Assembly (NCBI GenBank): GCA_964017065.1
Contig: OZ024785.1
Span: forward strand, 6,832,167-6,896,166
From: Haliclona indistincta
Taxonomy: Eukaryota; Porifera; Demospongiae; Haplosclerida; Chalinidae
Length of the DNA stretch: 64,000 nucleotides
Direction of reading: 5' to 3'
Below the pieces are notes generated by a model that saw nothing but the letters and a program-made list of their open reading frames with translations, searched no databases and had not been told where the DNA came from. Positions 1-64,000 of this stretch are shown piece by piece. Numbering within the stretch: position 1 is the stretch's first letter; each line of letters begins with the position of its first letter. Made by a program: the position numbers and the translations under genes.

Positions 1-593
1 CTCCGGATCATATTCAGACAACTAATTTAGTTATTGCAGGTACATACACATGTTATTAAAGCTAATATCTGTAAATTCTTCCCTTTTATAATAAAACAGG
101 AACAAAGAATATGTCATTCGGACTCCAAATCACAGCACCAGCATCATTAAAATGGCTACCTCCTCCTAATACTAACTGTGTCTTCAACTACACTGTCAAT
201 ATCACCAACAGCTCCTGCAGTATGACTGTGTACAGTAGCAGCACTTCACTGATACTGACTGACCTGCTCACTCGTGGACAGAACTACTCATTTGCTGTGG
301 CTGTTACTGACAGTACATGACAACATGGACCATGGAGTGATCAGCTGAGAACAGTTTGGGAAGGTAAGCTAGTTAATCATGCATGCTATGTGTTAATAAC
401 CATTAAAGTCCCTGGAGTAGTATCTGGCATCAGCAGTCAGTGGCATAACAAAACAGCTATAATTAAATGGGAAGTAAGTGATACATAATTGGTCGAATTA
501 TTATTGATTATATTTTTACAGCCGTGTACATCACCAACCCAACCTCCTGTACTCTACTACACTGTTACTCACAATGTCAGTGGTAATGACAGT

Positions 594-2467
594 GAGCTAG
601 CATTCAAAACTACTACCAATGAAGCTATTCTGAATGGAGCAAGATATGAAGAAACTTACTTCATTTCAATACTTGTTGTCAATGAAATTGGCAAAGGAAA
701 ATCAAAAAATATGACATTTAAATTCAATAAAACAATCCAAAATGGTAAAATAAATTGTAAATTTCACATAAAACATGTATTTTTCTCTCAGACATCAATG
801 AAGCGACATCAACAGCTGCAGTCATTGAGATGTTCACAACAATCAGTAAAGGTTTAATCTTGTATGTGCATGAACTTAATCTTGCTTGTCAATAGTAGAA
901 GATCTTTCAGTATCCATGGAACCATCAAAGCAAGCACAGGATGCTGGTTCTACAACAATTTACATCATTGCTGGCTCTTTAGGAGCAACAGTTCTGTTGA
1001 TCCTTCTCTTGGTTATTGTACCCATCCTTCTTGCACTCATTTGTTCAAAAGGTAATGTTATGATTGCTTGAATTGTTCATTCAATAGTCGATTGATGTTG
1101 TATATAGGTCTTCAGAAAGGCTGCAAACAACCCAAATGGTATTTATTTAATGTTTTTAATCAGTATATTTTCTCATTGCACCAACTACTACATGTACATG
1201 TTAGTCATGCAAAGCAAAACGTAAGTAAGCGCTAGATACATTATGACAGCACGTTGAATTACATGTAATACTTCATCAGATACAAACAGTTACAGTGGAC
1301 ACTACCACGATTGAGCTGACTGAGGTTAATCAATGCATGAATAACAATTATTATGATGTTGATTTACTTTTAGGAACAAATTTATGATCAGCCATGGTGT
1401 CAGCAAAATCAAAGATCACCTTCACCAGAGTATGCACAAGTAGATGAAGCAATTTTTCCAATGGCACCAATAGCAACAATGGTACTATCTGAAGGGAACA
1501 TTCCTCTGCGTGACAATATAGCATTCAAATGAGCTAGCATTCAAAACTACTACCAATGAAGCTATTCTGAATGGAGCAAGATATGAAGAAACTTACTTCA
1601 TTTCAATACTTGTTGTCAATGAAATTGGCAAAGGAAAATCAAAAAATATGACATTTAAATTCAATAAAACAATCCAAAATGGTAAAATAAATTGTAAATT
1701 TCACATAAAACATGTATTTTTCTCTCAGACATCAATGAAGCGACATCAACAGCTGCAGTCATTGAGATGTTCACAACAATCAGTAAAGGTTTAATCTTGT
1801 ATGTGCATGAACTTAATCTTGCTTGTCAATAGTAGAAGATCTTTCAGTATCCATGGAACCATCAAAGCAAGCACAGGATGCTGGTTCTACAACAATTTAC
1901 ATCATTGCTGGCTCTTTAGGAGCAACAGTTCTGTTGATCCTTCTCTTGGTTATTGTACCCATCCTTCTTGCACTCATTTGTTCAAAAGGTAATGTTATGA
2001 TTGCTTGAATTGTTCATTCAATAGTCGATTGATGTTGTATATAGGTCTTCAGAAAGGCTGCAAACAACCCAAATGGTATTTATTTAATGTTTTTAATCAG
2101 TATATTTTCTCATTGCACCAACTACTACATGTACATGTTAGTCATGCAAAGCAAAACGTAAGTAAGCGCTAGATACATTATGACAGCACGTTGAATTACA
2201 TGTAATACTTCATCAGATACAAACAGTTACAGTGGACACTACCACGATTGAGCTGACTGAGGTTAATCAATGCATGAATAACAATTATTATGATGTTGAT
2301 TTACTTTTAGGAACAAATTTATGATCAGCCATGGTGTCAGCAAAATCAAAGATCACCTTCACCAGAGTATGCACAAGTAGATGAAGCAATTTTTCCAATG
2401 GCACCAATAGCAACAATGGTACTATCTGAAGGGAACATTCCTCTGCGTGACAATATAGCATACGGAT
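594..2467. repeat. Recent 937-bp direct tandem duplication inside locus 1
   Basis: Bases 594-1530 are repeated at 1531-2467 with a constant offset of 937 and no difference seen on spot comparison. The unit runs from the middle of the second FN3 exon to the tyrosine motif of the last exon. The junction near 1521-1535 reads ..ATAGCATTCAAATGAG.., joining TAGCATACGG of the tail to CTAGCATTCAA of the FN3 exon, so TAGCAT is shared by both parents (microhomology). At the junction the first-copy tail changes from IAYGLT to IAFK and then stops (TGA 1530-1532). Confidence 0.9.
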
Positions 2468-2754
2468 TAACTGGCAATAAACACATGGCACCAATAGAAA
2501 CAACGGTACTATCTGAAGGAAACATTCCTCTGGGTGACAATATAGCATACGGATTAACTGGAAATAAACACATGGCACCAATAGAAACAATGGTACTATC
2601 TGAAGGGAACATTCCTCTGCGTGACAATATAGCATACGGATTAACTGGAAATAAACACATGGCACCAATAGAAACAACGGTACTATCCGAAGGAAACATT
2701 CCTCTGGGTGACAATATAGCATACGGATTAACTGGAAATAAACAAATAAAGTAA
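2398..2754 (+). repeat. Four in-frame 87-bp tail repeats, each with one tyrosine motif
   Basis: Repeat starts are at 2398, 2485, 2572 and 2659; each encodes 29 residues (MAP..VLSEGNIPL.DNIAYGLTGNK). Copies 1/3 have R before DN and ATG-type codons, copies 2/4 have G (LGDN), an alternating pattern that implies duplication of a two-copy unit. All four stay in frame to the TAA at 2752-2754. Loci 3, 22 and 23 have a single copy. Confidence 0.93.
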
Positions 2755-3212
2755 AAGAGTGCTGCCCGCCACATCAGAAACTTCAGAAGGACTTAGAGTG
2801 ACAACTTAATATTGTTTATGCACATAGTCATTTGTTATTAGAGTTCTATTACTCAAAAGAAGAAGAGTAAAATGTCTAATTTAAAGTTTAAAAGTGCTTA
2901 GTAAACAGAAAGTACTTTAGTTATGTTTGCATGATAGTCTATTCATGATGCGTATAAAAACTGAATATGTAAAGTTGATACAGAAATAGTCTATAGAGTC
3001 ATTCCATTGAATTTGTTCAGAGTTTAATTGATCCCATTCATAATTATAGTTAACGTATAAGTTGTTTCTTCTCAAAACAGATACGAGTAATAGATTACAA
3101 CCTGCATAGATAGGTGTGCATGACCAGCATAGTATGAGTGTTGCTTTTCATAGGGCAACTGATTATTAAGACATCCTCTGGCAATTATCACAGATCAGTA
3201 TTGTCCTAACTA
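2755..3212. other. Spacer: 3' flank of locus 1
   Basis: No gene seen. The sequence is shared with the 3' flanks of loci 3 (8515-8878 plus 10108-10200) and, in reverse, 22 and 23, so it is the duplicated intergenic spacer that travels with long-tail genes. It is interrupted at the TA at 3211-3212 by the transposon described next. Confidence 0.7.
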
Positions 3213-4426
3213 TTAGGGAGGCACGGTAGTGACTCCCTATGTAGGGTTGAACGAGAAAAAAAGATGGCGGCTACATACAATGTATTAGCGTTCAAACGCT
3301 GATATTTCACCTGGTGATGAATTTTATACGTCCATAAACACTTAGATCTGCTCTCTGGCGTTGCCCCATCTTACAGCAGCAAGGAGATGGCTCGAAATTG
3401 TTACTAAAGTGACGAACCTGGAAACGGTGAAAATCGAGTATCGTCATCTTCGTTTTCTTTCTTTCTTTCCACTCGCCTAGCACCTTTACACGAGCAGTGC
3501 CGAGACCAAAACACCCACGAACAGTCGTGAAATTCTCCTGGCATGTGCCTTTTGAACTTTGTTTTTAGCGAAACGGCGATATACATTCAGCGAGTTCTCG
3601 ATCGTGATCCATTGTCAGCTAAGTGTTAGACGCCATTAGTGTGATTGCGCAATACGCACGTGACCAAGCAGTGGCTAGCGCACGTGACCGAGCACTAGCT
3701 TGAGTATAGCCGCGCCGTATGGAACACGGAGAACACATATTTGCCTGGAGTCGTCGAAGAACTGTAAGCTCGTGTAGAATCAACATTCTGCGCTCGCCAG
3801 ATCATTATAACCGCCGCATGGTCTACAAACAAGTGTGGGCGGGGCTCGAATGCATGCCTAGCCTGCATGCATGCACTATGCGTACTGCGTAGGCGACCTG
3901 ATATACAGCATAACAATTATTTTTTAGCTACAAGTTTAAAATTGTTAATAAAGAAAAGCCATCAATATCAGGAAAACTAAACCAATGGTTGAAACAAAGA
4001 CGGCACAGTACATGCATGATATTGAACTGCACATCACTGAATAAGAAAAAAGGACACAAACAAGAAAATAAAAAGATTTCTATCGAAATCAAGAGGATGT
4101 AGGGTTGTGAAATCTACCACTGGTCCACAATGTAAACTAACAAGGAACAAGCATGGAATGGTAACACGATTGACTTGCTAACAGACCATAGATCCCTACA
4201 TCAGTGGCTGTACATAAGAATGCACGTCAGGTGTCAATCAACAGCAACTAACAGAACTAGCTATAGTCAGCCAAAGCAGCCACTGATGTAGGGATCTATG
4301 GTCTGTTAGCAAGTCAATCGTGTTACCATTCCATGCTTGTTCCTTGTTAGTTTACATTGTGGACCAGTGGTAGATTTCACAACCCTACATCCTCTTGATT
4401 TCGATAGAAATCTTTTTATTTTCTTG
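3213..4426. mobile_element. 1.2-kb non-autonomous DNA element, copy 1 (TA target)
   Basis: The left end is TTAGGGAGGCACGG, with a self-complementary end (TAGGGAG..CTCCCTA). The right end is a 366-bp foldback (4061-4426). An inverted copy lies at 8879-10107. Comparing with the unoccupied spacer (reverse strand near 50450, ..CCCAACTATATTCAATG..) shows the element sits between two TA dinucleotides (3211-3212 and 4427-4428), as expected for a TA target duplication. I see no transposase; short reading frames are not convincing. A CTTT microsatellite is at about 3457-3469. The superfamily is unknown. Confidence 0.75.
4061..4426. repeat. Foldback with ~150-bp arms inside the 1.2-kb element
   Basis: CAAGAAAATAAAAAGATTTC at the left is mirrored by the reverse complement at the right end; arms continue through GATGTAGGGTTGTGAAATC and ATCCCTACATCAGTGGCTG. 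The spacer is about 70 bp. The same foldback terminates the second copy (8879-9240). Confidence 0.9.
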
Positions 4427-4681
4427 TATTCAATGTTCACACTTCAAGGGACTATTTTTGCAAGAAATAACATGTAATTCAGAAATAAACCAGAAAGTAA
4501 CATTGTAGTGCTGTAACACTAATATACTTTCAACTTATTTGGTTTTAACAGTATCAGAAAAAACTTTCAAAAGTAATCTGTTAAATTTGTGTCTAATAAA
4601 AATTAATGTTTTAGCTGAACTATAATTTTTTAGGCAAAAATTTGAGGGCCTCAAATTTTCCTTTGGTATTGCACCACAATC

Positions 4682-6333
4682 ATGAGCAAGTTGGAGAAGA
4701 TCCTCTGGTTTGGAATTACTCTTGGTATGAGTCATTTTCATGTAGCTATGTTTATCAATGTACAGTATTCTTAGAACAGGCACTTAGTACAAAGACTGTA
4801 ACATTGGAAGTCATTCAACCATCCACTGGACCAGTCTGTCCAGGACAAGAGATCATACTGACCTGCACTGTAGTACAGACAGGTGCTGTAACAGAGACAC
4901 TATTGCAATGGCGGAATGGCTCAACCACTGTACTCTATGATAGTGCTAATCAGCAATCAGGACCTATCTCACTTGATAGCTTCATCACTACTGCTGTGTT
5001 CATGATCACCACTAACAGTGCTGTGATAGTCTCTAATGCTACACTAACCTCAGCTACACTTTCAAACAATAATAGTATGATTTCTTGTCTCAGTCCTCCT
5101 CAAGATAATATTCAGATAGCTACCATCATTGTTGCAGGTATGCTACTGAGTATTATGTATGTGTATGATGATAATTATCATAAACAGGTGCCAATAAGAT
5201 GCCACTTGATCTCCAAATCACAGCACCAGCATCACTGACATGGCTACCTCCTCCTAATACTAACTGTGTCTTCAACTACACTGTCAATATCACCAACAGC
5301 TCCTGCAGTATGACTGTGTACAGTAGCAGCACTTCACTGATACTGACTGACCTGCTCACTCGTGGAGTGAACTTCTCACTTGCTGTGGCTGTTACTGACA
5401 GTACAGGACAACATGGACCATGGAGTGATCAGCTGATGGTGACATGGGATGGTGAGTACCAGAACTAGTGCACACTGACTAATCTTTGTGTGGATAGTTC
5501 CAGGTTTAGTTTCTAATATCAGTTGGAGGCAGCTTAATCAAACCATTATCATTATTTATTGAGACGTAAGTACTCTTAAGCTTTATGTTAAAAATATTAT
5601 TGACTGTTACAGGCACCATCATCACCAACCCATCCTCCTGTACTCTACTACACTGTTACTCACAATGTCAGTGGTAATGGCAGTGAACTAGCATTCAACA
5701 CTACTACCAATGAAGCTATTCTGAATGGAACAAGATATGAATTAACATACTTCATTTCTATACTTGTTGTCAATGATATTGGCAAAGGAAAGTTATCAGC
5801 TATCACATTCAGAAATGGTGATTCTCTATAAAAGTACTTTAAACATAAATCATAATGGTATGTAGCTATAGATCCTGCTCACACTACTACAAGTGATGTC
5901 ATCTCTATAACAGCTTTTGAAGCTACTCTTTCAGCAAGCGAACAAAACAACCCGGGTATGTGGTAATACATTCTAGAATACATTATGCTACTTGATTGTC
6001 ATAGGTATGACACCATTCATCAACTGCACATTAGGACAGTTCACTACTGAAGGTCAGGTTGTTGACTTGATTCAATACATGTCTCAGTTTTTTCTCCCAC
6101 CACCTCCAGTATCAGATGCTGTATTATCCAGTGCAGTATTGTCCATCATTGGTGCAACCCTCATCACTAGTCTTGTCTGGTCCTGTGCTGTTATTAAGAT
6201 GAGGAAGAAGAGAGATGTTGATATGGTGTCTACTCAACAAGAATCAATGTCACGGTTGACACCTTTTCAAGGGAATATTTCTTTGCAAGACAATGTAGCT
6301 TACGGACAAGTTGGAAGTAGAATCAGAAAGTAA
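4682..6333 (+). pseudogene. Locus 2: short-tail ITIM Ig/FN3 receptor with a stop in the FN3 exon
   Basis: Exons: 4682-4724 (MSKLEKILWFGITLG signal), 4766-5137 (Ig, C..W..C, RNGSTT subclass), 5188-5451 (first FN3), 5498-5565 and 5613-5817 (second FN3), 5872-5955, 6005-6052 (MTPFINCTLGQFTTEG stalk), 6110-6333 (TM plus tail ending NVAYGQVGSRIRK). All junctions are GT-AG and phases match. Exon 4 has TGA at 5560-5562 where paralogues read TGG (Y-W-D), truncating the protein before the membrane. If it is read through or is an assembly error, the gene would be about 425 residues. A poly(A) signal AATAAA lies at 6432-6437. Confidence 0.85.
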
Positions 6334-6457
6334 CACTGTAGTATCACATCATAAATCACGTTCAGTCTGTATGGCTTTCCACATCAGTAAACATTGTAGA
6401 CTAGTGTCAAATACAGTGATTCATTGATGTGAATAAAACTTGCAATTCTAAGTGAAT

Positions 6458-6489
6458 GAACCAATGGGTGCTAATTTTACTTTCAGTTC
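6458..6489 (+). promoter_or_regulatory. Conserved CCAAT-containing upstream block of locus 3
   Basis: GAACCAATGGGTGCTAATTT followed by TACTTTCAGTTC ends 64 bp before the ATG at 6553. The same block sits roughly 65-165 bp upstream of most family-1 starts, so it is a candidate core-promoter element with a CCAAT box. Confidence 0.5.
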
Positions 6490-6552
6490 AATTAGAAAAT
6501 TTGTAAAGATGGTCAATTTATGTCATGGTTATTGTATAACTAATATTGAAGC

Positions 6553-8514
6553 ATGAACAAGCTACAGGAGCAGTTACTCTGGTTTGGATTTACACTAGGT
6601 ATGAATTCTTTATCATTGTTATATTTTATCGGTGCACAGCATTCTTGAAACAGGTATTTGGTATGAAGACTGTAACATTGGAAGGATCCACTGGATCAGT
6701 CTGCCCAGGACAAGAGGTCATACTGACCTACACTGTAGCAACACCAAGTGCTGTTCAAGAAATGACCTTGAATTGGAACTTGCAAGAACATTCTGTGGCG
6801 TATGATATCAACAGTCCACAATCAGGACCACAAACACTTGGTGACTTTATCACTACTGCTGTGTTCATGATCACCACTGATAGCACAGTGATAATATCTA
6901 ATGCTACATTAAAATCAGCACGGCTTTCAAACCATATTAATATGGTTGTTTGTGATAGTCCTCCTCAAGATAATGATCAAACAGCTACCATCACTATAGC
7001 AGGTACTCATAAGTAATTATCATACTCTACAGTACATTACTATACTGGTATAGGTGCCAATAGTATGCCATTTGGACTCCAAATCACAGCACCAGCATCA
7101 CTGACATGGCTACCTCCTCCTAATACTAACTGTGTCTTCAACTACACTGTCAATATCACCAACAGCTCCAGTAGTATGACTGTGTACGGTAGCAGCACTT
7201 CGCTGATACTGACTGACCTGCTCACTCGTGGACAGAACTACTCATTTGCTGTGGCTGTTACTGACAGTACAGGACAACATGGACCATGGAGTGATCAGCT
7301 GAGAACAGTTTGGGAAGGTAAGCTAGTTAATCATGCATGCTATGTGTTAATAACCATTAAAAAGTCCCTGGAGTAGTATCTAACATCAGCAGTCAGTGGC
7401 ATAACAAAACAGCTATAATTAAATGGGAAGTAAGCGATAAATAATTGGTCTAGTTATTATTGATTACAATTTTTCAGCCGCCTGCATCACCAACTCATCC
7501 TCCTGTACTCTACTACACTGTTAATCACAATGTCAGTGGTAATGGCAGTGAGCTAGCATTCAACTCTACTACCAATGAAGCTATTCTGAATGGAGCAAGA
7601 TATGAAGTAACTTACTTCATTTCAATACTTGTTGTCAATGAAATTGGCAAAGGAAAATCAAAAAATATGACGTTTACATTCAATAAAACAATCCAAAATG
7701 GTAAAAAAAATTTTGTAATTTCACATTAAAACATATATTCTTCTCTCAGACATCAGTGAAGCTACATCAACAGCTGCAGTCATTGAGATGTTCACAACAA
7801 TCAGAAAAGGTTTAATCTTGCATGTGCATGAACTTAATCTAGCATGTGAGTAGAAGATCTTTCAGTATCTGTGGAACCATCACAACAAGCACAGGATACT
7901 AGTTCTACAACAATTTACATCATTTCTGGGTCTCTAGGAGCAACAGTTCTGTTGATCCTTCTCTTGGTTATTGTACCCATCCTTCTTGCACTCATTTGCT
8001 CAAAAGGTAATGTTATGATTACTTGTTCATTCAATAGTCGATTGATGTTGCAAATAGGTCTTCAGAAAGGCTGCAAACAACCCAAATGGTATTTTTATTA
8101 TGATTTAATGTTTTTAATCAGCATATTCTCTCATTACACCAACTACTACATGTACATGTTAGTCATGCAAAGCAAAACGTAAGTGAGCGCTAGATACATT
8201 ATGACAGCACATTGAATTACATGTAATACTTCATTAGATACAAACAGTTACCGTGGACACCACCAAGATTGAGCTGACTGAGGTTACTCAATGCATGAAT
8301 AATAATTATTATGATGTTGATTTACTTTTAGGAACAAATTTATGATCAGCCATGGTGTCAGCAAAATCAAAGATCACCTCCACCAGAGTATGCACAAGTA
8401 GATGAAGCAATCTTTCCAATGGCACCAATAGAAACAACAGTACTATCTGAAGGGAACATTCCTCTGCGTGACAATGTAGCATACGGATTAACTGGAAATA
8501 AACACATAAATTAG
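6553..8514 (+). CDS. Locus 3: long-tail Ig/FN3 receptor, open but Ig cysteine lost
   Basis: Eleven exons join in frame: 6553-6598, 6640-7002, 7054-7317, 7365-7429, 7478-7700, 7750-7809, 7854-8006, 8058-8088, 8163-8178, 8238-8282, 8332-8514, giving about 482 residues. Order: signal (MNKLQEQLLWFGFTLG), Ig (NLQE subclass), two FN3, stalk (ISEATSTAAVIEMFTTI), TM (SLGATVLLILLLVIVPILL), tail. The tail has EQIYDQP, PPEYAQV and NVAYGLT. In the Ig domain the B-strand cysteine codon is TAC (ILTYTV instead of ILTCTV) and the segment VIQP is deleted, so the canonical disulfide cannot form; this may be a decaying or re-specialised domain. Spliced structure is inferred by phase and homology, not transcript data. 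Confidence 0.82.
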
Positions 8515-8878
8515 AAGAGTGCTGCTCAACACATCAGAAACTTCAGAAGGACTTAGAGTAACAGCTTAATATTGTTTATGGTCATAGTAATTTGTTATTA
8601 GAGTTCTGTTACTCAAAAGTAGTGTAAAAGTCTAATTTTAAAGTTTGAAAGTGCTTAGTAAACAGAAAACACTTTAGTTACGTTTGCATGATAGTCTATT
8701 TAAGATGTGCATAAAAACTGAATATGTGATGTTGTTACAGAAAATAGGTCATTACATTGGATTTGATTAAAGTTTAATTAATCCCGTTCATATAGTTAAC
8801 GTCAAAGATGTCTCTTCTCTAAACAGATAAGTGTAATAGAGCCTTTACAATAACAACCTGCATCAGTGGATAGGTATA

Positions 8879-10107
8879 AAGTAAATAAAAAGATTTCTAT
8901 CGAAATCAAAAGGATGTAGGGTTGTGAAATCTACCACTGGTCCACAATGTAAACTAACAAGGAACAAGCATGGAATGGTAACACGATTGACTTGCTAACA
9001 GACCATAGATCCCTACATCAGTGGCTGCTTTGGCTGACTAGCTAGTTCTGCTAGTTGCCGTTGATTGACACCTGACGTGCATTCTTATGTACAGCCACTG
9101 ATGTAGGGATCTATGGTCTGTTAGCAAGTCAATCGTGTTACCATTCCATGCTTGTTCCTTGTTAGTTTACATTGTGGACCAGTGGTAGATTTCACAACCC
9201 TACATCCTTTTGATTTCGATAGAAATCTTTTTATTTACTTGTTTGTGCAGCGTGTTTGTGTCCTTTTTTCTTATTCAGTGATGTGCAGTTCAATATCATG
9301 CATGTACTGAGCCGTCTTTGTTTCCACCATTGGTTTAGTTTTCCTGTTATTGATGGCTTTTCTTTATTAACAATTTAAACTTGTAGCTAAAAAATAATTG
9401 TTATGCTGTAAGCCAGGTCGCCTACGCATAGTGCATGCATGCAGGCTAGGCGCTAGGCATGCATTCGAGCCCCGCCCACACTTGTTTGTAGACCATGCGG
9501 CGGTTATAATGATCTGGTGAGCGCAGAATGTTGATTCTACACGAGCTTACAGTTCTTCGACGACTCCAGACAAATATGTGTTCTCCGTGTTCCACACGGC
9601 GCGGCTATACTCAAGCTAGTGCTCGGTCACGTGCGCTAGCCACTGCTTGGTCACGTGCGTATTGCGCAATCACACTAATGGCGTCTAACACTTAGCTGAC
9701 AATGGATCACGATCGAGAACTCGCGGAATGTATAGTCGCCGTTTCGCTAAAAACTAAGTTCAAAAGGCACATGCCAAGAGAATTTCACGACTGTTCGTGG
9801 GTGTTTTGGTCTCGGCACTGCTCGTGTAAAGGTGCTAGGCGAGTGGAAAGAAAGAAAGAAAGAAAACGAAGATGACGAAACTCGATTTTCACCGTTTCCA
9901 GGTTCGTCACTTTAGTAACAATTTCGAGCCATCTCCTTGCTACTGTAAGATGGGGCAACGCCAGAAAGCAGATCTAAGTGTTTATGGACGTATAAAATTC
10001 ATCACCAGGTGAAATATCAGCGTTTGAACGCTAATACATTGTATGTATCCGCCATCTTGTTTTCTCGTTCAACCCTACATAGGGAGTCACTACCGTGCCT
10101 CCCTAAT
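8879..10107. mobile_element. 1.2-kb non-autonomous DNA element, copy 2 (inverted)
   Basis: This is the reverse complement of the element at 3213-4426: the foldback (8879-9240, arms beginning AAGTAAATAAAAAG) is at the left and CACTACCGTGCCTCCCTAA at the right end. The unoccupied spacer elsewhere (reverse strand near 53220) reads GGATAGGTATATGTGCATGA, so this insertion also used a TA-rich target (TA at 8877-8878 and 10108-10109). A GAAA microsatellite is at about 9846-9865. No transposase seen. Confidence 0.75.
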
Positions 10108-10443
10108 TATGTGCATGACCAGCATAGTATGAGTGTTGCTTTATATAGGGGAACTCTTTACTAAGACATCCTCTGCTTATTATCACAGATCAGTATTGTC
10201 CTCCCAACTATATTTAATAAAGACTATTTTTGCAAGAAATACATGTAACAATTCGGAAATAAAAAAGAAAGTAACATTGTAGTGCTGTAACACTAAAATA
10301 CTTTCGACTTATTTGAGTATCAGAAAAAACTTTCAAAAGTAATCTGTTAAATTGGTGTCTAATAAACACAAAAATTAATGTTTTAGCTGAACTATAATTT
10401 GGGGACCTCAAATTTTCCTTTCGTATTACATTACACCACAATC

Positions 10444-10921
10444 ATGAGCAAGTTGGAGAAGATCCTCTGGTTTGGAATTACACTTGGTATGTGTCATTTT
10501 CATGTAGCTATGTTTATCAATGTACAGTATTCTTAGAACAGGCATATAGTACCAAGACTGTATCATTGGAAGTCATTCAACCATCCACTGGACCAGTCTG
10601 TCCAGGACAAGAGATCATACTGACCTGCACTGTAGCACGGACAGGTGCTGTAACTGAGACACTATTGCGATGGCGGAATGGCTCAACCACTGTACTCTAT
10701 GATAGTGCTAATCAGCAATCAGGACCTATCTCACTTGATAGCTTCATCACTACTGCTGTGTTCATGATCACTACTAACAGTGCTGTGATAGTCTCTAATG
10801 CTACACTAACCCACAAACAGTACCCACCCAACAGGAAACAGTGCTAACACCTTTTCAAGGGAATATTTCTTTGCAAGACAATGTAGCTTATGGACAAGTT
10901 GGAAGTACAATCAAAAAGTAA
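10444..10921 (+). pseudogene. Locus 4: Ig exon fused to receptor tail by internal deletion
   Basis: Exon 1 (10444-10486, MSKLEKILWFGITLG) and the start of the Ig exon (from 10528, RNGSTT subclass, as locus 2) are intact. At about 10808-10811 the sequence jumps from the last third of the Ig exon (..SNATLT) into the final tail exon of a short-tail gene (..CAAACAGTACCCACCCAAC.., ending GQVGS). About 1.2 kb that includes both FN3 domains, stalk and TM is gone. The fusion is out of frame and terminates shortly after (TAA at about 10845-10847). ACC is shared at the join. A secreted fragment is conceivable but the second Ig cysteine is lost. Confidence 0.88.
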
Positions 10922-11040
10922 CATTGTAGTGTTACAACATAAATCACGTCCAGCCTGTATGGCTTTCCCACATCAGTAAACATTGTAGTGTTAAATGCAG
11001 TGATTCATTGATGTGAATAAACTTGCAATTCTAAGTGAAT

Positions 11041-11073
11041 GAACCAATGGGTGCTAATTTTACTTTCAGTTCC
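11041..11073 (+). promoter_or_regulatory. Conserved CCAAT-containing upstream block of locus 5
   Basis: GAACCAATGGGTGCTAATTT plus TACTTTCAGTTCC ends 63 bp before the ATG at 11136, at the same spacing as in locus 3. Confidence 0.5.
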
Positions 11074-11135
11074 ATTAGAAAATTATAAAGACTGTCAAAT
11101 TTATGTCATGGTTATTGTCTATCTAATATTGAAGC

Positions 11136-12826
11136 ATGAACAAGTTACTGGAGCAGTTTCTCTGGTTTGGAATTGTGCTAGGTATGAATCATTTGTTATC
11201 ACTGTTATTATTTATCAATGCACAGCATTCCTGAAACAGGTATTTGGTATGAAGACTGTTACATTGGAAGTCACTCAACCAGCATCCACTGGACCAGTCT
11301 GTCCAGGACAAGAGATCATACTGACCTGTAATGTAACACAGACAGGTACTGTTCAGGACTTGAACTTGAATTGGAAGCTACAATCACTCACTAGTACAGA
11401 CCATTCATTGTATGATATCAACAATCCACAATCAGGACCTCAAACACTTGGTGACTTTATCACTACTGCTGTGTTCATGATCACTACTGAGAAGGGAGTG
11501 ATAGTCTCTAATGCCACATTAAAATCAGCTGCAGTACTTTCAAACAATAACAGTGTTGTTACCTGCAAGAGCCCTCCTCAAGATAATGTTCAAACAGTTA
11601 CCATCACTATAGCAGGTAGGAAAAATTGTGCCACACTACAGTATCACGACAAAATATTACCACTGATTTAGGTGGTATGCCATTTGGGCTCCAAATCACA
11701 GCATCGGCATCCCTAACATGGCTACCTCCTCCTAATACTAACTGTGTCTTCAACTACACTGTCAATATCACCAACAGCTCCTGCAGTATGACTGTGTACA
11801 GTAGCAGCACTTCACTGATACTGACTGACCTGCTCACTCGTGGACAGAACTACTCATTTGCTGTGGCTGTTACTGACAGTACAGGACAACATGGACCATG
11901 GAGTGATCAGCTGATGGTGACTTGGGATGGTAAGATAATAGATAATACTATTCATCAATTTCAATTGTTTTCACCTTTATACAATTATTAAAGTTCCAAA
12001 ATTAGTTACTAATACTAGTTGGAGGCTCAATCAATCAAATATCATTGTTGATTGGGAGGTAAGCAACATCTGCAATGATAAAAAATTTATTATTGTTATT
12101 ACAGCCACCATCATCACCAATCCATCCTCCTGTACTCTACTACACTGTTACTCACAATGTCAGTGGTAATGGCAGTGAACTAGCATTCAACACTACTACC
12201 AATGAAGCTTTTTTAAATGGACCAAGATATGAAGAGACACACTCTATTTTAATTTGTGCTATCAATTCTGTTGGAAAAGGACCAATAACAGTTTCTACAT
12301 TCTTCATTAGTAAGACAAAAATCACTAAGATTTCCATAACTGCTTTTTGCACAGAGTCTAATTACTATGAGACTACTACAGTTGTCTCTTCCATTACATC
12401 AATTGTAGCTAGTCCTTCAGCAAATAAACCAGGTGAGATGGATACAGTAAATGATGTTAGTTTTGACTATTCTGTGCATATACACAGATATGACATCAAC
12501 ACCAATCAACTCTTGCACAGAACAGTGTTTTACTGAATGTCAGCCTATACATGTCTGTTATACTACTGTTTCCCATGAGTCTTTTAATACTACTTGTAGT
12601 ATCAGTTGCTGTATTATCCAGTGCAGTATTGTCTATCATTGGTACAACCCTCATCACTAGTCTTGTCTGGTGCTGTGTTGTTATTAAGATGATGAAGAAA
12701 AATGATGTTAATGCTGACTCGCACGCAATTTCCAGCCAACAAGAAACAATATTGACATTTCAAGGGAACATTTCTTTGCAAGAAAATGTAGCTTATGGAC
12801 AAGTTGGAAGTAGAATCAGAAAGTAA
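11136..12826 (+). CDS. Locus 5: intact short-tail ITIM Ig/FN3 receptor
   Basis: Eight exons: 11136-11181 (signal MNKLLEQFLWFGIVLG), 11226-11615 (Ig, KLQSLTSTDHSLYDINNP subclass, cysteines in LTCNV and VTCKSPP, W in LNWKL), 11672-11929 (first FN3), 11994-12058 and 12105-12309 (second FN3), 12355-12432 (SNYYETTTVVSS stalk), 12488-12538 (cysteine-bearing stalk NSCTEQCFTE), 12600-12826 (TM SVAVLSSAVLSIIGTTLITS, WCC at the inner face, basic KMMKK, tail with ENVAYGQVGSRIRK). All junctions are GT-AG with matching phases; about 439 residues. Expected at the cell surface. VAYGQV fits the ITIM consensus (S/I/V/L)xYxx(I/V/L), suggesting SH2-phosphatase recruitment when phosphorylated; ligand unknown. 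AATAAA lies at 12901-12906. Confidence 0.88.
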
Positions 12827-13165
12827 CATTGTAAAACTTTCTTACAGTACATATCACTAAATTTAAACAAAATTAAGTGTAGAATCCTGAAACAGTGTCT
12901 AATAAACTGCAAGAGTGCATATAAACAGTGATTCAGTGGTGTCAAAGTGGTAGTTCCAGACTGTATGGAACCAATTTTGCTTTCAATTTCATTCAAAAAG
13001 CCTTCACTCATTGATTTTGTGATAAGCATTTGCGTCATCAACACACGTCAGGTAAGTTTCCTATTAACCATAGAAATCCTAGTCTGCATGCACAATCAAT
13101 TTATTTTGCACAGAAACCAAACCAGCTAGTCAATCCTCTTCTCCAGCTAGGGAAACATAGGGATT

Positions 13166-14814
13166 ATGAACAAGTTTCTCTGGTTTGTAATCATACTAGG
13201 TATGAACTGTTCATCACTGTTGTGTCTTATTATTAAAATAGTATTTTTAGAACAAGCATCTGCTATGAAGACTGTATCATTGGAAGTCATTCAACCATCC
13301 ACTGGACCAGTCTGTCCAGGACAAGAGGTCATACTGACCTGTACTGTAGCACGTCAAAGTGTTGGTCAAGTAATTTTGATTTGGAGACAAGATGAAGCTA
13401 TTTCTCCTGTGTACTATGATAGTTTCGCTCCATCTCAATCAGGGCCTCACAGACTTGGTGACTTTAACACGACTGCAGCATTTATCAATAACTCTGTAGT
13501 AATTTCTAATGCTACATTAAAATCTGCTGCTCTCTCAAACAGCAACATTGCTATTTTATGTGAAAGCCCTCCTCAAGCAAATGTACAAACTGCAGTGATA
13601 ATAGTGGCAGGTAATAAATTGACTTTTTTACACTCGTTACAGGATCACATGTAGGTGCAGAAAGCACACCATTTGGACTCCATATCACAGCACCAGCATC
13701 ACTGACATGGCTACCTCCTCCTAATACTAACTGTGTCTTCAACTACACTGTCAATATCACCAACAGCTCCTGCAGTATGACTGTGTACAGTAGCAGCACT
13801 TCACTGATACTGACTGACCTGCTCACTCGTGGACAGAACTACTCATTTGCTGTGGCAGTTACTGACAGTACAGGACAACATGGACCATGGAGTGATCAGC
13901 TGATGGTGACATGGGATGGTGAGTACCAGAACTAGTGCATACTGACTAATCTTTGTGTGGATAGTTCCAGGTTTAGTTTCTAATATCAGTTGGAGGCACC
14001 TTAATCAAACCATTATCATTATTAATTGGGACGTAAGTTTACTTTATGCTTTGTGTATCCAGATCATTAATGATTATACTACAGTCACCATCATCACCAA
14101 CTCATCCTCCTGTACTCTACTACACTGTTACTCACAATGTCAGTGGTAATGGCAGTGAGCTAGCATTCAACACTACTACCAATGAAGCTATTCTGAATGG
14201 AGCAAGATATGGAGAAATGTACTTTATTTCGGTTCGTGGTGTCAACTCAATCGGCAAAGGAAAATCAACAATTATCACATTCACAAACGGTGATTCTCAA
14301 TGAAAAAGCACTTCTTCGTCATAATTACATTATCATAATAGATATAGATCCTGCTCACACCACAACAGTTAATGTCGTCTCAAAAACAGCTGTTGAAGCT
14401 ACTCTTTCAGCGAGCGAACCAAAGAACCTGGGTATGTGGCTTACATGCAGATTATGTGTGGTACTTGTTTGTCATAGGTATGACACCATTCATCAACTGC
14501 ACATTAGGACAGTTCACTACTGAAGGTCAGGTTGTTGACTTGATTCAATACAATATGTGTGAAGTCTTTCATTACCTCCTGCAGTATCAGTTGCTGTATT
14601 ATCCAGTGCAGTATTGTCTATCATTGGTACAACCCTCATCACTAGTCTTGTCTGGTGCTGTGCTGTTAGTAAGATCAGGAACAAAAGAAATGTTGATATT
14701 GACCCACACGCAGTACCCACCCAACAGGAAACAGTGCTAGCACCTTTTCAAGGGAATATTTCTCTGCAAGACAATGTAGCTTATGGACAAGTTGGAAGTA
14801 GAATCAGAAAGTAA
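13166..14814 (+). CDS. Locus 6: intact short-tail ITIM Ig/FN3 receptor
   Basis: Exons: 13166-13199 (shorter signal MNKFLWFVIILG), 13242-13610 (Ig, WRQDEAISPVYYDSF subclass shared only with locus 25), 13655-13918 (first FN3, GAESTPFGL leader), 13965-14032, 14085-14289 (second FN3), 14348-14431 (DPAHTTTVNVVSKT stalk), 14478-14525 (MTPFINCTLGQFTTEG), 14585-14814 (TM and NVAYGQVGSRIRK tail). All GT-AG, phases match; about 433 residues. The start is set by homology of the hydrophobic signal core; the codons between ATG and the core are four fewer than in neighbours. The next gene starts 205 bp downstream. Confidence 0.88.
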
Positions 14815-14925
14815 CATTGTAGTGTTACAACATAAATCACGTTCAGCCTGAATGGCTTTCCTGTATCACTAGTGTAAAATACAGTGATTCATTGATGTGA
14901 ATAAGAGTTGCAATTCTAACTGAAT

Positions 14926-14957
14926 GAACCAATGGGTGCTAATTTACTTTCAGTTTC
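14926..14957 (+). promoter_or_regulatory. Conserved CCAAT-containing upstream block of locus 7
   Basis: GAACCAATGGGTGCTAATTT then ACTTTCAGTTTC, ending 62 bp before the ATG at 15019. It lies 112 bp after the stop of locus 6, so the promoter and the upstream gene's 3' end share about 200 bp. Confidence 0.5.
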
Positions 14958-15018
14958 ATTTAAATTTTTTTTAAAGACAGTCAGGTATAATTTACGCTAT
15001 TGTTATTAATACTGAAAC

Positions 15019-16874
15019 ATGACCAAGTTACTGGAGCAGTTTCTCTGGTTTGGAATTATACTAGGTATGAGTCATTTGTTACCATTGTTATTATTTTATC
15101 AATGCATAGCATTCTTGAAACAGCCATTTGGTATAAAGACTGTAACATTGGAAGTCATTCAACCAGCATCCACTACTGGACCAGTCTGTCCAGGACAAGA
15201 GATCATACTGACCTGCACTGTAGTACAGACAGGTACTGTTCTGGACTTGACCTTGAGTTGGAAGCTAGAATCACTCACTAGTACAGACCATTCATTGTAT
15301 GATATTAACAATCCACAATCAGGACCTCAAACACTTGGTGACTTCATCACTACTGCTGTGTTCATGATCACTACTGAGAAGGGAGTGATAGTCTCTAATG
15401 CCACATTAAAATCAACTGCAGTACTTTCAAACAATAACAGTGTGGTCACCTGCAAGAGTCCTCCTCAAGATAATGTTCAGACAGTTACCATCACTATAGC
15501 AGGTAGGAAAAAATTGTGCCAGACTATCACGACAAAATATTACTACTGCCTGTAGGTGGTATGCCATTTGGACTCCAAATAACAGCACCAGCATCACTGA
15601 CATGGCTACCTCCTCCTAATACTGACTGTGTCTTCAACTACACTGTCAATATCACCAACAGCTCCTGCAGTATGACTGTGTACAGTAGCAGCACTTCACT
15701 GATACTGACTGACCTGCTCACTCGTGGACAGAATTACTCATTTGCTGTGGCTGTTACTGACAGTACAGGACAACATGGACCATGGAGTGATCAGCTGATG
15801 GTGACTTGGGATGGTAAGATAATAGATAATACTATTACACAATTTCATTTGTTTTCACCTTTATAATAATTGTGAAAGTTCCAAAATTGGTTACTAATGT
15901 CAGTTGGAGGTTTAATCAATCAAATATTATTGTTGATTGGGAGGTAAGCAATATCTGCAATGGTCTTTATGATAAACTAATTCACTATTATTACAGCCAC
16001 CACCATCACCAACCCATCCTCCTGTACTCTACTACACTGTTACTCACAATGTCAGTGGTAATGGCAGTGAGCTAGCATTCAACACTACTACCAATGAAGC
16101 TATTCTGAATGGAACAAGACATAGAGAGTCACATTTTATTTTAATTCGTGCTGTTAATTCTGTTGGAAAAGGACCTGTAACAGCTGCTTTTATATGCTTC
16201 ATTGGTATAACAATACATGTACGCTGTAGTTTACTAATTTTTGAATACTGGGTTTCTTATTTGCATAGAGCCTAGTTACTACACCACTACTACAGTTGTT
16301 TCTCAGTCTCCAACATCAATTGTAGCTAGTTCTTCAGCAAATGAACCAGGTGAGATGTATACAGTAAATTATGTTAGTTTGTCCTCCTTGGTAGCATAAT
16401 AGTGAATTCCCTATTATTCACTCATCATCTTTGAAATTCTATTATTATCTTTGACTATAACATAATTATGCTATTTGAGTTTCTTTTAGTGAATAATAAT
16501 TGTTACTCTTGTACTTAATCACTACGTACATGCAGATATGACATCAACTCCTTCAATCAACATTTGCACAGAGAAGTGTTTTATTGAAAGTTAGCCTGCA
16601 TGTTTAACATTCTATTGGTTCACAAAGTGACTTCTACACTGCAGTATCAGTTGCTGTATTATCCAGTGCAGTATTGTCTATCATTGGTACAACCCTCATC
16701 ACTAGTCTTGTCTGGTGCTGTGCTTTCAGCAAGATGAGAAAGAAAAGAGATAAAAATATTGACCCATGCACAGTACCCACCCAACAGGAAACAGTGCTAA
16801 CACCTTTGCAAGGGAATATTTCTCTGCAAGAAAATGTAGCTTATGGACAAGTTGGAAGTAGAATCATAAAGTAA
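15019..16874 (+). CDS. Locus 7: intact short-tail ITIM Ig/FN3 receptor
   Basis: Exons: 15019-15064 (signal MTKLLEQFLWFGIILG), 15110-15502 (Ig, same subclass as locus 5), 15556-15813 (first FN3, GGMPFGL leader), 15879-15943 (VPKLVTNVSWR), 15997-16204 (second FN3), 16269-16349 (SYYTTTTVVSQSPTS stalk), 16536-16589 (TSTPSINICTEKCF), 16645-16874 (TM, KMRKKRDKN, tail with ENVAYGQVGSRIIK). All GT-AG; about 444 residues. Only the C-terminal RIRK differs (RIIK). The last stalk donor is weak (GTTAGC). Locus 7 and the truncated family-2 gene behind it are duplicated as loci 12 and 13. Confidence 0.87.
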
Positions 16875-17163
16875 CATTGTAGACTGGTAATGGAGTAAAC
16901 AAGACTTTTCAAATAGAGTGTTGAATACTGAAATCAACATGTAATTCAGTGATGAAAGTTCAGTTTGTCTTTTCCACATGTATCAGTAACTTGTAAGCTT
17001 TTTCATTGCTGTTTTGGTAACAGTCTAACTCTTTAAAAGAGTGCAATTATACAGCAGACAATTTCAATTGTGTAAATTATTACGATATCTAATGTACATG
17101 TCTGATAATACTATAGGTGCAGATGTCTCTATTATGACTAAACTATGAGATTGTATATGTCAA

Positions 17164-18635
17164 CTAACAACGGCAAAGCATATAAGTTAAAAATGCAATT
17201 GTCATGACTATGACAACAGCTATCACATCATCCGATGAAAGCAGTGTAATATAGTAGATCAGTATTTGCGATGATTTATCTGCTTTGTTCAACTCTAAAA
17301 ATAAAAATAAATACATTATGAAGAACTATGCAGAAAATAATAATTGCTAACATACCTTGACAAGCTTGAGCCAGAACCACTAAAGAGAGTGTGAAAAGTA
17401 AAAATTCACAAGTGACTATTATCATTGCTAACCTGCAGAAGCTGATTGTGATGCGCTAACTCCGGCAGCATTAGTGATGGTGACAGTAGCATTAATGGTT
17501 TCAATGGCTGGGGCAGAACAGATCATTGTTTGCGTATTACTGGTCTGGTTAGTTGATGATGTAGTGCATGTTACAGTTGACTTGGTTATTGGAGGTGTAC
17601 ATATTTCTTTGTATAAACTTTTAGATTCCAATAATACCTGCACATTATACAAACAAGACAAACCCAACATACTGGTGAAGTAGTGGGTCATAGGTCACGT
17701 GCTAAGGTATATTGATCATGCTGAAAGACAGTTGATAAATGGAAAGCAAGTTGATGTTACCATAATGGGATAGTTGAAAAATTCGTAAAGAATTTACTAC
17801 CTGACTCACTGGTGATATCTTGTATGTTGCATTGGCATCGCATGAGCAGTCAAGAGGTTCTATTGTGACTCGTTCAATGGAAATTTCTATAAAACAATCA
17901 AATTTGATTACTCACCCATGACAAAATTATCATTGCCGATCGGCAATGATATTTAGGGATGACCTAGAATTAAGATGGCGGCTACTCATGTGTGAAAATG
18001 AGTTTTCGCACATAACTTATAAATCAGTCTACATGTCATTAGTGGAACAGGTACTGAGCAATAGGTTAGGATTACTTCTTACTGGTATCAATGGTCATCT
18101 CTTGTGTCTGTGTAACTATATCTCCACCATGATCTACACAGTGCACAGTAGCAGTGATTGCTTCATCTTGCTCAATCGGCACGGTAACACTAGTTTCAGT
18201 GATGAATAGTGGTGATCCAGTCGGCAGCTGTACTTTGTAATATTTACAGCATTCAGGAGCAACAGAAGGAGCATTCCAGGACAACCGTACACTGGTCTGG
18301 GAGAAGCTGCATGCTGAGTGTGCCCATGAGGGACTGGATGGACCTATAGTGTATCACCAGTCTAGCTTAATACTATACATTACACAGGCATGCTCCTCAC
18401 TCTTAATGTAGATATCAATACTTTCTGATTCTTCACCATCAGAGCACTGGATAGTTTTATTCTCTAGTATGTTGTTCTCTGTCGCTATTGACGTGTAGAC
18501 AACAGCATTGGATACCGGATCAACACTGTTGAGGGTCATTATTGTTGATCCCAGTGCTTTATTGGTACCAACAGATGTGGTTTTATCAGATGCAAAGCTC
18601 ATTCCTTGATCATTTCTCCACGAGAGAAATCACTG
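17164..18635 (-). pseudogene. Locus 8: family-2 Ig/FN3 transmembrane gene, 5' truncated
   Basis: Minus-strand exons in transcript order: 18635-18401 (N-terminal Ig-like domain entered only at LSWRNDQG, so the first exon, domain start and first cysteine are missing), 18343-18083 (FN3-like, RLSWNAPSVAPECC), 17886-17810, 17637-17433 (FN3-like, TCTTSSTNQTSN), 17379-17356 (VVLAQACQ), 17294-17164 (TM IAVVIVMTIAFLTYMLC, then CRC and stop, almost no cytoplasmic tail). The remaining exons are open and spliceable. The homologous loci 14 and 27 show what is missing. The break at about 18635-18652 abuts truncated locus 9 on the opposite strand. A perfect palindrome TCATTGCCGATCGGCAATGA lies in an intron at 17930-17949. 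Confidence 0.8.
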
Positions 18636-18651
18636 TTACTGAAATCACTGT

Positions 18652-19288
18652 TACTACACTGTTACTCACAATGTCAGTGGTAATGGCAGTGAGCTAGCAT
18701 TCAACACTACTACCAATGAAGCTATTCTAAATGGAGCAAGATACAGAGACACATACTTCATTTCAATATGTAGTGTCAATTCTGTTGGAAAAAGTTCAAC
18801 AAAAACATTGTTATTATCCATTTGTAAGACAATTAAATTTACTATAACTACCTTTACGAATAAAATGCAGATATTATAGAATCTAGTTACTATGAGACTA
18901 CTACAGTTGTCTCTTCCACAACAACAATTGTAGCTAGTCCTTCAGCAACTGAACCAGGTGAGATAAATGATGATACAGATATGACATCAACACCAATCAA
19001 CATTTGCACGGAGCAGTGTTTTACTGAATGTCAGTCTGCATATCATTACCACCTGCAGTATCAGTTGCTGTATTATCCAGTGCAGTATTATCTATCATTG
19101 GTACAACCCTCATCACTAGTCTTGTCTGGTGCTGTGCTGTTAGCAAGATTAGGAACAAAAGAAATGTTGATATTGACCCACACGCAGTACCCACCCAACA
19201 GGGATCAGTGCTAACACCTTTTCAAGGGAACATTTCTTTGCAAGACAATGTAGCTTATGGACAAGTTGGAAGTAGAATCAGAAAGTAA
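18652..19288 (+). pseudogene. Locus 9: short-tail receptor lacking exons 1-4
   Basis: Homology starts abruptly inside the second FN3 exon (18652-18823), then 18871-18957 (stalk, SSYYETTTVVSSTTT), 18979-19029 (cysteine stalk NICTEQCFTE) and 19059-19288 (TM and tail ending NVAYGQVGSRIRK). Signal, Ig and first FN3 are absent. The last two introns would be only 21 bp (18958-18978) and 29 bp (19030-19058), against 50-190 bp for the equivalent introns of relatives, probably too short to splice. The left edge carries a doubled AAATCACTGTTAC at the join with locus 8. Confidence 0.85.
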
Positions 19289-19384
19289 CACTGTAGTGTT
19301 ATCAGCTAGTTTATGGTAGTCTATAGTACAGTTAAATGTATAAATAAGGATATTAAATAAAGTGTTAAAATACTAAAAATAGTG

Positions 19385-19520
19385 TTGAGTAGTGAGCTTT
19401 ATTGCCGCAACATATGAAACAATGATTCAATAGAACGTTTTGATCCGAGGATCATCATCAGTAAAGCTCACTATTCAACACGATAATGTCCAGTCGACGC
19501 AGCAACGATCTCTATCAAAT
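19385..19520. mobile_element. 136-bp insertion with 14-bp target duplication and internal foldback
   Basis: TACTAAAAATAGTG occurs at 19371-19384 and again at 19521-19534. The insertion's first 98 bp fold back (TTGAGTAGTGAGCTTTA with TAAAGCTCACTATTCAA). The equivalent 3' flanks of loci 16 and 18 lack it. A 14-bp duplication is more like retroposition or an atypical MITE than a classical DNA transposon; no poly(A) tract is seen. Confidence 0.65.
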
Positions 19521-19585
19521 TACTAAAAATAGTGTCTAATAAACAGTGATTCCTTGCTGTAAAAGTGGTATTTCCGTTTCGTATC

Positions 19586-19617
19586 GAACCAATGAGTGAC
19601 AATTTACTTTCAATATC
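19586..19617 (+). promoter_or_regulatory. Variant CCAAT upstream block of locus 10
   Basis: GAACCAATGAGTGACAATTT then ACTTTCAATATC: the second version of the block (AGTGAC instead of GGTGCT), 132-163 bp before the ATG at 19749. The same variant precedes loci 17 and 19 (near 42417 and 46260). Confidence 0.45.
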
Positions 19618-19748
19618 ATTCAGTAAGGTCTTCTAAATTTTTACAGTGACAGTCAAAAAATTTGTTGAAGTTAAACACAAGCACATCAACCATCAATAAT
19701 TATTTTGTAAAAACAACTATGAGAATTGCATCATCCAGTCAAGAAATT

Positions 19749-21437
19749 ATGAACAAGCTAAAGGAGCAGTTCATCTGGTTTGGAATTGCACTAGGTATGA
19801 ATCATTCATTATCACTGTTGTGTTTATCAATGTACAGTCTTTTTAGAACAAGCATATGGTATGAAGACTCTAACATTGGAAGTTAATCAACCATCTACTG
19901 GACCAGTCTGTCCAGGACAAGAGGTCATACTGACCTGCACTGTACAACGGGTAGATGCTGTATCTGACACAATTTTGACTTGGCAATTGAAAAATGCTTC
20001 AACAAATATAATTGTTCGATATAACAGCAATAATATACCATTGACACCTCAAATACTTGGAGATTTTATCACTACTGCTGTGTTCATCACCACTACTACC
20101 AGCAGCACAGCATTGATCTCTAATATCACACTAGCATCTGCAGCATTTTCGAACAATAACAGTTCACTATCTTGCATCAGTCCTCCAGATCATATTCAGA
20201 CAACTAATTTAGTTATTGCAGGTACATACACATGTTATTAAAGCTAACTGTAAATTCTTCCTTTTTATAATGATACAGGAACAAAGGATATGTCATTCGG
20301 ACTCCAAATCACAGCACAAGCATCATTAACATGGCTACCTCCTCCTAATACTAACTGTGTCTTCAACTACACTGTCAATATCACCAACAGCTCCTGCAGT
20401 ATGACTGTGTACAGTAGCAGCACTTCACTGATACTGACTGACCTGCTCACTCGTGGACAGAACTACTCATTTGCTGTGGCTGTTACTGACAGTACAGGAC
20501 AACATGGACAATGGAGTGATCAGCTGATGGTGACTTGGGATGGTGAGTACCAGAACTAGTGCATACTGACTAATCTTTGTGTGGATAGTTCCAGGTTTAG
20601 TTTCTAATATCAGTTGGAGGCAGCTTAATCAAACCATTATCATTATTAATTGGGACGTAAGTTCACTTTATGCATTGTGTATCCAGATCATTAATGATTA
20701 TACTACAGCCACCATCATCACCAACCCATCCTCCTGTACTCTACTACACTGTTACTCACAATGTCAGTGATAATGGCAGTGAGCTAGCATTCAACACTAC
20801 TACCAATGAAGCTATTCTGAATGGAGCAAGATATGGAGAAACATACTTTATTTCAGTTCGTGGTGTCAACTCAATCGGCAAAGGAGAATCAACATTTATC
20901 ACATTCACAAACGGTGATTCTCAATGAAAATGCACTTCTTTGTCATAATCACAATAAATTATCACAATAGATATAGATCCTGCTCACACCACAACAGTTA
21001 ATGTCATCTCAAAAACAGCTGTGAAAGCTACTCTTTCAGCATGTGAACCAAAGAACCTGGGTATGTGGGTTACATGTAGATTATGTGTGGTACTTGTTTG
21101 TCATAGGTATGACACCATTCATCAACTGCACATTAGGACAGTTCACTACTGAAGGTCGGTTCATTGATTTGATTCAATGCATTATGTGTGAAGTCTTTTA
21201 TTACCACCTGCAGTATCAGTTGCTGTATTATCCAGTGCAGTATTGTCTATCATTGGTACAATCCTCATCACTAGTCTTGTCTGGTGCTGTGCTGTTAGTA
21301 AAATGAGGAAGAAGAGAGATGTTGATATTGTGTCTACTCAACAAGAATCAATGTCACAGTTGACACCTTTTCAAGGGAATATTTCTCTTCAAGACAATGT
21401 AGCTTATGGACAAGTTGGAAGTAGAATCAGAAAGTAA
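19749..21437 (+). CDS. Locus 10: intact short-tail ITIM Ig/FN3 receptor
   Basis: Exons: 19749-19794 (signal MNKLKEQFIWFGIALG), 19838-20221 (Ig, WQLKNASTNIIVRYNSNN subclass shared with locus 17), 20279-20542 (first FN3, GTKDMSFGL leader; HGQWSD where others have HGPWSD), 20589-20656, 20709-20913 (second FN3), 20977-21060, 21107-21154 (stalk), 21214-21437 (TM, KMRKKRDVD, tail with NVAYGQVGSRIRK). All GT-AG; about 440 residues. An in-frame upstream ATG at 19719 (MRIASSSQEI..) would add ten polar residues before the signal; I chose the inner ATG because relatives lack the extension. AATAAA at 21535-21540. Confidence 0.88.
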
Positions 21438-21559
21438 CATTAATTGTAGTGTTACAACATAAATCAATTCAGCCTGTATGGCTTTCTAGTATCAGTAAAC
21501 AGTATAGCGTCAAATACAGTGATTCATTTATGCGAATAAACTTACAATTCTAAGTGAAT

Positions 21560-21590
21560 GAACCAATGGGTGTTAATTTACTTTCAATTT
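21560..21590 (+). promoter_or_regulatory. Conserved CCAAT-containing upstream block of locus 11
   Basis: GAACCAATGGGTGTTAATTT then ACTTTCAATTT, ending 72 bp before the ATG at 21662; one base differs from the block of locus 3. Confidence 0.5.
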
Positions 21591-21661
21591 CATTTAAAAT
21601 TTTGTAAAGACGGTAAAATATATAGTTTACGTCATTGTTATTACTAATCTAATACTGAAAC

Positions 21662-23326
21662 ATGACCAAGTTACTGGAGCAGTTTCTCTGGTTTGGAATC
21701 ACACTAGGTATGTATCATCACTCATTGTCGTTATTGGTACATTTTATTTATCTACAGTATTCTTGAAACTGGTTCTTAGTATGAAGACTGTATCATTGGA
21801 AGTCATTCAACCATCCACTGGACCAGTCTGTCCAGGACAAGAGGTCATACTGACCTGCACTGTAACACAGAGTAGTACTGGTCAACTATTCACTTTGATA
21901 TGGGATGAGCCAAACATCATTTATCATAGTGACCAACCCTTACTCCTTCACTCATTTGATGATTTTACTACAACTGCTGTGTTGATAACCACCAACACTA
22001 GCTCTTCAATAGTCTCCAATGCTACACTAGCATCTGCAGTACTATCAAACAATAACAGCATGCTATCCTGCTACAGTCCTCCACAAGGCCAAGCTCAGGC
22101 AGCTACTATCATTATAGCAGGTACATTGGTCTGTGCATGCTGCATCACACGAACGTTTTCATTATATAGGTGCAGAAAGCATACCATTACTCCAAATCAC
22201 AGCACCAGCATCACTGACATGGCTACCTCCTCCTAATACTAACTGTGTCTTCAACTACACTGTCAATATCACCAACAGCTCCTGCAGTATGACTGTGTAC
22301 AGTAGCAACACTTCACTGATACTGACTGACCTGCTCACTCGTGGACAGAACTACTCATTTGTTGTGGCTGTTACTGACAGTACAGGACAACATGGACCAT
22401 GGAGTGATCAGCTGATGGTGACATGGGATGGTGAGTACCAGAACTAGTGCATACTGACTAATCTATGTGTGGATAGTTCCAGGTTTAGTTTCTAATATCA
22501 GTTGGAGGCAGCTTAATCAAACCATTATCATTATTTATTGGGATGTAAGTTCACTTTATGCATTGTGTATCCAGATCGTTAATGATTATACTACAGCCAC
22601 CATCATCACCAACCCATCCTCCTGTGCTCTACTACACTGTTACTCACAATGTCAGTGGTAATGGCAGTGAGCTAGCATTCAACACTACTACCAATGAAGC
22701 TATTCTGAATGGAGCAAGATATGGAGAAACATACTTTATTTCAGTTCGTGGTGTCAACTCAATCGGCAAAGGAGAATCAACATTTATCACATTCACAAAC
22801 GGTGATTCTCAATGAAAAAGCACTTCTTTACCATAATCATAATATCACAATAGATATAGATCCTGCTCACACCACAACTGTTAATGTCGTCTCAAAAACA
22901 GCTGATGAAGCTACTCTTTCAGCAAGCGAACCAAAGAACCTGGGCATGTGGCTTACATGTAGATTGTGTGTGCTACTTGTTTGTCATAGGTATGACACCA
23001 TTCATCAACTGCACATTAGGACAGTTCTCTACTGAAGGTCAGTTCATTGACTTAATTCAATACATTACGTGTGAAGTCTTTTATTACCATCTGCAGTATC
23101 AGTTGCTGTATTATCTAGTGCAGTATTGTCTATCATTGGTACAACCCTCATCACTAGTCTTGTCTGGTGCTGTGTTGTTGTTAAGATGAGGAAGAAAAGA
23201 AATGTTGATATTGACCCACACACAGTACCCACCCAACAGGAAACAGTGCTAACACCTTTTCAAGGAAATATTTCTCTGCAAGACAATGTAGCTTATGGAC
23301 AAGTTGGAAGTAGAATCAGAAAGTAA
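21662..23326 (+). CDS. Locus 11: short-tail ITIM Ig/FN3 receptor, one GC donor
   Basis: Exons: 21662-21707 (signal MTKLLEQFLWFGITLG), 21758-22120 (Ig; a unique subclass WDEPNIIYHSDQPLLLHSF), 22170-22430 (first FN3, GAESIPLL leader, one codon shorter), 22477-22544, 22597-22801 (second FN3), 22860-22943, 22990-23037, 23097-23326 (TM and NVAYGQVGSRIRK). The intron after 22943 starts GCATGTG where paralogues have GTATGTG, so it would be a GC-AG intron; otherwise all junctions are GT-AG. About 434 residues. The Ig domain is the most divergent in the cluster between its cysteines, although its flanks are nearly identical to the rest. Confidence 0.84.
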
Positions 23327-23437
23327 CATTGTAGTGTTACTTCATGAATCACGTTCAGCCTGTATGGCTTTCCTGTATCAGTAAACAGTATAGTGTCAAA
23401 TACAGTGATTCATTGATGTGAACAAAAGTTAGTAAAC

Positions 23438-23470
23438 GAACCAATGGTTGCTAATTTTACTTTCAGTTTC
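23438..23470 (+). promoter_or_regulatory. Conserved CCAAT-containing upstream block of locus 12
   Basis: GAACCAATGGTTGCTAATTT then TACTTTCAGTTTC, ending 70 bp before the ATG at 23541. Confidence 0.5.
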
Positions 23471-23540
23471 ATTAAAAAAATTTTGTAAACACATTCAAAT
23501 ATAATTTACGTCATTGTTACTAATAATCTAATACTGAAAC

Positions 23541-25361
23541 ATGACCAAGTTACTGGAGCAGTTTCTCTGGTTTGGAATTGTACTAGGTATGAATCATTCA
23601 TTATCACTGTTATTATTTTATCAATGCACAGCATTCTTGAAACAGCCATTTGGTATGAAGACTGTAACATTGGAAGTCATTCAACCATCCACTGGACCAG
23701 TCTGTCCAGGACAAGAGGTCATACTGACCTGCACTGTAACACAGACAGGTATTGTTCAAGAATTGTACTTGAATTGGAAGCTACAATCACTCGCTAGTAC
23801 AGACCATTCGTTGTATGATATTAACACTCCACAATCAGGACCTCAAACACTTGGTGACTTCATCACTACTGCTGTGTTCATGATCACCACTGACAAGAGA
23901 GTGATAGTCTCTAATGCCACATTGCAATCAGCTGTACTTTCAAACAATAACAGTGTGGTTGCCTGCTGGAGTCCTCCTCAAGATAATGTTCAGACAGTTA
24001 CCATCACTATAGCAGGTATGAAAAATTGTGCCACACTATCACAACAAAATATTACTACAGTGATGTAGGTGGTGTGCCATTTGAACTCCAAATCAAAGCA
24101 CCAGCATCACTGACATGGCTACCTCCTCCTAATACTAACTGTGTCTTCAACTACACTGTCAATATCACCAACAGCTCCTGCAGTATGACTGTGTACAGTA
24201 GCAGCACTTCACTGATACTGACTGACCTGCTCACTCGTGGACAGAACTACTCATTTGCTGTGGCTGTTACTGACAGTATAGGACAACATGGACCATGGAG
24301 TGATCAGCTGATGGTGACATGGGATGGTAAGATAATACTATTATCAATTGTTTTCTCCTTTATTATAAGTATGAAAGTTCCAAAATTAGTTACTAATGTT
24401 AGTTGGAGGCTTGATCAATCAAATATTATTGTTGATTGGGAGGTAAGCAATATCTGTAATGGTCTTTATGATAAACTAATCCATTATTATTACAGCCACC
24501 ATCATCACCAACCCATCCTCCTGTACTCTACTACACTGTTACTCACTATGTCAGTGGTAATGGCAGTGAGCTAGCATTCAACACTACTACCAATGAAGCT
24601 ATTCTGAATGGAACAAGACATGGAGAGTCACATTTTATTTTAATTCGTGCTGTTAATTCTGTTGGAAAAGGACCTGTAACAGCTGCTTTTATATGCTTCA
24701 TTGGTATAACAATACATGTACACTGTAGTTGACTACTTTTTGAACACTGGGTTTCTTTTTTGCATAGAGTCTAGTTACTACACCACTACTACAGTTGTCT
24801 CTCAGTCTCCAACATCAATTGAAGCTAGTCCTTCAACAAATGAACCAGGTGAGATGGATACAGTAAATCATGTTAGTTTGTCCTCCCAGGCAGCACAATA
24901 GCTAATTCCCTATTATTCACTCATCATCTTTGAAATTCTATTATTGACAATAACATAATTTTGTTTCTTTTAGAGAATAATATTGTTACTTTCGTACTTA
25001 ATCATTACGTACATGCAGATATGACATCTACACCTTCGATCAACATTGGTACAGAGAAGTGTTTTATTGAAAGTTAGCCTGCATGCATGTTTAACATACT
25101 ACTGGTTCACAAAGTGACTTCTACGCTGCAGTATCAGTTGCTGTATTATCCAGTGTGGTATTGTCTATCATTGGTACAACCCTCATCACTAGTCTTGTCT
25201 GGTGCTGTGCTGTTAGCAAGATGAGAAAGAAAAGAGACAAGAATACTGATCCATGCACAGTATCCACCCAACAAGAAACAGTGCTAACACCTTTTCAAGG
25301 GAATATTTCTCTGCAAGAAAATGTAGCTTATGGACAAGTTGGAAGTAGAATCAGAAAGTAA
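23541..25361 (+). CDS. Locus 12: intact short-tail ITIM Ig/FN3 receptor
   Basis: Exons: 23541-23586 (signal), 23632-24015 (Ig, KLQSLASTDHSLYDINTP, as loci 5 and 7), 24069-24326 (first FN3, GGVPFEL leader), 24378-24442 (VPKLVTNVSWR), 24496-24703 (second FN3), 24768-24848 (SYYTTTTVVSQSPTS stalk), 25019-25072, 25132-25361 (TM, KMRKKRDKN, NVAYGQVGSRIRK). All GT-AG; about 441 residues. In the last stalk exon the first of two cysteines is glycine (NIGTEKC against NICTEKC in locus 7), leaving an unpaired cysteine. Sister of locus 7 including 3' flank. Confidence 0.87.
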
Positions 25362-25647
25362 CATCATTGTAGACTGGTAATGAAGTAAACAAGACTTTTC
25401 AAATAGAGTGTTGAATACTGAAATCAACAAGTATGTCAGAGATGAAAGTTCAGTTTGTCTTTTCCACATGTATCAGTAGTTTGTATGCCTTTCATTGCTG
25501 TTTTGGTAACAGTCTAACTCTTTAAAAGAGTGCAATTATACAGCAGACAATTTCAACTGTGAAAAATTAGATATCTAATGTACATGCCTGATAATTCTAT
25601 AGGTGCAGATGTCTCTAATTATGACTAAACTATGAGATTGTATATGT

Positions 25648-26112
25648 CAGGAGCGCATAATGAGAGAGCGACGTAATAGAGTAGGAGCGTGAAGCGCCCA
25701 CGCATTTGATTAAAAATTGGAACTCCAGACATGATGGGACGTGTTACTAAGAATAGAACAATCTCGTTATACACGTACACGCGTTCGTACACAAGATGGA
25801 AGCCGAAGTGAGTAAGCTTACTCCTCGAAGAACGCTAGTTCATAGACTAGTGCCGCTCGCGATCACTCCCAGGCGATCGCCTCGATTGTTGGCCAAGCGC
25901 CTAGCAGACGCCATCAGAGAACACGTGGCTAGCTGCTTTACTACTCGGCGTACCCGCTCGATCGTACGTACGTACGCTTGTACAGTACAACGCAATGAGT
26001 GTTCTATTCTTAGTAACACGTCCCATCATGTCTGGAGTTCCAATTTTTAATCAAATGCGTGGGCGCTTCACGCTCCTACTCTATTACGTCGCTCTCTCAT
26101 TATGCGCTCCTG
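25648..26112. mobile_element. 465-bp MITE with long inverted repeats and 7-bp target duplication
   Basis: The ends are CAGGAGCGCATAATGAGAG and its reverse complement; complementary arms run about 125 bp (through GTAATAGAGTAGGAGCGTGA and CCCATCATGTCTGGAGTTCC). TATATGT flanks both ends, and the empty site survives next to locus 8 (TTGTATATGTCAACTAAC at about 17152). The interior is GC-richer and contains only a spurious 85-codon frame. A 50-bp miniature with the same termini is at 55030-55079. The termini resemble hAT elements, which make 8-bp duplications, so assignment is tentative. Confidence 0.85.
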
Positions 26113-27510
26113 TATATGTCGACTAACAACGGCTAAGTTAAAAATGCAATTGCATTGTCATGACTATGACAACAGCTTTCACATCATCCGATGAAAGCCG
26201 TGTAATATAGTACATCAGTATTTGCGATGATTTATCTGCTTTGTTCAACTTTAAAAAAAACGTTATGAAGAACTATGCAGATAATAATTGCTAACATCTA
26301 GCGAAAGTTGACCTCGCGTGAGGCAATCCAACAGTGTAGATCCGGTATCTAAAGAGAGAGTGAAAAGTAAAAATTCACAAGTTACTATTATCATTGCAAC
26401 AAATTAACCTGCAGAAACTGAATGTGATGCGCTAACTCCAGCAGCATTAGTGATGGTGACAGTAGCATTAATGGTTTCAATGGCTGGGGCAGAACAGATC
26501 ATTGTTTGCGTATTACTGGTCTGGTGAGTTGATCATGTGGTGCATGTTACAATTGACTTGGTTATTGGAGGCGTACATATTAAATTGTATTAGGGAGGCA
26601 CGGTAGTGCCTCTCTAAACTTTTCTAAACTTCGTTTAAACTAAACTTTTCTAAATTAAACTAAACTTTTCTTCTAAACTTTTCTAAACTTCTAGCTAAAC
26701 TTTTAGATTCCAATAATACCTGCACATATACAAACAAGACAAATGCAACATACTGATGAAGTAGTAGGTCAATATAGGTCGCGTGCTAAGATATATTGAT
26801 CATGTTGAAAGCAAGTTGATGTTACCATAATGGGATAGTTAAAGAATTCTTAAAGAATTTACTACTTGACTCACTGGTGATATCTTGTAAGTTGCATTGA
26901 CATCGCATGAGCTGTTTAGACGTTCTATTGTGACTCGTTCAATAGAAATGTCTATAAAACAATCAAATTTGATGACTCACCCATGACAAAATGTAGATCA
27001 GTCTACATGTCATTAGTAGAACAGGTGCTGAGCAATAGGCTATGATTACTTCTTACTGGTATCAATGGTCATCTCTTGTGTCTGTGTAACTATATCTCCA
27101 CCATGATCTACACAGTGCACAGTAGCAGTGATTGCTTCATCTTGTTCAATCGGCATGGCAACACTTGTTTCAGTGATGAATAGTGATCTTGTCGACAGCT
27201 GTACTTGATCTAGCGAAAGTAATATTTACAGCATTCAGGAGCAACAGGAGGAGCATACCAGGACAACTGTACACTGCTCTGAGAGAACCTGCATGCTGAG
27301 TGTGCCCATGAGGGACTGGATGGACCTATAGTGTACGTATCACCAGTCTAGCTTATTATACATTACACAGGCATGTTCCTTACTCTTAAAGTAGATATCA
27401 ATACTTTCTGATTCTTCACCATCAGAGCACTGGATGGTTTTATTCTCTAGTATGTTGTTCTCTGCGGCTATTGAGGTGTAGACAACAACATTGGATACCG
27501 GATCTACACT
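26113..27510 (-). pseudogene. Locus 13: degraded copy of family-2 locus 8
   Basis: Aligned with locus 8 throughout: FN3 exon matches at about 27332-27060, the short exon at 26950-26875, the TCTTSST-type FN3 at 26705-26410, TM exon at about 26250-26113. It is interrupted by a hairpin plus AAACTTTT-rich insertion at about 26590-26703, a 12-bp insertion (GATCTAGCGAAA, about 27209-27220) that shifts the FN3 frame, and a rearrangement at 26297-26348 where sequence from its own 5' exon appears inverted. The segment between the TM exon and the stalk exon is replaced. It stops at the same N-domain region (..SNVVVYTS) and lacks a first exon. Clearly dead. Confidence 0.82.
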
Positions 27511-27548
27511 GTTGGATTGCCTCACGCGAGGTCAACTTTCGCTAGATT
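26297..27548. repeat. 52-bp inverted repeat pair bracketing locus 13
   Basis: CTAGCGAAAGTTGACCTCGC.. at 26297-26348 is the exact reverse complement of 27497-27548. It includes part of the N-domain exon of locus 13 (GATACCGGATCTACACTGTT) plus GATTGCCTCACGCGAGGTCA of unknown origin. A third fragment, CTAGCGAAAGT, is at about 27210. The pattern suggests template switching during repair. Confidence 0.8.
26588..26703. repeat. Hairpin and AAACTTTT-rich insertion in locus 13
   Basis: ATTAGGGAGGCACGGTAGTG then CCTCTCTAA repeats the terminal hairpin of the 1.2-kb element at 3213, followed by about ten irregular copies of TAAACTTTTC. It looks like a transposon end plus slippage-expanded filler, placed inside an exon. 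Confidence 0.7.
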
Positions 27549-28081
27549 AACTCGCTTGATGATAGCAATAGATAACTGAATAGATTCTGTTGAGTGGCAA
27601 GTTGCACAATCTCTAGAATGACTGCATTAACCATCCTACACCTTAAATACCCTACCAAACACAATGACATCATGCTACGTCATACATTGTATTTTTTCTG
27701 TCTAATTGGGCGAGCCTGAGCGAGTCCACATTGATGATACACCCCCTCGGGGGACCTATCTAGGTGCGTTAGTCGCCTCAGCTCAATGTTCCCGAGAAGT
27801 GACGCGTACGCATTGACCGCGCCCCCATAATATAATCCTAGGTCTCACGTGGCGCGTCACTTTAAATAATCATGAGCCACTACATCTGTTATGCGACTGG
27901 AGCGACAAAGAGGGCTTACCGGAGACGGCAGGCAGCAACTACAACCATAGTCGGGCATAGATAATAATTTTTTACCCTCTGCTACAACAGAGCAAATACC
28001 CCCAGTATTTAGTATTGTTACTCCGCAAAACGACACAAAAGAAATTTGTCTGGAGCCAGCTTTCCGCCGCTCGAGAGCAGG
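27549..28081. other. Upstream region of locus 14; GC-rich, with a paired GTGACGCG motif
   Basis: No gene recognised. AAGTGACGCG (27797-27806) faces CGCGTCACTT (27853-27862), with a CACGTG E-box at 27846-27851 and TTTAAATAAT just after; GTGACG is half of a CRE-like site. This may be the promoter of locus 14, about 220-285 bp before its ATG, or a small transposon remnant. Confidence 0.4.
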
Positions 28082-30714
28082 ATGTCTCTTGAAATTTTGT
28101 CTGGCTGTATACAACTATTAGCCTTGTGGACTCAAGTAGTGACACCAACAGGTGAACAATTTCAAACACGTACAGAATAACGTTGCAGTAACATGTAATT
28201 CTTTGTTATTAGTATTTCTCAATCGAGCTAATGAAGGTTTAGCAGTTTGTAGAGTGGCCGCGATGGCGCCCACTAATATTACATGCACAACAACAACTCC
28301 GTACGGGTTTCTGGCCTGGCGAAATTCAAATGGAGCTGGATTTGTATTTGGAGAGTCTACTTCTGTCAGTGTTGGTACCACTGGTACACTGGGATCTACA
28401 ATAATGACTCTCAACAATATTGAGCATGTATCCAATGCTGTGGTTTACACTTCGACAGCCTCAGAGAATATGATCGAAGATACAACCATCCAGTGCTCTG
28501 ATGGAGGACCACCACAAAGTATTGATATAACTGTCAAAAGTACGTATGATAATAGCATTGTTCAATAAAAACAATAATAGTGGAGATAATTATGTGCGAT
28601 AACTCATTTTCACACATCATTCCTACATATCATTGCCAATCGGCAATGATAATTGTCAATCGGCAATGATAATTGTCAATGGGCAAGAGCTTATTATTCC
28701 CGACATACAACTGCAATGATAATGTACAGTGTATCTCATCCTAATGAATCTCAGCATTATATTGAACAATGCTAATAATGAACTTCATTAATATAATTAT
28801 AATGAGATTCACTAGCTTGTACTATTGTTCAGAGAAAATTAATGAGGTTGCACTGTATTACAAAATATATTCGCTGCTTGACGTATGGTTTTGTACTAGC
28901 TGTGTCATAAACATAATGTACTTGGCTGTATAATATCCCTGTGCAACATTGAGCCCCCTTATTCTACGGTTGTACACTTCTTGGAATGACGAGCTCTTGA
29001 TTTACAAAATGCATACATAATCCCTCTGACATAATGCATAAATTATAATAATTATTTAGACCTTAGACAAGATGATTTATTCTGGTTAAAATGATTCATC
29101 ATTCCTCTGGTTTACATGGTTTCCAAACAATAATTATGCAGTGTTTATTGTCATGTATAGGTCCATCCAGTCCCTCATGGCCACACTCACCATGTAGGTT
29201 CTCTCAAGGCAGTGTACGGTTGTTTTGGAATCCACCTGTTGTTGCTCCTGAATGTTGCAACAACTACACTGTACAACTGTCTGCAGGATCAGTATCTAAC
29301 ATTACTAAGTTGAGTGTTACCGTGCCAATCAGAGATGAAGCTATCGATGGTACTGTGTACTGTGTTGGTGGCGGTGGAGAAATAGCGACAAAGAGTGGAG
29401 TTTTGACTATAAATCCTAGTAAGCAATGATAATAGATTATTATAATAATTATTATTATCACAATTAGACACTGAGATAGAACGCATCACAATAGAACCTC
29501 AGGCTTCTATTAATAACAGTGTATGTGATGGTGACGCTATCTACCAGATCTCATGGGTGAGTTCATCAGTCATATTATTTTGCACTATCAATGTGGTGGT
29601 TAAAAATGAGATTGCCGTGTTATTTCAAATTTAAAGTTCTACATGTGTTTAGCCTATAAACTGTATGAGCACCTTGACTTCAAGACTGATGCAGTGGTTG
29701 TGTGCATGAGTGCGATGTGAGCAAGTGTTTCAAATATTCATAGGCAATGCTTGCTGTAGAAAATGCCTGTACATAATTCAACAGCTGCTCTATGACTATT
29801 CTTTGCTTTGCTTGTTACATGATGGTATATCTTTTTCTCCTTTACCTATAGTGTATGTCATGTAGTAGTTACTAAGTTTATTTCTTGCCCCTAAAGGCTA
29901 ATCAGAACCCTTGCTGAATGCACAAAGTCAGTTGTGAATATCATTACAATTATCTTGATAAGCATAGCCCCCCCTGGCATGCCCATATCACACTACTTTA
30001 CATCTGATCAAATTTGCTGGAACCCTGCTCTAGTTCAAACAAATTCACTGTGTTGTGTGTTGTCTTTGTAATGTGTTGTTTTAAAGCGCCTTCTGCTCTT
30101 CAAGAGCTTAAATGCTTTCTCTCTTCTAGACTACAAATACGTCCAGTCAAGATGTGTGTATCCCTCCAGTCACCAATGTTATTGTAACATGCATTACATC
30201 ATCAACTCAACAAATGAGCATGAACACTCTTTGTTCTGTGCCAGCAACTGAAACTATTACTGTGAATATCACTATAGTAAATGCAGCTGGATATACATCA
30301 TCAAAATCTGCCTCTTCAGGTCTGATTGTATTATACTGCTTAAATACTGTTGAATCTTTGTCTTTCTAGATGTGCTGGCTCAGGTTTATCGAAGTATGTG
30401 AACCACATGTTATTAGACATCATTTTATAATCATGTAGGATTGCGGTGCACACCATCTCCACAAGTACCAACGCCTGCACCAGCTGAAGTAGTAGTTATT
30501 ATCATCATGGGCTTGTTAGTAGTCCTACTAACAGTTGGCGGCATTGTACTCACAGTTTATATTGTGTGGAACAGACAACGACTGATGAAAGAAACATTCA
30601 CAGTCAAGTACATAACCTCATGTTGAATTTTCTATTACTGAATGTATGTATTTATACAGTTTCAGGGCTGGCAATGAAACTGCCCAAGAAAAAGAAAGTA
30701 AAACCGATGAGTAA
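28082..30714 (+). CDS. Locus 14: intact family-2 Ig/FN3 transmembrane protein
   Basis: Eight exons: 28082-28151 (signal MSLEILSGCIQLLALW), 28213-28539 (Ig-like N-domain, C in NITCTTTT, W in FLAWRNS, C in TTIQCSDGG), 29161-29418 (FN3-like, RLFWNPPVVAPECCNNYTVQL), 29468-29556, 30130-30319 (FN3-like, VTCITSSTQQMS..VNAAGY), 30370-30393 (DVLAQVYR), 30439-30607 (TM VVVIIIMGLLVVLLTVGGIV, VWNRQR stop-transfer), 30660-30714 (NFRAGNETAQEKESKTDE). All GT-AG with matching phases; about 393 residues. The tail has no tyrosine, so it could act as a ligand, decoy or partner rather than a signalling receptor (inference). The exon 1 choice rests on the hydrophobic core and an in-phase donor. Confidence 0.82.
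28725..28857. mobile_element. 133-bp mariner-like MITE in an intron of locus 14
   Basis: TACAGTGTATCTCATCCTAA.. at the left mirrors ..TTAATGAGGTTGCACTGTA at the right; termini TACAGTG/CACTGTA including TA fit Tc1/mariner-type inverted repeats. Just upstream (28630-28690) are three copies of an AATCGGCAATGATAATTGTC-type 22-mer. Confidence 0.65.
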
Positions 30715-31073
30715 TGCATCCAGAAACTGAGTGAATTGTTCATGCAAATAAGTTATAATGATAGATGTAAGGAATGTATAATAAGATTTATTTCTATACT
30801 GGTGTACACTACTAAAAAGAGAGTTTGCCTTGTATACTAACACTGTATGGTCTCTAATAATAATTATTATTATGTTAAAGATTAAAGGAGTGTTGCTGTG
30901 TAGTTTATAATCAGATTCAGTAAAAGGTGGTTCCAACCATTGAGAGAATTATCAGTAGTTTGTACTCATAAGTGGGCAACACCATGATACTCTACAGATC
31001 ATTGAAGGTTTATACATGCATTGCTGTTTACATCATGTAGGACAAGGTGCTGTGTGTCTAGGTACAAGATTTG
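30715..31073. other. 3' flank of locus 14, ending in a dispersed 75-bp repeat
   Basis: No gene. 30998-31071 (ATCATTGAAGG..CATCATGTAGGACAAGG..CTAGGTACAAGAT) recurs in the same orientation at about 39396-39491, on the far side of the transposon-rich block. Confidence 0.6.
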
Positions 31074-31311
31074 CAGTGGCGTAGGCTATGGTGGCCACAT
31101 GGTTGATTTAGTGCAAGCCACATGTAAACTAGCCTGTTTACACCAAGCCATCTGCCAGCAATGATGTCTACACTAGATAATTAAACAGCTAAAAATTGCA
31201 TCAAAATAGCAATCAAATTTGAAAAATTTTTCTGGGGCAGGACCCCAGACCCCCCACTGTTTTTTTTACATAAATTGCCTCTTCATTTCAAAAATCCTGC
31301 CTACGCCCCTG
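31074..31311. mobile_element. 238-bp hAT-type MITE
   Basis: Ends CAGTGGCGTAGGC and GCCTACGCCCCTG are inverted repeats; the interior has the GCAGGACCCCAGACCCCC stretch common in such elements. No clear 8-bp target duplication is seen, so the boundaries or class may be wrong. Confidence 0.5.
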
Positions 31312-31341
31312 CGCTGTATAAATATATAAGTATCAAATAAA

Positions 31342-31381
31342 TATACTGTGTACACTGATAAATATCAGTGTACACAGTATA
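31342..31381. repeat. Perfect 19-bp-arm palindrome
   Basis: TATACTGTGTACACTGATA, AA spacer, then its exact reverse complement. It would extrude as a cruciform or fold as RNA; likely a transposon relic. Confidence 0.9.
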
Positions 31382-31626
31382 TTATAGTTAGCTGCAAAAG
31401 GCAACAGTCTGCATAGCACACTGTGATTGATTGTGTTGTTATCTTTATTCATGCTCAACTGCTGTATGAGTTGACACAACACATGCTGTTCCAATCTGGA
31501 CTGGGAATGGGATGCTACAAAACCTGGACTCTGGACTATGGACTGGACCGTGGACTGGACTCTGGACTGAAACTTTCAGCTATGAAAATTAATTTAAAAT
31601 AACGATATCAAATGCACAAAAATTAA

Positions 31627-31935
31627 GGGTGTATGGAAAAGAAGGAAACGGAAAACTGAAACGGACTGCGAAAACGAAAACGGACGACGGAAAATGGGCG
31701 TGGTCTCGCACTCAAGACCCCAAAAACTAAACCCAAGACCCTAAAATCTTCGCCGCTAACTGTGCAAAGTCGGGAGGGTATCCTAACCCGGGCCTTCGGC
31801 CCTTGGTAAGCCTAAGGATCGTCGGGAGGGTCGTCCAAACCCGGGCCTTCGGCCCTTGCTAACCGTCGAGTGCGAGACCACGCCCATTTTCCGTCGTCCG
31901 TTTCAGTTTTCCGTTTCCTTCTTTTCCATACGCCC
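31627..31935. mobile_element. 309-bp MITE with long TIRs and 9-bp target duplication
   Basis: TIRs begin GGGTGTATGGAAAAGAAGGA and end with its near reverse complement (one mismatch: TACGCCC); arms about 70 bp. AAAAATTAA is repeated exactly on both sides (31618-31626, 31936-31944). Long TIRs with a 9-bp duplication fit Mutator-like elements. The centre has two direct copies of CCCGGGCCTTCGGCCCTTG. Confidence 0.85.
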
Positions 31936-32009
31936 AAAAATTAATGTCACAATAATATAATGGAAAATGTATAATAGTGAAACAGCAGTTTATAGAGCAT
32001 ATAGTTATT

Positions 32010-32760
32010 ATGCCTCGGTGGGCGGAGCCACGAGGCATACAGTAATCGTGGTGTCTGTCGTTCATTCATTCACTCTGTCTGTCGCAACGATTTCTCGTAG
32101 CTCGCTGAAAACTAATTGCTGAAACAAGCAACACGGGTAGAAATCGATACTTGCTCGGATTTGAATTTTCAGAAGTTTGATTTTAAAACTTAGTGCGTAA
32201 GTTACCGCTTGAATTGCTCACGGCTGGTTCGGTTTTGTAGCGCACGCTGAAGGTTAAGCTCTGAAATTAGCAATGCAAGTAGAACACGGTATTATCTCGC
32301 TTTAGAACATTGGAAAACTTTATACGAGGCTTAGTTCGTGAGTTATGGCGCAATTTGCTCACTCGCGATCGATCATGGCTGTTGCTGGCGATCTGGAGTT
32401 CTTCAAAGGCAAAGCTATCCACAGTTGAAGCTGATAGGTTAGAATTTCACTACAGCAATTGTGTAAGCAAGCTATGGACACTATCTCGCTTGTGTGCTGT
32501 GCCCTGAACTTGAACTGAACATTATGGACACGCCCAGTTGAATTAGTGGTCAGCACTGAATGGCTTCTGATTGCATAACTATTATACTGCATTGTGATCG
32601 CTGTACAGAAAGGCATTATAGCTGCAGTTTGTTGCTGTGTATGTTTACTGTACAGGAATTGTGCTATAGTTTGCCATAGGTGGAGTTTACTGTAGCTAGT
32701 CCTAGGCCTGCTGTGTACTATGGAATTCCACCGAGGCATCAGCACCTTTGGTGCCTAGTT
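32010..32760. mobile_element. Foldback-ended element, short copy
   Basis: It opens with ATGCCTCGGTGG, which itself hairpins with CCACGAGGCAT at 32028-32038, and closes with the reverse complement CCACCGAGGCAT (32728-32739) followed by a GCACC-TTT-GGTGC hairpin and CTAG. A larger relative is at 33914-35168. The 3' hairpin followed by CTAG recalls Helitron ends, but no helicase or target signature can be shown. Interior frames are not gene-like. Confidence 0.6.
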
Positions 32761-33350
32761 ACATGGGTTGGAATATGATTATAATGAAACAGCAGTTATA
32801 TATAGGAAAGATGATGAAATTGTTAGTCATGGTGCTAGCCGTATGCCAAATTCAAAAAGCAACAACTGGTGGTGTGAAGCATTTAGAACCAAAGCAACTT
32901 CAGACGGAACCACTATAGAACTAGGAACAAAACTTGGATCAGCTGCCCTTAGACACATCAGCTTGAGATGGTAGTGAGCCGCACTGGCTTTAGTAGGAGT
33001 CTTGATTGATCCACTTGGATCACGGAAAGGTCTTCGTTCAAGACGTCCTATGACAATGTCATGTGGAGGACCTGGTAGGCTAGTTTAAAAGCAGGATAGC
33101 CGCAATCGACAGTGGAATAAATAGGAAGCTCAGGATCATTTTCATAGTGAGCAACACTCTCATCTCCCTCAGAGTCATCACTAAATTTCAGTCTGCATAC
33201 AAAAAATTAATTAATAGCATGTTGCAGCATTCGCTATACAATTACCTTTTACGTGAGGTTTCAAAATCCTGTTCATCATCACTTCCTTCAGAACTATCAT
33301 AAATTAAAATAATGGTAAATAAATTCCCACATTGCTAATAATTATACTTA
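32761..33350. other. Unassigned stretch with a possible minus-strand coding remnant
   Basis: On the minus strand short acidic stretches are open (YDSSEGSDDEQDFETSRKR near 33300-33245 and KFSDDSEGDESVAHYEN near 33190-33140), separated by a putative 50-bp intron, and continue the serine/aspartate-rich frame at 33357-33761. Further left (32990-32830) an open stretch (SFVPSSIVVPSEVALV) is not recognised. Confidence 0.3.
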
Positions 33351-33356
33351 GAAGGT

Positions 33357-33761
33357 TTACCTTGAAGAGGGAGCTGGCGACTGTGGCGGTTTCTTCGTTG
33401 GGGTAAAGACCTTTGGTAAATCGCTGGTGTCATAGATCGATAGATTGGAGTCGCTATCGCTATTGTCGGAGCTCAGAATCACCTCCATAGCGGAGTAAGG
33501 AGCTGGAGCGCGTCGATCAACGTTGTTTGAGGGAATAGCCAGCTGATACACACAGTACAACCGTAGTAGTAGCCACGCGATACAGACCGACGCATGTGCA
33601 TACGGCACTTTATGTGGTCCAGAGTCCAGTCCACGGTCCAGTCCATAGTCCAGAGTCCAGGTTTTGTAGCATCCCACTGGGAATTGATTTAAATATAGGA
33701 AGTAGCTATCCAGACAGGGGCCTGAGGGCGCAGTTCCTAAACTAAAGTTTTTTGCCCCCAA
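33357..33761 (-). CDS. Possible N-terminal exon of an unrecognised, perhaps transposon, protein
   Basis: A 134-codon minus-strand frame. Residues from about 92 read MEVILSSDNSDSDSNLSIYD then a proline-rich stretch (KKPPQSPAPSSR) just before a GT donor-like site. Ser/Asp-rich starts like this are common at the N-terminus of DNA transposases (for example piggyBac-type) but no catalytic domain is present here. The first ~90 codons run through the TGGACT inverted repeat, so the real start is probably the internal ATG near 33488. Function unknown; weak call. Confidence 0.25.
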   Translation of the reverse strand: MGAKNFSLGTAPSGPCLDSYFLYLNQFPVGCYKTWTLDYGLDRGLDSGPHKVPYAHASVCIAWLLLRLYCVYQLAIPSNNVDRRAPAPYSAMEVILSSDNSDSDSNLSIYDTSDLPKVFTPTKKPPQSPAPSSR

Positions 33762-33913
33762 GTTTCAACAGTGCCCCACCACAGACACAGCAGTTTATTA
33801 TAGCACACACTTATCTTCAGCTGTAAAAGCTAGTCTGACACTTATCTGACTTATAAGTTATAGCAATACTGTTATAGTCTCGATACTATTAGAGACTATA
33901 GTCATCATTAATT

Positions 33914-35168
33914 ATGCCTCGGTGGGCGGAGCCACGAGGCATACAGTAGTTAACCCTCGGCGCATGCGCGAGGGTTACGGTACTCAGTTTGTCATTCGTT
34001 CTGTCTGTCCAACGAGCTGCAGAGACCATCGCTCACTTCTGAAACTCGGTAAAGGTATGAACAGGCTTAGCATGACAATGGCTTGCAATGTGACTCGTGG
34101 ATTTTGCTAAAGTGCTTTCGTTCTCGAGTTATGGCTGGCTCACCTTGACGGCCGTCTTGGACCTCTCTGACTACAAACGCGCCCATAGTTGACTATCTAG
34201 GTACTTGTAGATTCCATCTAAACAGCAGGACAGCTCTGGGGGTGCGTAGACATCTCAAGAAAAAGCCTATCAAAGCCAAGAGCAATGGCTACCTACTCAT
34301 TGTTCACGGTCACGCCCACTTGACACACCTTGTCTCGGTTGTGGTCAGCACTTTGCTGTCTTCTGGCTAGCAGTGCAGTTTCAATAGCAAGCAGGTTGGC
34401 TTTAGCTGCAAAGCTCCTTCTGCAAACCATAACTAAGGAACTAACTCTACAATGTGCAACACGCCGAGGGTTTCGTGAAATCTGTTCATTCGTCGGTTTG
34501 TCATTCTGTCCGCAGGAAGAACTCCGCGTCGGCGGAAAACTAAGCGCTGATACTTGCAATACATGTTCAACTCGGTGTTGCCTCGGAATTGAATTGATAG
34601 ACTTTTGGTTCCAAAGCTTCGTTACCTTGAATGGCATTGCTGGACTCGTTCAGCATTGTGGGACTTCGCTGAAGATAAAGCTGTCTACTATAGTCTTCTT
34701 CACAGCTTGTAAGACAATTCTTTACTCAAGGTAGTACAGTGAGTGCTGAGAAATCAATCGTGCTATCGCTAAGCAGCGGCAGCTCCAGCAAGCTAGCAAC
34801 CAGCGCTCACGTGCTGTGTTGATTATAGGCACGCCCAACTGAATTCCATGTGGTTAGCACTGCTAGGCTTCTGATTGCATAGTTGCAACCCACTAGCTGT
34901 ATTGCAGTGCTGTATTGCAGCTTGTTGCAGCGCTCGTCTGCTTTAATTTCATGATACAGGAATTGCATTGCATAACTATTATACTGCATTGTGATTGCTG
35001 TACAGCAAGGTATAACAGCTGCAGTTTGTTGCTGTGTATGTGAAATGGTTGCATTCCTTACTGTACAGGAATTGTGCTATAGCTTGTATAATAGGTGGAG
35101 TTTACTGTAGCTAGTCCAGTGCTGTGTACAATGGAATTCCACCGAGGCATCAGCACCTTGGTGCCTAG
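33914..35168. mobile_element. Foldback-ended element, long copy
   Basis: Same termini as the element at 32010: ATGCCTCGGTGG hairpinning with CCACGAGGCAT at the left; CCACCGAGGCAT (35139-35150) and GCACCTTGGTGC hairpin with CTAG at the right. About 500 bp longer. Frames on both strands (34293-34734) overlap antisense and show no recognised domain. Confidence 0.6.
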
Positions 35169-35169
35169 T

Positions 35170-35802
35170 TTTATTAGTAAAATGATGTCTGGTTTACTTC
35201 GCTTGCCAGTTTTGTCCCCTCCCATTATAAATTCCTAGTTACGGCACTGCATATTGGTAGTGAGATCTAGTTGTACTCACTGTAAGAGTAAAACAATCGA
35301 TTGCACGTTGTGGCCCACAGGTTGAAGTTCTTGTACAACAAAGTGTCTGTATGTCAGCTACAAGATATGAACACATGTCAATAACTAAAGTATTGTGGAA
35401 TGTGCACCTTGGATATTGCAATGTGCAATGTGATTGTTGTTCTAAGTTCAGACCTGCTTTTGCTTCCTGTAGTATAACGTATTCACATAAAGTTCGTATA
35501 TTGTTTACAAAGGAGTGGTTTCACTCTGTGATCCACTTTGTACTAGGGAGTGGGCACACTGCAGTTGAAAAAAATTACTGTGATAAATATCAGAAAGTTT
35601 AGACAACTCAACGTACTGGCAACTCGTGATGTTTATACAGTCTTAGACCAAATATAGAACCACAATCATAAGCTCATGATGGATGTGCACTACTCTGAGT
35701 CTGAAAACCCTAACTAAGAAAGCTGCATTGTATATTCTTGCCTTGCACTATAATCCTGTGCAAGCTGCAGCACCAGCAGCTCTAGATAACTGAATAAGGT
35801 AT
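35170..35802. other. No feature recognised
   Basis: AT-rich unique-looking DNA between the foldback-ended element and the gypsy LTR; no gene, tRNA-like or repeat structure that I can support. Confidence 0.5.
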
Positions 35803-35995
35803 TGTAGCGCTAGCCAGAGCGTCGGGAACACGGTGCAACAATTATGACTCAGAAAATACTCTCTCATGCAACAGTCAATGCACACATATTTAAAGGTTAG
35901 GCTAGGTCATATGATGAGGTGACATGTGTATGAAAATACAGCAGTGATTGTTCTGTGAACATGACTAAGTCAGGTCTAGACTGTCCGGCGTTACA
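35803..35995 (-). repeat. 3' LTR of the gypsy element (193 bp)
   Basis: On the minus strand it begins TGTAACGCCGG directly after the polypurine tract and ends GCTAGCGCTACA, so the ends form the usual TG..CA with an imperfect inverted repeat (TGTAACG/CGCTACA). A TATA-like TTTAAATA is inside (about 35889-35896). The 5' LTR is not in the window, so no copy-to-copy comparison is possible. Confidence 0.7.
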
Positions 35996-36011
35996 CCACT
36001 CCCCCTCCTCA
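35996..36011 (-). other. Polypurine tract of the gypsy element
   Basis: The minus strand reads TGAGGAGGGGGAGTGG between the pol stop and the LTR start, as expected for plus-strand priming. Confidence 0.75.
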
Positions 36012-39000
36012 CGAAGAGCCTGGACGATAGTAGTCTGGCGGTCGCACTGTGCGCCGAAGTTGTCCTGACCAGCTGCCTCCACGAGTGCCTGCTTCTTGAT
36101 CAGCATCTTGATCTGGACTGACTGCTTCTGAAGCCGCATCAGCATCTGAAGTGGTTGCTTGGGAAGTTGGGTTGGTGTCTGGATTGGCTACTTGTGATGT
36201 CGGCTCGTCTATTGGTATGGGCACCATCAGATCATCTTCAACAGGCGGGTCTATGGTAGGTGTGCCAGCAGATGGAGGGTTCGGTTGACTTGGAGATTTC
36301 TCAGTAGGGTTTCCTGGACTCGACGTGTAACAGGGCTTCAGTCGATTGAAGTGTACGACCAAGCGTTGTCTTCGTCTCCTGTCGGTTGGTGGGGTAACCA
36401 GCTGTATTCGGTAGACCACGTCGGAGATCACTTTCAGAATTTTGTATGGTCCCTTCCAACCACTATGAAATTTCTTAGCCTTTCCAGGAGATACTGCTGG
36501 ACAGTAGAGCCACACCAAATCACCAGGCTTATATCTTCCTCCTGTGACTTTACGGTCATAGTGATCTTTCTGTCGCTTCTGTGCTCCCTGTCCATTATCT
36601 CTAGCAGTCTCATACGCTCTGCTGAAGCGGCTCCTCACATTGCTTGTGTATTCAGCTGGAGATTCACCAGGCGCTCTCTCGCCACCAAACATAATATCCA
36701 CCGGAAGGCGTACTTCTCGTCCAAACATCAGATAGTGTGGTGTGAACTTGACACTGTCGTGTATACTGGAACGATAAGCTAACATCAGAGGGGCAAGGTG
36801 ATCATCCCATGTATCCTCTGGGCATTTTTGCATCTGAATGGTCAACAGTTGTCTAAGGGTACGATTCAGACGCTCCACTAATCCATCTGACTGAGGATGG
36901 TATGGAGTAGTTCTGGTCTTGTGAATATCCAGTAGATCACAGAGCTCAGAGAACTGCTTGGACTCGAAGTTCCTTCCCTGATCTGTATGGATTGATTCAG
37001 GAGCTCCATAACGGCAGATCCACTCATTCATGAGAGCTTGAGCCACTGTTGATGCTTCTTGATTCGGAAGACTGACAGCTTCTGACCAGCGAGTAAAGTA
37101 ATCAGAGATCACCAGGACATATTTGTTTCCACGTCTGGATTTAGGCAATGGTCCAATGATGTCCAACGCTACTCTTTCCATTGGTACTCCGACCACACTT
37201 GGAACCAGAGGAGCTCTTGCTGAGGTAGAAGGGGACTTGGCTTGAGCACACCTCGCACACTTTCGACACCAATCCTCCACGTCCTTCTGCAGACCTGGCC
37301 AGTAGAAACGCTCTCGTATCTTTCTCAGGGTCTTCGTGATTCCGAGGTGTCCACCACCAATTCCTCCATGTAGAGCATGTAGAACATCATCAACCAGGAC
37401 CTGTGGTACAACAAACTGAAACATTGTAACATTTCCAACATTATCTTCCCAACGCCTATACAGGACATTGTCTCTCAACTCCAAGCAGTCCCATTGAGCC
37501 CACAGAGAACGGACAATAGAACCTTTACCGCTTACTTGTACCAAAGCAGGTCTCTCACTGGAGGTCTTCATCCACTCCAAAATGATCTTCAAGTCAGGAT
37601 CATTAGCTTGCTGGTGTTGAAGATCTTCGTCAGTCCAAACTGGTGCCCAATTGGAGGTATCGATAGGATCCATGCTCACTGCTGCTGTGGCGTCAGTTTC
37701 TTGAGATGGTACAATTCTGGACAAAGCATCAGCATTGGTGTGAAGTTTTCCCGGACGATGAAGTGTTTGGAAGTCAAACTCTTGTATCTGCTCCAGCCAT
37801 CGAGCGACTTGTCCCTCTGGTTCTTTGAATTGTTGGAGCCACTGTAGTGCAGCATGATCTGTTCGAGCGTGGAAGGGTCTCCCTAGCAGATAAGCTCGGA
37901 AATAGCGCAGGAAGTAGACAAGGGCTAGAAGCTCTCGCCTAGTAGCACAGTAGTTTCTCTCAGACTTAGAAAGTGTCCGGCTACCATATGCAATAACCTT
38001 CTCCACGCCGCCCTGCAGTTGAGAGAGTACAGCACCAATAGCAATATTACTAGCATCAGTATCTAACACAAACATGCCGTCACGCGTAGGGAATGCCAGC
38101 ACAGGAGCAGTAGTGAGTTTCTGTTTCAAGGTATCGAAGGCTGTTTGGCAAGGTTCAGTCCAGCTGAAACGAGATTCCTTCTCTTGAAGACGGTAGAGAG
38201 GTGCTGCTATTTCTGCAAACTTGGGAATAAAGCGTCGGTAATATGATGCTAGTCCAAGAAAACTCCTGAGTTCTTTTGCGTTGGTCGGAGGAGGCCAGTG
38301 GGTAATTGCTTGAATCTTGACAGGGTCAGTCTCCACACCATGCTGAGAGATAATATGACCAAGGAACGACACAGATTTGCGAAAAAATTGACGTTTCCCT
38401 GGATGGAGGTTGGTGAGCTTCTTGAAGTCTGGACAATACTTGACGTAATCGCTGAAGATGTTCATCCCAGTTACGTCCGAAGACAATCACATCGTCCAAG
38501 TAGATCAAACAGATCTCCCAGCACATGCCCGACAGTACCAGCTCCATCAATCGTTGAAAGGTGCTAGGGGCGTTGCATAGACCGAAAGGCATTACGCGGA
38601 ACTGATACAGTCCATATGGTGTTGTAAAAGCGGTTTTCGGTCTGTCAGATGGTTCAACTTCCACTTGCCAATACCCACTTCTGAGATCCAGTGTAGTGAA
38701 CCATTCGGCACCATGCAAAGAGTCTAGGATGTCGTCAACCCTTGGAAGCGGATAGGAGTCACGAGTAGTGACTTTGTTGAGCTTCCGATAGTCCACGCAA
38801 AACCTCAGAGAACCGTCCTTCTTCTTTACTAGCACAATGGGGGACGCCCATGGAGAAGATGACGATTCTATAACACCTTGTCATTCCATTTCCTCCAGCA
38901 TCTCAGCGACTTGTTGTCTGCTATGAAAGGGAAGCCGACGAGGGGTTTGACATATGGGAGCTGCTTCACCTGTGTTGATTTGATGATAGATTTTGTCAGT

Positions 39001-39312
39001 ACGACCAAGGTCACTTTTACCAGAGGAAAAGACAGATGAGAAATCGCTAACCAGTCCATTCAGGGCTTCTACTTGATGTTCACTCCACTCTCTGGTATCA
39101 ATTCCAAGTAGAGATGCTGGAGACTGCTGAAGACCAACGTGATGGACATGTGTATCAGGAGTCGACTCTGTCATAGGTAGCTCCACATACTCGGTGTCCT
39201 GATCTGGCGAACCCAAGGGACAAAATTTAGCGAGATTGGTTCCCTTGTAAAGTGTTACTGCTGAACCAGAGAGATTTCTGGTTTTTCTGGTGGAAGGGGT
39301 CAGTGTTCTCAC
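36009..39312 (-). pseudogene. Ty3/gypsy retrotransposon pol, 5' truncated, one stop and one frameshift
   Basis: Minus strand. Order: PR-RT linker from 39312; RT with LVKKKDGSLRFCVDYRKLN, PFGLCNAPSTFQRLM and the catalytic YLDDVIVFG (about 38500); RNase H with VLDTDASNIAIGAVLSQ; integrase zinc finger (H..GGHLG..WCRKCARC), catalytic core with D in ALDIIGPLPK, D in HTDQGRNFE and E in GLVERLNRTL, and a GPY-type C-terminal module (WKGPYKIL). An in-frame TGA at 38881-38883 interrupts the segment before RT, and a +1-type frameshift lies at about 38408-38420 (HQPP against NLHP). Gag and protease are missing and no 5' LTR is found, so the element is truncated at its 5' end and cannot be autonomous. Confidence 0.92.
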
Positions 39313-39627
39313 AATAGAGGATCAAAGAACAGCATTATATACTGCTTCTTCTCAGTGACCAGTCACAGGACTGGCATCTGAGCATGAGACAGATCATTGA
39401 AGGTTGAAACATACATTGTGTTCTGGACTAAGAGTCTCAGACGCTGTTTACATCATGTAGGACAAGGTGTTGTGTGTCTAGGTACAAGATATGAACACAA
39501 CACTGTGTCATTAGACAGAGAATATGGGAACTGAAAAGAATAAACCACTGATTCATCGCATGTGGGTAGCATTGGAATGTAAGAACACTTAATGCTTTGT
39601 ATTGACAGATTACTAATGATTATACAG
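39313..39627. other. Boundary between transposon block and locus 15
   Basis: 39396-39491 carries the second copy of the dispersed 75-bp repeat seen at 30998-31071. From about 39577 the sequence becomes the intron before FN3 exon 5 of a short-tail receptor (GTAAGAACACTTAATGC.. to GATTATACAG), so the upstream exons of locus 15 were lost here. Confidence 0.65.
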
Positions 39628-40353
39628 TCACCATCATCACCAACCCATACTCCTGTACTCTACTACACTGTTACTCACAATGTCAGTGGTAATGGCAGTG
39701 AGCTACCATTCAACACTACTACCAATGAAGCTATTCTGAAAGGAGCAAGATATGAAGAAACATACTTCATTTCAATGCTTGGTGTCAACTCAATCGGCAA
39801 AGGAAAGTTATCAGCTATCACATTCAGAAATGGTGATTCTCTGTAAAAGCACCTTCCACATAAATCATACTGGTATGTAGCTATAGATCCTACTACAAGT
39901 GATGTCGTCTCAGTAACAGCTTTTGAAGCTACTCTTTCAGCAAGTGAGCAAAACAACCCGGGTATGTGGTAATACATTCTAGAACACATTATGCTACTTG
40001 TTTGTCATAGGTATGACACCATTCATCAACTGCACATTAGGACAGTTCACTACTACTGAAGGTCAGTTCATTGACTTGATACAATACACGTCTTTTATCA
40101 CCCACCATCTGCAGTATCAGTTGCTGTATTATCCAGTGCAGTATTGTCTATCATTGGTACAACCTTCATCACTAGTCTTGTCTGGTGCTGTGCTGTTATT
40201 AAGATGAGGAAGAAGAGAGATGTTGATATTGACCCATATATGGTGTCTACTCAACAAGAATCAATGTCACGGTTGACACCTTTCCAAGGGAACATTTCTT
40301 TGCAAGACAATGTAGCTTATGGACAAGTTGGAAGTAATCAGAAAGTAACATAG
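39577..40353 (+). pseudogene. Locus 15: short-tail receptor, exons 1-4 missing, tail frameshifted
   Basis: Surviving exons: 39628-39832 (second FN3, SELPFNTTTNEA), 39887-39961 (stalk), 40011-40061 (MTPFINCTLGQFTTTEG), 40115-40353 (TM, KMRKKRDVDIDPY, tail). A 2-bp deletion near the end (AGTAATCAG for AGTAGAATCAG) turns GSRIRK into GSNQKVT, but VAYGQV is kept. Signal, Ig and first FN3 are absent; the break coincides with the edge of the transposon-rich block, so that block or its rearrangement probably removed them. Could only be transcribed from a foreign promoter. Confidence 0.85.
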
Positions 40354-40470
40354 TAGTGTTACATCATAAATCACGTTCAGCCTGTATGGCTTTCCTGTAT
40401 CAGTAAACAGTTTAGTGTTAAATAAAGTGATTCATTGATGTGAATAAAACTTGCAATTCTATAAGTGAAT

Positions 40471-40504
40471 GAACCGATGCATGGTGCTAATTTTACTTTC
40501 AGTT
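40471..40504 (+). promoter_or_regulatory. Degenerate CCAAT upstream block of locus 16
   Basis: GAACCGATGCATGGTGCTAA then TTTTACTTTCAGTT. The CCAAT core is changed to CCGAT and 4 bp are inserted, while the rest is conserved; ends 66 bp before the ATG. Confidence 0.4.
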
Positions 40505-40569
40505 CCATTAGAAAATTTGTAAAGACGGTCAAATTTATGTCATGGTTGTTGTCTGTCTAATATTGAAGC

Positions 40570-42276
40570 ATGAACAAGTTACTGGAGCAGTTAGTCTGGT
40601 TTGGATTTACACTAGGTATGAATTCTTTATCATTGTCTGATCATTGTTATATTTTATCGGTGCACAGCATTCTTGAAACAGGTATTCGGTATGAAGACTG
40701 TTTCATTGGAAGTCATTCAACCATCCACTGGACCAGTCTGTCCAGGACAAGAGATCATAATAACCTGCACTGTAGCAACACCAAGTGCTGTTCAAGAACT
40801 GACCTTGAATTGGAACTTGCAAGAATCAGTATATAGTACTGCACTGTATGATATCAACAGTCCACAATCAGGACCTCAAACACTTGGTGACTTTATCACT
40901 ACTGCTGTGTTCATGATCACCACTGATAGCACAGTGATAATATCTAATGCCACATTAAAATCAGCAAGGCTTTCAAACCATAATAATATGGTTGTTTGTC
41001 AAAGTCCTCCTCAAGATAATGATCAAACAGCTACCATCACTATAGCAGGTACTCATAAGTAATTATCATACTCTACAGTACCTTACTAAACCGGTATAGG
41101 TGCCAATAGCATGCCAATTGGACTCCAAATCACACCATCAGCATCACTAACATGGCTACCTCCTCCTAACACTAACTGTGTCTTCAACTACACTGTCAAT
41201 ATCACCAACAGCTCCTGCAGTATGGCTGTGTACAGTAGCAGCACTTCACTGATACTGACTGACATGCTCACTCGTGGACAGAACTACTCATTTGCTGTGG
41301 CTGTTACTGACAGTACAGGACAACATGGACCATGGAGTGATCAGCTGATGGTGACTTGGGATGGTGAGTGTAATACAATTTCAATTGTTTCACCTTTATA
41401 ATAATTGTGAAAGTTCCAAAATTGGTTACTAATGTCAGTTGGAGGCTTAATCAATCAAATATTATTGTTGACAGGGAGGTAAGCAATATCTGCGATGGTC
41501 TTTATGATAAACTAATTCATTATTATTACAGCCACCATCATCACCAACCCATCCTCCTGTACTCTACTACACTGTTACTCACAATGTCAGTGGTAATGGC
41601 AGTGAGCTAGCATTCAACACTACTACCAATGAAGCTATTCTGAAAGAAGCAAGACATGGAGAGTCACATTTAATTTTAATTTGTGCTGTTAATTCTGTTG
41701 GAAAAGGACCAATGACAGCTACTTTTATATGCATTACTGGTAAGACATGTACACTGTAGTTGACTAATTTTTGAATAATTATGGGTTTCTTCTTTGCATA
41801 GAGTCTAGTTATTACACCACTACTACAGTTGCCTCTCAGTCTCCAACATCAATTATAGCTAGTCCTTCAGCAAATGAACCAGGTGAGACGGATACAGTAA
41901 ATGTGTTAGTTTTGACTATACTGTGCATATATACAGATATGACATCAACACCAATCAATATTTCCACAGAGCAGTGTTTTACTGAATGTCAGCCTATACA
42001 TGTCTATGTTATACTACTGTTTCACATGAGTCATTACCACCAGCAGTATCAGTTGCTGTATTATCCAGTGCAGTATTGTCTATCATTGGTACAACCCTCA
42101 TCACTAGTCTTGTCTGGTGCTGTGCTGTTAGCAAGATGAGGAAAAAAAGAGATCCTGATATCGACCCATGCACAGTACCCACCCAACAGGAATCAGTGCT
42201 AACACCTTTTCAAGGGAACATTTCTTTGCAAGAAAATGTAGCTTATGGACAAGTTGGAAGTAGAATCAGAAAGTAA
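40570..42276 (+). CDS. Locus 16: intact short-tail ITIM Ig/FN3 receptor
   Basis: Exons: 40570-40615 (signal MNKLLEQLVWFGFTLG), 40668-41048 (Ig, NLQESVYSTALYDINSP subclass), 41100-41363 (first FN3, GANSMPIGL leader), 41414-41478 (VPKLVTNVSWR; the usual DWE is DRE, losing the FN3 B-strand tryptophan), 41532-41739, 41802-41882 (SYYTTTTVASQSPTS), 41937-41987 (TSTPINISTEQCF; the first stalk cysteine is serine), 42047-42276 (TM, KMRKKRDPD, ENVAYGQVGSRIRK). All GT-AG; about 441 residues. The Ig subclass is the same as long-tail locus 3, but joined to the short tail. Confidence 0.87.
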
Positions 42277-42573
42277 CACAGTAGTGTTATCAGCTAGTTT
42301 ATGGTAGTCTATAGCACAGTTAAAGGTCTAATAAGGATTTTAAAATAAACTGTTAAAGGCTAAAAGAGTGTCTAATAAACAATGATTCAGTGATGTGAAA
42401 GTGGTAATTTCGTATGGAACCAATGAGTGACAATATACTTTCAATATCATTCAGTAAGGTCTTCTAAATTTTTAAAGTGACAGTCAAAAATTTTTATTAA
42501 GGTTAAACACCAGCACATCAACCATCAATTTGTAAAAACAACTATGCGAATTGCATCATCCAGTCAAGAAATT

Positions 42574-44250
42574 ATGAACAAGCTAAAGGAGCAGTTCATC
42601 TGGTTTGGAATTGCACTAGGTACATGTATGAATCATTCATTATCACTGTTGTGTTTATCAATGTACAGTCTTTTTAGAACAAGCATATGGTATGAAGACT
42701 CTAACAGTCAAAGTTATTCAACCATCCACTGGACCAGTCTGTCCAGGACAAGAGATAATACTGACCTGCACTGTACAACGGGTGGATGCTGTAACTGACA
42801 CAATTTTGACTTGGCAATTGAAAAATGCTTCAACAAATTTAATTGTTCGATACAATAGCAATAATATACCATTGACACCTCAAATACTTGGTGATTTTAT
42901 CACTACAGCTGTGTTCTTCACCACTACTACCAGCAGCACAGCATTGATCTCTAATATCACACTAGCATCTGCATCATTTTCGAACAATAACAGTACACTG
43001 TCTTGCATCAGTCCTCCAGATTATATTCAGACAACTAATTTAGTTGTTGCAGGTACATATACATGTTATTAAAGCTACATTCTTCCCTTTTATAATAATA
43101 CAGGAACAAAGAATATGTCATTCGGACTCCGAGTCACAGCACCAGCATCACTGACATGGCTACCTCCTCCTAATACTAACTGTGTCTTCAACTACACTGT
43201 CAATATCACCAACAGCTCCAGCAGTATGACCATGTACAGTAGCAGCACTTCACTGATACTGACTGACCTGCTCACTCGTGGACAGAACTACTCATTTGCT
43301 GTGGCTGTTACTGACAGTACAGGACAACATGGACCATGGAGTGATCAGCTGATGGTGACATGGGATAGTGAGTACCAGAACTAGTGCACACTGACTAATC
43401 TTTGTGTGGATAGTTCCAGATTTAGTTTCTAATATCAGTTGGAGGCAGCTTAATCAAACCATTATCATTATTAATTGGGATTTAAGTTTACTTTATGCAT
43501 TGTGTATCCAGATCATTAATGAATTTACAGCCACCATCATCACCAACCCATCCTCCTGTACTCTACTACACTGTTACTCACAATGTCAGTGGTAATGGCA
43601 GTGAGCTAGCATTCAACACTACTACCAATGAAGCTATTCTGAATGGAGCAAGATATGGAGAAACATACTTTATTTCAGTATGTGGTGTCAACTCAATCGG
43701 CAAAGGAGAATCAACATTTATCACATTCACACATGGTGATTCTCAATGAAAAATCACTTCTTTGTCATAATCACAATATCACAATAGATATAGATCCTGC
43801 TCCGGTTAATGTCATCTCAAAACAGCTTTTGAAGCTACTCTTTCAGCAAGCGAACCAAAGAACCTGGGTATGTGGCTTACATGTAGATTATATGTGCTAC
43901 TTGTTTGTAATAGATATGACACCATCCATCAACTGCACATTAGGACAATTCTTTACTGAAGGTCAGTTTATTGACTTAATTCAATGCATTATGTGTGAAG
44001 TCTTTCATTACCACCTGCAGTATCAGTTGCTGTATTATCCAGTACAATATTGTCTATCATTGGTACAACCCTCATCACTAGTCTTGTCTGGTGCTGTGCT
44101 GTTAGCAAGATGAGGAACAAAAAAAATGTTGATATTGACCCACAAACAGTACCCACCCAACAGGAAACAGTGCTAGCACCTTTTCAAGAGAAAATTTCTC
44201 TGCAAGAAAATGTAGCTTATGGACAAGTTGGAAATAGAATCAGAAAGTAA
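42574..44250 (+). pseudogene. Locus 17: short-tail receptor with lost donor and frameshift
   Basis: Exons by homology: 42574-42619, 42669-43052 (Ig, WQLKNASTNLIVRYNSNN, as locus 10), 43104-43367, 43414-43481, 43531-43735, 43794-43867, 43914-43961, 44021-44250. The donor after exon 4 reads GAT|TTAAGT instead of GAC|GTAAGT (no GT at 43482-43483). The stalk exon is 74 bp instead of 84 because of an internal deletion (CACACCACAACAG to CCG) and a lost A in the A5 run, which shifts the frame into KQLLKLLFQQ. The tail itself is intact (ENVAYGQVGNRIRK). Signal to first FN3 remain open, so a truncated secreted product is possible. Confidence 0.83.
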
Positions 44251-44351
44251 CTCTGTAGTGTTACAAAATAAATCACGTTCAGCCTGTATGGCTTTACCAC
44301 ATCAGTAAACAATAATAGCGTTAAGTACAGTGATGAATAAAACTTGTGAAT

Positions 44352-44384
44352 GAACCAATGGGTGCTAATTTTACTTTCAGTTCC
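44352..44384 (+). promoter_or_regulatory. Conserved CCAAT-containing upstream block of locus 18
   Basis: GAACCAATGGGTGCTAATTT then TACTTTCAGTTCC, ending 66 bp before the ATG at 44450; about 100 bp after the stop of locus 17. Confidence 0.5.
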
Positions 44385-44449
44385 ATTAGAAAAAGTGTAA
44401 AGAAGGTCAAATATATATCTCATGGTTGTTGTCTATGTAATATTGAAGC

Positions 44450-46123
44450 ATGAACACGTTACTGGAGCAGTTACTCTGGTTTGGAATTACACTAGGTATG
44501 AATTCTTTTATCATTGTTATATTTTATCGGTGCACAGCATTCTTGAAACAGGTATTTGGTATGAAGATTGTAACATTGGAAGTCGTTCAACCATCCACTG
44601 GACCAGTCTGTCCAGGACAAGAGATCATACTGACCTGCACTGTAGTACAGACAGCAAGTGATGTTCCAGAATTGACCTTGAATTGGAACTTGCAAGAATC
44701 AGTGGCTGCTCCTGTACTGTATGATATCAACAGTCCACAATCAGGACCTCTTCCACTTGGTGACTTTATCACTACTGCTGTGTTCATGACCACCACTAAT
44801 AGCAAAGTCATAATATCTAATGCCACATTAAAATCAGTATGGCTTTCAAACCATAATAATATGGTTGTTTGTGATAGTCCTCCTCAAGATAATGATCAAA
44901 CAGCTACCATCACTATAGCAGGTACTCATAAGTAATTATCATACTCTAGAGTACATTACTATACTGGTATAGGTGCGCATAGCATTCCATATGGGCTCCA
45001 AATCACAGCACCAGCATCACTGACATGGCTACCTCCTCCTAATACTAACTGTGTCTTCAACTACACTGTCAATATCACCAACAGCTCCTGCAGTATGACT
45101 GTGTACAGTAGCAGCACTTCACTGATACTGACTGACCTGCTCACTCGTGGACAGTACTACTCATTTGCTGTGGCTGTTACTGACAGAACAGGACAACATG
45201 GACCATGGAGTGATCAGCTGATGGTGACTTGGGATGGTGAGTACCAGAACTAGTGCATACTGACTAATCTTTGTGTGGATAGTTCCAGGTTTAGTTTCTA
45301 ATATCAGTTGGAGGTTTAATCAAACAGCTATTATTGTCAAATGGGAGGTAAGAATCTATCTCTGTGGTCATTGGAAATAATATTTACCCATTATAGCCAC
45401 CATCATCACCAACCCATCCTCCTGTACTCTACTACACTGTTACTCACAATGTCAGTGGTAATGGCAGTGAGCTAGCATTCAACACTACTACCAATGAAGC
45501 TATTCTGAATGGAGCAAGATATGAAGAGACACACTTTATTTTAATTTGTGCTATCAATCCTGTTGGAAAGGGACTAATAACAGTTTCTACATTCTTCATT
45601 AGTAAGACAAAAATCACTAAGATTTGCCATTACTGCATTTTGCGCAGAGTCTAGTTACTATGAGACTACTACAATTGTCTCTTCCATTACATCAATTGTA
45701 GCTAGTCCTTCAGCAAATGAACCAGGTGAGACGGATAATAACCAGTAAATGATGTTAGTTTTGACTATTCGGTACATATTATACAGATATGACATCAACA
45801 CCAATCAATATTTCCACAGAACAGTGTTTTACTGAATGTCAGCCTATACATGTCTATGTTATACTGTTTCTCATGAGTCATTACCACCTGTAGTATCAGT
45901 TGCTGTATTGTCCAGTGCAGTATTCTCTATCATTGGTGCAACCCTCATCACTAGTCTTGTCTGGTGCTGTGCTGTTATTAAGATGAGGAAAAAAAGAGAT
46001 CCTGATATCGACCCATGCACAGTACCCACCCAACAGGAAACAGTGCTAACACCTTTTCAAGGGAATATTTCTTTGCAAGAAAATGTAGCTTATGGACAAG
46101 TTGGAAGTAGAATCAGAAAGTAA
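44450..46123 (+). CDS. Locus 18: intact short-tail ITIM Ig/FN3 receptor, hybrid middle
   Basis: Exons: 44450-44495 (signal MNTLLEQLLWFGITLG), 44538-44921 (Ig, NLQESVAAPVLYDINSP), 44973-45236 (first FN3, GAHSIPYGL leader), 45283-45347, 45397-45601, 45648-45725 (SSYYETTTIVSSITS), 45787-45837 (TSTPINISTEQCFTE), 45894-46123 (TM, KMRKKRDPD, ENVAYGQVGSRIRK). All GT-AG; about 440 residues. Exon 4 begins like the locus 2/6 type (VPGLVSNISWR) and ends like the long-tail type (NQTAIIVKWE), so even this 65-bp exon is a mosaic. The stalk matches locus 5 rather than loci 16 or 7. Confidence 0.87.
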
Positions 46124-46426
46124 CATTGTAGTGTTATCAGCTAGTTTATGGTAGTCTATAGCACCAATAGAGTTTTTGACAAGGATTTAAAAGTAAAGTG
46201 TTAAATGCTTAAATAGTGTCTAATAAACAGTGATTCAGTGATGTGAAAGTGGTAGTTCCGTTTCGTATCGAACCAATGAGTGACAATTTTGCTTTCAATA
46301 TCATTCAGTAAGGTCTTCTAAATTTTTAAAGTGACAGTCAAAAAAATTGTTAAGGATAAACACCAGCACATCAAACATCAATTTTGTAAAACAACTGTGC
46401 GAGTTGCATCATCCAGGCAAGAAATT

Positions 46427-48475
46427 ATGAACAAGTTAAAGAAGCAGTTCATCTGGTTCGGAATTGCACTAGGTATGAATCATTGATTAACACTGTTGTG
46501 TTTATCATTGTACAGTATTCTTAGAACAAGCATATGGTATGAAGACTCTAACTGTCGAAGTCATTCAACCATCCACTGGACCAGTCTGTCCAGGACAAGA
46601 GATCATACTGACCTGCAATGTAACACAGACAGGTGTTGTAACTGAGACACTATTGCGATGGAGGAATGGCTCAACCACTGTACTCTATGATAGTGCTAAT
46701 CAGCAATCAGGACCTATATCACTTGATAGCTTCATCACTACTGCTGTGTTCATGATCTCCACTAACAGTGCATTGATAGTCTCTAATGCTACATTAACAT
46801 CAGCTACACTGTCCAACAATAATACTATGATTTCTTGTCTCAGTCCTCCTCAATATAATATTCAGACAGCTACCATCATTGTTGCAGGTATGTTACTGAG
46901 TACGTTATGTGTGTTATGATATTATCATAAACTGCAGGTGCAGATAGTATGCCACTTGACCTCCAAATCACAGCACCAGCATCACTGACATGGCTACCTC
47001 CTCCTAATACTAACTGTGTCTTCTACTACACTGTCAATATCACCAACAGCTCCTGCAGTATGACTGTGTACAGTAGCAGCACTTCACTGATACTGACTGA
47101 CCTGGTCACTCGTGGACAGAACTACTCATTTGCTGTAGTTGTTACTGACAGTACAGGACAACATGGAGCATGGAGTGACCAGCTGAGAACAGTTTGGGAA
47201 GGTAAGCTAGTTAATCATGCATTCTATGCATTAATAACCATTAAAAGTCCCTGGAGTAGTTTCCAACATCAGCAGTCAGTGGAATAACAAAACAGCTATA
47301 ATTAAATGGGAAGTAAGTGATACATAATTGGTCGAATTATTATTGATTATATTTTTACAGCCACCATCATCACAAACTCATCCTCCTGTACTCTACTACA
47401 CTGTTACTCACAATGTCAGTGATAATGGCAGTGAGCTAGCATTCAACACTACTACCAATGAAGCTAGTTTGAGTGGTGCACAATATGGAGAAACTTACTT
47501 CATTTCAATACTTGTTGTCAATGATATTGGCAAAGGAAAATCAAAAAATATGACATTTACTTTCAATAAAACAATCCTAAATGGTAAAATAAATTGTAAA
47601 TTTCACATAAAAACGTGTGTATTTTCTCTCAGACATCAAAGAAGCTACATCAACAGCTGCAGTCATTGAGATGTTCACAACAATCGGTAAAGGCTTAATC
47701 TTGCATGTGCATGAACTTAATCTTACATGTGAATATAGTAGAAGATCCTTCAGTATCTGTGGAACCATCTCAACAAGCACAGGATACTGGTTCTACAACA
47801 GTTTATATCATTGCTGGCTCTTTAGGAGCAACAGTTCTGTTCATCATTCTCTTGGTTATTGTACCAATTCTAGCATTCATTTGCTCAAAAGGTATAATTT
47901 AGTAATTATTAATCTTTTAACATTAAACTACATCTAGGAAAACACCTGCAAAGCAATAGGTAATAAATTTGTTGTAGACCATTTTAATATGATTCAATTT
48001 TTCTTACCTGCACCATCATGATTCAGTCATGTGAAGCAAAACGTAAGCATAATAATTATTTTTATTATATTATTGTTAAGATAAATTTTTTTTATTGAAT
48101 TGTTCACTGCTTACGTTAGGAACTAGTATTTGCAAATGAACTTTACTCCTCAGTACCATTGCAGAATCCTGTTAGTTATTAGTTGTTTATGTATATTATG
48201 CTTGTATACAATTTTGCTATAATAACACTTCAGGTACAAAAGGATGTTGAAAGTACCAGTGAACGTGTTTGTGACTTTGCTACAAATCAGGTGATTATGC
48301 AGGTTGCACTTGTCAATGTTGTTACTTTCAGCTTCAGCAGCCATACTGTTCCAGGTCATCATCAAAAGAGTTGGTGTATGCTCAAATAGGAATCCGTCCA
48401 CTAAATGCACCTATTGCCCCCCCCGACATTGGCAAAGTGGTTTATGCTACTGTTCATTCAACCAATTCACAGTGA
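46427..48475 (+). CDS. Locus 19: long-tail Ig/FN3 receptor with a novel double-ITIM tail
   Basis: Exons: 46427-46472, 46516-46887 (Ig, RNGSTT subclass as locus 2), 46938-47201 (first FN3 ending RTVWEG), 47248-47312, 47361-47583 (second FN3), 47633-47686 or -47692 (stalk), 47742-47891 (TM SLGATVLFIILLVIVPILAF), 47938-47959, 48027-48042 (SHVKQN), 48234-48290 (VQKDVESTSERVCDFATNQ), 48332-48475. About 470 residues; all phases agree. The last exon reads LQQPYCSRSSSKELVYAQIG.. then GKVVYATVHSTNSQ: LVYAQI and VVYATV both match the ITIM consensus and lie 24 residues apart, typical of SHP-recruiting pairs. This exon is only distantly like the last exon of loci 3 and 22 (shared QP.C, YAQ). The stalk donor is either GTAAAG or a GC site. 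Confidence 0.82.
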
Positions 48476-48670
48476 ACATGCACAATTTCAAAATTTTATT
48501 TGTGGTAGTACTAGTAGTAATAGTGGTAGTATTGAAAACGCTTTTACATTATATTTTGAAAGGTAGATTGCAGCTGCTTTGTTTTCTTGTGAAGGATTCG
48601 TTTTCATCCTGCAAATAGCTTTACATGGCATACTGTATTTGTCTAAGGGCTGCATATGTATTGAAAATTG

Positions 48671-49665
48671 TTGTTGGTATGAAGACTGTAACTTAGTCGT
48701 TCAACTATCCACTGGACCAATCTGTCCAGGAATAGAGGTCATACTGACCTGCACTGTAGCAACACCAAGTGCTGTTCCAGAAGGAACTGACCTTAAATTG
48801 GAACTTGCAAGAATCAGTGGCTAGTTCTGTGCTGTATGATATCAACAGTCCACAATCAGGACCTCAAACACTTGGTGACTTTATCACTACTTTTGTGTTC
48901 ATGATCACCACTGATAGCTCAGTTATAAAATCTAATGCTACATTAAAATCAGCAAGGCTTTCAAACCATAATAATATGGTTGTTTGTGATAGTCCTCCTC
49001 AAGATAATGATCAAACAGCTACCATCACTATAGCAGGTACTGATAAGTAATTATCATACTCAACAGTACCTTACTTTACTGGCCAATAGCATGCCATTTG
49101 CAATTGGACTCCAAATCACAGCACCAGCATCACTGACATGGCTACCTCCTCCTAATACTAACTGTGTCTTCAACTACACTGTCAATATCACCAACAGCTC
49201 CTGCAGTATGACTGTGTACAGTAGCAGCACTTCACTGATACTGACTGACCTGCTCACTTGTGAACAGAACTACTCATTTGCTGTGGTTGTTACTGACAGT
49301 ACAGGACAACATGGAGCATGGAGTGACCAGCTGAGAACAGTTTGGGAAGGTAAGCTAGTTAATCATGCATTCTATGTGTTAATAACCACATTAAAAGTTC
49401 CTGAAGTAGTTTCCAACATAAGCAGTCAGTGGAATAACAAAACAGCTATAATTAAATGGGAAGTAAGCGATACGTAATTGGTCAAGTTATCATTTATAGC
49501 CACCATCATCACCAACTCATCCTCCTGTACTCTACTACACTGTTACTCACAATTTCAGTAGTAATGTGAGCGAGCTAGCGTTCAACACTACTACCAATGA
49601 AGCTATTCAGACAGGAGCAAAATATGAAGAAACTTACTTCATTTCATTACTTGTTGTTATCAAAA
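48671..49665 (+). pseudogene. Locus 20: long-tail-type receptor fragment, multiply broken
   Basis: No signal exon is recognisable. The Ig exon (about 48676-49036, NLQES subclass) has a small deletion after MKTV (giving a stop, TAG) and a 4-bp net insertion at PEGTDL that shift the frame. The first FN3 exon (about 49086-49349, ending RTVWEG) has lost the usual TATAG|GTGCC acceptor and gained AFAIG-like codons; LLTCEQNYSF replaces LLTRGQNYSF. 49398-49462 and 49500-49661 (second FN3) are open, but homology ends in mid-exon at about 49661, followed by unrelated sequence and then minus-strand fragment 21. A 5' part without tail. Confidence 0.85.
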
Positions 49666-49732
49666 CTTGAAAATGAGACGTTATCAAAACAATTTTTTGC
49701 CAGTACCTTTTAGGATGTTGTAGTTTTGTATT

Positions 49733-49952
49733 TGCAACATCAATCAACTATTAAAAGAACATGAAATCACAACTTTACCTTTTAAGCAAATGATTGTTAG
49801 AAGGTGTACAATAACCAAGAGCAGGATCAACAAAACTGAGTGCTAGCAATCAGGGCAATGATGTAGATTGCAGAATCCTGTACTCCTTTGATGGGCCCAC
49901 CAAGGCCATAAGCCCTTGGTTCATTAACTGATACTGAAAGATCAATGCAACT
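49733..49952 (-). pseudogene. Locus 21: minus-strand relic of a long-tail TM exon
   Basis: The reverse complement matches the TM exon and adjacent intron of loci 22/23 (VLLILLLVIVHL-like segment, acceptor side ..FQYQ), heavily substituted and with small insertions. No other exon of this copy is seen. It marks an inversion boundary directly beside locus 20. Confidence 0.65.
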
Positions 49953-50886
49953 GACTACTTCACAAGAATAAGTTTATAATAACTAAAAGTACCTGTACTG
50001 GTTGTTGTAAACAGCTCATAGTTATAAGGACAATCGATACAACTTTTTTGTGCATGAGCAAAGTTAGTTAAACATTGGATGACCTTTACAATTACTGCTT
50101 AGTTTAGACCAATCTAAGCAATCATGTGTTTATGCAGTCACGTACTATATGCACTTCTTGAATAGACTAAAGTAAACTGAGTGTTTTTATGCTAAAAGTA
50201 CTATAATTAATGACTTTCAATGTTACAGTTTTTGTACTAAATGCCTGTTTTAAGAATGATAAACAAATTTAAATTCTACTAATTGTGAATTCTACTAAAT
50301 TTAAATTTAACTAAATTCTACTTATAACTGGCGTCATGTCATAGGATACTACTCATTCTTTGTCAGTTTTCCTTTTTTGATACTGTTAAAACCAAATAAG
50401 TTGAAAGTATTTTATGAGTATTTCTTGCAAAAACAGTCCCTTAAAGTGTGAACATTGAATATAGTTGGGAGGACAATACTTATCTGTGAGCAGATGATGT
50501 CTTAGCAAAGAGTTGCCCTATGAAAAGCAACACTCATACTATGCCGGTCATGCACATATACCTATCCATGCAGGTTGTTATTATAAAGGTTCATATTATC
50601 TGCATGTTTTTGAGAAGAGACAACTTTGACGTTACGGTACCTATATGAACGGGATCAATTGAACTTTGAACAAATTCAATGGATTGATATAGCTTTCTGT
50701 TTAGTTGACATATTTTGGACTATTTCTGTAACAACATCTCATATTCAGTTTTAATCTGCATCTTAAATAGATTATCATGCAAACATAACTAAAGTGTTTT
50801 CTGTTTACTAAGCAATATTAAACTCTACTCTATAAGTCTTTCTGAAGTTTCTGATGTGTTGAGCAGCACTCTTGACTTTGACTCTT
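49953..50886. other. Spacer: reverse-oriented 3' flank of locus 22
   Basis: From about 50380 the sequence is the reverse complement of the spacer that follows long-tail genes and precedes RNGSTT-type genes elsewhere (for example 2800-3210 joined to 4429-4560). It contains the unoccupied integration site of the 1.2-kb element near 50450-50475. No gene. Confidence 0.65.
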
Positions 50887-52868
50887 TTATTTTAAGTGTT
50901 TATTTCCAGTTAATCCGTATGCTATATTGTCACGCAGAGGAATGTTCCCTTCAGATAGTACCATTGTTGCTATTGGTGCCATTGGAAAGATTGTTCTATC
51001 TACTTGTTCATACTCTGGTGAAGTTGATCTTTGATGTTGGTGACACCATGGCTGATCATAAAGTTGGTCCTAAAAGTAAATCAACATCATAATATTAATG
51101 CATTAATTAACATTGATTAACCTCTGTCAGCTCAATCTTGGTGGTGTCCACTGTAACTGTTTGTATCTGATCATGAAGTATTGCACGTAATACAATGTGC
51201 TGTCATAATGTATCTAGTGCTCACTTCGTTTTGATTTGCATGACTTACATGTACATGTAGTAGTTGGTATAATGTGAAAATACACAGATTTAAAAAAAAA
51301 CATTTAAATCATAATAATAAGTACCTTTTGGGTTGTTTGCAGCTTTTTTGAAGACCTATATGTGACATCAATCGACTATTGAATGAACAAGTAATTATAA
51401 CTTTACCTTTTGAGCATACGAGTGCAAAAAGGATGGGTACAATAACCAAGAGAAGGATCAACAGAACTGTTGCTACTAGAGACCCAGCAATGATGTAAAC
51501 TGTTGTAGAACCAGCATCCGTTGGTTCTTTTGATGGTTCCATTGATACTGAAACATCTGCTGTTCACATGCAAGATTAAGTTCATTCACATGCAAGATTA
51601 AGCCTTTACCGATTGTTGTGAACATCTCAATGACTGCAGCTGTTGATGTAGCTTCATTGATGTCTGAGAGAAAATACACACGTTTTTTATGTAAAATTTA
51701 CAATTTATTTTACCATTTAGGATTGTTTTATTGAAAGTAAATGTCATATTTTTTGATTTTCCTTTGCCAATATCATTGACAACAAGTATTGAAATGAAGT
51801 AAGTTTCTCCATATTGTGCACCACTCAAACTAGCTTCATTGGTAGTAGTGTTGAATGCTAGCTCACTGCTATTACCACTGACATTGTGAGTAACAGTGTA
51901 GTAGAGTACAGGAGGATGAGTTGGTGATGATGGTGGCTGTAAAAATATAATCAATAATAATTTGACCAATTATGTATCACTTACTTCCCATTTAATTATA
52001 GCTGTTTTGTTATTCCACTGACTGCTGATGTTGGAAACTACTCCAGGGACTTTAATGGTTATTAACGCATAGAATGCATGATTAACTGGCTTACCTTCCC
52101 AAACTGTTCTCAGCTGGTCACTCCATGCTCCATGTTGTCCTGTACTGTCAGTAACAACCACAGCAAATGAGTAGTTCTGTCCACGAGTGAGCAGGTCAGT
52201 CAGTATCAGTGAAGTGCTGCTACTGTACACAGTCATACTGCAGGAGCTGTTGGTGATATTGACAGTGTAGTAGAAGACACAGTTAGTATTAGGAGGAGGT
52301 AGCCATGTCAGTGATGCTGGTGCTGTGATTTGGAGATCAAGTGGCATACTATCTGCACCTGTTTATGATAATACCATCATACACATAATAATTATACTCA
52401 GTAGTATACCTGCAACAATGATGGTAGCTGTCTGAATATTATATTGAGGAGGACTGAGACAAGAAATCATAGTATTTGTGTTGGACAGTGTAGCTGATGT
52501 TAATGTAGCATTAGAGACTATCACAGCACTGTTAGTGGTGATCATGAACACAGCAGTAGTGATGAAGCTATCAAGTGAGATAGGTCCTGATTGCTGATTA
52601 GCACTATCATAGAGTACAGTGGTTGAGCCATTCCTCCATTGCAATAGTGTCTCAGTTACAGCACCTGCCTGTACTACAGTACATGTCAGTATGACCTCTT
52701 GTCCTGGACAGACTGGTCCAGTGGGTGGTTGAATGACTTCAAATGATACAGTCTTCATACCAAATGCCTGTTTTAAGAATACTGTACATTGATAAACATA
52801 GCTACATGAAAATGAGTCGTCATACCAAGTGTAATTCCAAACCAGAGGATCTTCTCCAACTTGCTCAT
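50887..52868 (-). CDS. Locus 22: long-tail Ig/FN3 receptor on the minus strand, open
   Basis: Exons in transcript order: 52868-52826 (MSKLEKILWFGITLG), 52781-52410 (Ig, RNGSTT subclass), 52358-52095 (first FN3, GADSMPLDL..RTVWEG), 52049-51985, 51936-51714 (second FN3), 51663-51610 (INEATSTAAVIEMFTTI), 51559-51407 (TM SLVATVLLILLLVIVPILF), 51355-51325, 51243-51225, 51166-51122, 51069-50887. About 483 residues. The tail has DQLYDQP, SPEYEQV and NIAYGLTGNK. At the 16-bp tail exon the usual donor is destroyed (AAAAC|GAAGTGAGC), but GTGAGC three bases further gives an in-frame extra Glu. Closest relative of locus 19 in the ectodomain, yet with the other tail. Confidence 0.82.
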
Positions 52869-53540
52869 GATTGTGGTGCAATTACCAAAGGAAAATTTGA
52901 GGTCCCAAAATTTTTACATACTGAAATACTGTTCAACAAAAATATTTTGTGTTTATTACACACTATTTTTAACTAAAAGCTTTTCTGATACTGTTAAAAC
53001 CAAATAAGTTGAAGCTATTTGAGTGTTACCGCACTACAATGTTACTTTCATGTTTATTTCCGAATTGTTACATGTACATGTATTTATTGCAAAAATTAGT
53101 CCTTTAAAGTGTGAACATAGAATATAGTTGGGAGGACAATACTGATCTGTGATAATAAGCAGAGGATGTAGAGTTACCTATAAAAACAACACTCCGATAC
53201 TATGCTGGTCATGCACATATACCTATCCACTGATGCAGGTTGGTATTATAAAGGTTCTATTGCACTTATCTGTTTTGAGAAGAGACATCTTTGCCGTCAA
53301 CTATATGAACGGGATTAATTAAACTTTAATCAAATTCAATGGAATGACCTTAACAGACTGTTTCTGTAACAACATCACATATTCAGTTTTTGAATGCATC
53401 TTGACTAGACTATCATGCAAACGTGACTGAAGTACTTTCTGTTTACTATGCACTTTCAAACCTTAAATTAGACTTTTTACACTTCTTTTGAGTAATAGAA
53501 CTTTAATAACAAATGACTATGAGCATAAACAATATTAAGT
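52869..53540. other. Spacer between minus-strand loci 22 and 23
   Basis: 5' flank of locus 22 and 3' flank of locus 23, reverse complement of the spacer at 8515-8878 plus 10108-10440 without the transposon; the uninterrupted target of element copy 2 is near 53215-53235. No gene. Confidence 0.65.
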
Positions 53541-54393
53541 CTATCCTTCTGATGTGTTGAGCAGCACTCTTTTATTTATGCGTTTATTTCCAGTTAATCC
53601 GTATGCTATATTGTCACGCAGAGGAATGTTCCCTTCAGATAGTACCGTTGTTGCTATTGGTGCCATTGGAAAAATTGCGCCATCTACTTGTTCATACTCT
53701 GGTGAAGGTGATCTTTGATCTTGCTGACACCATGGCTGATCATGAAGTTGGTCGTAGAAGTAAATCATTATGCAATAATTATGGAGTAACCTCAATCTTG
53801 GTGGTGTCCACTATAACTGTTTGTATCTGATCATACAACATGCTATTATTGTATTCAGTGCTCACTTATGTTTTGCTTTGCATGACTTACATGTAGTAGT
53901 TGGTGCAATGAGAAAATACTAAAACATTAACATGATAATAAATTATTTTTGGTACCATTTAATAGGTAGTTTGCAGCTTTTCTGAAGAACTATTTGTAAC
54001 ATCAATCGACTATTGAATGAACAAGTAATCATAACTATACCTTTTGAGCAAATGAGTGCAAGAAGGATGGGTACAATAACCAAGAGTAGGATCAACAGAA
54101 CTGTTGCTCCTAAAGAGCCAGCAATGATGTAAACTGAAGTAGAACCAGCATCCGTTGGTTCTTTTGGTGGTTCCATTGATACTGAAACATCTGCCACATG
54201 CAAGGGTAAGTTTATCACATAAAGTATAAAACTTAAACCAACTTTTACTGATTGTTGTAAACATCTCAATGACAACTGTCGATGTAGCTTCATTAATTTC
54301 TGAGAGTGAATTATATGTGTCATTGTTACCAATTTTATTGAATGTAAAATTTAACGTCATATTTTTTGATTTTCCTTTGCCAATTTCATTGAT
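53541..54393 (-). pseudogene. Locus 23: long-tail receptor, 5' truncated and splice-dead
   Basis: Retains the end of the second FN3 exon (NEIGKGKSKNMTLNF, from 54393), stalk (INEATSTVVIEMFTTI), TM (SLGATVLLILLLVIVPILL) and tail exons to 53541 (HDQPWCQQDQR.., PEYEQV, NIAYGLTGNK). Signal, Ig and first FN3 are missing. The donor of the 16-bp exon is AT instead of GT, exon 10 has lost its last 9 bp, the acceptor of the last exon is AC instead of AG (TTCTAC|GACC), and the stop is mutated so the tail extends by KRVLLNTSEG. Confidence 0.85.
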
Positions 54394-54439
54394 AAATATT
54401 ATTGATAATAAAAATTTGATATTATTATTTTAAAAAGTG

Positions 54440-54740
54440 TATTAAATTTGTCTCATGCAGAGCAAAGTATATAATTATTTTGATACATTGTGATAATAGT
54501 TTATCAGGTACATGCATTTACTGGAAACAACACCAATATTGAGCTGACTAAAGTTTGGCGGCGTTTACACTACAACGATCACTCCAGAAACGGGGAAATG
54601 TATCCGTATTCAGCTGCAGCGTTTTGGCTGTTTACATGACACCATTTTGAATGAAATGTGGGTGTGACATTTTAAAACATTCCTCTGTGTGATAAGGATT
54701 AACTGGAAATAAATGCATAAAGAAAAAGAATTCTGCCTAA
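54440..54740 (+). pseudogene. Locus 24: relic of a plus-strand long-tail gene 3' end
   Basis: Weak matches in order to exon 9 (TCATGCAGAGCAAAG, 54452), exon 10 (AATATTGAGCTGACTAAAG near 54534-54552) and the last exon (ACATTCCTCTGTGTGATAAG and ATTAACTGGAAATAAATGCA, 54677-54718). About 100 bp of unrelated sequence (GGCGGCGTTTACACTAC..TTTACATGACACC, 54556-54645) is inserted; its ends suggest a small foldback element. Noncoding now. Confidence 0.55.
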
Positions 54741-55300
54741 CACATAAAACACTTCCAAGTTGTTATCGTTTTTAGTTTATACATGCACATGCAGTTATTC
54801 TGTGATTTAACAGAAGTGCAAATGGAAAGTGTCTCTGTAAAATTAATAGTAAATGCTGCATGATAGTCGTATTAAGGTTGTTTAAACAGAAAATTGAATT
54901 TGTCCAAAATATAATTGATCCTATTCATGATTATTAACGTCTCATTATTTTGTCTTCTGCAGTATGCTGCTGTGATTGCTAAGTAATACTGAAGTCAGCC
55001 TCTACAATCTAGTGCTGTATTGTCACCATCAGGAGCGCATAATGAGAGTGTGCACGCTCAATATCAATGTGCGCTCCTGTTACAGACATTGACACAACTG
55101 TTTTTACACTATTTCAAGGGACTATAAATAGAACCAGAAAATAAAATTAACACTAAATACTTTCAACTTGTTTGGCTTTAACAGGCTCTCAAAAATTAAT
55201 AATCTGAGAAATAAACACCACAAAAAATTTTGTTGAACAAATTTGATTTAGGTAAAGGGGCTCAAATTTTAGTTTGGTAAAACTGCATCATATTAAAATC
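54741..55300. other. Spacer upstream of locus 25 with a 50-bp MITE miniature
   Basis: Duplicated intergenic sequence. At 55030-55079 CAGGAGCGCATAATGAGAG.. and ..GTGCGCTCCTG repeat the ends of the MITE at 25648-26112 with almost nothing between. The block CTCAAATTTT..TTTGGTA before the ATG is conserved with loci 2, 4 and 22. Confidence 0.6.
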
Positions 55301-56931
55301 ATGAGCAAGTTGGAGAAGATCCTCTGGTTTGGAATTACACTTGGCATGTGTCATTTTCATGTAGCTATGTTTATCAATGTACAGTATTCTTAAAACAGGC
55401 ACTTAGTATGAAGACTGTATCATTGGAAGTCACTCAACCAGCATCCACTGGATCAGTCTGTCCAGGACAAGAGATCATACTGACCTGCACAGTGACACGA
55501 CAAAGCGTTGGTCAAGTAATTTTGATTTGGAGACAAGATGAAGCTATTTCTCCTGTGTACTATGATAGCTTCGCTCCATCTCAATCAGGGCCTCACAGAC
55601 TTGGTGACTTTAACACGACTGCAGCATTTATCAATAACTCTGTACTAATTTCTAATGCTACATTAAAATCTGCTGCTCTCTCAAACAGCAACATTGCTAT
55701 TTCATGTGAAAGTCCTCCTCAAGATAATGTACAAACAATAGTGGCAGGTAATAAATTGACTTTTCTTACACTCATTACAGGATCGCATGTAGGTGCAGAA
55801 AGCATACCATTTGGGCTCCAAATCACAGCACCAGCATCACTAACATGGCTACCTCCTCCTAATACTAACTGTGTCTTCAAATACACTGTCAATATCACCA
55901 ACAGCTCCTGCAGTATGACTGTGTACAGTAGCAGCACTTCACTGATACTGACTGACCTGCTCACTCGTGGACAGAACTACTCATTTGCTGTGGCTGTTAC
56001 TGACAGTACGGGACAACATGGACCATGGAGTGATCAGCTGATGGTGACATGGGATGGTGAGTACCAGAACTAGTGCATACTGACTAATCTTTGTGTGGAT
56101 AGTTCCAGGTTTAGTTTCTAATGTCAGTTGGAGGCACCTTAATCAAACCACTATCATTATTTATTGGGATGTAAGTTCACTTTATGCATTGTGTATCCAG
56201 ATCATTAATGATTATACAGTCACCATCATCACCAACCTATCCTCCTGTACTCTACTACACTGTTACTCACAATGTCAGTGGTAATGGCAGTGAGCTAGCA
56301 TTCAACACTACTACCAATGAAGCTATTCTGAATGGAGCAAGATATGGAGAAATGTATTTTATTTCAGTTCATGGTGTCAACTTAATCGGCAAAGGAAAAT
56401 CAGCAATTATCGCATTCAAAAATGGTGATTCTCAATGAAAAGTACTTCTTCGTCATAATCACAATACTTGCAATAGATTTAGATCCTGCTCACACCACAA
56501 CAGTTAATGTCATCTCAAAAACAGCTGATGAAGCTACTCTTTCAGCGAGCGAACCAAAGAGCCTGGGTATGTGGCTTTCATGTAGATTACGTGTGGTACT
56601 AGTTTGTCATAGGTATGACACCATTCATCAACTGCACATTAGGACAGTTCACTACTGAAGGTCAGGTTATTGACTTGATTCAATGCATTATGTGTGAAGT
56701 ATTTTATTACGACCTGCAGTATCAGCTGCTGTATTATCCAGTGCAGTATTGTCTATCATTGGTACAACCCTCATCACTAGTCTTGTCTGGTGCTGTGCTG
56801 TTAGTAAAATGAGGAAGAAGAGAAATGTTGATATGGTGTCTACTCAACAAGGGATGACACCTTTTCAAGGGAATATTTCTCTTCAAGACAATGTAGCTTA
56901 TGGACAAGTTGGAAGTAGAATCAGAAAGTAA
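55301..56931 (+). CDS. Locus 25: short-tail ITIM Ig/FN3 receptor, GC donor in intron 1
   Basis: Exons: 55301-55343 (MSKLEKILWFGITLG; donor GCATGTG), 55385-55747 (Ig, WRQDEAISPVYYDSF, as locus 6), 55793-56056 (first FN3, GAESIPFGL; alternative acceptor 24 bp upstream is also in frame), 56103-56170, 56220-56424 (second FN3), 56483-56566, 56613-56660 (stalk), 56720-56931 (TM SAAVLSSAVLSIIGTTLITS, KMRKKRNVD, shortened tail, NVAYGQVGSRIRK). About 428 residues. The signal exon and upstream flank belong to the locus 2/22 type whereas the Ig exon belongs to the locus 6 type, a 5' recombinant. Reads open throughout if GC-AG splicing is accepted. Confidence 0.84.
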
Positions 56932-57053
56932 CATTAATTGTAGTGTTACAACATAAATCAATTCAGCCTGTATGGCTTTCTAGTATCAGTAAACAGTATA
57001 GCGTCAAATACAGTGATTCATTTATGTGAATAAACTTACAATTCAAAGTGAAT

Positions 57054-57086
57054 AAACCAATGGGTGCTAATTTACTTTCAATTTCA
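57054..57086 (+). promoter_or_regulatory. CCAAT-containing upstream block of locus 26
   Basis: AAACCAATGGGTGCTAATTT then ACTTTCAATTTC, 64-96 bp before the ATG at 57150; retained although the gene is broken. Confidence 0.45.
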
Positions 57087-57149
57087 TTTAAAATTTTGTA
57101 AAGACGGTAAAATATAGTTTACGCCATTGTAATAATCTAATACTGAAAC

Positions 57150-58005
57150 ATGACCAAGTTACTGGAGCAGTTTCTCTGGTTTGGAATCACACTAGGTATG
57201 AATCATCACTCATTGTCGTTGTTGGTACATTTTATTTATCTACAGTATTCTTGAAACTGGTTCTTAGTATAAAGACTGTAACATTGGAAGTCATTTAACC
57301 ATCCACTGGACCAGTCTGTCCAGGACAAGAGGTCATACTGACCTGCACTGTAACACAGACAGGTACTGTTCAGGAATTATATTTGCAATGGAACTCGCAA
57401 GAATCAACGTCTACTGTGCTTTATGATTTTAGTAACCAATTGCAACAATCAGGACCACGAAAACTTGATGACTTCATCACTACTGCTGTGATCATGATCA
57501 GCACTGACAGCGCTGTGATAATATCTAATGCTACATTAAAATCAGCTAAGTTTTCAAACAATAACAATACACTTACCTGTGATAGTCCTTGTCAAGATAA
57601 TGATCAAACAGCTACCATCACTATAGCAGGTACTCATAAGTAATTATCATACTCTACAGTACATTACTATACTGGTATAGGTGCCAATAGCATGCCAATT
57701 GGGCTCAAAATCACAGCACCAGCATCACTGACATGGCTACCTCCTCCTAATACTAACTGTGTCTTCAACTACACTGTCAATATCACCAACAGCTCCTGCA
57801 GTATGACTGTGCACTTCAGCACTTCACTGATACTGACTGACCTGCTCACTCGTGGACAGAACTACTCATTTGCTGTGGCTGTTACTGACAGTACAGGACA
57901 ACATGGACCATGGAGTGATCAGCTGATGGTGACTTGGGATGGTGAGTATAACAACTTTTGATGAACAATGATGTATCGTTATCATTAGTTCCAACTAATA
58001 TCAGT
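57150..58005 (+). pseudogene. Locus 26: receptor 5' part with a stop in the Ig exon, 3' truncated
   Basis: 57150-57195 (MTKLLEQFLWFGITLG), 57246-57629 (Ig, WNSQESTSTVLYDFSNQ, a subclass seen only here), 57681-57941 (first FN3, GANSMPIGL; VHFSTS where others have VYSSSTS). TAA at 57296-57298 replaces the CAA of VIQP near the start of the Ig domain, and SPPQDN is SPCQDN. After the FN3 exon only GTTCCAACTAATATCAGT (57988-58005) of exon 4 survives, then unrelated sequence. No membrane or tail exons. Confidence 0.87.
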
Positions 58006-58770
58006 ATGACTCTATAACAAATAGTAAGAGTCATCTGTACTCACGTATTAGCACTCCTCCATGCTCTCTCAGGCAGTAACATAGGAGCGCTAATAATCCG
58101 ATATCGCACCATCCCTTTGTGGATTGATTTCCCGTATATTTTCTGCGCATTATTGTGTCATCCTCCTTCACACACATTATTAAAAATGTGTGGAGTATGA
58201 ATATCATTATTACAACTACATGTACAGTGTACAATAACATGTTAGGCTCTAGTGTACAATTCTTGTTTCTTGTGTTTGATCTTTGTAAATGTTCTGCTCT
58301 GTCTCCTTCCTACTACCTGACTGCATTATCTATTGATACTCTCAAATGATTATAATGTACTTTGACTAGTACTGCTCACTCAGCATGCTCTAGTCACTGC
58401 TATCCACTCATATACAAGTGCATCCTGTTCAATAATGAGTTTACTCCTTCCTTTACATCTTGTAGCTAAACATTCCTACATGCTGTAAATGAGTCACATC
58501 ATTGTTGTAAACTTACATGTTGTTGCATCATCCTCTCATTCAAAGATCTTCTGCAGCAGTTTTCTAGTCACATGTCTTGGTCAACGTCATACTTCCGTTT
58601 TTGACTTGCTATGCAAGAACTTTGAAAACCATTGTATAACCACCATTTTACAGCGCTTTGCAGTCAGGTTGTCAGAAGCAAGCAGACAGAGTCTAGCTTG
58701 TGGTCTTGATACAGTATACACAATGTACCACAAACAGGCACCCACGCATTGTGAATATCATTATTGCCGA
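58006..58770. other. No gene recognised
   Basis: AT-rich sequence between the broken end of locus 26 and the inverted GCGCAAACCGTGGAT repeats; short frames on both strands look random. Confidence 0.5.
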
Positions 58771-60345
58771 GCGCCTTAGCGCGAGGCATTTGATCGCGTA
58801 GTACAGTTTCGAAATTGTATGTTTGTATGTATATATATGTTCTGCGCAAACCGTGGATCGGGACCATCCATGGATTGTCTTGCGCAAAGCGTGGATCGGC
58901 GACATCCATGCTTTGACCAGACAAACCTTGGATCGCTTGCGCAAAGCGTGGATGATGCTTGCGCAAAGCGTGGATGTGGGACAGACTGTGGATCGCTTCT
59001 CTACCAGTATTGTGTACAGCATCAAAGCTAGGCACATGATCTGAAGGAGGCTACATGATGCTGAGACAAAGCTCAGGCACATGGAGAGCAAGGCGGTGTG
59101 ATCTGTGCTGAGACAAAGCTAGACATGAGAGCAAGCCGGTGTGATCTGTGCTGAGACAAAGTTAGACATGAGAGCAAGGCGGTGTGATCTGTGCTGAGAC
59201 AAAGCTAGACATGATGAGAGCAAGGCGGTGTGAGCCGGTGTGATCTGTGCTGAGACAAAGTTAGACATGAGAGCAAGGCGGTGTGATCTGTGCTGAGACA
59301 AAGCTAGGCTCATCATGAGAGCAAGGCAGTGTGATCTGTGCTGAGAAACATGAGAGCAAGGGTTAGGCAGTGTGATGCTGAAACAAAGCTAGTGACCGGC
59401 GTGTATGAGAGCAATTACAATGCTGAAAGTTAGCTAGCCATGACAATGTATGGATACCGTCACATTTTAGTCAACCATCACTATCTTAAGTATGTGTGAT
59501 CACTAGCTGACGGTACTATCCTATTATTACTTTTTCTTCAGGATCTCAAGCTTTCCACTATATTTTAGTCGCCACTTCTATTTTAACCAAGACTGTGAAA
59601 GTCCTCCTCAATTGATGTTACTACATTTCTAAAGCTGAATTATAGACAAATTACTTCTGGAGTCATGTTTTAACCCTTGTACATTCCATCATGTATCCCC
59701 TCAAGCTTCTCTACTTACCAGAGTAGTTGTACTTTTCGTGTTTTTTTTTTTACCTTTATCTGTACAGTCTGTCAGTCATCATTCTCATAACTACGTACAC
59801 CACTATTACTTCTGTTCTCTGATAATGCAACTGTAAAGCAAGTTAATGATGAATGGAATGTTGTACACAGAACACTGCCACTGGGCATGAATATTGTTTA
59901 TTCTCAAGCTGGCAGGGTGGCTAGCATGGGAAAGGTATCAGTCTTTATTCTTTAATAGTACTGAAAGCATGCACTGTAGCAGATGTTCAAGAGTCTTCAT
60001 TTCCTTCTTTTCCACAAAGTAGTCTCCTTTGCTATTGGTCAGTAACGACTTTGCTGCCATCTGTGCTGCTGGATGTGACTAGTGTCACTGTTGCACGGCA
60101 CTGATTCTGATGCTACCATTGCCACTGCACGTTAGTACTAGTCTTACAAAAGCCTGATTGGCGTGTGGCGATCTGTGCGCTTGCGCTTCAGTGGCGGCGA
60201 CGAGGTGCAATCCATGGATTGACTGCGCAAACCGTGGATGGGCGGCCTATCCACGGTTTGCGCAAGACAATCCATGGATGGTCCCGATCCCCGGTTTGCG
60301 CAGAACATATATATATATATATGTCACGTTTTGGAACCCGCGGGG
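58771..60345. mobile_element. Foldback element with GCGCAAACCGTGGAT arms around tandem repeats
   Basis: Left arm 58836-58990: ATATATGTTCTGCGCAAACC, then degenerate repeats of TTGCGCAAAGCGTGGAT. Right arm 60205-60325 is inverted: CCACGGTTTGCGCAAGACAA.., CCGGTTTGCGCAGAACATAT followed by an AT run. Between them are a 43-bp tandem array and about 780 bp of AT-rich unique DNA. No transposase; short mirrored frames on both strands are by-products of the inverted repeat. Confidence 0.6.
59058..59400. repeat. Tandem array, ~43-bp unit, about seven copies
   Basis: The unit is approximately CTGTGCTGAGACAAAGCTAG then ACATGAGAGCAAGGCGGTGTGAT. Copies vary by small indels; those near 59150 and 59250 read AAAGTTAG, the others AAAGCTAG. 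Confidence 0.9.
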
Positions 60346-60406
60346 TCTCGGGGTCTACTTGACGTTCTTTCATAAACACTACGTTCTTTAATAACCATCC
60401 ATTAAA

Positions 60407-60537
60407 ATGGACGACAGCGATTTGCCCAGAGACAGCGATTCGTCAGACTCACTCGTCAGCACTACCGCCGATGCTTTAGCAAGATCCAGGGCTTTGGCAC
60501 GGGAGAGAAAGCGCAGGTGTAGAAGAGTTAATTATAG
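60407..60537 (+). CDS. Possible first exon of an unrecognised basic protein
   Basis: ATG at 60407 begins MDDSDLPRDSDSSDSLVSTT and continues ADALARSRALARERKRR then CRRVNYR to a GTAATA donor. Acidic start followed by an arginine-rich helix-like region is suggestive of a nuclear or transposase-type protein, but no following exon can be identified and no homologue is recognised. Could equally be chance. Confidence 0.3.
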
Positions 60538-61016
60538 GTAATATGCCTATTGGTCTCATCACTGCGCGAGGCAAATTCATGCTGTAAGTATACCTAGTAA
60601 GCAATACTGTGCTCTGTATCAAATCCACAAGTTAGATTCTGTCTGCTTGCTTACAGTGTAACTGCAAAGCGCTGTACATGCAGTGACAAGCAGCAATGAC
60701 AATATGTCTCTCATTCAGTCATTAATTTCTGAGACCCATGGACACTAAATACACACTGTTTGACCAATACTAAAATAAACTTTCTCGGGGTTCAAACTTC
60801 AAAAACAATTGTATGTAAAAATGAGATATTTCAAAAAGCAGTGCTCACATAAAATATTTACATACAGCAGACATACAGTAAGAATTAAAGTTTCTTTTTC
60901 ACAAACCAAAATTTATAATACATTAATAATATTAATTTTTATAACTGCAATAAAAATTAATTTTACTTATGAGCGATTAGCTAATACTTAAGCTTCTCCT
61001 CTCTTTGGGCGGAGTA
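60538..61016. other. No feature recognised
   Basis: AT-rich; a 60-codon plus-strand frame at 60809-60991 is low complexity and not supported. Confidence 0.5.
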
Positions 61017-61865
61017 TTAAGGTAGGACAGGCCCCAAAGGTGTGAAAATCTTTATTTTTCACAAAATTCTTTGTAACTTATATAGTTCACCATCGATTCA
61101 GATCAAAATGAGCTTGAGATCTAGCTGAAGCCGCATTGCAAAACAGTTGCGTTGGGATTTCAGCGCACTAAAACAAAAGTTTGTAGAACGACAGCTGGTT
61201 CAGCCAGCAATACAGTTACAGCTGCGGCTTCTGCTGAAAACTTAGCTTTACCTATCGACTTCGTGTTGGCCAAGTCTGAGACGGCATGAGTATTACACTC
61301 GAGACTTATGTAGCAGCTAAGAAACAGTGAGCGCGGTTGTCTTCGTTTCACGGGCCTTTAAACAGGCTAGATAGCGCGCTGTTTGCTGGGAGACGATCAC
61401 TGCTGATAGCCATCCCCCCACGTACAAGATCGTACATAGTCCAGCGCCATGGACTCTACAAGTCCTGTAGCAGCTATGATAACAAGCCACAGCTGTGGTT
61501 GGACAGCTAGCTCCTCCCACCCTCTGGAATGCAATTACAGTACAATGAATAGATAAACAGTATGTTTCATATCCTTCTAAACCAGCTCTTATGATACAGA
61601 AGCCTAACCCAAGGCTAGCTTTAGCTCAAAGAAGTCTCCAGAAGCCTTGAATTGTGTGCACAAGTGATTTGTGTGGTCAAATCATACCCATTATTAATTA
61701 ATTGCATTCCTTTGTGCCAATCTTTGCACTTAAATATCTCAGCAACCATTCAGTTTTCCTAAATTCTACTTGAGAATCTCCATTATTATTAACAAACTCA
61801 ACAATAATTATAGTCTAAAATGAAAGAAATACAACAGGTGATATTTGGGACCTGTCCTACCTTAA
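61017..61865. mobile_element. TTAA-flanked MITE, about 840 bp
   Basis: GGTAGGACAGGCCCCAAA after TTAA (61017-61020) and the near reverse complement TTTGGGACCTGTCCTACC before TTAA (61862-61865). A TTAA target is the hallmark of piggyBac-group elements, although their ends usually start CCY; PIF/Harbinger ends also start GG, so the class is open. It lies immediately 3' of the stop codon of locus 27. No transposase. Confidence 0.7.
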
Positions 61866-61877
61866 TAATGGACAGCC

Positions 61878-64000
61878 CTAGAACTGTAAAACAGACATGA
61901 AATCTAACATAATAATAATTTTATTACATACTTTACTTGATACTTTCCTTTCATTGGTAGACTGGTACAGTTCCACACAATATAAACTGTGAGTACAATA
62001 CAGATAACTGTTAGTAGGAATAGCAACAAGCCCATGATAATAGCTGCTATTATAACTGATGATAGTACATCACAACATCCTGATGGTGTACTACAACTGT
62101 TCAACCCTACAACACAAGTTGTCAAGTACTTAATGATAGTAACAAAAAACAAATTTACATACTTTGACAAGTCTGAGCCAGAGCATCTAAATGATAATAA
62201 CAAGATCATATATATTTAAGACGCACTAGCAACTTATAGCAAACCTGCAGTAGCTGATTTTGATGCAGTAAATCCAGCAGCATTAGTGATGGTGACAGTA
62301 GCACTAACGGCTTCATTGGCTGGGACAGAACAAATCATCGATTTTGGTACATGTAGGTGAGTTGATGATGTAGTGCAAGTTACAGCAGAATTGATGATTG
62401 GAGGAGTACAATCATCATGACTAGAAGTGTTTGTAATCTAGAAGAAAGAGGATAAACCAAGCTACCACATAGGTCAAAGGTTATCGATACTAATAGCTCA
62501 CCAATGAAACCTGGTAGGTAATGTTATCATCACATGAACTGTTGCTCAGAGGTTCTATTGTAATTTGTTCTATGTCAGTGTCTGCATGATAATTATTGTG
62601 ACAACATCATTCATTATTCTTAAGTACTGAGTTCTCACTTATCTGAGCCCTTGTGGCCTTTTTCAGAGTGTATACCATAAACCTACCAGGCCTGCTTTGG
62701 CAGATAGCCTACTACACACTGTTTGCGCACGGGTTTAATCTACCCATGTGTTTAATCTTACCTTATACTATTTTTTAGAGAATATTATAGATTTGTACCA
62801 TAGGAAGCCTTATTTTCAAAGGCACCGCCAGTGGTGTATTTCAGATATACCATGGAAAGTCACATGATTTCCTGTGGAATAACTAGATATTCCACGGTTT
62901 ATCATGTGATTTCCTGTGGTATATCTGGATATTCCACGGGAAGTCACATGACTCAAAAAGATCATAGAAATGATCTACCTTCCAGAGAGAAAAATAGGAA
63001 GGGGTGAAAGTTGTGAGTCAACCTCACCAGTAAGCTGTAAAGAATGCGTAAGCCGCCCTTATTTATCCTATAGAAACCTACAGACATCAGTGGGCATTGT
63101 GGTTGCCATGATACAAACCATGCCAACCTGTGGTGTATCATGAATACACTCAGCAATAACCATTAATCCTTCGGGCTACGCCCTCGGGATTAATAGTTAT
63201 TGCTTCGTGTATTCGTGATACACCACGGGTAGGCATGGTATAACATACACATAGTTAGAAAATATGAGACAATGCTGATGTGATTTAATGAGATTCACGA
63301 GCATGGAGTTATTACATTTGCACTACATGTAGTTCTAATAAGGCACAATTATACATAATACTTTACTACCAAATTAAATCTACTATTACTTCTTACTGGT
63401 ATTTATAGTGATATCTTGTGACTTGGATACCATGTTTTCACTGCCATCCACACAGTATACAGTAGCAGTGATTGCTTCATCTCCAATCGGCACGGTAACA
63501 CTTGTTTCAGTAACATTGACTGATCCAGTAGATAATTGTAGTGTGTAATGGTCACAGCATTCAGAAGCAACAGAAGGAGCATTCCAGGACAACCGTACAC
63601 TACCCTGAGAGAATCTGCATGGTGAGTATGCCCATGAAGGACTGGATGGATCTATAACAACAATAATGATGTACAATCAGAAATAATTATAAGCAGTATT
63701 TGTGCATACTTTTCAAAGTTATATCAATACTTTGTGGTGTTTCACCATCAGAGCACTGGATAGTTGTGTTTTGTATTATATTCTCTGAGGCAGTTGAAGT
63801 GTAGACCGTAGCATTGGATACGATCTCAATGTTGTTGAGCTTCATTCTCGTGGATCCCAGTGTACCACTGGCACCAATAATGGCAGTATTATCAAAATGA
63901 AATGCTAGTCCACTTGAATTCCGCCACAACAGAAAGCCATTAGAAGTTGTAGTGGTGCATGAAATGTTAGCAGGTGTCACTGATCCTCCACAAATAGATA
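61878..64000 (-). CDS. Locus 27: family-2 Ig/FN3 transmembrane protein, 5' end outside window
   Basis: Transcript-order exons: 64000-63710 (partial; SVTPANISCTTTT, FLLWRNSSG, TTIQCSDGE, Ig-like), 63651-63397 (FN3-like, RLSWNAPSVASECCDHYTLQL), 62581-62502, 62437-62245 (FN3-like, VTCTTSSTHLHV..VTNAAGF-type), 62186-62163 (DALAQTCQ), 62106-61937 (TM VIIAAIIMGLLLFLLTVICI, VWNCTS), 61883-61878 (Phe then TAG). All GT-AG and open as far as visible. Compared with locus 14 the tail ends early (..KGKYQF stop) because the last exon begins TTC TAG instead of TTC AGG. The tail therefore has one tyrosine but no ITIM. Intron 62582-63396 is swollen by foldback repeats. Confidence 0.8.
62850..63245. repeat. 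Two foldback repeats in the large intron of locus 27
   Basis: First: about 62850-62950, alternating direct/inverted copies of TTCCTGTGG, TATTCCACGG and GTCACATGA. Second: about 63100-63245, CCATGATACAAACCATGCC.. mirrored by ..GGCATGGTATAACAT, including AATACACTCAGCAATAACCA and TAGTTATTGCTTCGTGTATT around a central GGATTAATnn hairpin. Both look like short MITEs. Confidence 0.7.

Follow-up and report, generated by a model that had tools for sequence, protein, structure and literature searches.

A tandem array of candidate V-type Ig/FN3 receptors with ITIM-bearing and related tyrosine-motif tails in the sponge Haliclona indistincta

Does a tandem array of Ig/FN3 genes in a sponge encode a recognition system of the inhibitory-receptor kind? 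Sponges distinguish self from non-self grafts, and the receptors responsible are not settled. According to one review, ITIM/ITAM-type motifs occur in allorecognition systems of animals ranging from cnidarians to mammals (PMC12065747, in excerpt), and in an Amphimedon graft transcriptome, as far as the available part of the report goes, cell-adhesion and aggregation-factor genes were not significantly enriched (PMC5450542). Given that a 64,000-nucleotide stretch of the H. indistincta genome (the window) had been predicted from its letters to hold more than twenty related receptor loci in 58 kb, ten or more of them with an ITIM, we investigated what this array encodes and how it compares with known receptor systems.

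Searching by tblastn with the exons of a reference copy, and grouping the matches by hand, we found about 21 related receptor loci between positions 1 and 57,943 of the window, 19 on the forward strand (one of them cut by the left window edge) and 2 on the reverse (Table 1). The array itself is thus confirmed. When locus models were spliced with GT-AG borders and fixed phases, every exon was open in nine A-type loci, and the complete models all ran in the order signal peptide, one Ig, two FN3, stalk, transmembrane segment (TM) and tail, as originally proposed. Another 11 of the 21 loci are truncated, carry stops, or lack a splice site or exon, so the estimate that about half are broken was correct. 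Two tail types (A and B) occur among the loci, and a second receptor family with Ig-like and FN3-like exons (X) is interleaved with them. The array extends past the window, occupying C3:6.60-6.73 and 6.79-6.93 Mb. These features support a tandem family outside the vertebrates, shaped by birth and death, whose members are predicted type I receptors; the interpretation originally placed on the array is partly supported, as set out below.

Table 1. Array and X-family loci in window coordinates. Complete open A-type models comprise E1 (signal), E2 (Ig), E3 (FN3-1), E4+E5 (FN3-2), stalk, and TM+ITIM tail.
Position	Strand	Type	Features
1..2751	+	B	Cut at window edge; FN3-1 with stop; 3' exons duplicated; tail of 29-residue repeats with four NIAYG units
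4682..6333	+	A	E4 with in-frame stop
6642..8511	+	B	Signal exon not found; Ig Cys at LTC position replaced by Tyr
10530..10921	+		Ig fragment, A-type tail directly after (internal deletion)
11136..12826	+	A	Complete open model
13166..14814	+	A	Complete open model; signal exon weakest
15019..16874	+	A	Complete open model
17431..18623	-	X	Faces the array head to head; 1.2 kb to the closest Ig exon start, A-type 3' fragment in between
18652..19288	+	A	3' fragment
19749..21437	+	A	Complete open model
21662..23326	+	A	Complete open model
23541..25361	+	A	Reference copy, complete open model: Ig 23632-24015, FN3-1 24069-24326, FN3-2 24378-24442 + 24496-24703, stalk 24768-24848, TM+tail 25132-25361
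28143..30727	+	X	Interleaved second family; one Ig-like exon, then FN3-like exons and TM (kinds assigned by eye)
39631..40353	+	A	3' fragment; adjoins retroelement
40570..42276	+	A	Complete open model
42574..44250	+	A	Donor site missing from E4
44450..46123	+	A	Complete open model
46427..47893	+	B	Tail exon not recognised
48661..49700	+		Copy broken by stops
50887..52868	-	B	Coding exons present, predicted TM-to-tail splice ambiguous; tail motifs YDQP, EYEQV, NIAYGLT; without strict ITIM
53583..54140	-	B	3' fragment
55301..56931	+	A	Complete open model
57248..57943	+		5' fragment; Ig match with stop
61907..63998	-	X	

The same genome holds at least 152 matches to FN3-1 and at least 145 to the tail, coupled on one strand; the array in the window forms a single branch of this family, which spans the genome. 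At 8 of the 15 Ig exons of the X family, which has no recognised motif, an array gene is the head-to-head neighbour.

When the spliced reference protein was scanned with Pfam, fn3 was the sole family above cut-off, with no sushi and no Ig family, and the Ig exon was likewise unrecognised by Pfam. VIA-align and the strand count in an AF2 model nevertheless predict a V-type fold for this exon, whose profile matches include light chain, with titin also among them. Only the best of five AF2 models was good (mean pLDDT 84, against 74, 60, 47 and 38), and Foldseek TM-scores to query length, the structure search originally proposed, were just moderate (~0.4-0.5). The V-type call therefore rests on VIA-align, strand count and light-chain profiles, and because rows were tied it implies no specific V family.

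Variation had been predicted to concentrate in the Ig domain. This holds for the nine complete loci, where pN is highest in the Ig exon (0.213) and next in E4 (0.144). With every open exon in the window and its flanks included, however, E4, a short exon of FN3-2, varies as strongly as Ig (pN 0.239 vs 0.210 for Ig), and silent sites vary in parallel (pS 0.33 in Ig vs 0.08 in FN3-1). Within Ig, amino-acid change is greatest in residues 36-72, where dN/dS reaches 0.81 compared with 0.57 overall. On average, dN/dS stays under 1 for each exon, lying at 0.40-0.79 in the five exons of the nine complete loci. A search for positive selection averaged over the Ig domain came out negative (dN/dS 0.57); the raised Ig divergence is paralleled at silent sites. 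Ig distances do not follow the distances of the remaining exons (rho 0.23 to -0.17), and an Ig lineage is common to the array and its database relatives. Because silent sites mirror the Ig divergence and exon distances are uncoupled, the pattern suggests exon-wise homogenisation and mosaic genes.

We then turned to the tails, for which an exact ITIM fit, VAYGQV, had been claimed in ten or more loci. A six-frame count of the window gives 14 copies of VAYGQV, in line with that claim, and its codon pattern appears 24 times genome-wide vs 3 for the reversed pattern. Of 20 A-type TM exons that were aligned, 19 carry the strict ITIM consensus, [ILVS]xYxx[ILV] in a cytoplasmic tail; the A-type tail exon stops ~45 residues past the TM, and its single tyrosine lies within VAYGQV. 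None of the four B-type tails tested contains a strict ITIM. Across eight subfamilies only N-x-A-Y-G and one Leu are invariant, and the +3 residue is hydrophobic in 4 of the 8. Database relatives (120 of 263 matches listed, besides 12 from a separate protein search; many may come from the same species) give a similar picture: among these, a strict ITIM stands at the first core in 22 of 117 tails with the N-x-A-Y-G core. As a family hallmark, then, the ITIM survives in the A-type tails but not across subfamilies; strict ITIMs are found chiefly in A-type tails, with a few related ones, and the core conserved across subfamily tails is N-x-A-Y-G, for which we know of no reader.

SHP-type phosphatases had been named as the partners to look for, and two tandem SHP2-like (SH2-SH2-PTP) genes are indeed present in the same genome, at C9:7.649-7.654 Mb, making ITIM-type inhibition feasible. 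As the +3 residue is not conserved family-wide, the primary partner of the family as a whole may be other than SHP. Kinase-bearing versions of the array were sought with PF07714, which gave no match at C3:6.59-6.95 Mb among the matches listed; with 133 of 1,135 candidates scored, this null says little genome-wide.

Guided by the gene structure, motifs, family size and SHP2-like genes established from the sequence, we favour, with moderate confidence, an array of tandem single-pass recognition receptors with tyrosine-switch tails. Once expressed at the surface, the variable V-type Ig would sit at the tip, on two FN3 domains and a Thr/Ser-rich stalk, and bind a variable ligand of surface or microbial origin. 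Ligand contact would lead a membrane-linked tyrosine kinase to phosphorylate the tail, whose N-x-A-Y-G would then dock a protein with an SH2 or PTB domain. VAYGQV of the A-type tails would most likely recruit one of the SHP2-like pair of phosphatases, giving an inhibitory signal, whereas the B-type, with nearly the same ectodomain and a multi-tyrosine tail (YDxP, YxQV, NxAYG), would probably engage other adaptors. The biological role, as in the original prediction, might be self/non-self or microbe recognition.

Part of this evidence could also fit an ordinary cell-adhesion family that serves differential adhesion and tissue organisation, plays no immune or allorecognition role, and uses its tails to scaffold Crk/Nck- and Src-type signalling. 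Such motifs, as we take them to be, are YD[TVIK]P, found in 99 of 120 database tails among the matches listed, and PIYEDI, present in the tails of C3:6.60-6.73 Mb. Sponge IgSF molecules have moreover been reported as adhesion molecules (in the part of PMC11999971 available). We nonetheless regard this explanation as somewhat doubtful, since a tandem birth-and-death array with many broken copies, amino-acid change that peaks at Ig residues 36-72 and the sharing of an Ig lineage between the array and its database relatives would all be more usual for recognition families. Decay of the array into mostly non-functional repeats, kept alike by gene conversion, would agree with the 11 defective loci and the low silent divergence of FN3-1, but is very improbable given nine loci with all exons open, their dN/dS values and a core motif retained in divergent subfamilies.

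A different reader of the tails would alter the picture further: if a PTB domain or clathrin adaptor recognised N-x-x-Y, the proteins would be internalised adhesion or scavenger receptors and the A-type ITIM fit incidental. Consistent with such a reader, all eight subfamilies have N at -3, A at -1 and G at +1 but differ at +3, and, among the matches listed, NE[AD]Y occurs in 79 of 120 tails, G at +2 in 96 of 117 core tails and T at +3 in 86. The tails thus share the N at -3 of PTB/NPxY receptors, but the Pro that the NPxY consensus places at -2 is missing: among the same matches 116 of the 117 core tails have V, L or I at that position, which is ITIM-like, and all 117 have V, L, I or A, and -5 is Gln in 104 of 117 rather than hydrophobic. 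We consider this route unlikely.

Returning to the recognition reading, several known systems offer comparisons. KIR and LILR genes form tandem birth-and-death arrays with ITIM tails, ITIM-bearing and ITIM-lacking members share ectodomains, and these ectodomains consist of Ig domains without FN3. The sponge array is likewise a tandem birth-and-death array with ITIM and non-ITIM types on shared ectodomains, but its ectodomain is not Ig-only (two FN3, one Ig); KIR/LILR are vertebrate, and no homology is claimed. Hydractinia Alr genes, compared by description from excerpts, are clustered IgSF genes with V-set Ig and ITIM/ITAM-type motifs (PMC12065747, PMC11999971), alike in clustering, ITIM-type motif and V-type Ig, the last at the level of predicted fold only. 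Alr has I-set Ig besides V-set (PMC11999971, in part), whereas here a second Ig was not found and the other two domains are FN3; Alr is also cnidarian, and the array apparently comes from another phylum. Botryllus FcoR, as outlined in PMC12065747, combines a V-type Ig with a TM and tyrosine motifs, ITIM or otherwise, and adjoins a fester-family partner, much as X genes adjoin the array; it carries sushi and two C2-type Ig domains, where the array has FN3 and, by Pfam, no sushi. Among sponge Ig receptors, excerpts describe a Geodia cydonium RTK, an adhesion molecule and TIR-Ig proteins (PMC12018476, PMC11999971, PMC7308585), and 109-381 I-set Ig domains per sponge genome (PMC12465263). By description, extracellular Ig domains are the common element, but the short A-type tail has no kinase domain, unlike the RTK, and ends without the TIR domain of the TIR-Ig receptors. 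Sponge Ig and FN3 domains have also been described alongside SRCR domains (PMC4772301, in part), none of which was seen in the array receptors.

An earlier account of such a family was not found in open-licence full text, a scope that leaves most subscription journals and preprints outside. Tentatively, the family might represent a polygenic recognition system in a sponge, in which well above 100 V-Ig/FN3 receptors share one N-x-A-Y-G switch, A and B tails sit on near-identical ectodomains, often beside X partners, and exon-wise conversion holds FN3 constant while reshuffling old Ig lineages. If true, this would place inhibitory-type Ig-receptor recognition at the base of animals. A sponge V-Ig family of this size, one branch of it bearing ITIMs, would supply concrete candidate genes and make the age of this recognition logic testable.

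Of note, in a cathepsin-L-like cluster, six of seven active sites examined keep the catalytic Cys and the seventh (L054) carries Ser there, a slender indication of a siliceous sponge. This replacement is a silicatein hallmark, making L054 silicatein-like.

The window spans 6,832,167-6,896,166 on contig C3 of a 144 Mb genome in 46 contigs. Exon-wise homology placed ~21 loci of one receptor family within its bases 1-57,943, 19 on the plus and 2 on the minus strand, the count reflecting our own grouping of the matches. A splice search requiring GT-AG borders and fixed phases produced homology-based gene models, and a single predicted exon scheme fits the array (see the table). In these models, all exons are open in nine loci of the A tail type; in one minus-strand locus of the B tail type the coding exons were found, with the last splice not settled; and the other 11 are cut, truncated, interrupted by stops or without some exon or splice site. 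Thus, the original prediction of a cluster of Ig/FN3 receptors, about half of them broken, was correct in outline. The array is real and large, and its receptor architecture, as a gene prediction, is near certain. Directly upstream of a truncated receptor copy at 39.6 kb, open frames at 36012-39321 (minus strand) resemble, by eye, the RT and integrase of a Ty3/gypsy-type LTR retroelement. At 58667-60442, open frames overlap on both strands, with similar peptides at ~58.8 and ~60.2 kb, and are perhaps a repeat element.

Features of the receptor loci and of other genome loci
Feature	Description	Location	Basis
E1	signal peptide, MNKLLEQFLWFGI-type		splice search
E2	Ig		splice search
E3	first FN3 (FN3-1)		splice search
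E4+E5	second FN3 (FN3-2), halves separated by a phase-0 intron		splice search
E6	stalk rich in Thr/Ser		splice search
E7	TM and tail up to the stop		splice search
B-type tail exon	four NIAYG units in 29-residue repeats, one copy	2311-2751	
X-type	second receptor family	17431-18623 (-), 27049-27531 (-), 28143-30727 (+), 61907-63998 (-)	homology matches
L041	two SH2-SH2-PTP (SHP2-like) genes, tandem, intronless	C9:7649300-7654400	Pfam
L054	Ser-for-Cys site in a cathepsin-L-like gene cluster	C10:4136850-4137260	

The array holds two tail types. The A-type tail has one tyrosine, typically in NISLQ[DE]NVAYGQV, a strict ITIM. Of the 20 A-type TM exons aligned from the window and its flanks, all have AYG, 19 have N-x-A-Y-G, 19 have the strict ITIM and 16 have the exact VAYGQV; one exon stops right behind the Gly of the motif. 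B-type tails carry YDQP, EY[AE]QV and N[IV]AYGLT, and a strict ITIM was found in none of the four tested; the ITIM originally ascribed to the receptors is mainly an A-type feature.

Beyond the array, NLAYGQV...PIYEDI is the pattern of the tails at C3:6.60-6.73 Mb, and those seen at C3:0.6-1.2 Mb, at C3:5.97 Mb and on contigs C8 and C9 read IYD[TV]P...NVAYG followed by variable sequence, several of them with NVAYGGT...NEAY. Over eight aligned subfamily tails the invariant residues are N-x-A-Y-G and one Leu, and the ITIM +3 position is Val in four. A database search with this alignment matched 263 proteins; among the 120 listed, which are biased to the C3/C8-type, N-x-[AP]-Y-G occurs in 117 (with a strict ITIM at the first core in 22 of these), YD[TVIK]P in 99 and NE[AD]Y in 79. 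A genome-wide count of the codon pattern for [DE]N[VIM]AYG gave 207 occurrences, versus 2 for the reversed pattern. We read N-x-A-Y-G as the putative docking motif of the family and the several-motif set as probably retained in B-type and C3/C8 tails; the A-type would be a reduced tail whose sole motif fits an ITIM, a direction of change that we infer. NVAYGG is repeated in some database tails (compare the NIAYG repeats of one B-type copy). Two loci at C5:10.918 and 10.943 Mb (L039, L040) have long open frames with NMAYG, DNVAYGQV and NLSCG and, judged from these motifs, may represent another family using the core.

Genome matches numbered at least 152 for FN3-1 (150 of 290 candidates scored), at least 145 for the C3/C8-type tail (150 of 207) and at least 102 for Ig (150 of 185), some exons being counted as two pieces. 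Among the matches listed, excluding the window's own cluster and second fragments, 81 of 111 FN3-1 exons are followed by a same-strand tail exon at a distance of up to 2.5 kb, versus a mean of 9.5 and a maximum of 18 in a random-shift control; FN3-1 follows 52 of 58 Ig exons within 1 kb, and for 41 of the 58 there is a tail as well. Relative to the array, the FN3-1 of other clusters shows mostly 66-81% identity (another group ~40%), Ig 27-44% and tails ~35-44%. FN3-1 thus behaves like a constant module and Ig like a variable one.

Divergence (pS/pN) was compared in pooled open exons of window and flanks and in the nine complete loci, respectively: Ig, 0.327/0.210 (n=25) and 0.351/0.213; FN3-1, 0.080/0.050 (n=28) and 0.073/0.033; E4, 0.448/0.239 (n=24) and 0.223/0.144; E5, 0.197/0.141 (n=26) and 0.158/0.129; TM exon, 0.155/0.078 (n=20) and 0.164/0.070. 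Ig is thus the most diverged exon in the nine complete loci, where the anticipated peak of variation in Ig holds, but not in window and flanks, where E4 is higher. No exon in either set showed dN/dS > 1. Within Ig, residues 36-72 have a dN/dS of 0.81 versus 0.45 in the rest, and pS is likewise higher (0.42 versus 0.29). In the nine loci, pairwise Ig distances did not track those of FN3-1, E4, E5 or TM (Spearman 0.23, -0.05, 0.10 and -0.17); the FN3-2 halves, E4 and E5, co-vary (0.69), and E5 tracks TM weakly (0.36). These distances suggest that the gene copies are mosaics with a homogenised FN3-1. One Ig lineage of the array (13.2k, 55.4k and one flank copy) clusters with P0006 and P0007 from the database (support 99/97). 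Seven of the eight closest relatives in the database (P0001-P0007) have a common FN3-1 residue (CTF) absent from all 28 FN3-1 exons of window and flanks; if they come from another species, the Ig lineages would predate FN3-1 homogenisation.

Regarding signalling partners, both SHP2-like genes on contig C9 have two SH2 stretches and a phosphatase (Pfam), and the best PDB match of the one searched was PTPN11 (E 2e-181; PTPN6, 3e-156). SHP2-type genes are general among animals, so the pair shows only that the ITIM reading would be feasible. SH2 domains are plentiful (90 genome matches), as are PF07714 kinase domains (at least 156, tyrosine kinases only in part). Phosphotyrosine docking by the tails is likely. 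For the A-type receptors an inhibitory SHP branch would be about an even call, and a putative role in self/non-self or microbe recognition is plausible.

The KIR/LILR receptor clusters resemble the array. As far as the published descriptions consulted go, Hydractinia Alr and Botryllus FcoR are, like the array, clustered IgSF receptors with tyrosine motifs (PMC12065747, PMC11999971). The array differs from Alr, FcoR and KIR/LILR in having FN3 in place of further Ig or sushi domains, and on domain plan it is outside all of them, Alr and FcoR being set apart by their descriptions. We found no earlier description of such a receptor family in the open-licence literature searched.

Interleaved with the array is the X-type receptor, with Ig-like and FN3-like parts, a TM and a short tail in which no tyrosine motif was recognised in the two copies read. 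In a Pfam scan of three X exons none was recognised as Ig or FN3, so these names were given by eye. The window and the fetched, gapped pieces contain 15 X Ig-like exons. Eight of them face an array Ig exon head to head at 0.9-2.3 kb, two are convergent with one within 4 kb, and five have none within 4 kb, partly because of the gaps.

Elsewhere, seven active sites were read in a cathepsin-L-like cluster: one carries Ser instead of Cys (CCSSYAF), and the other six keep Cys. This substitution is the silicatein hallmark, and the silicatein-like site suggests a siliceous sponge.
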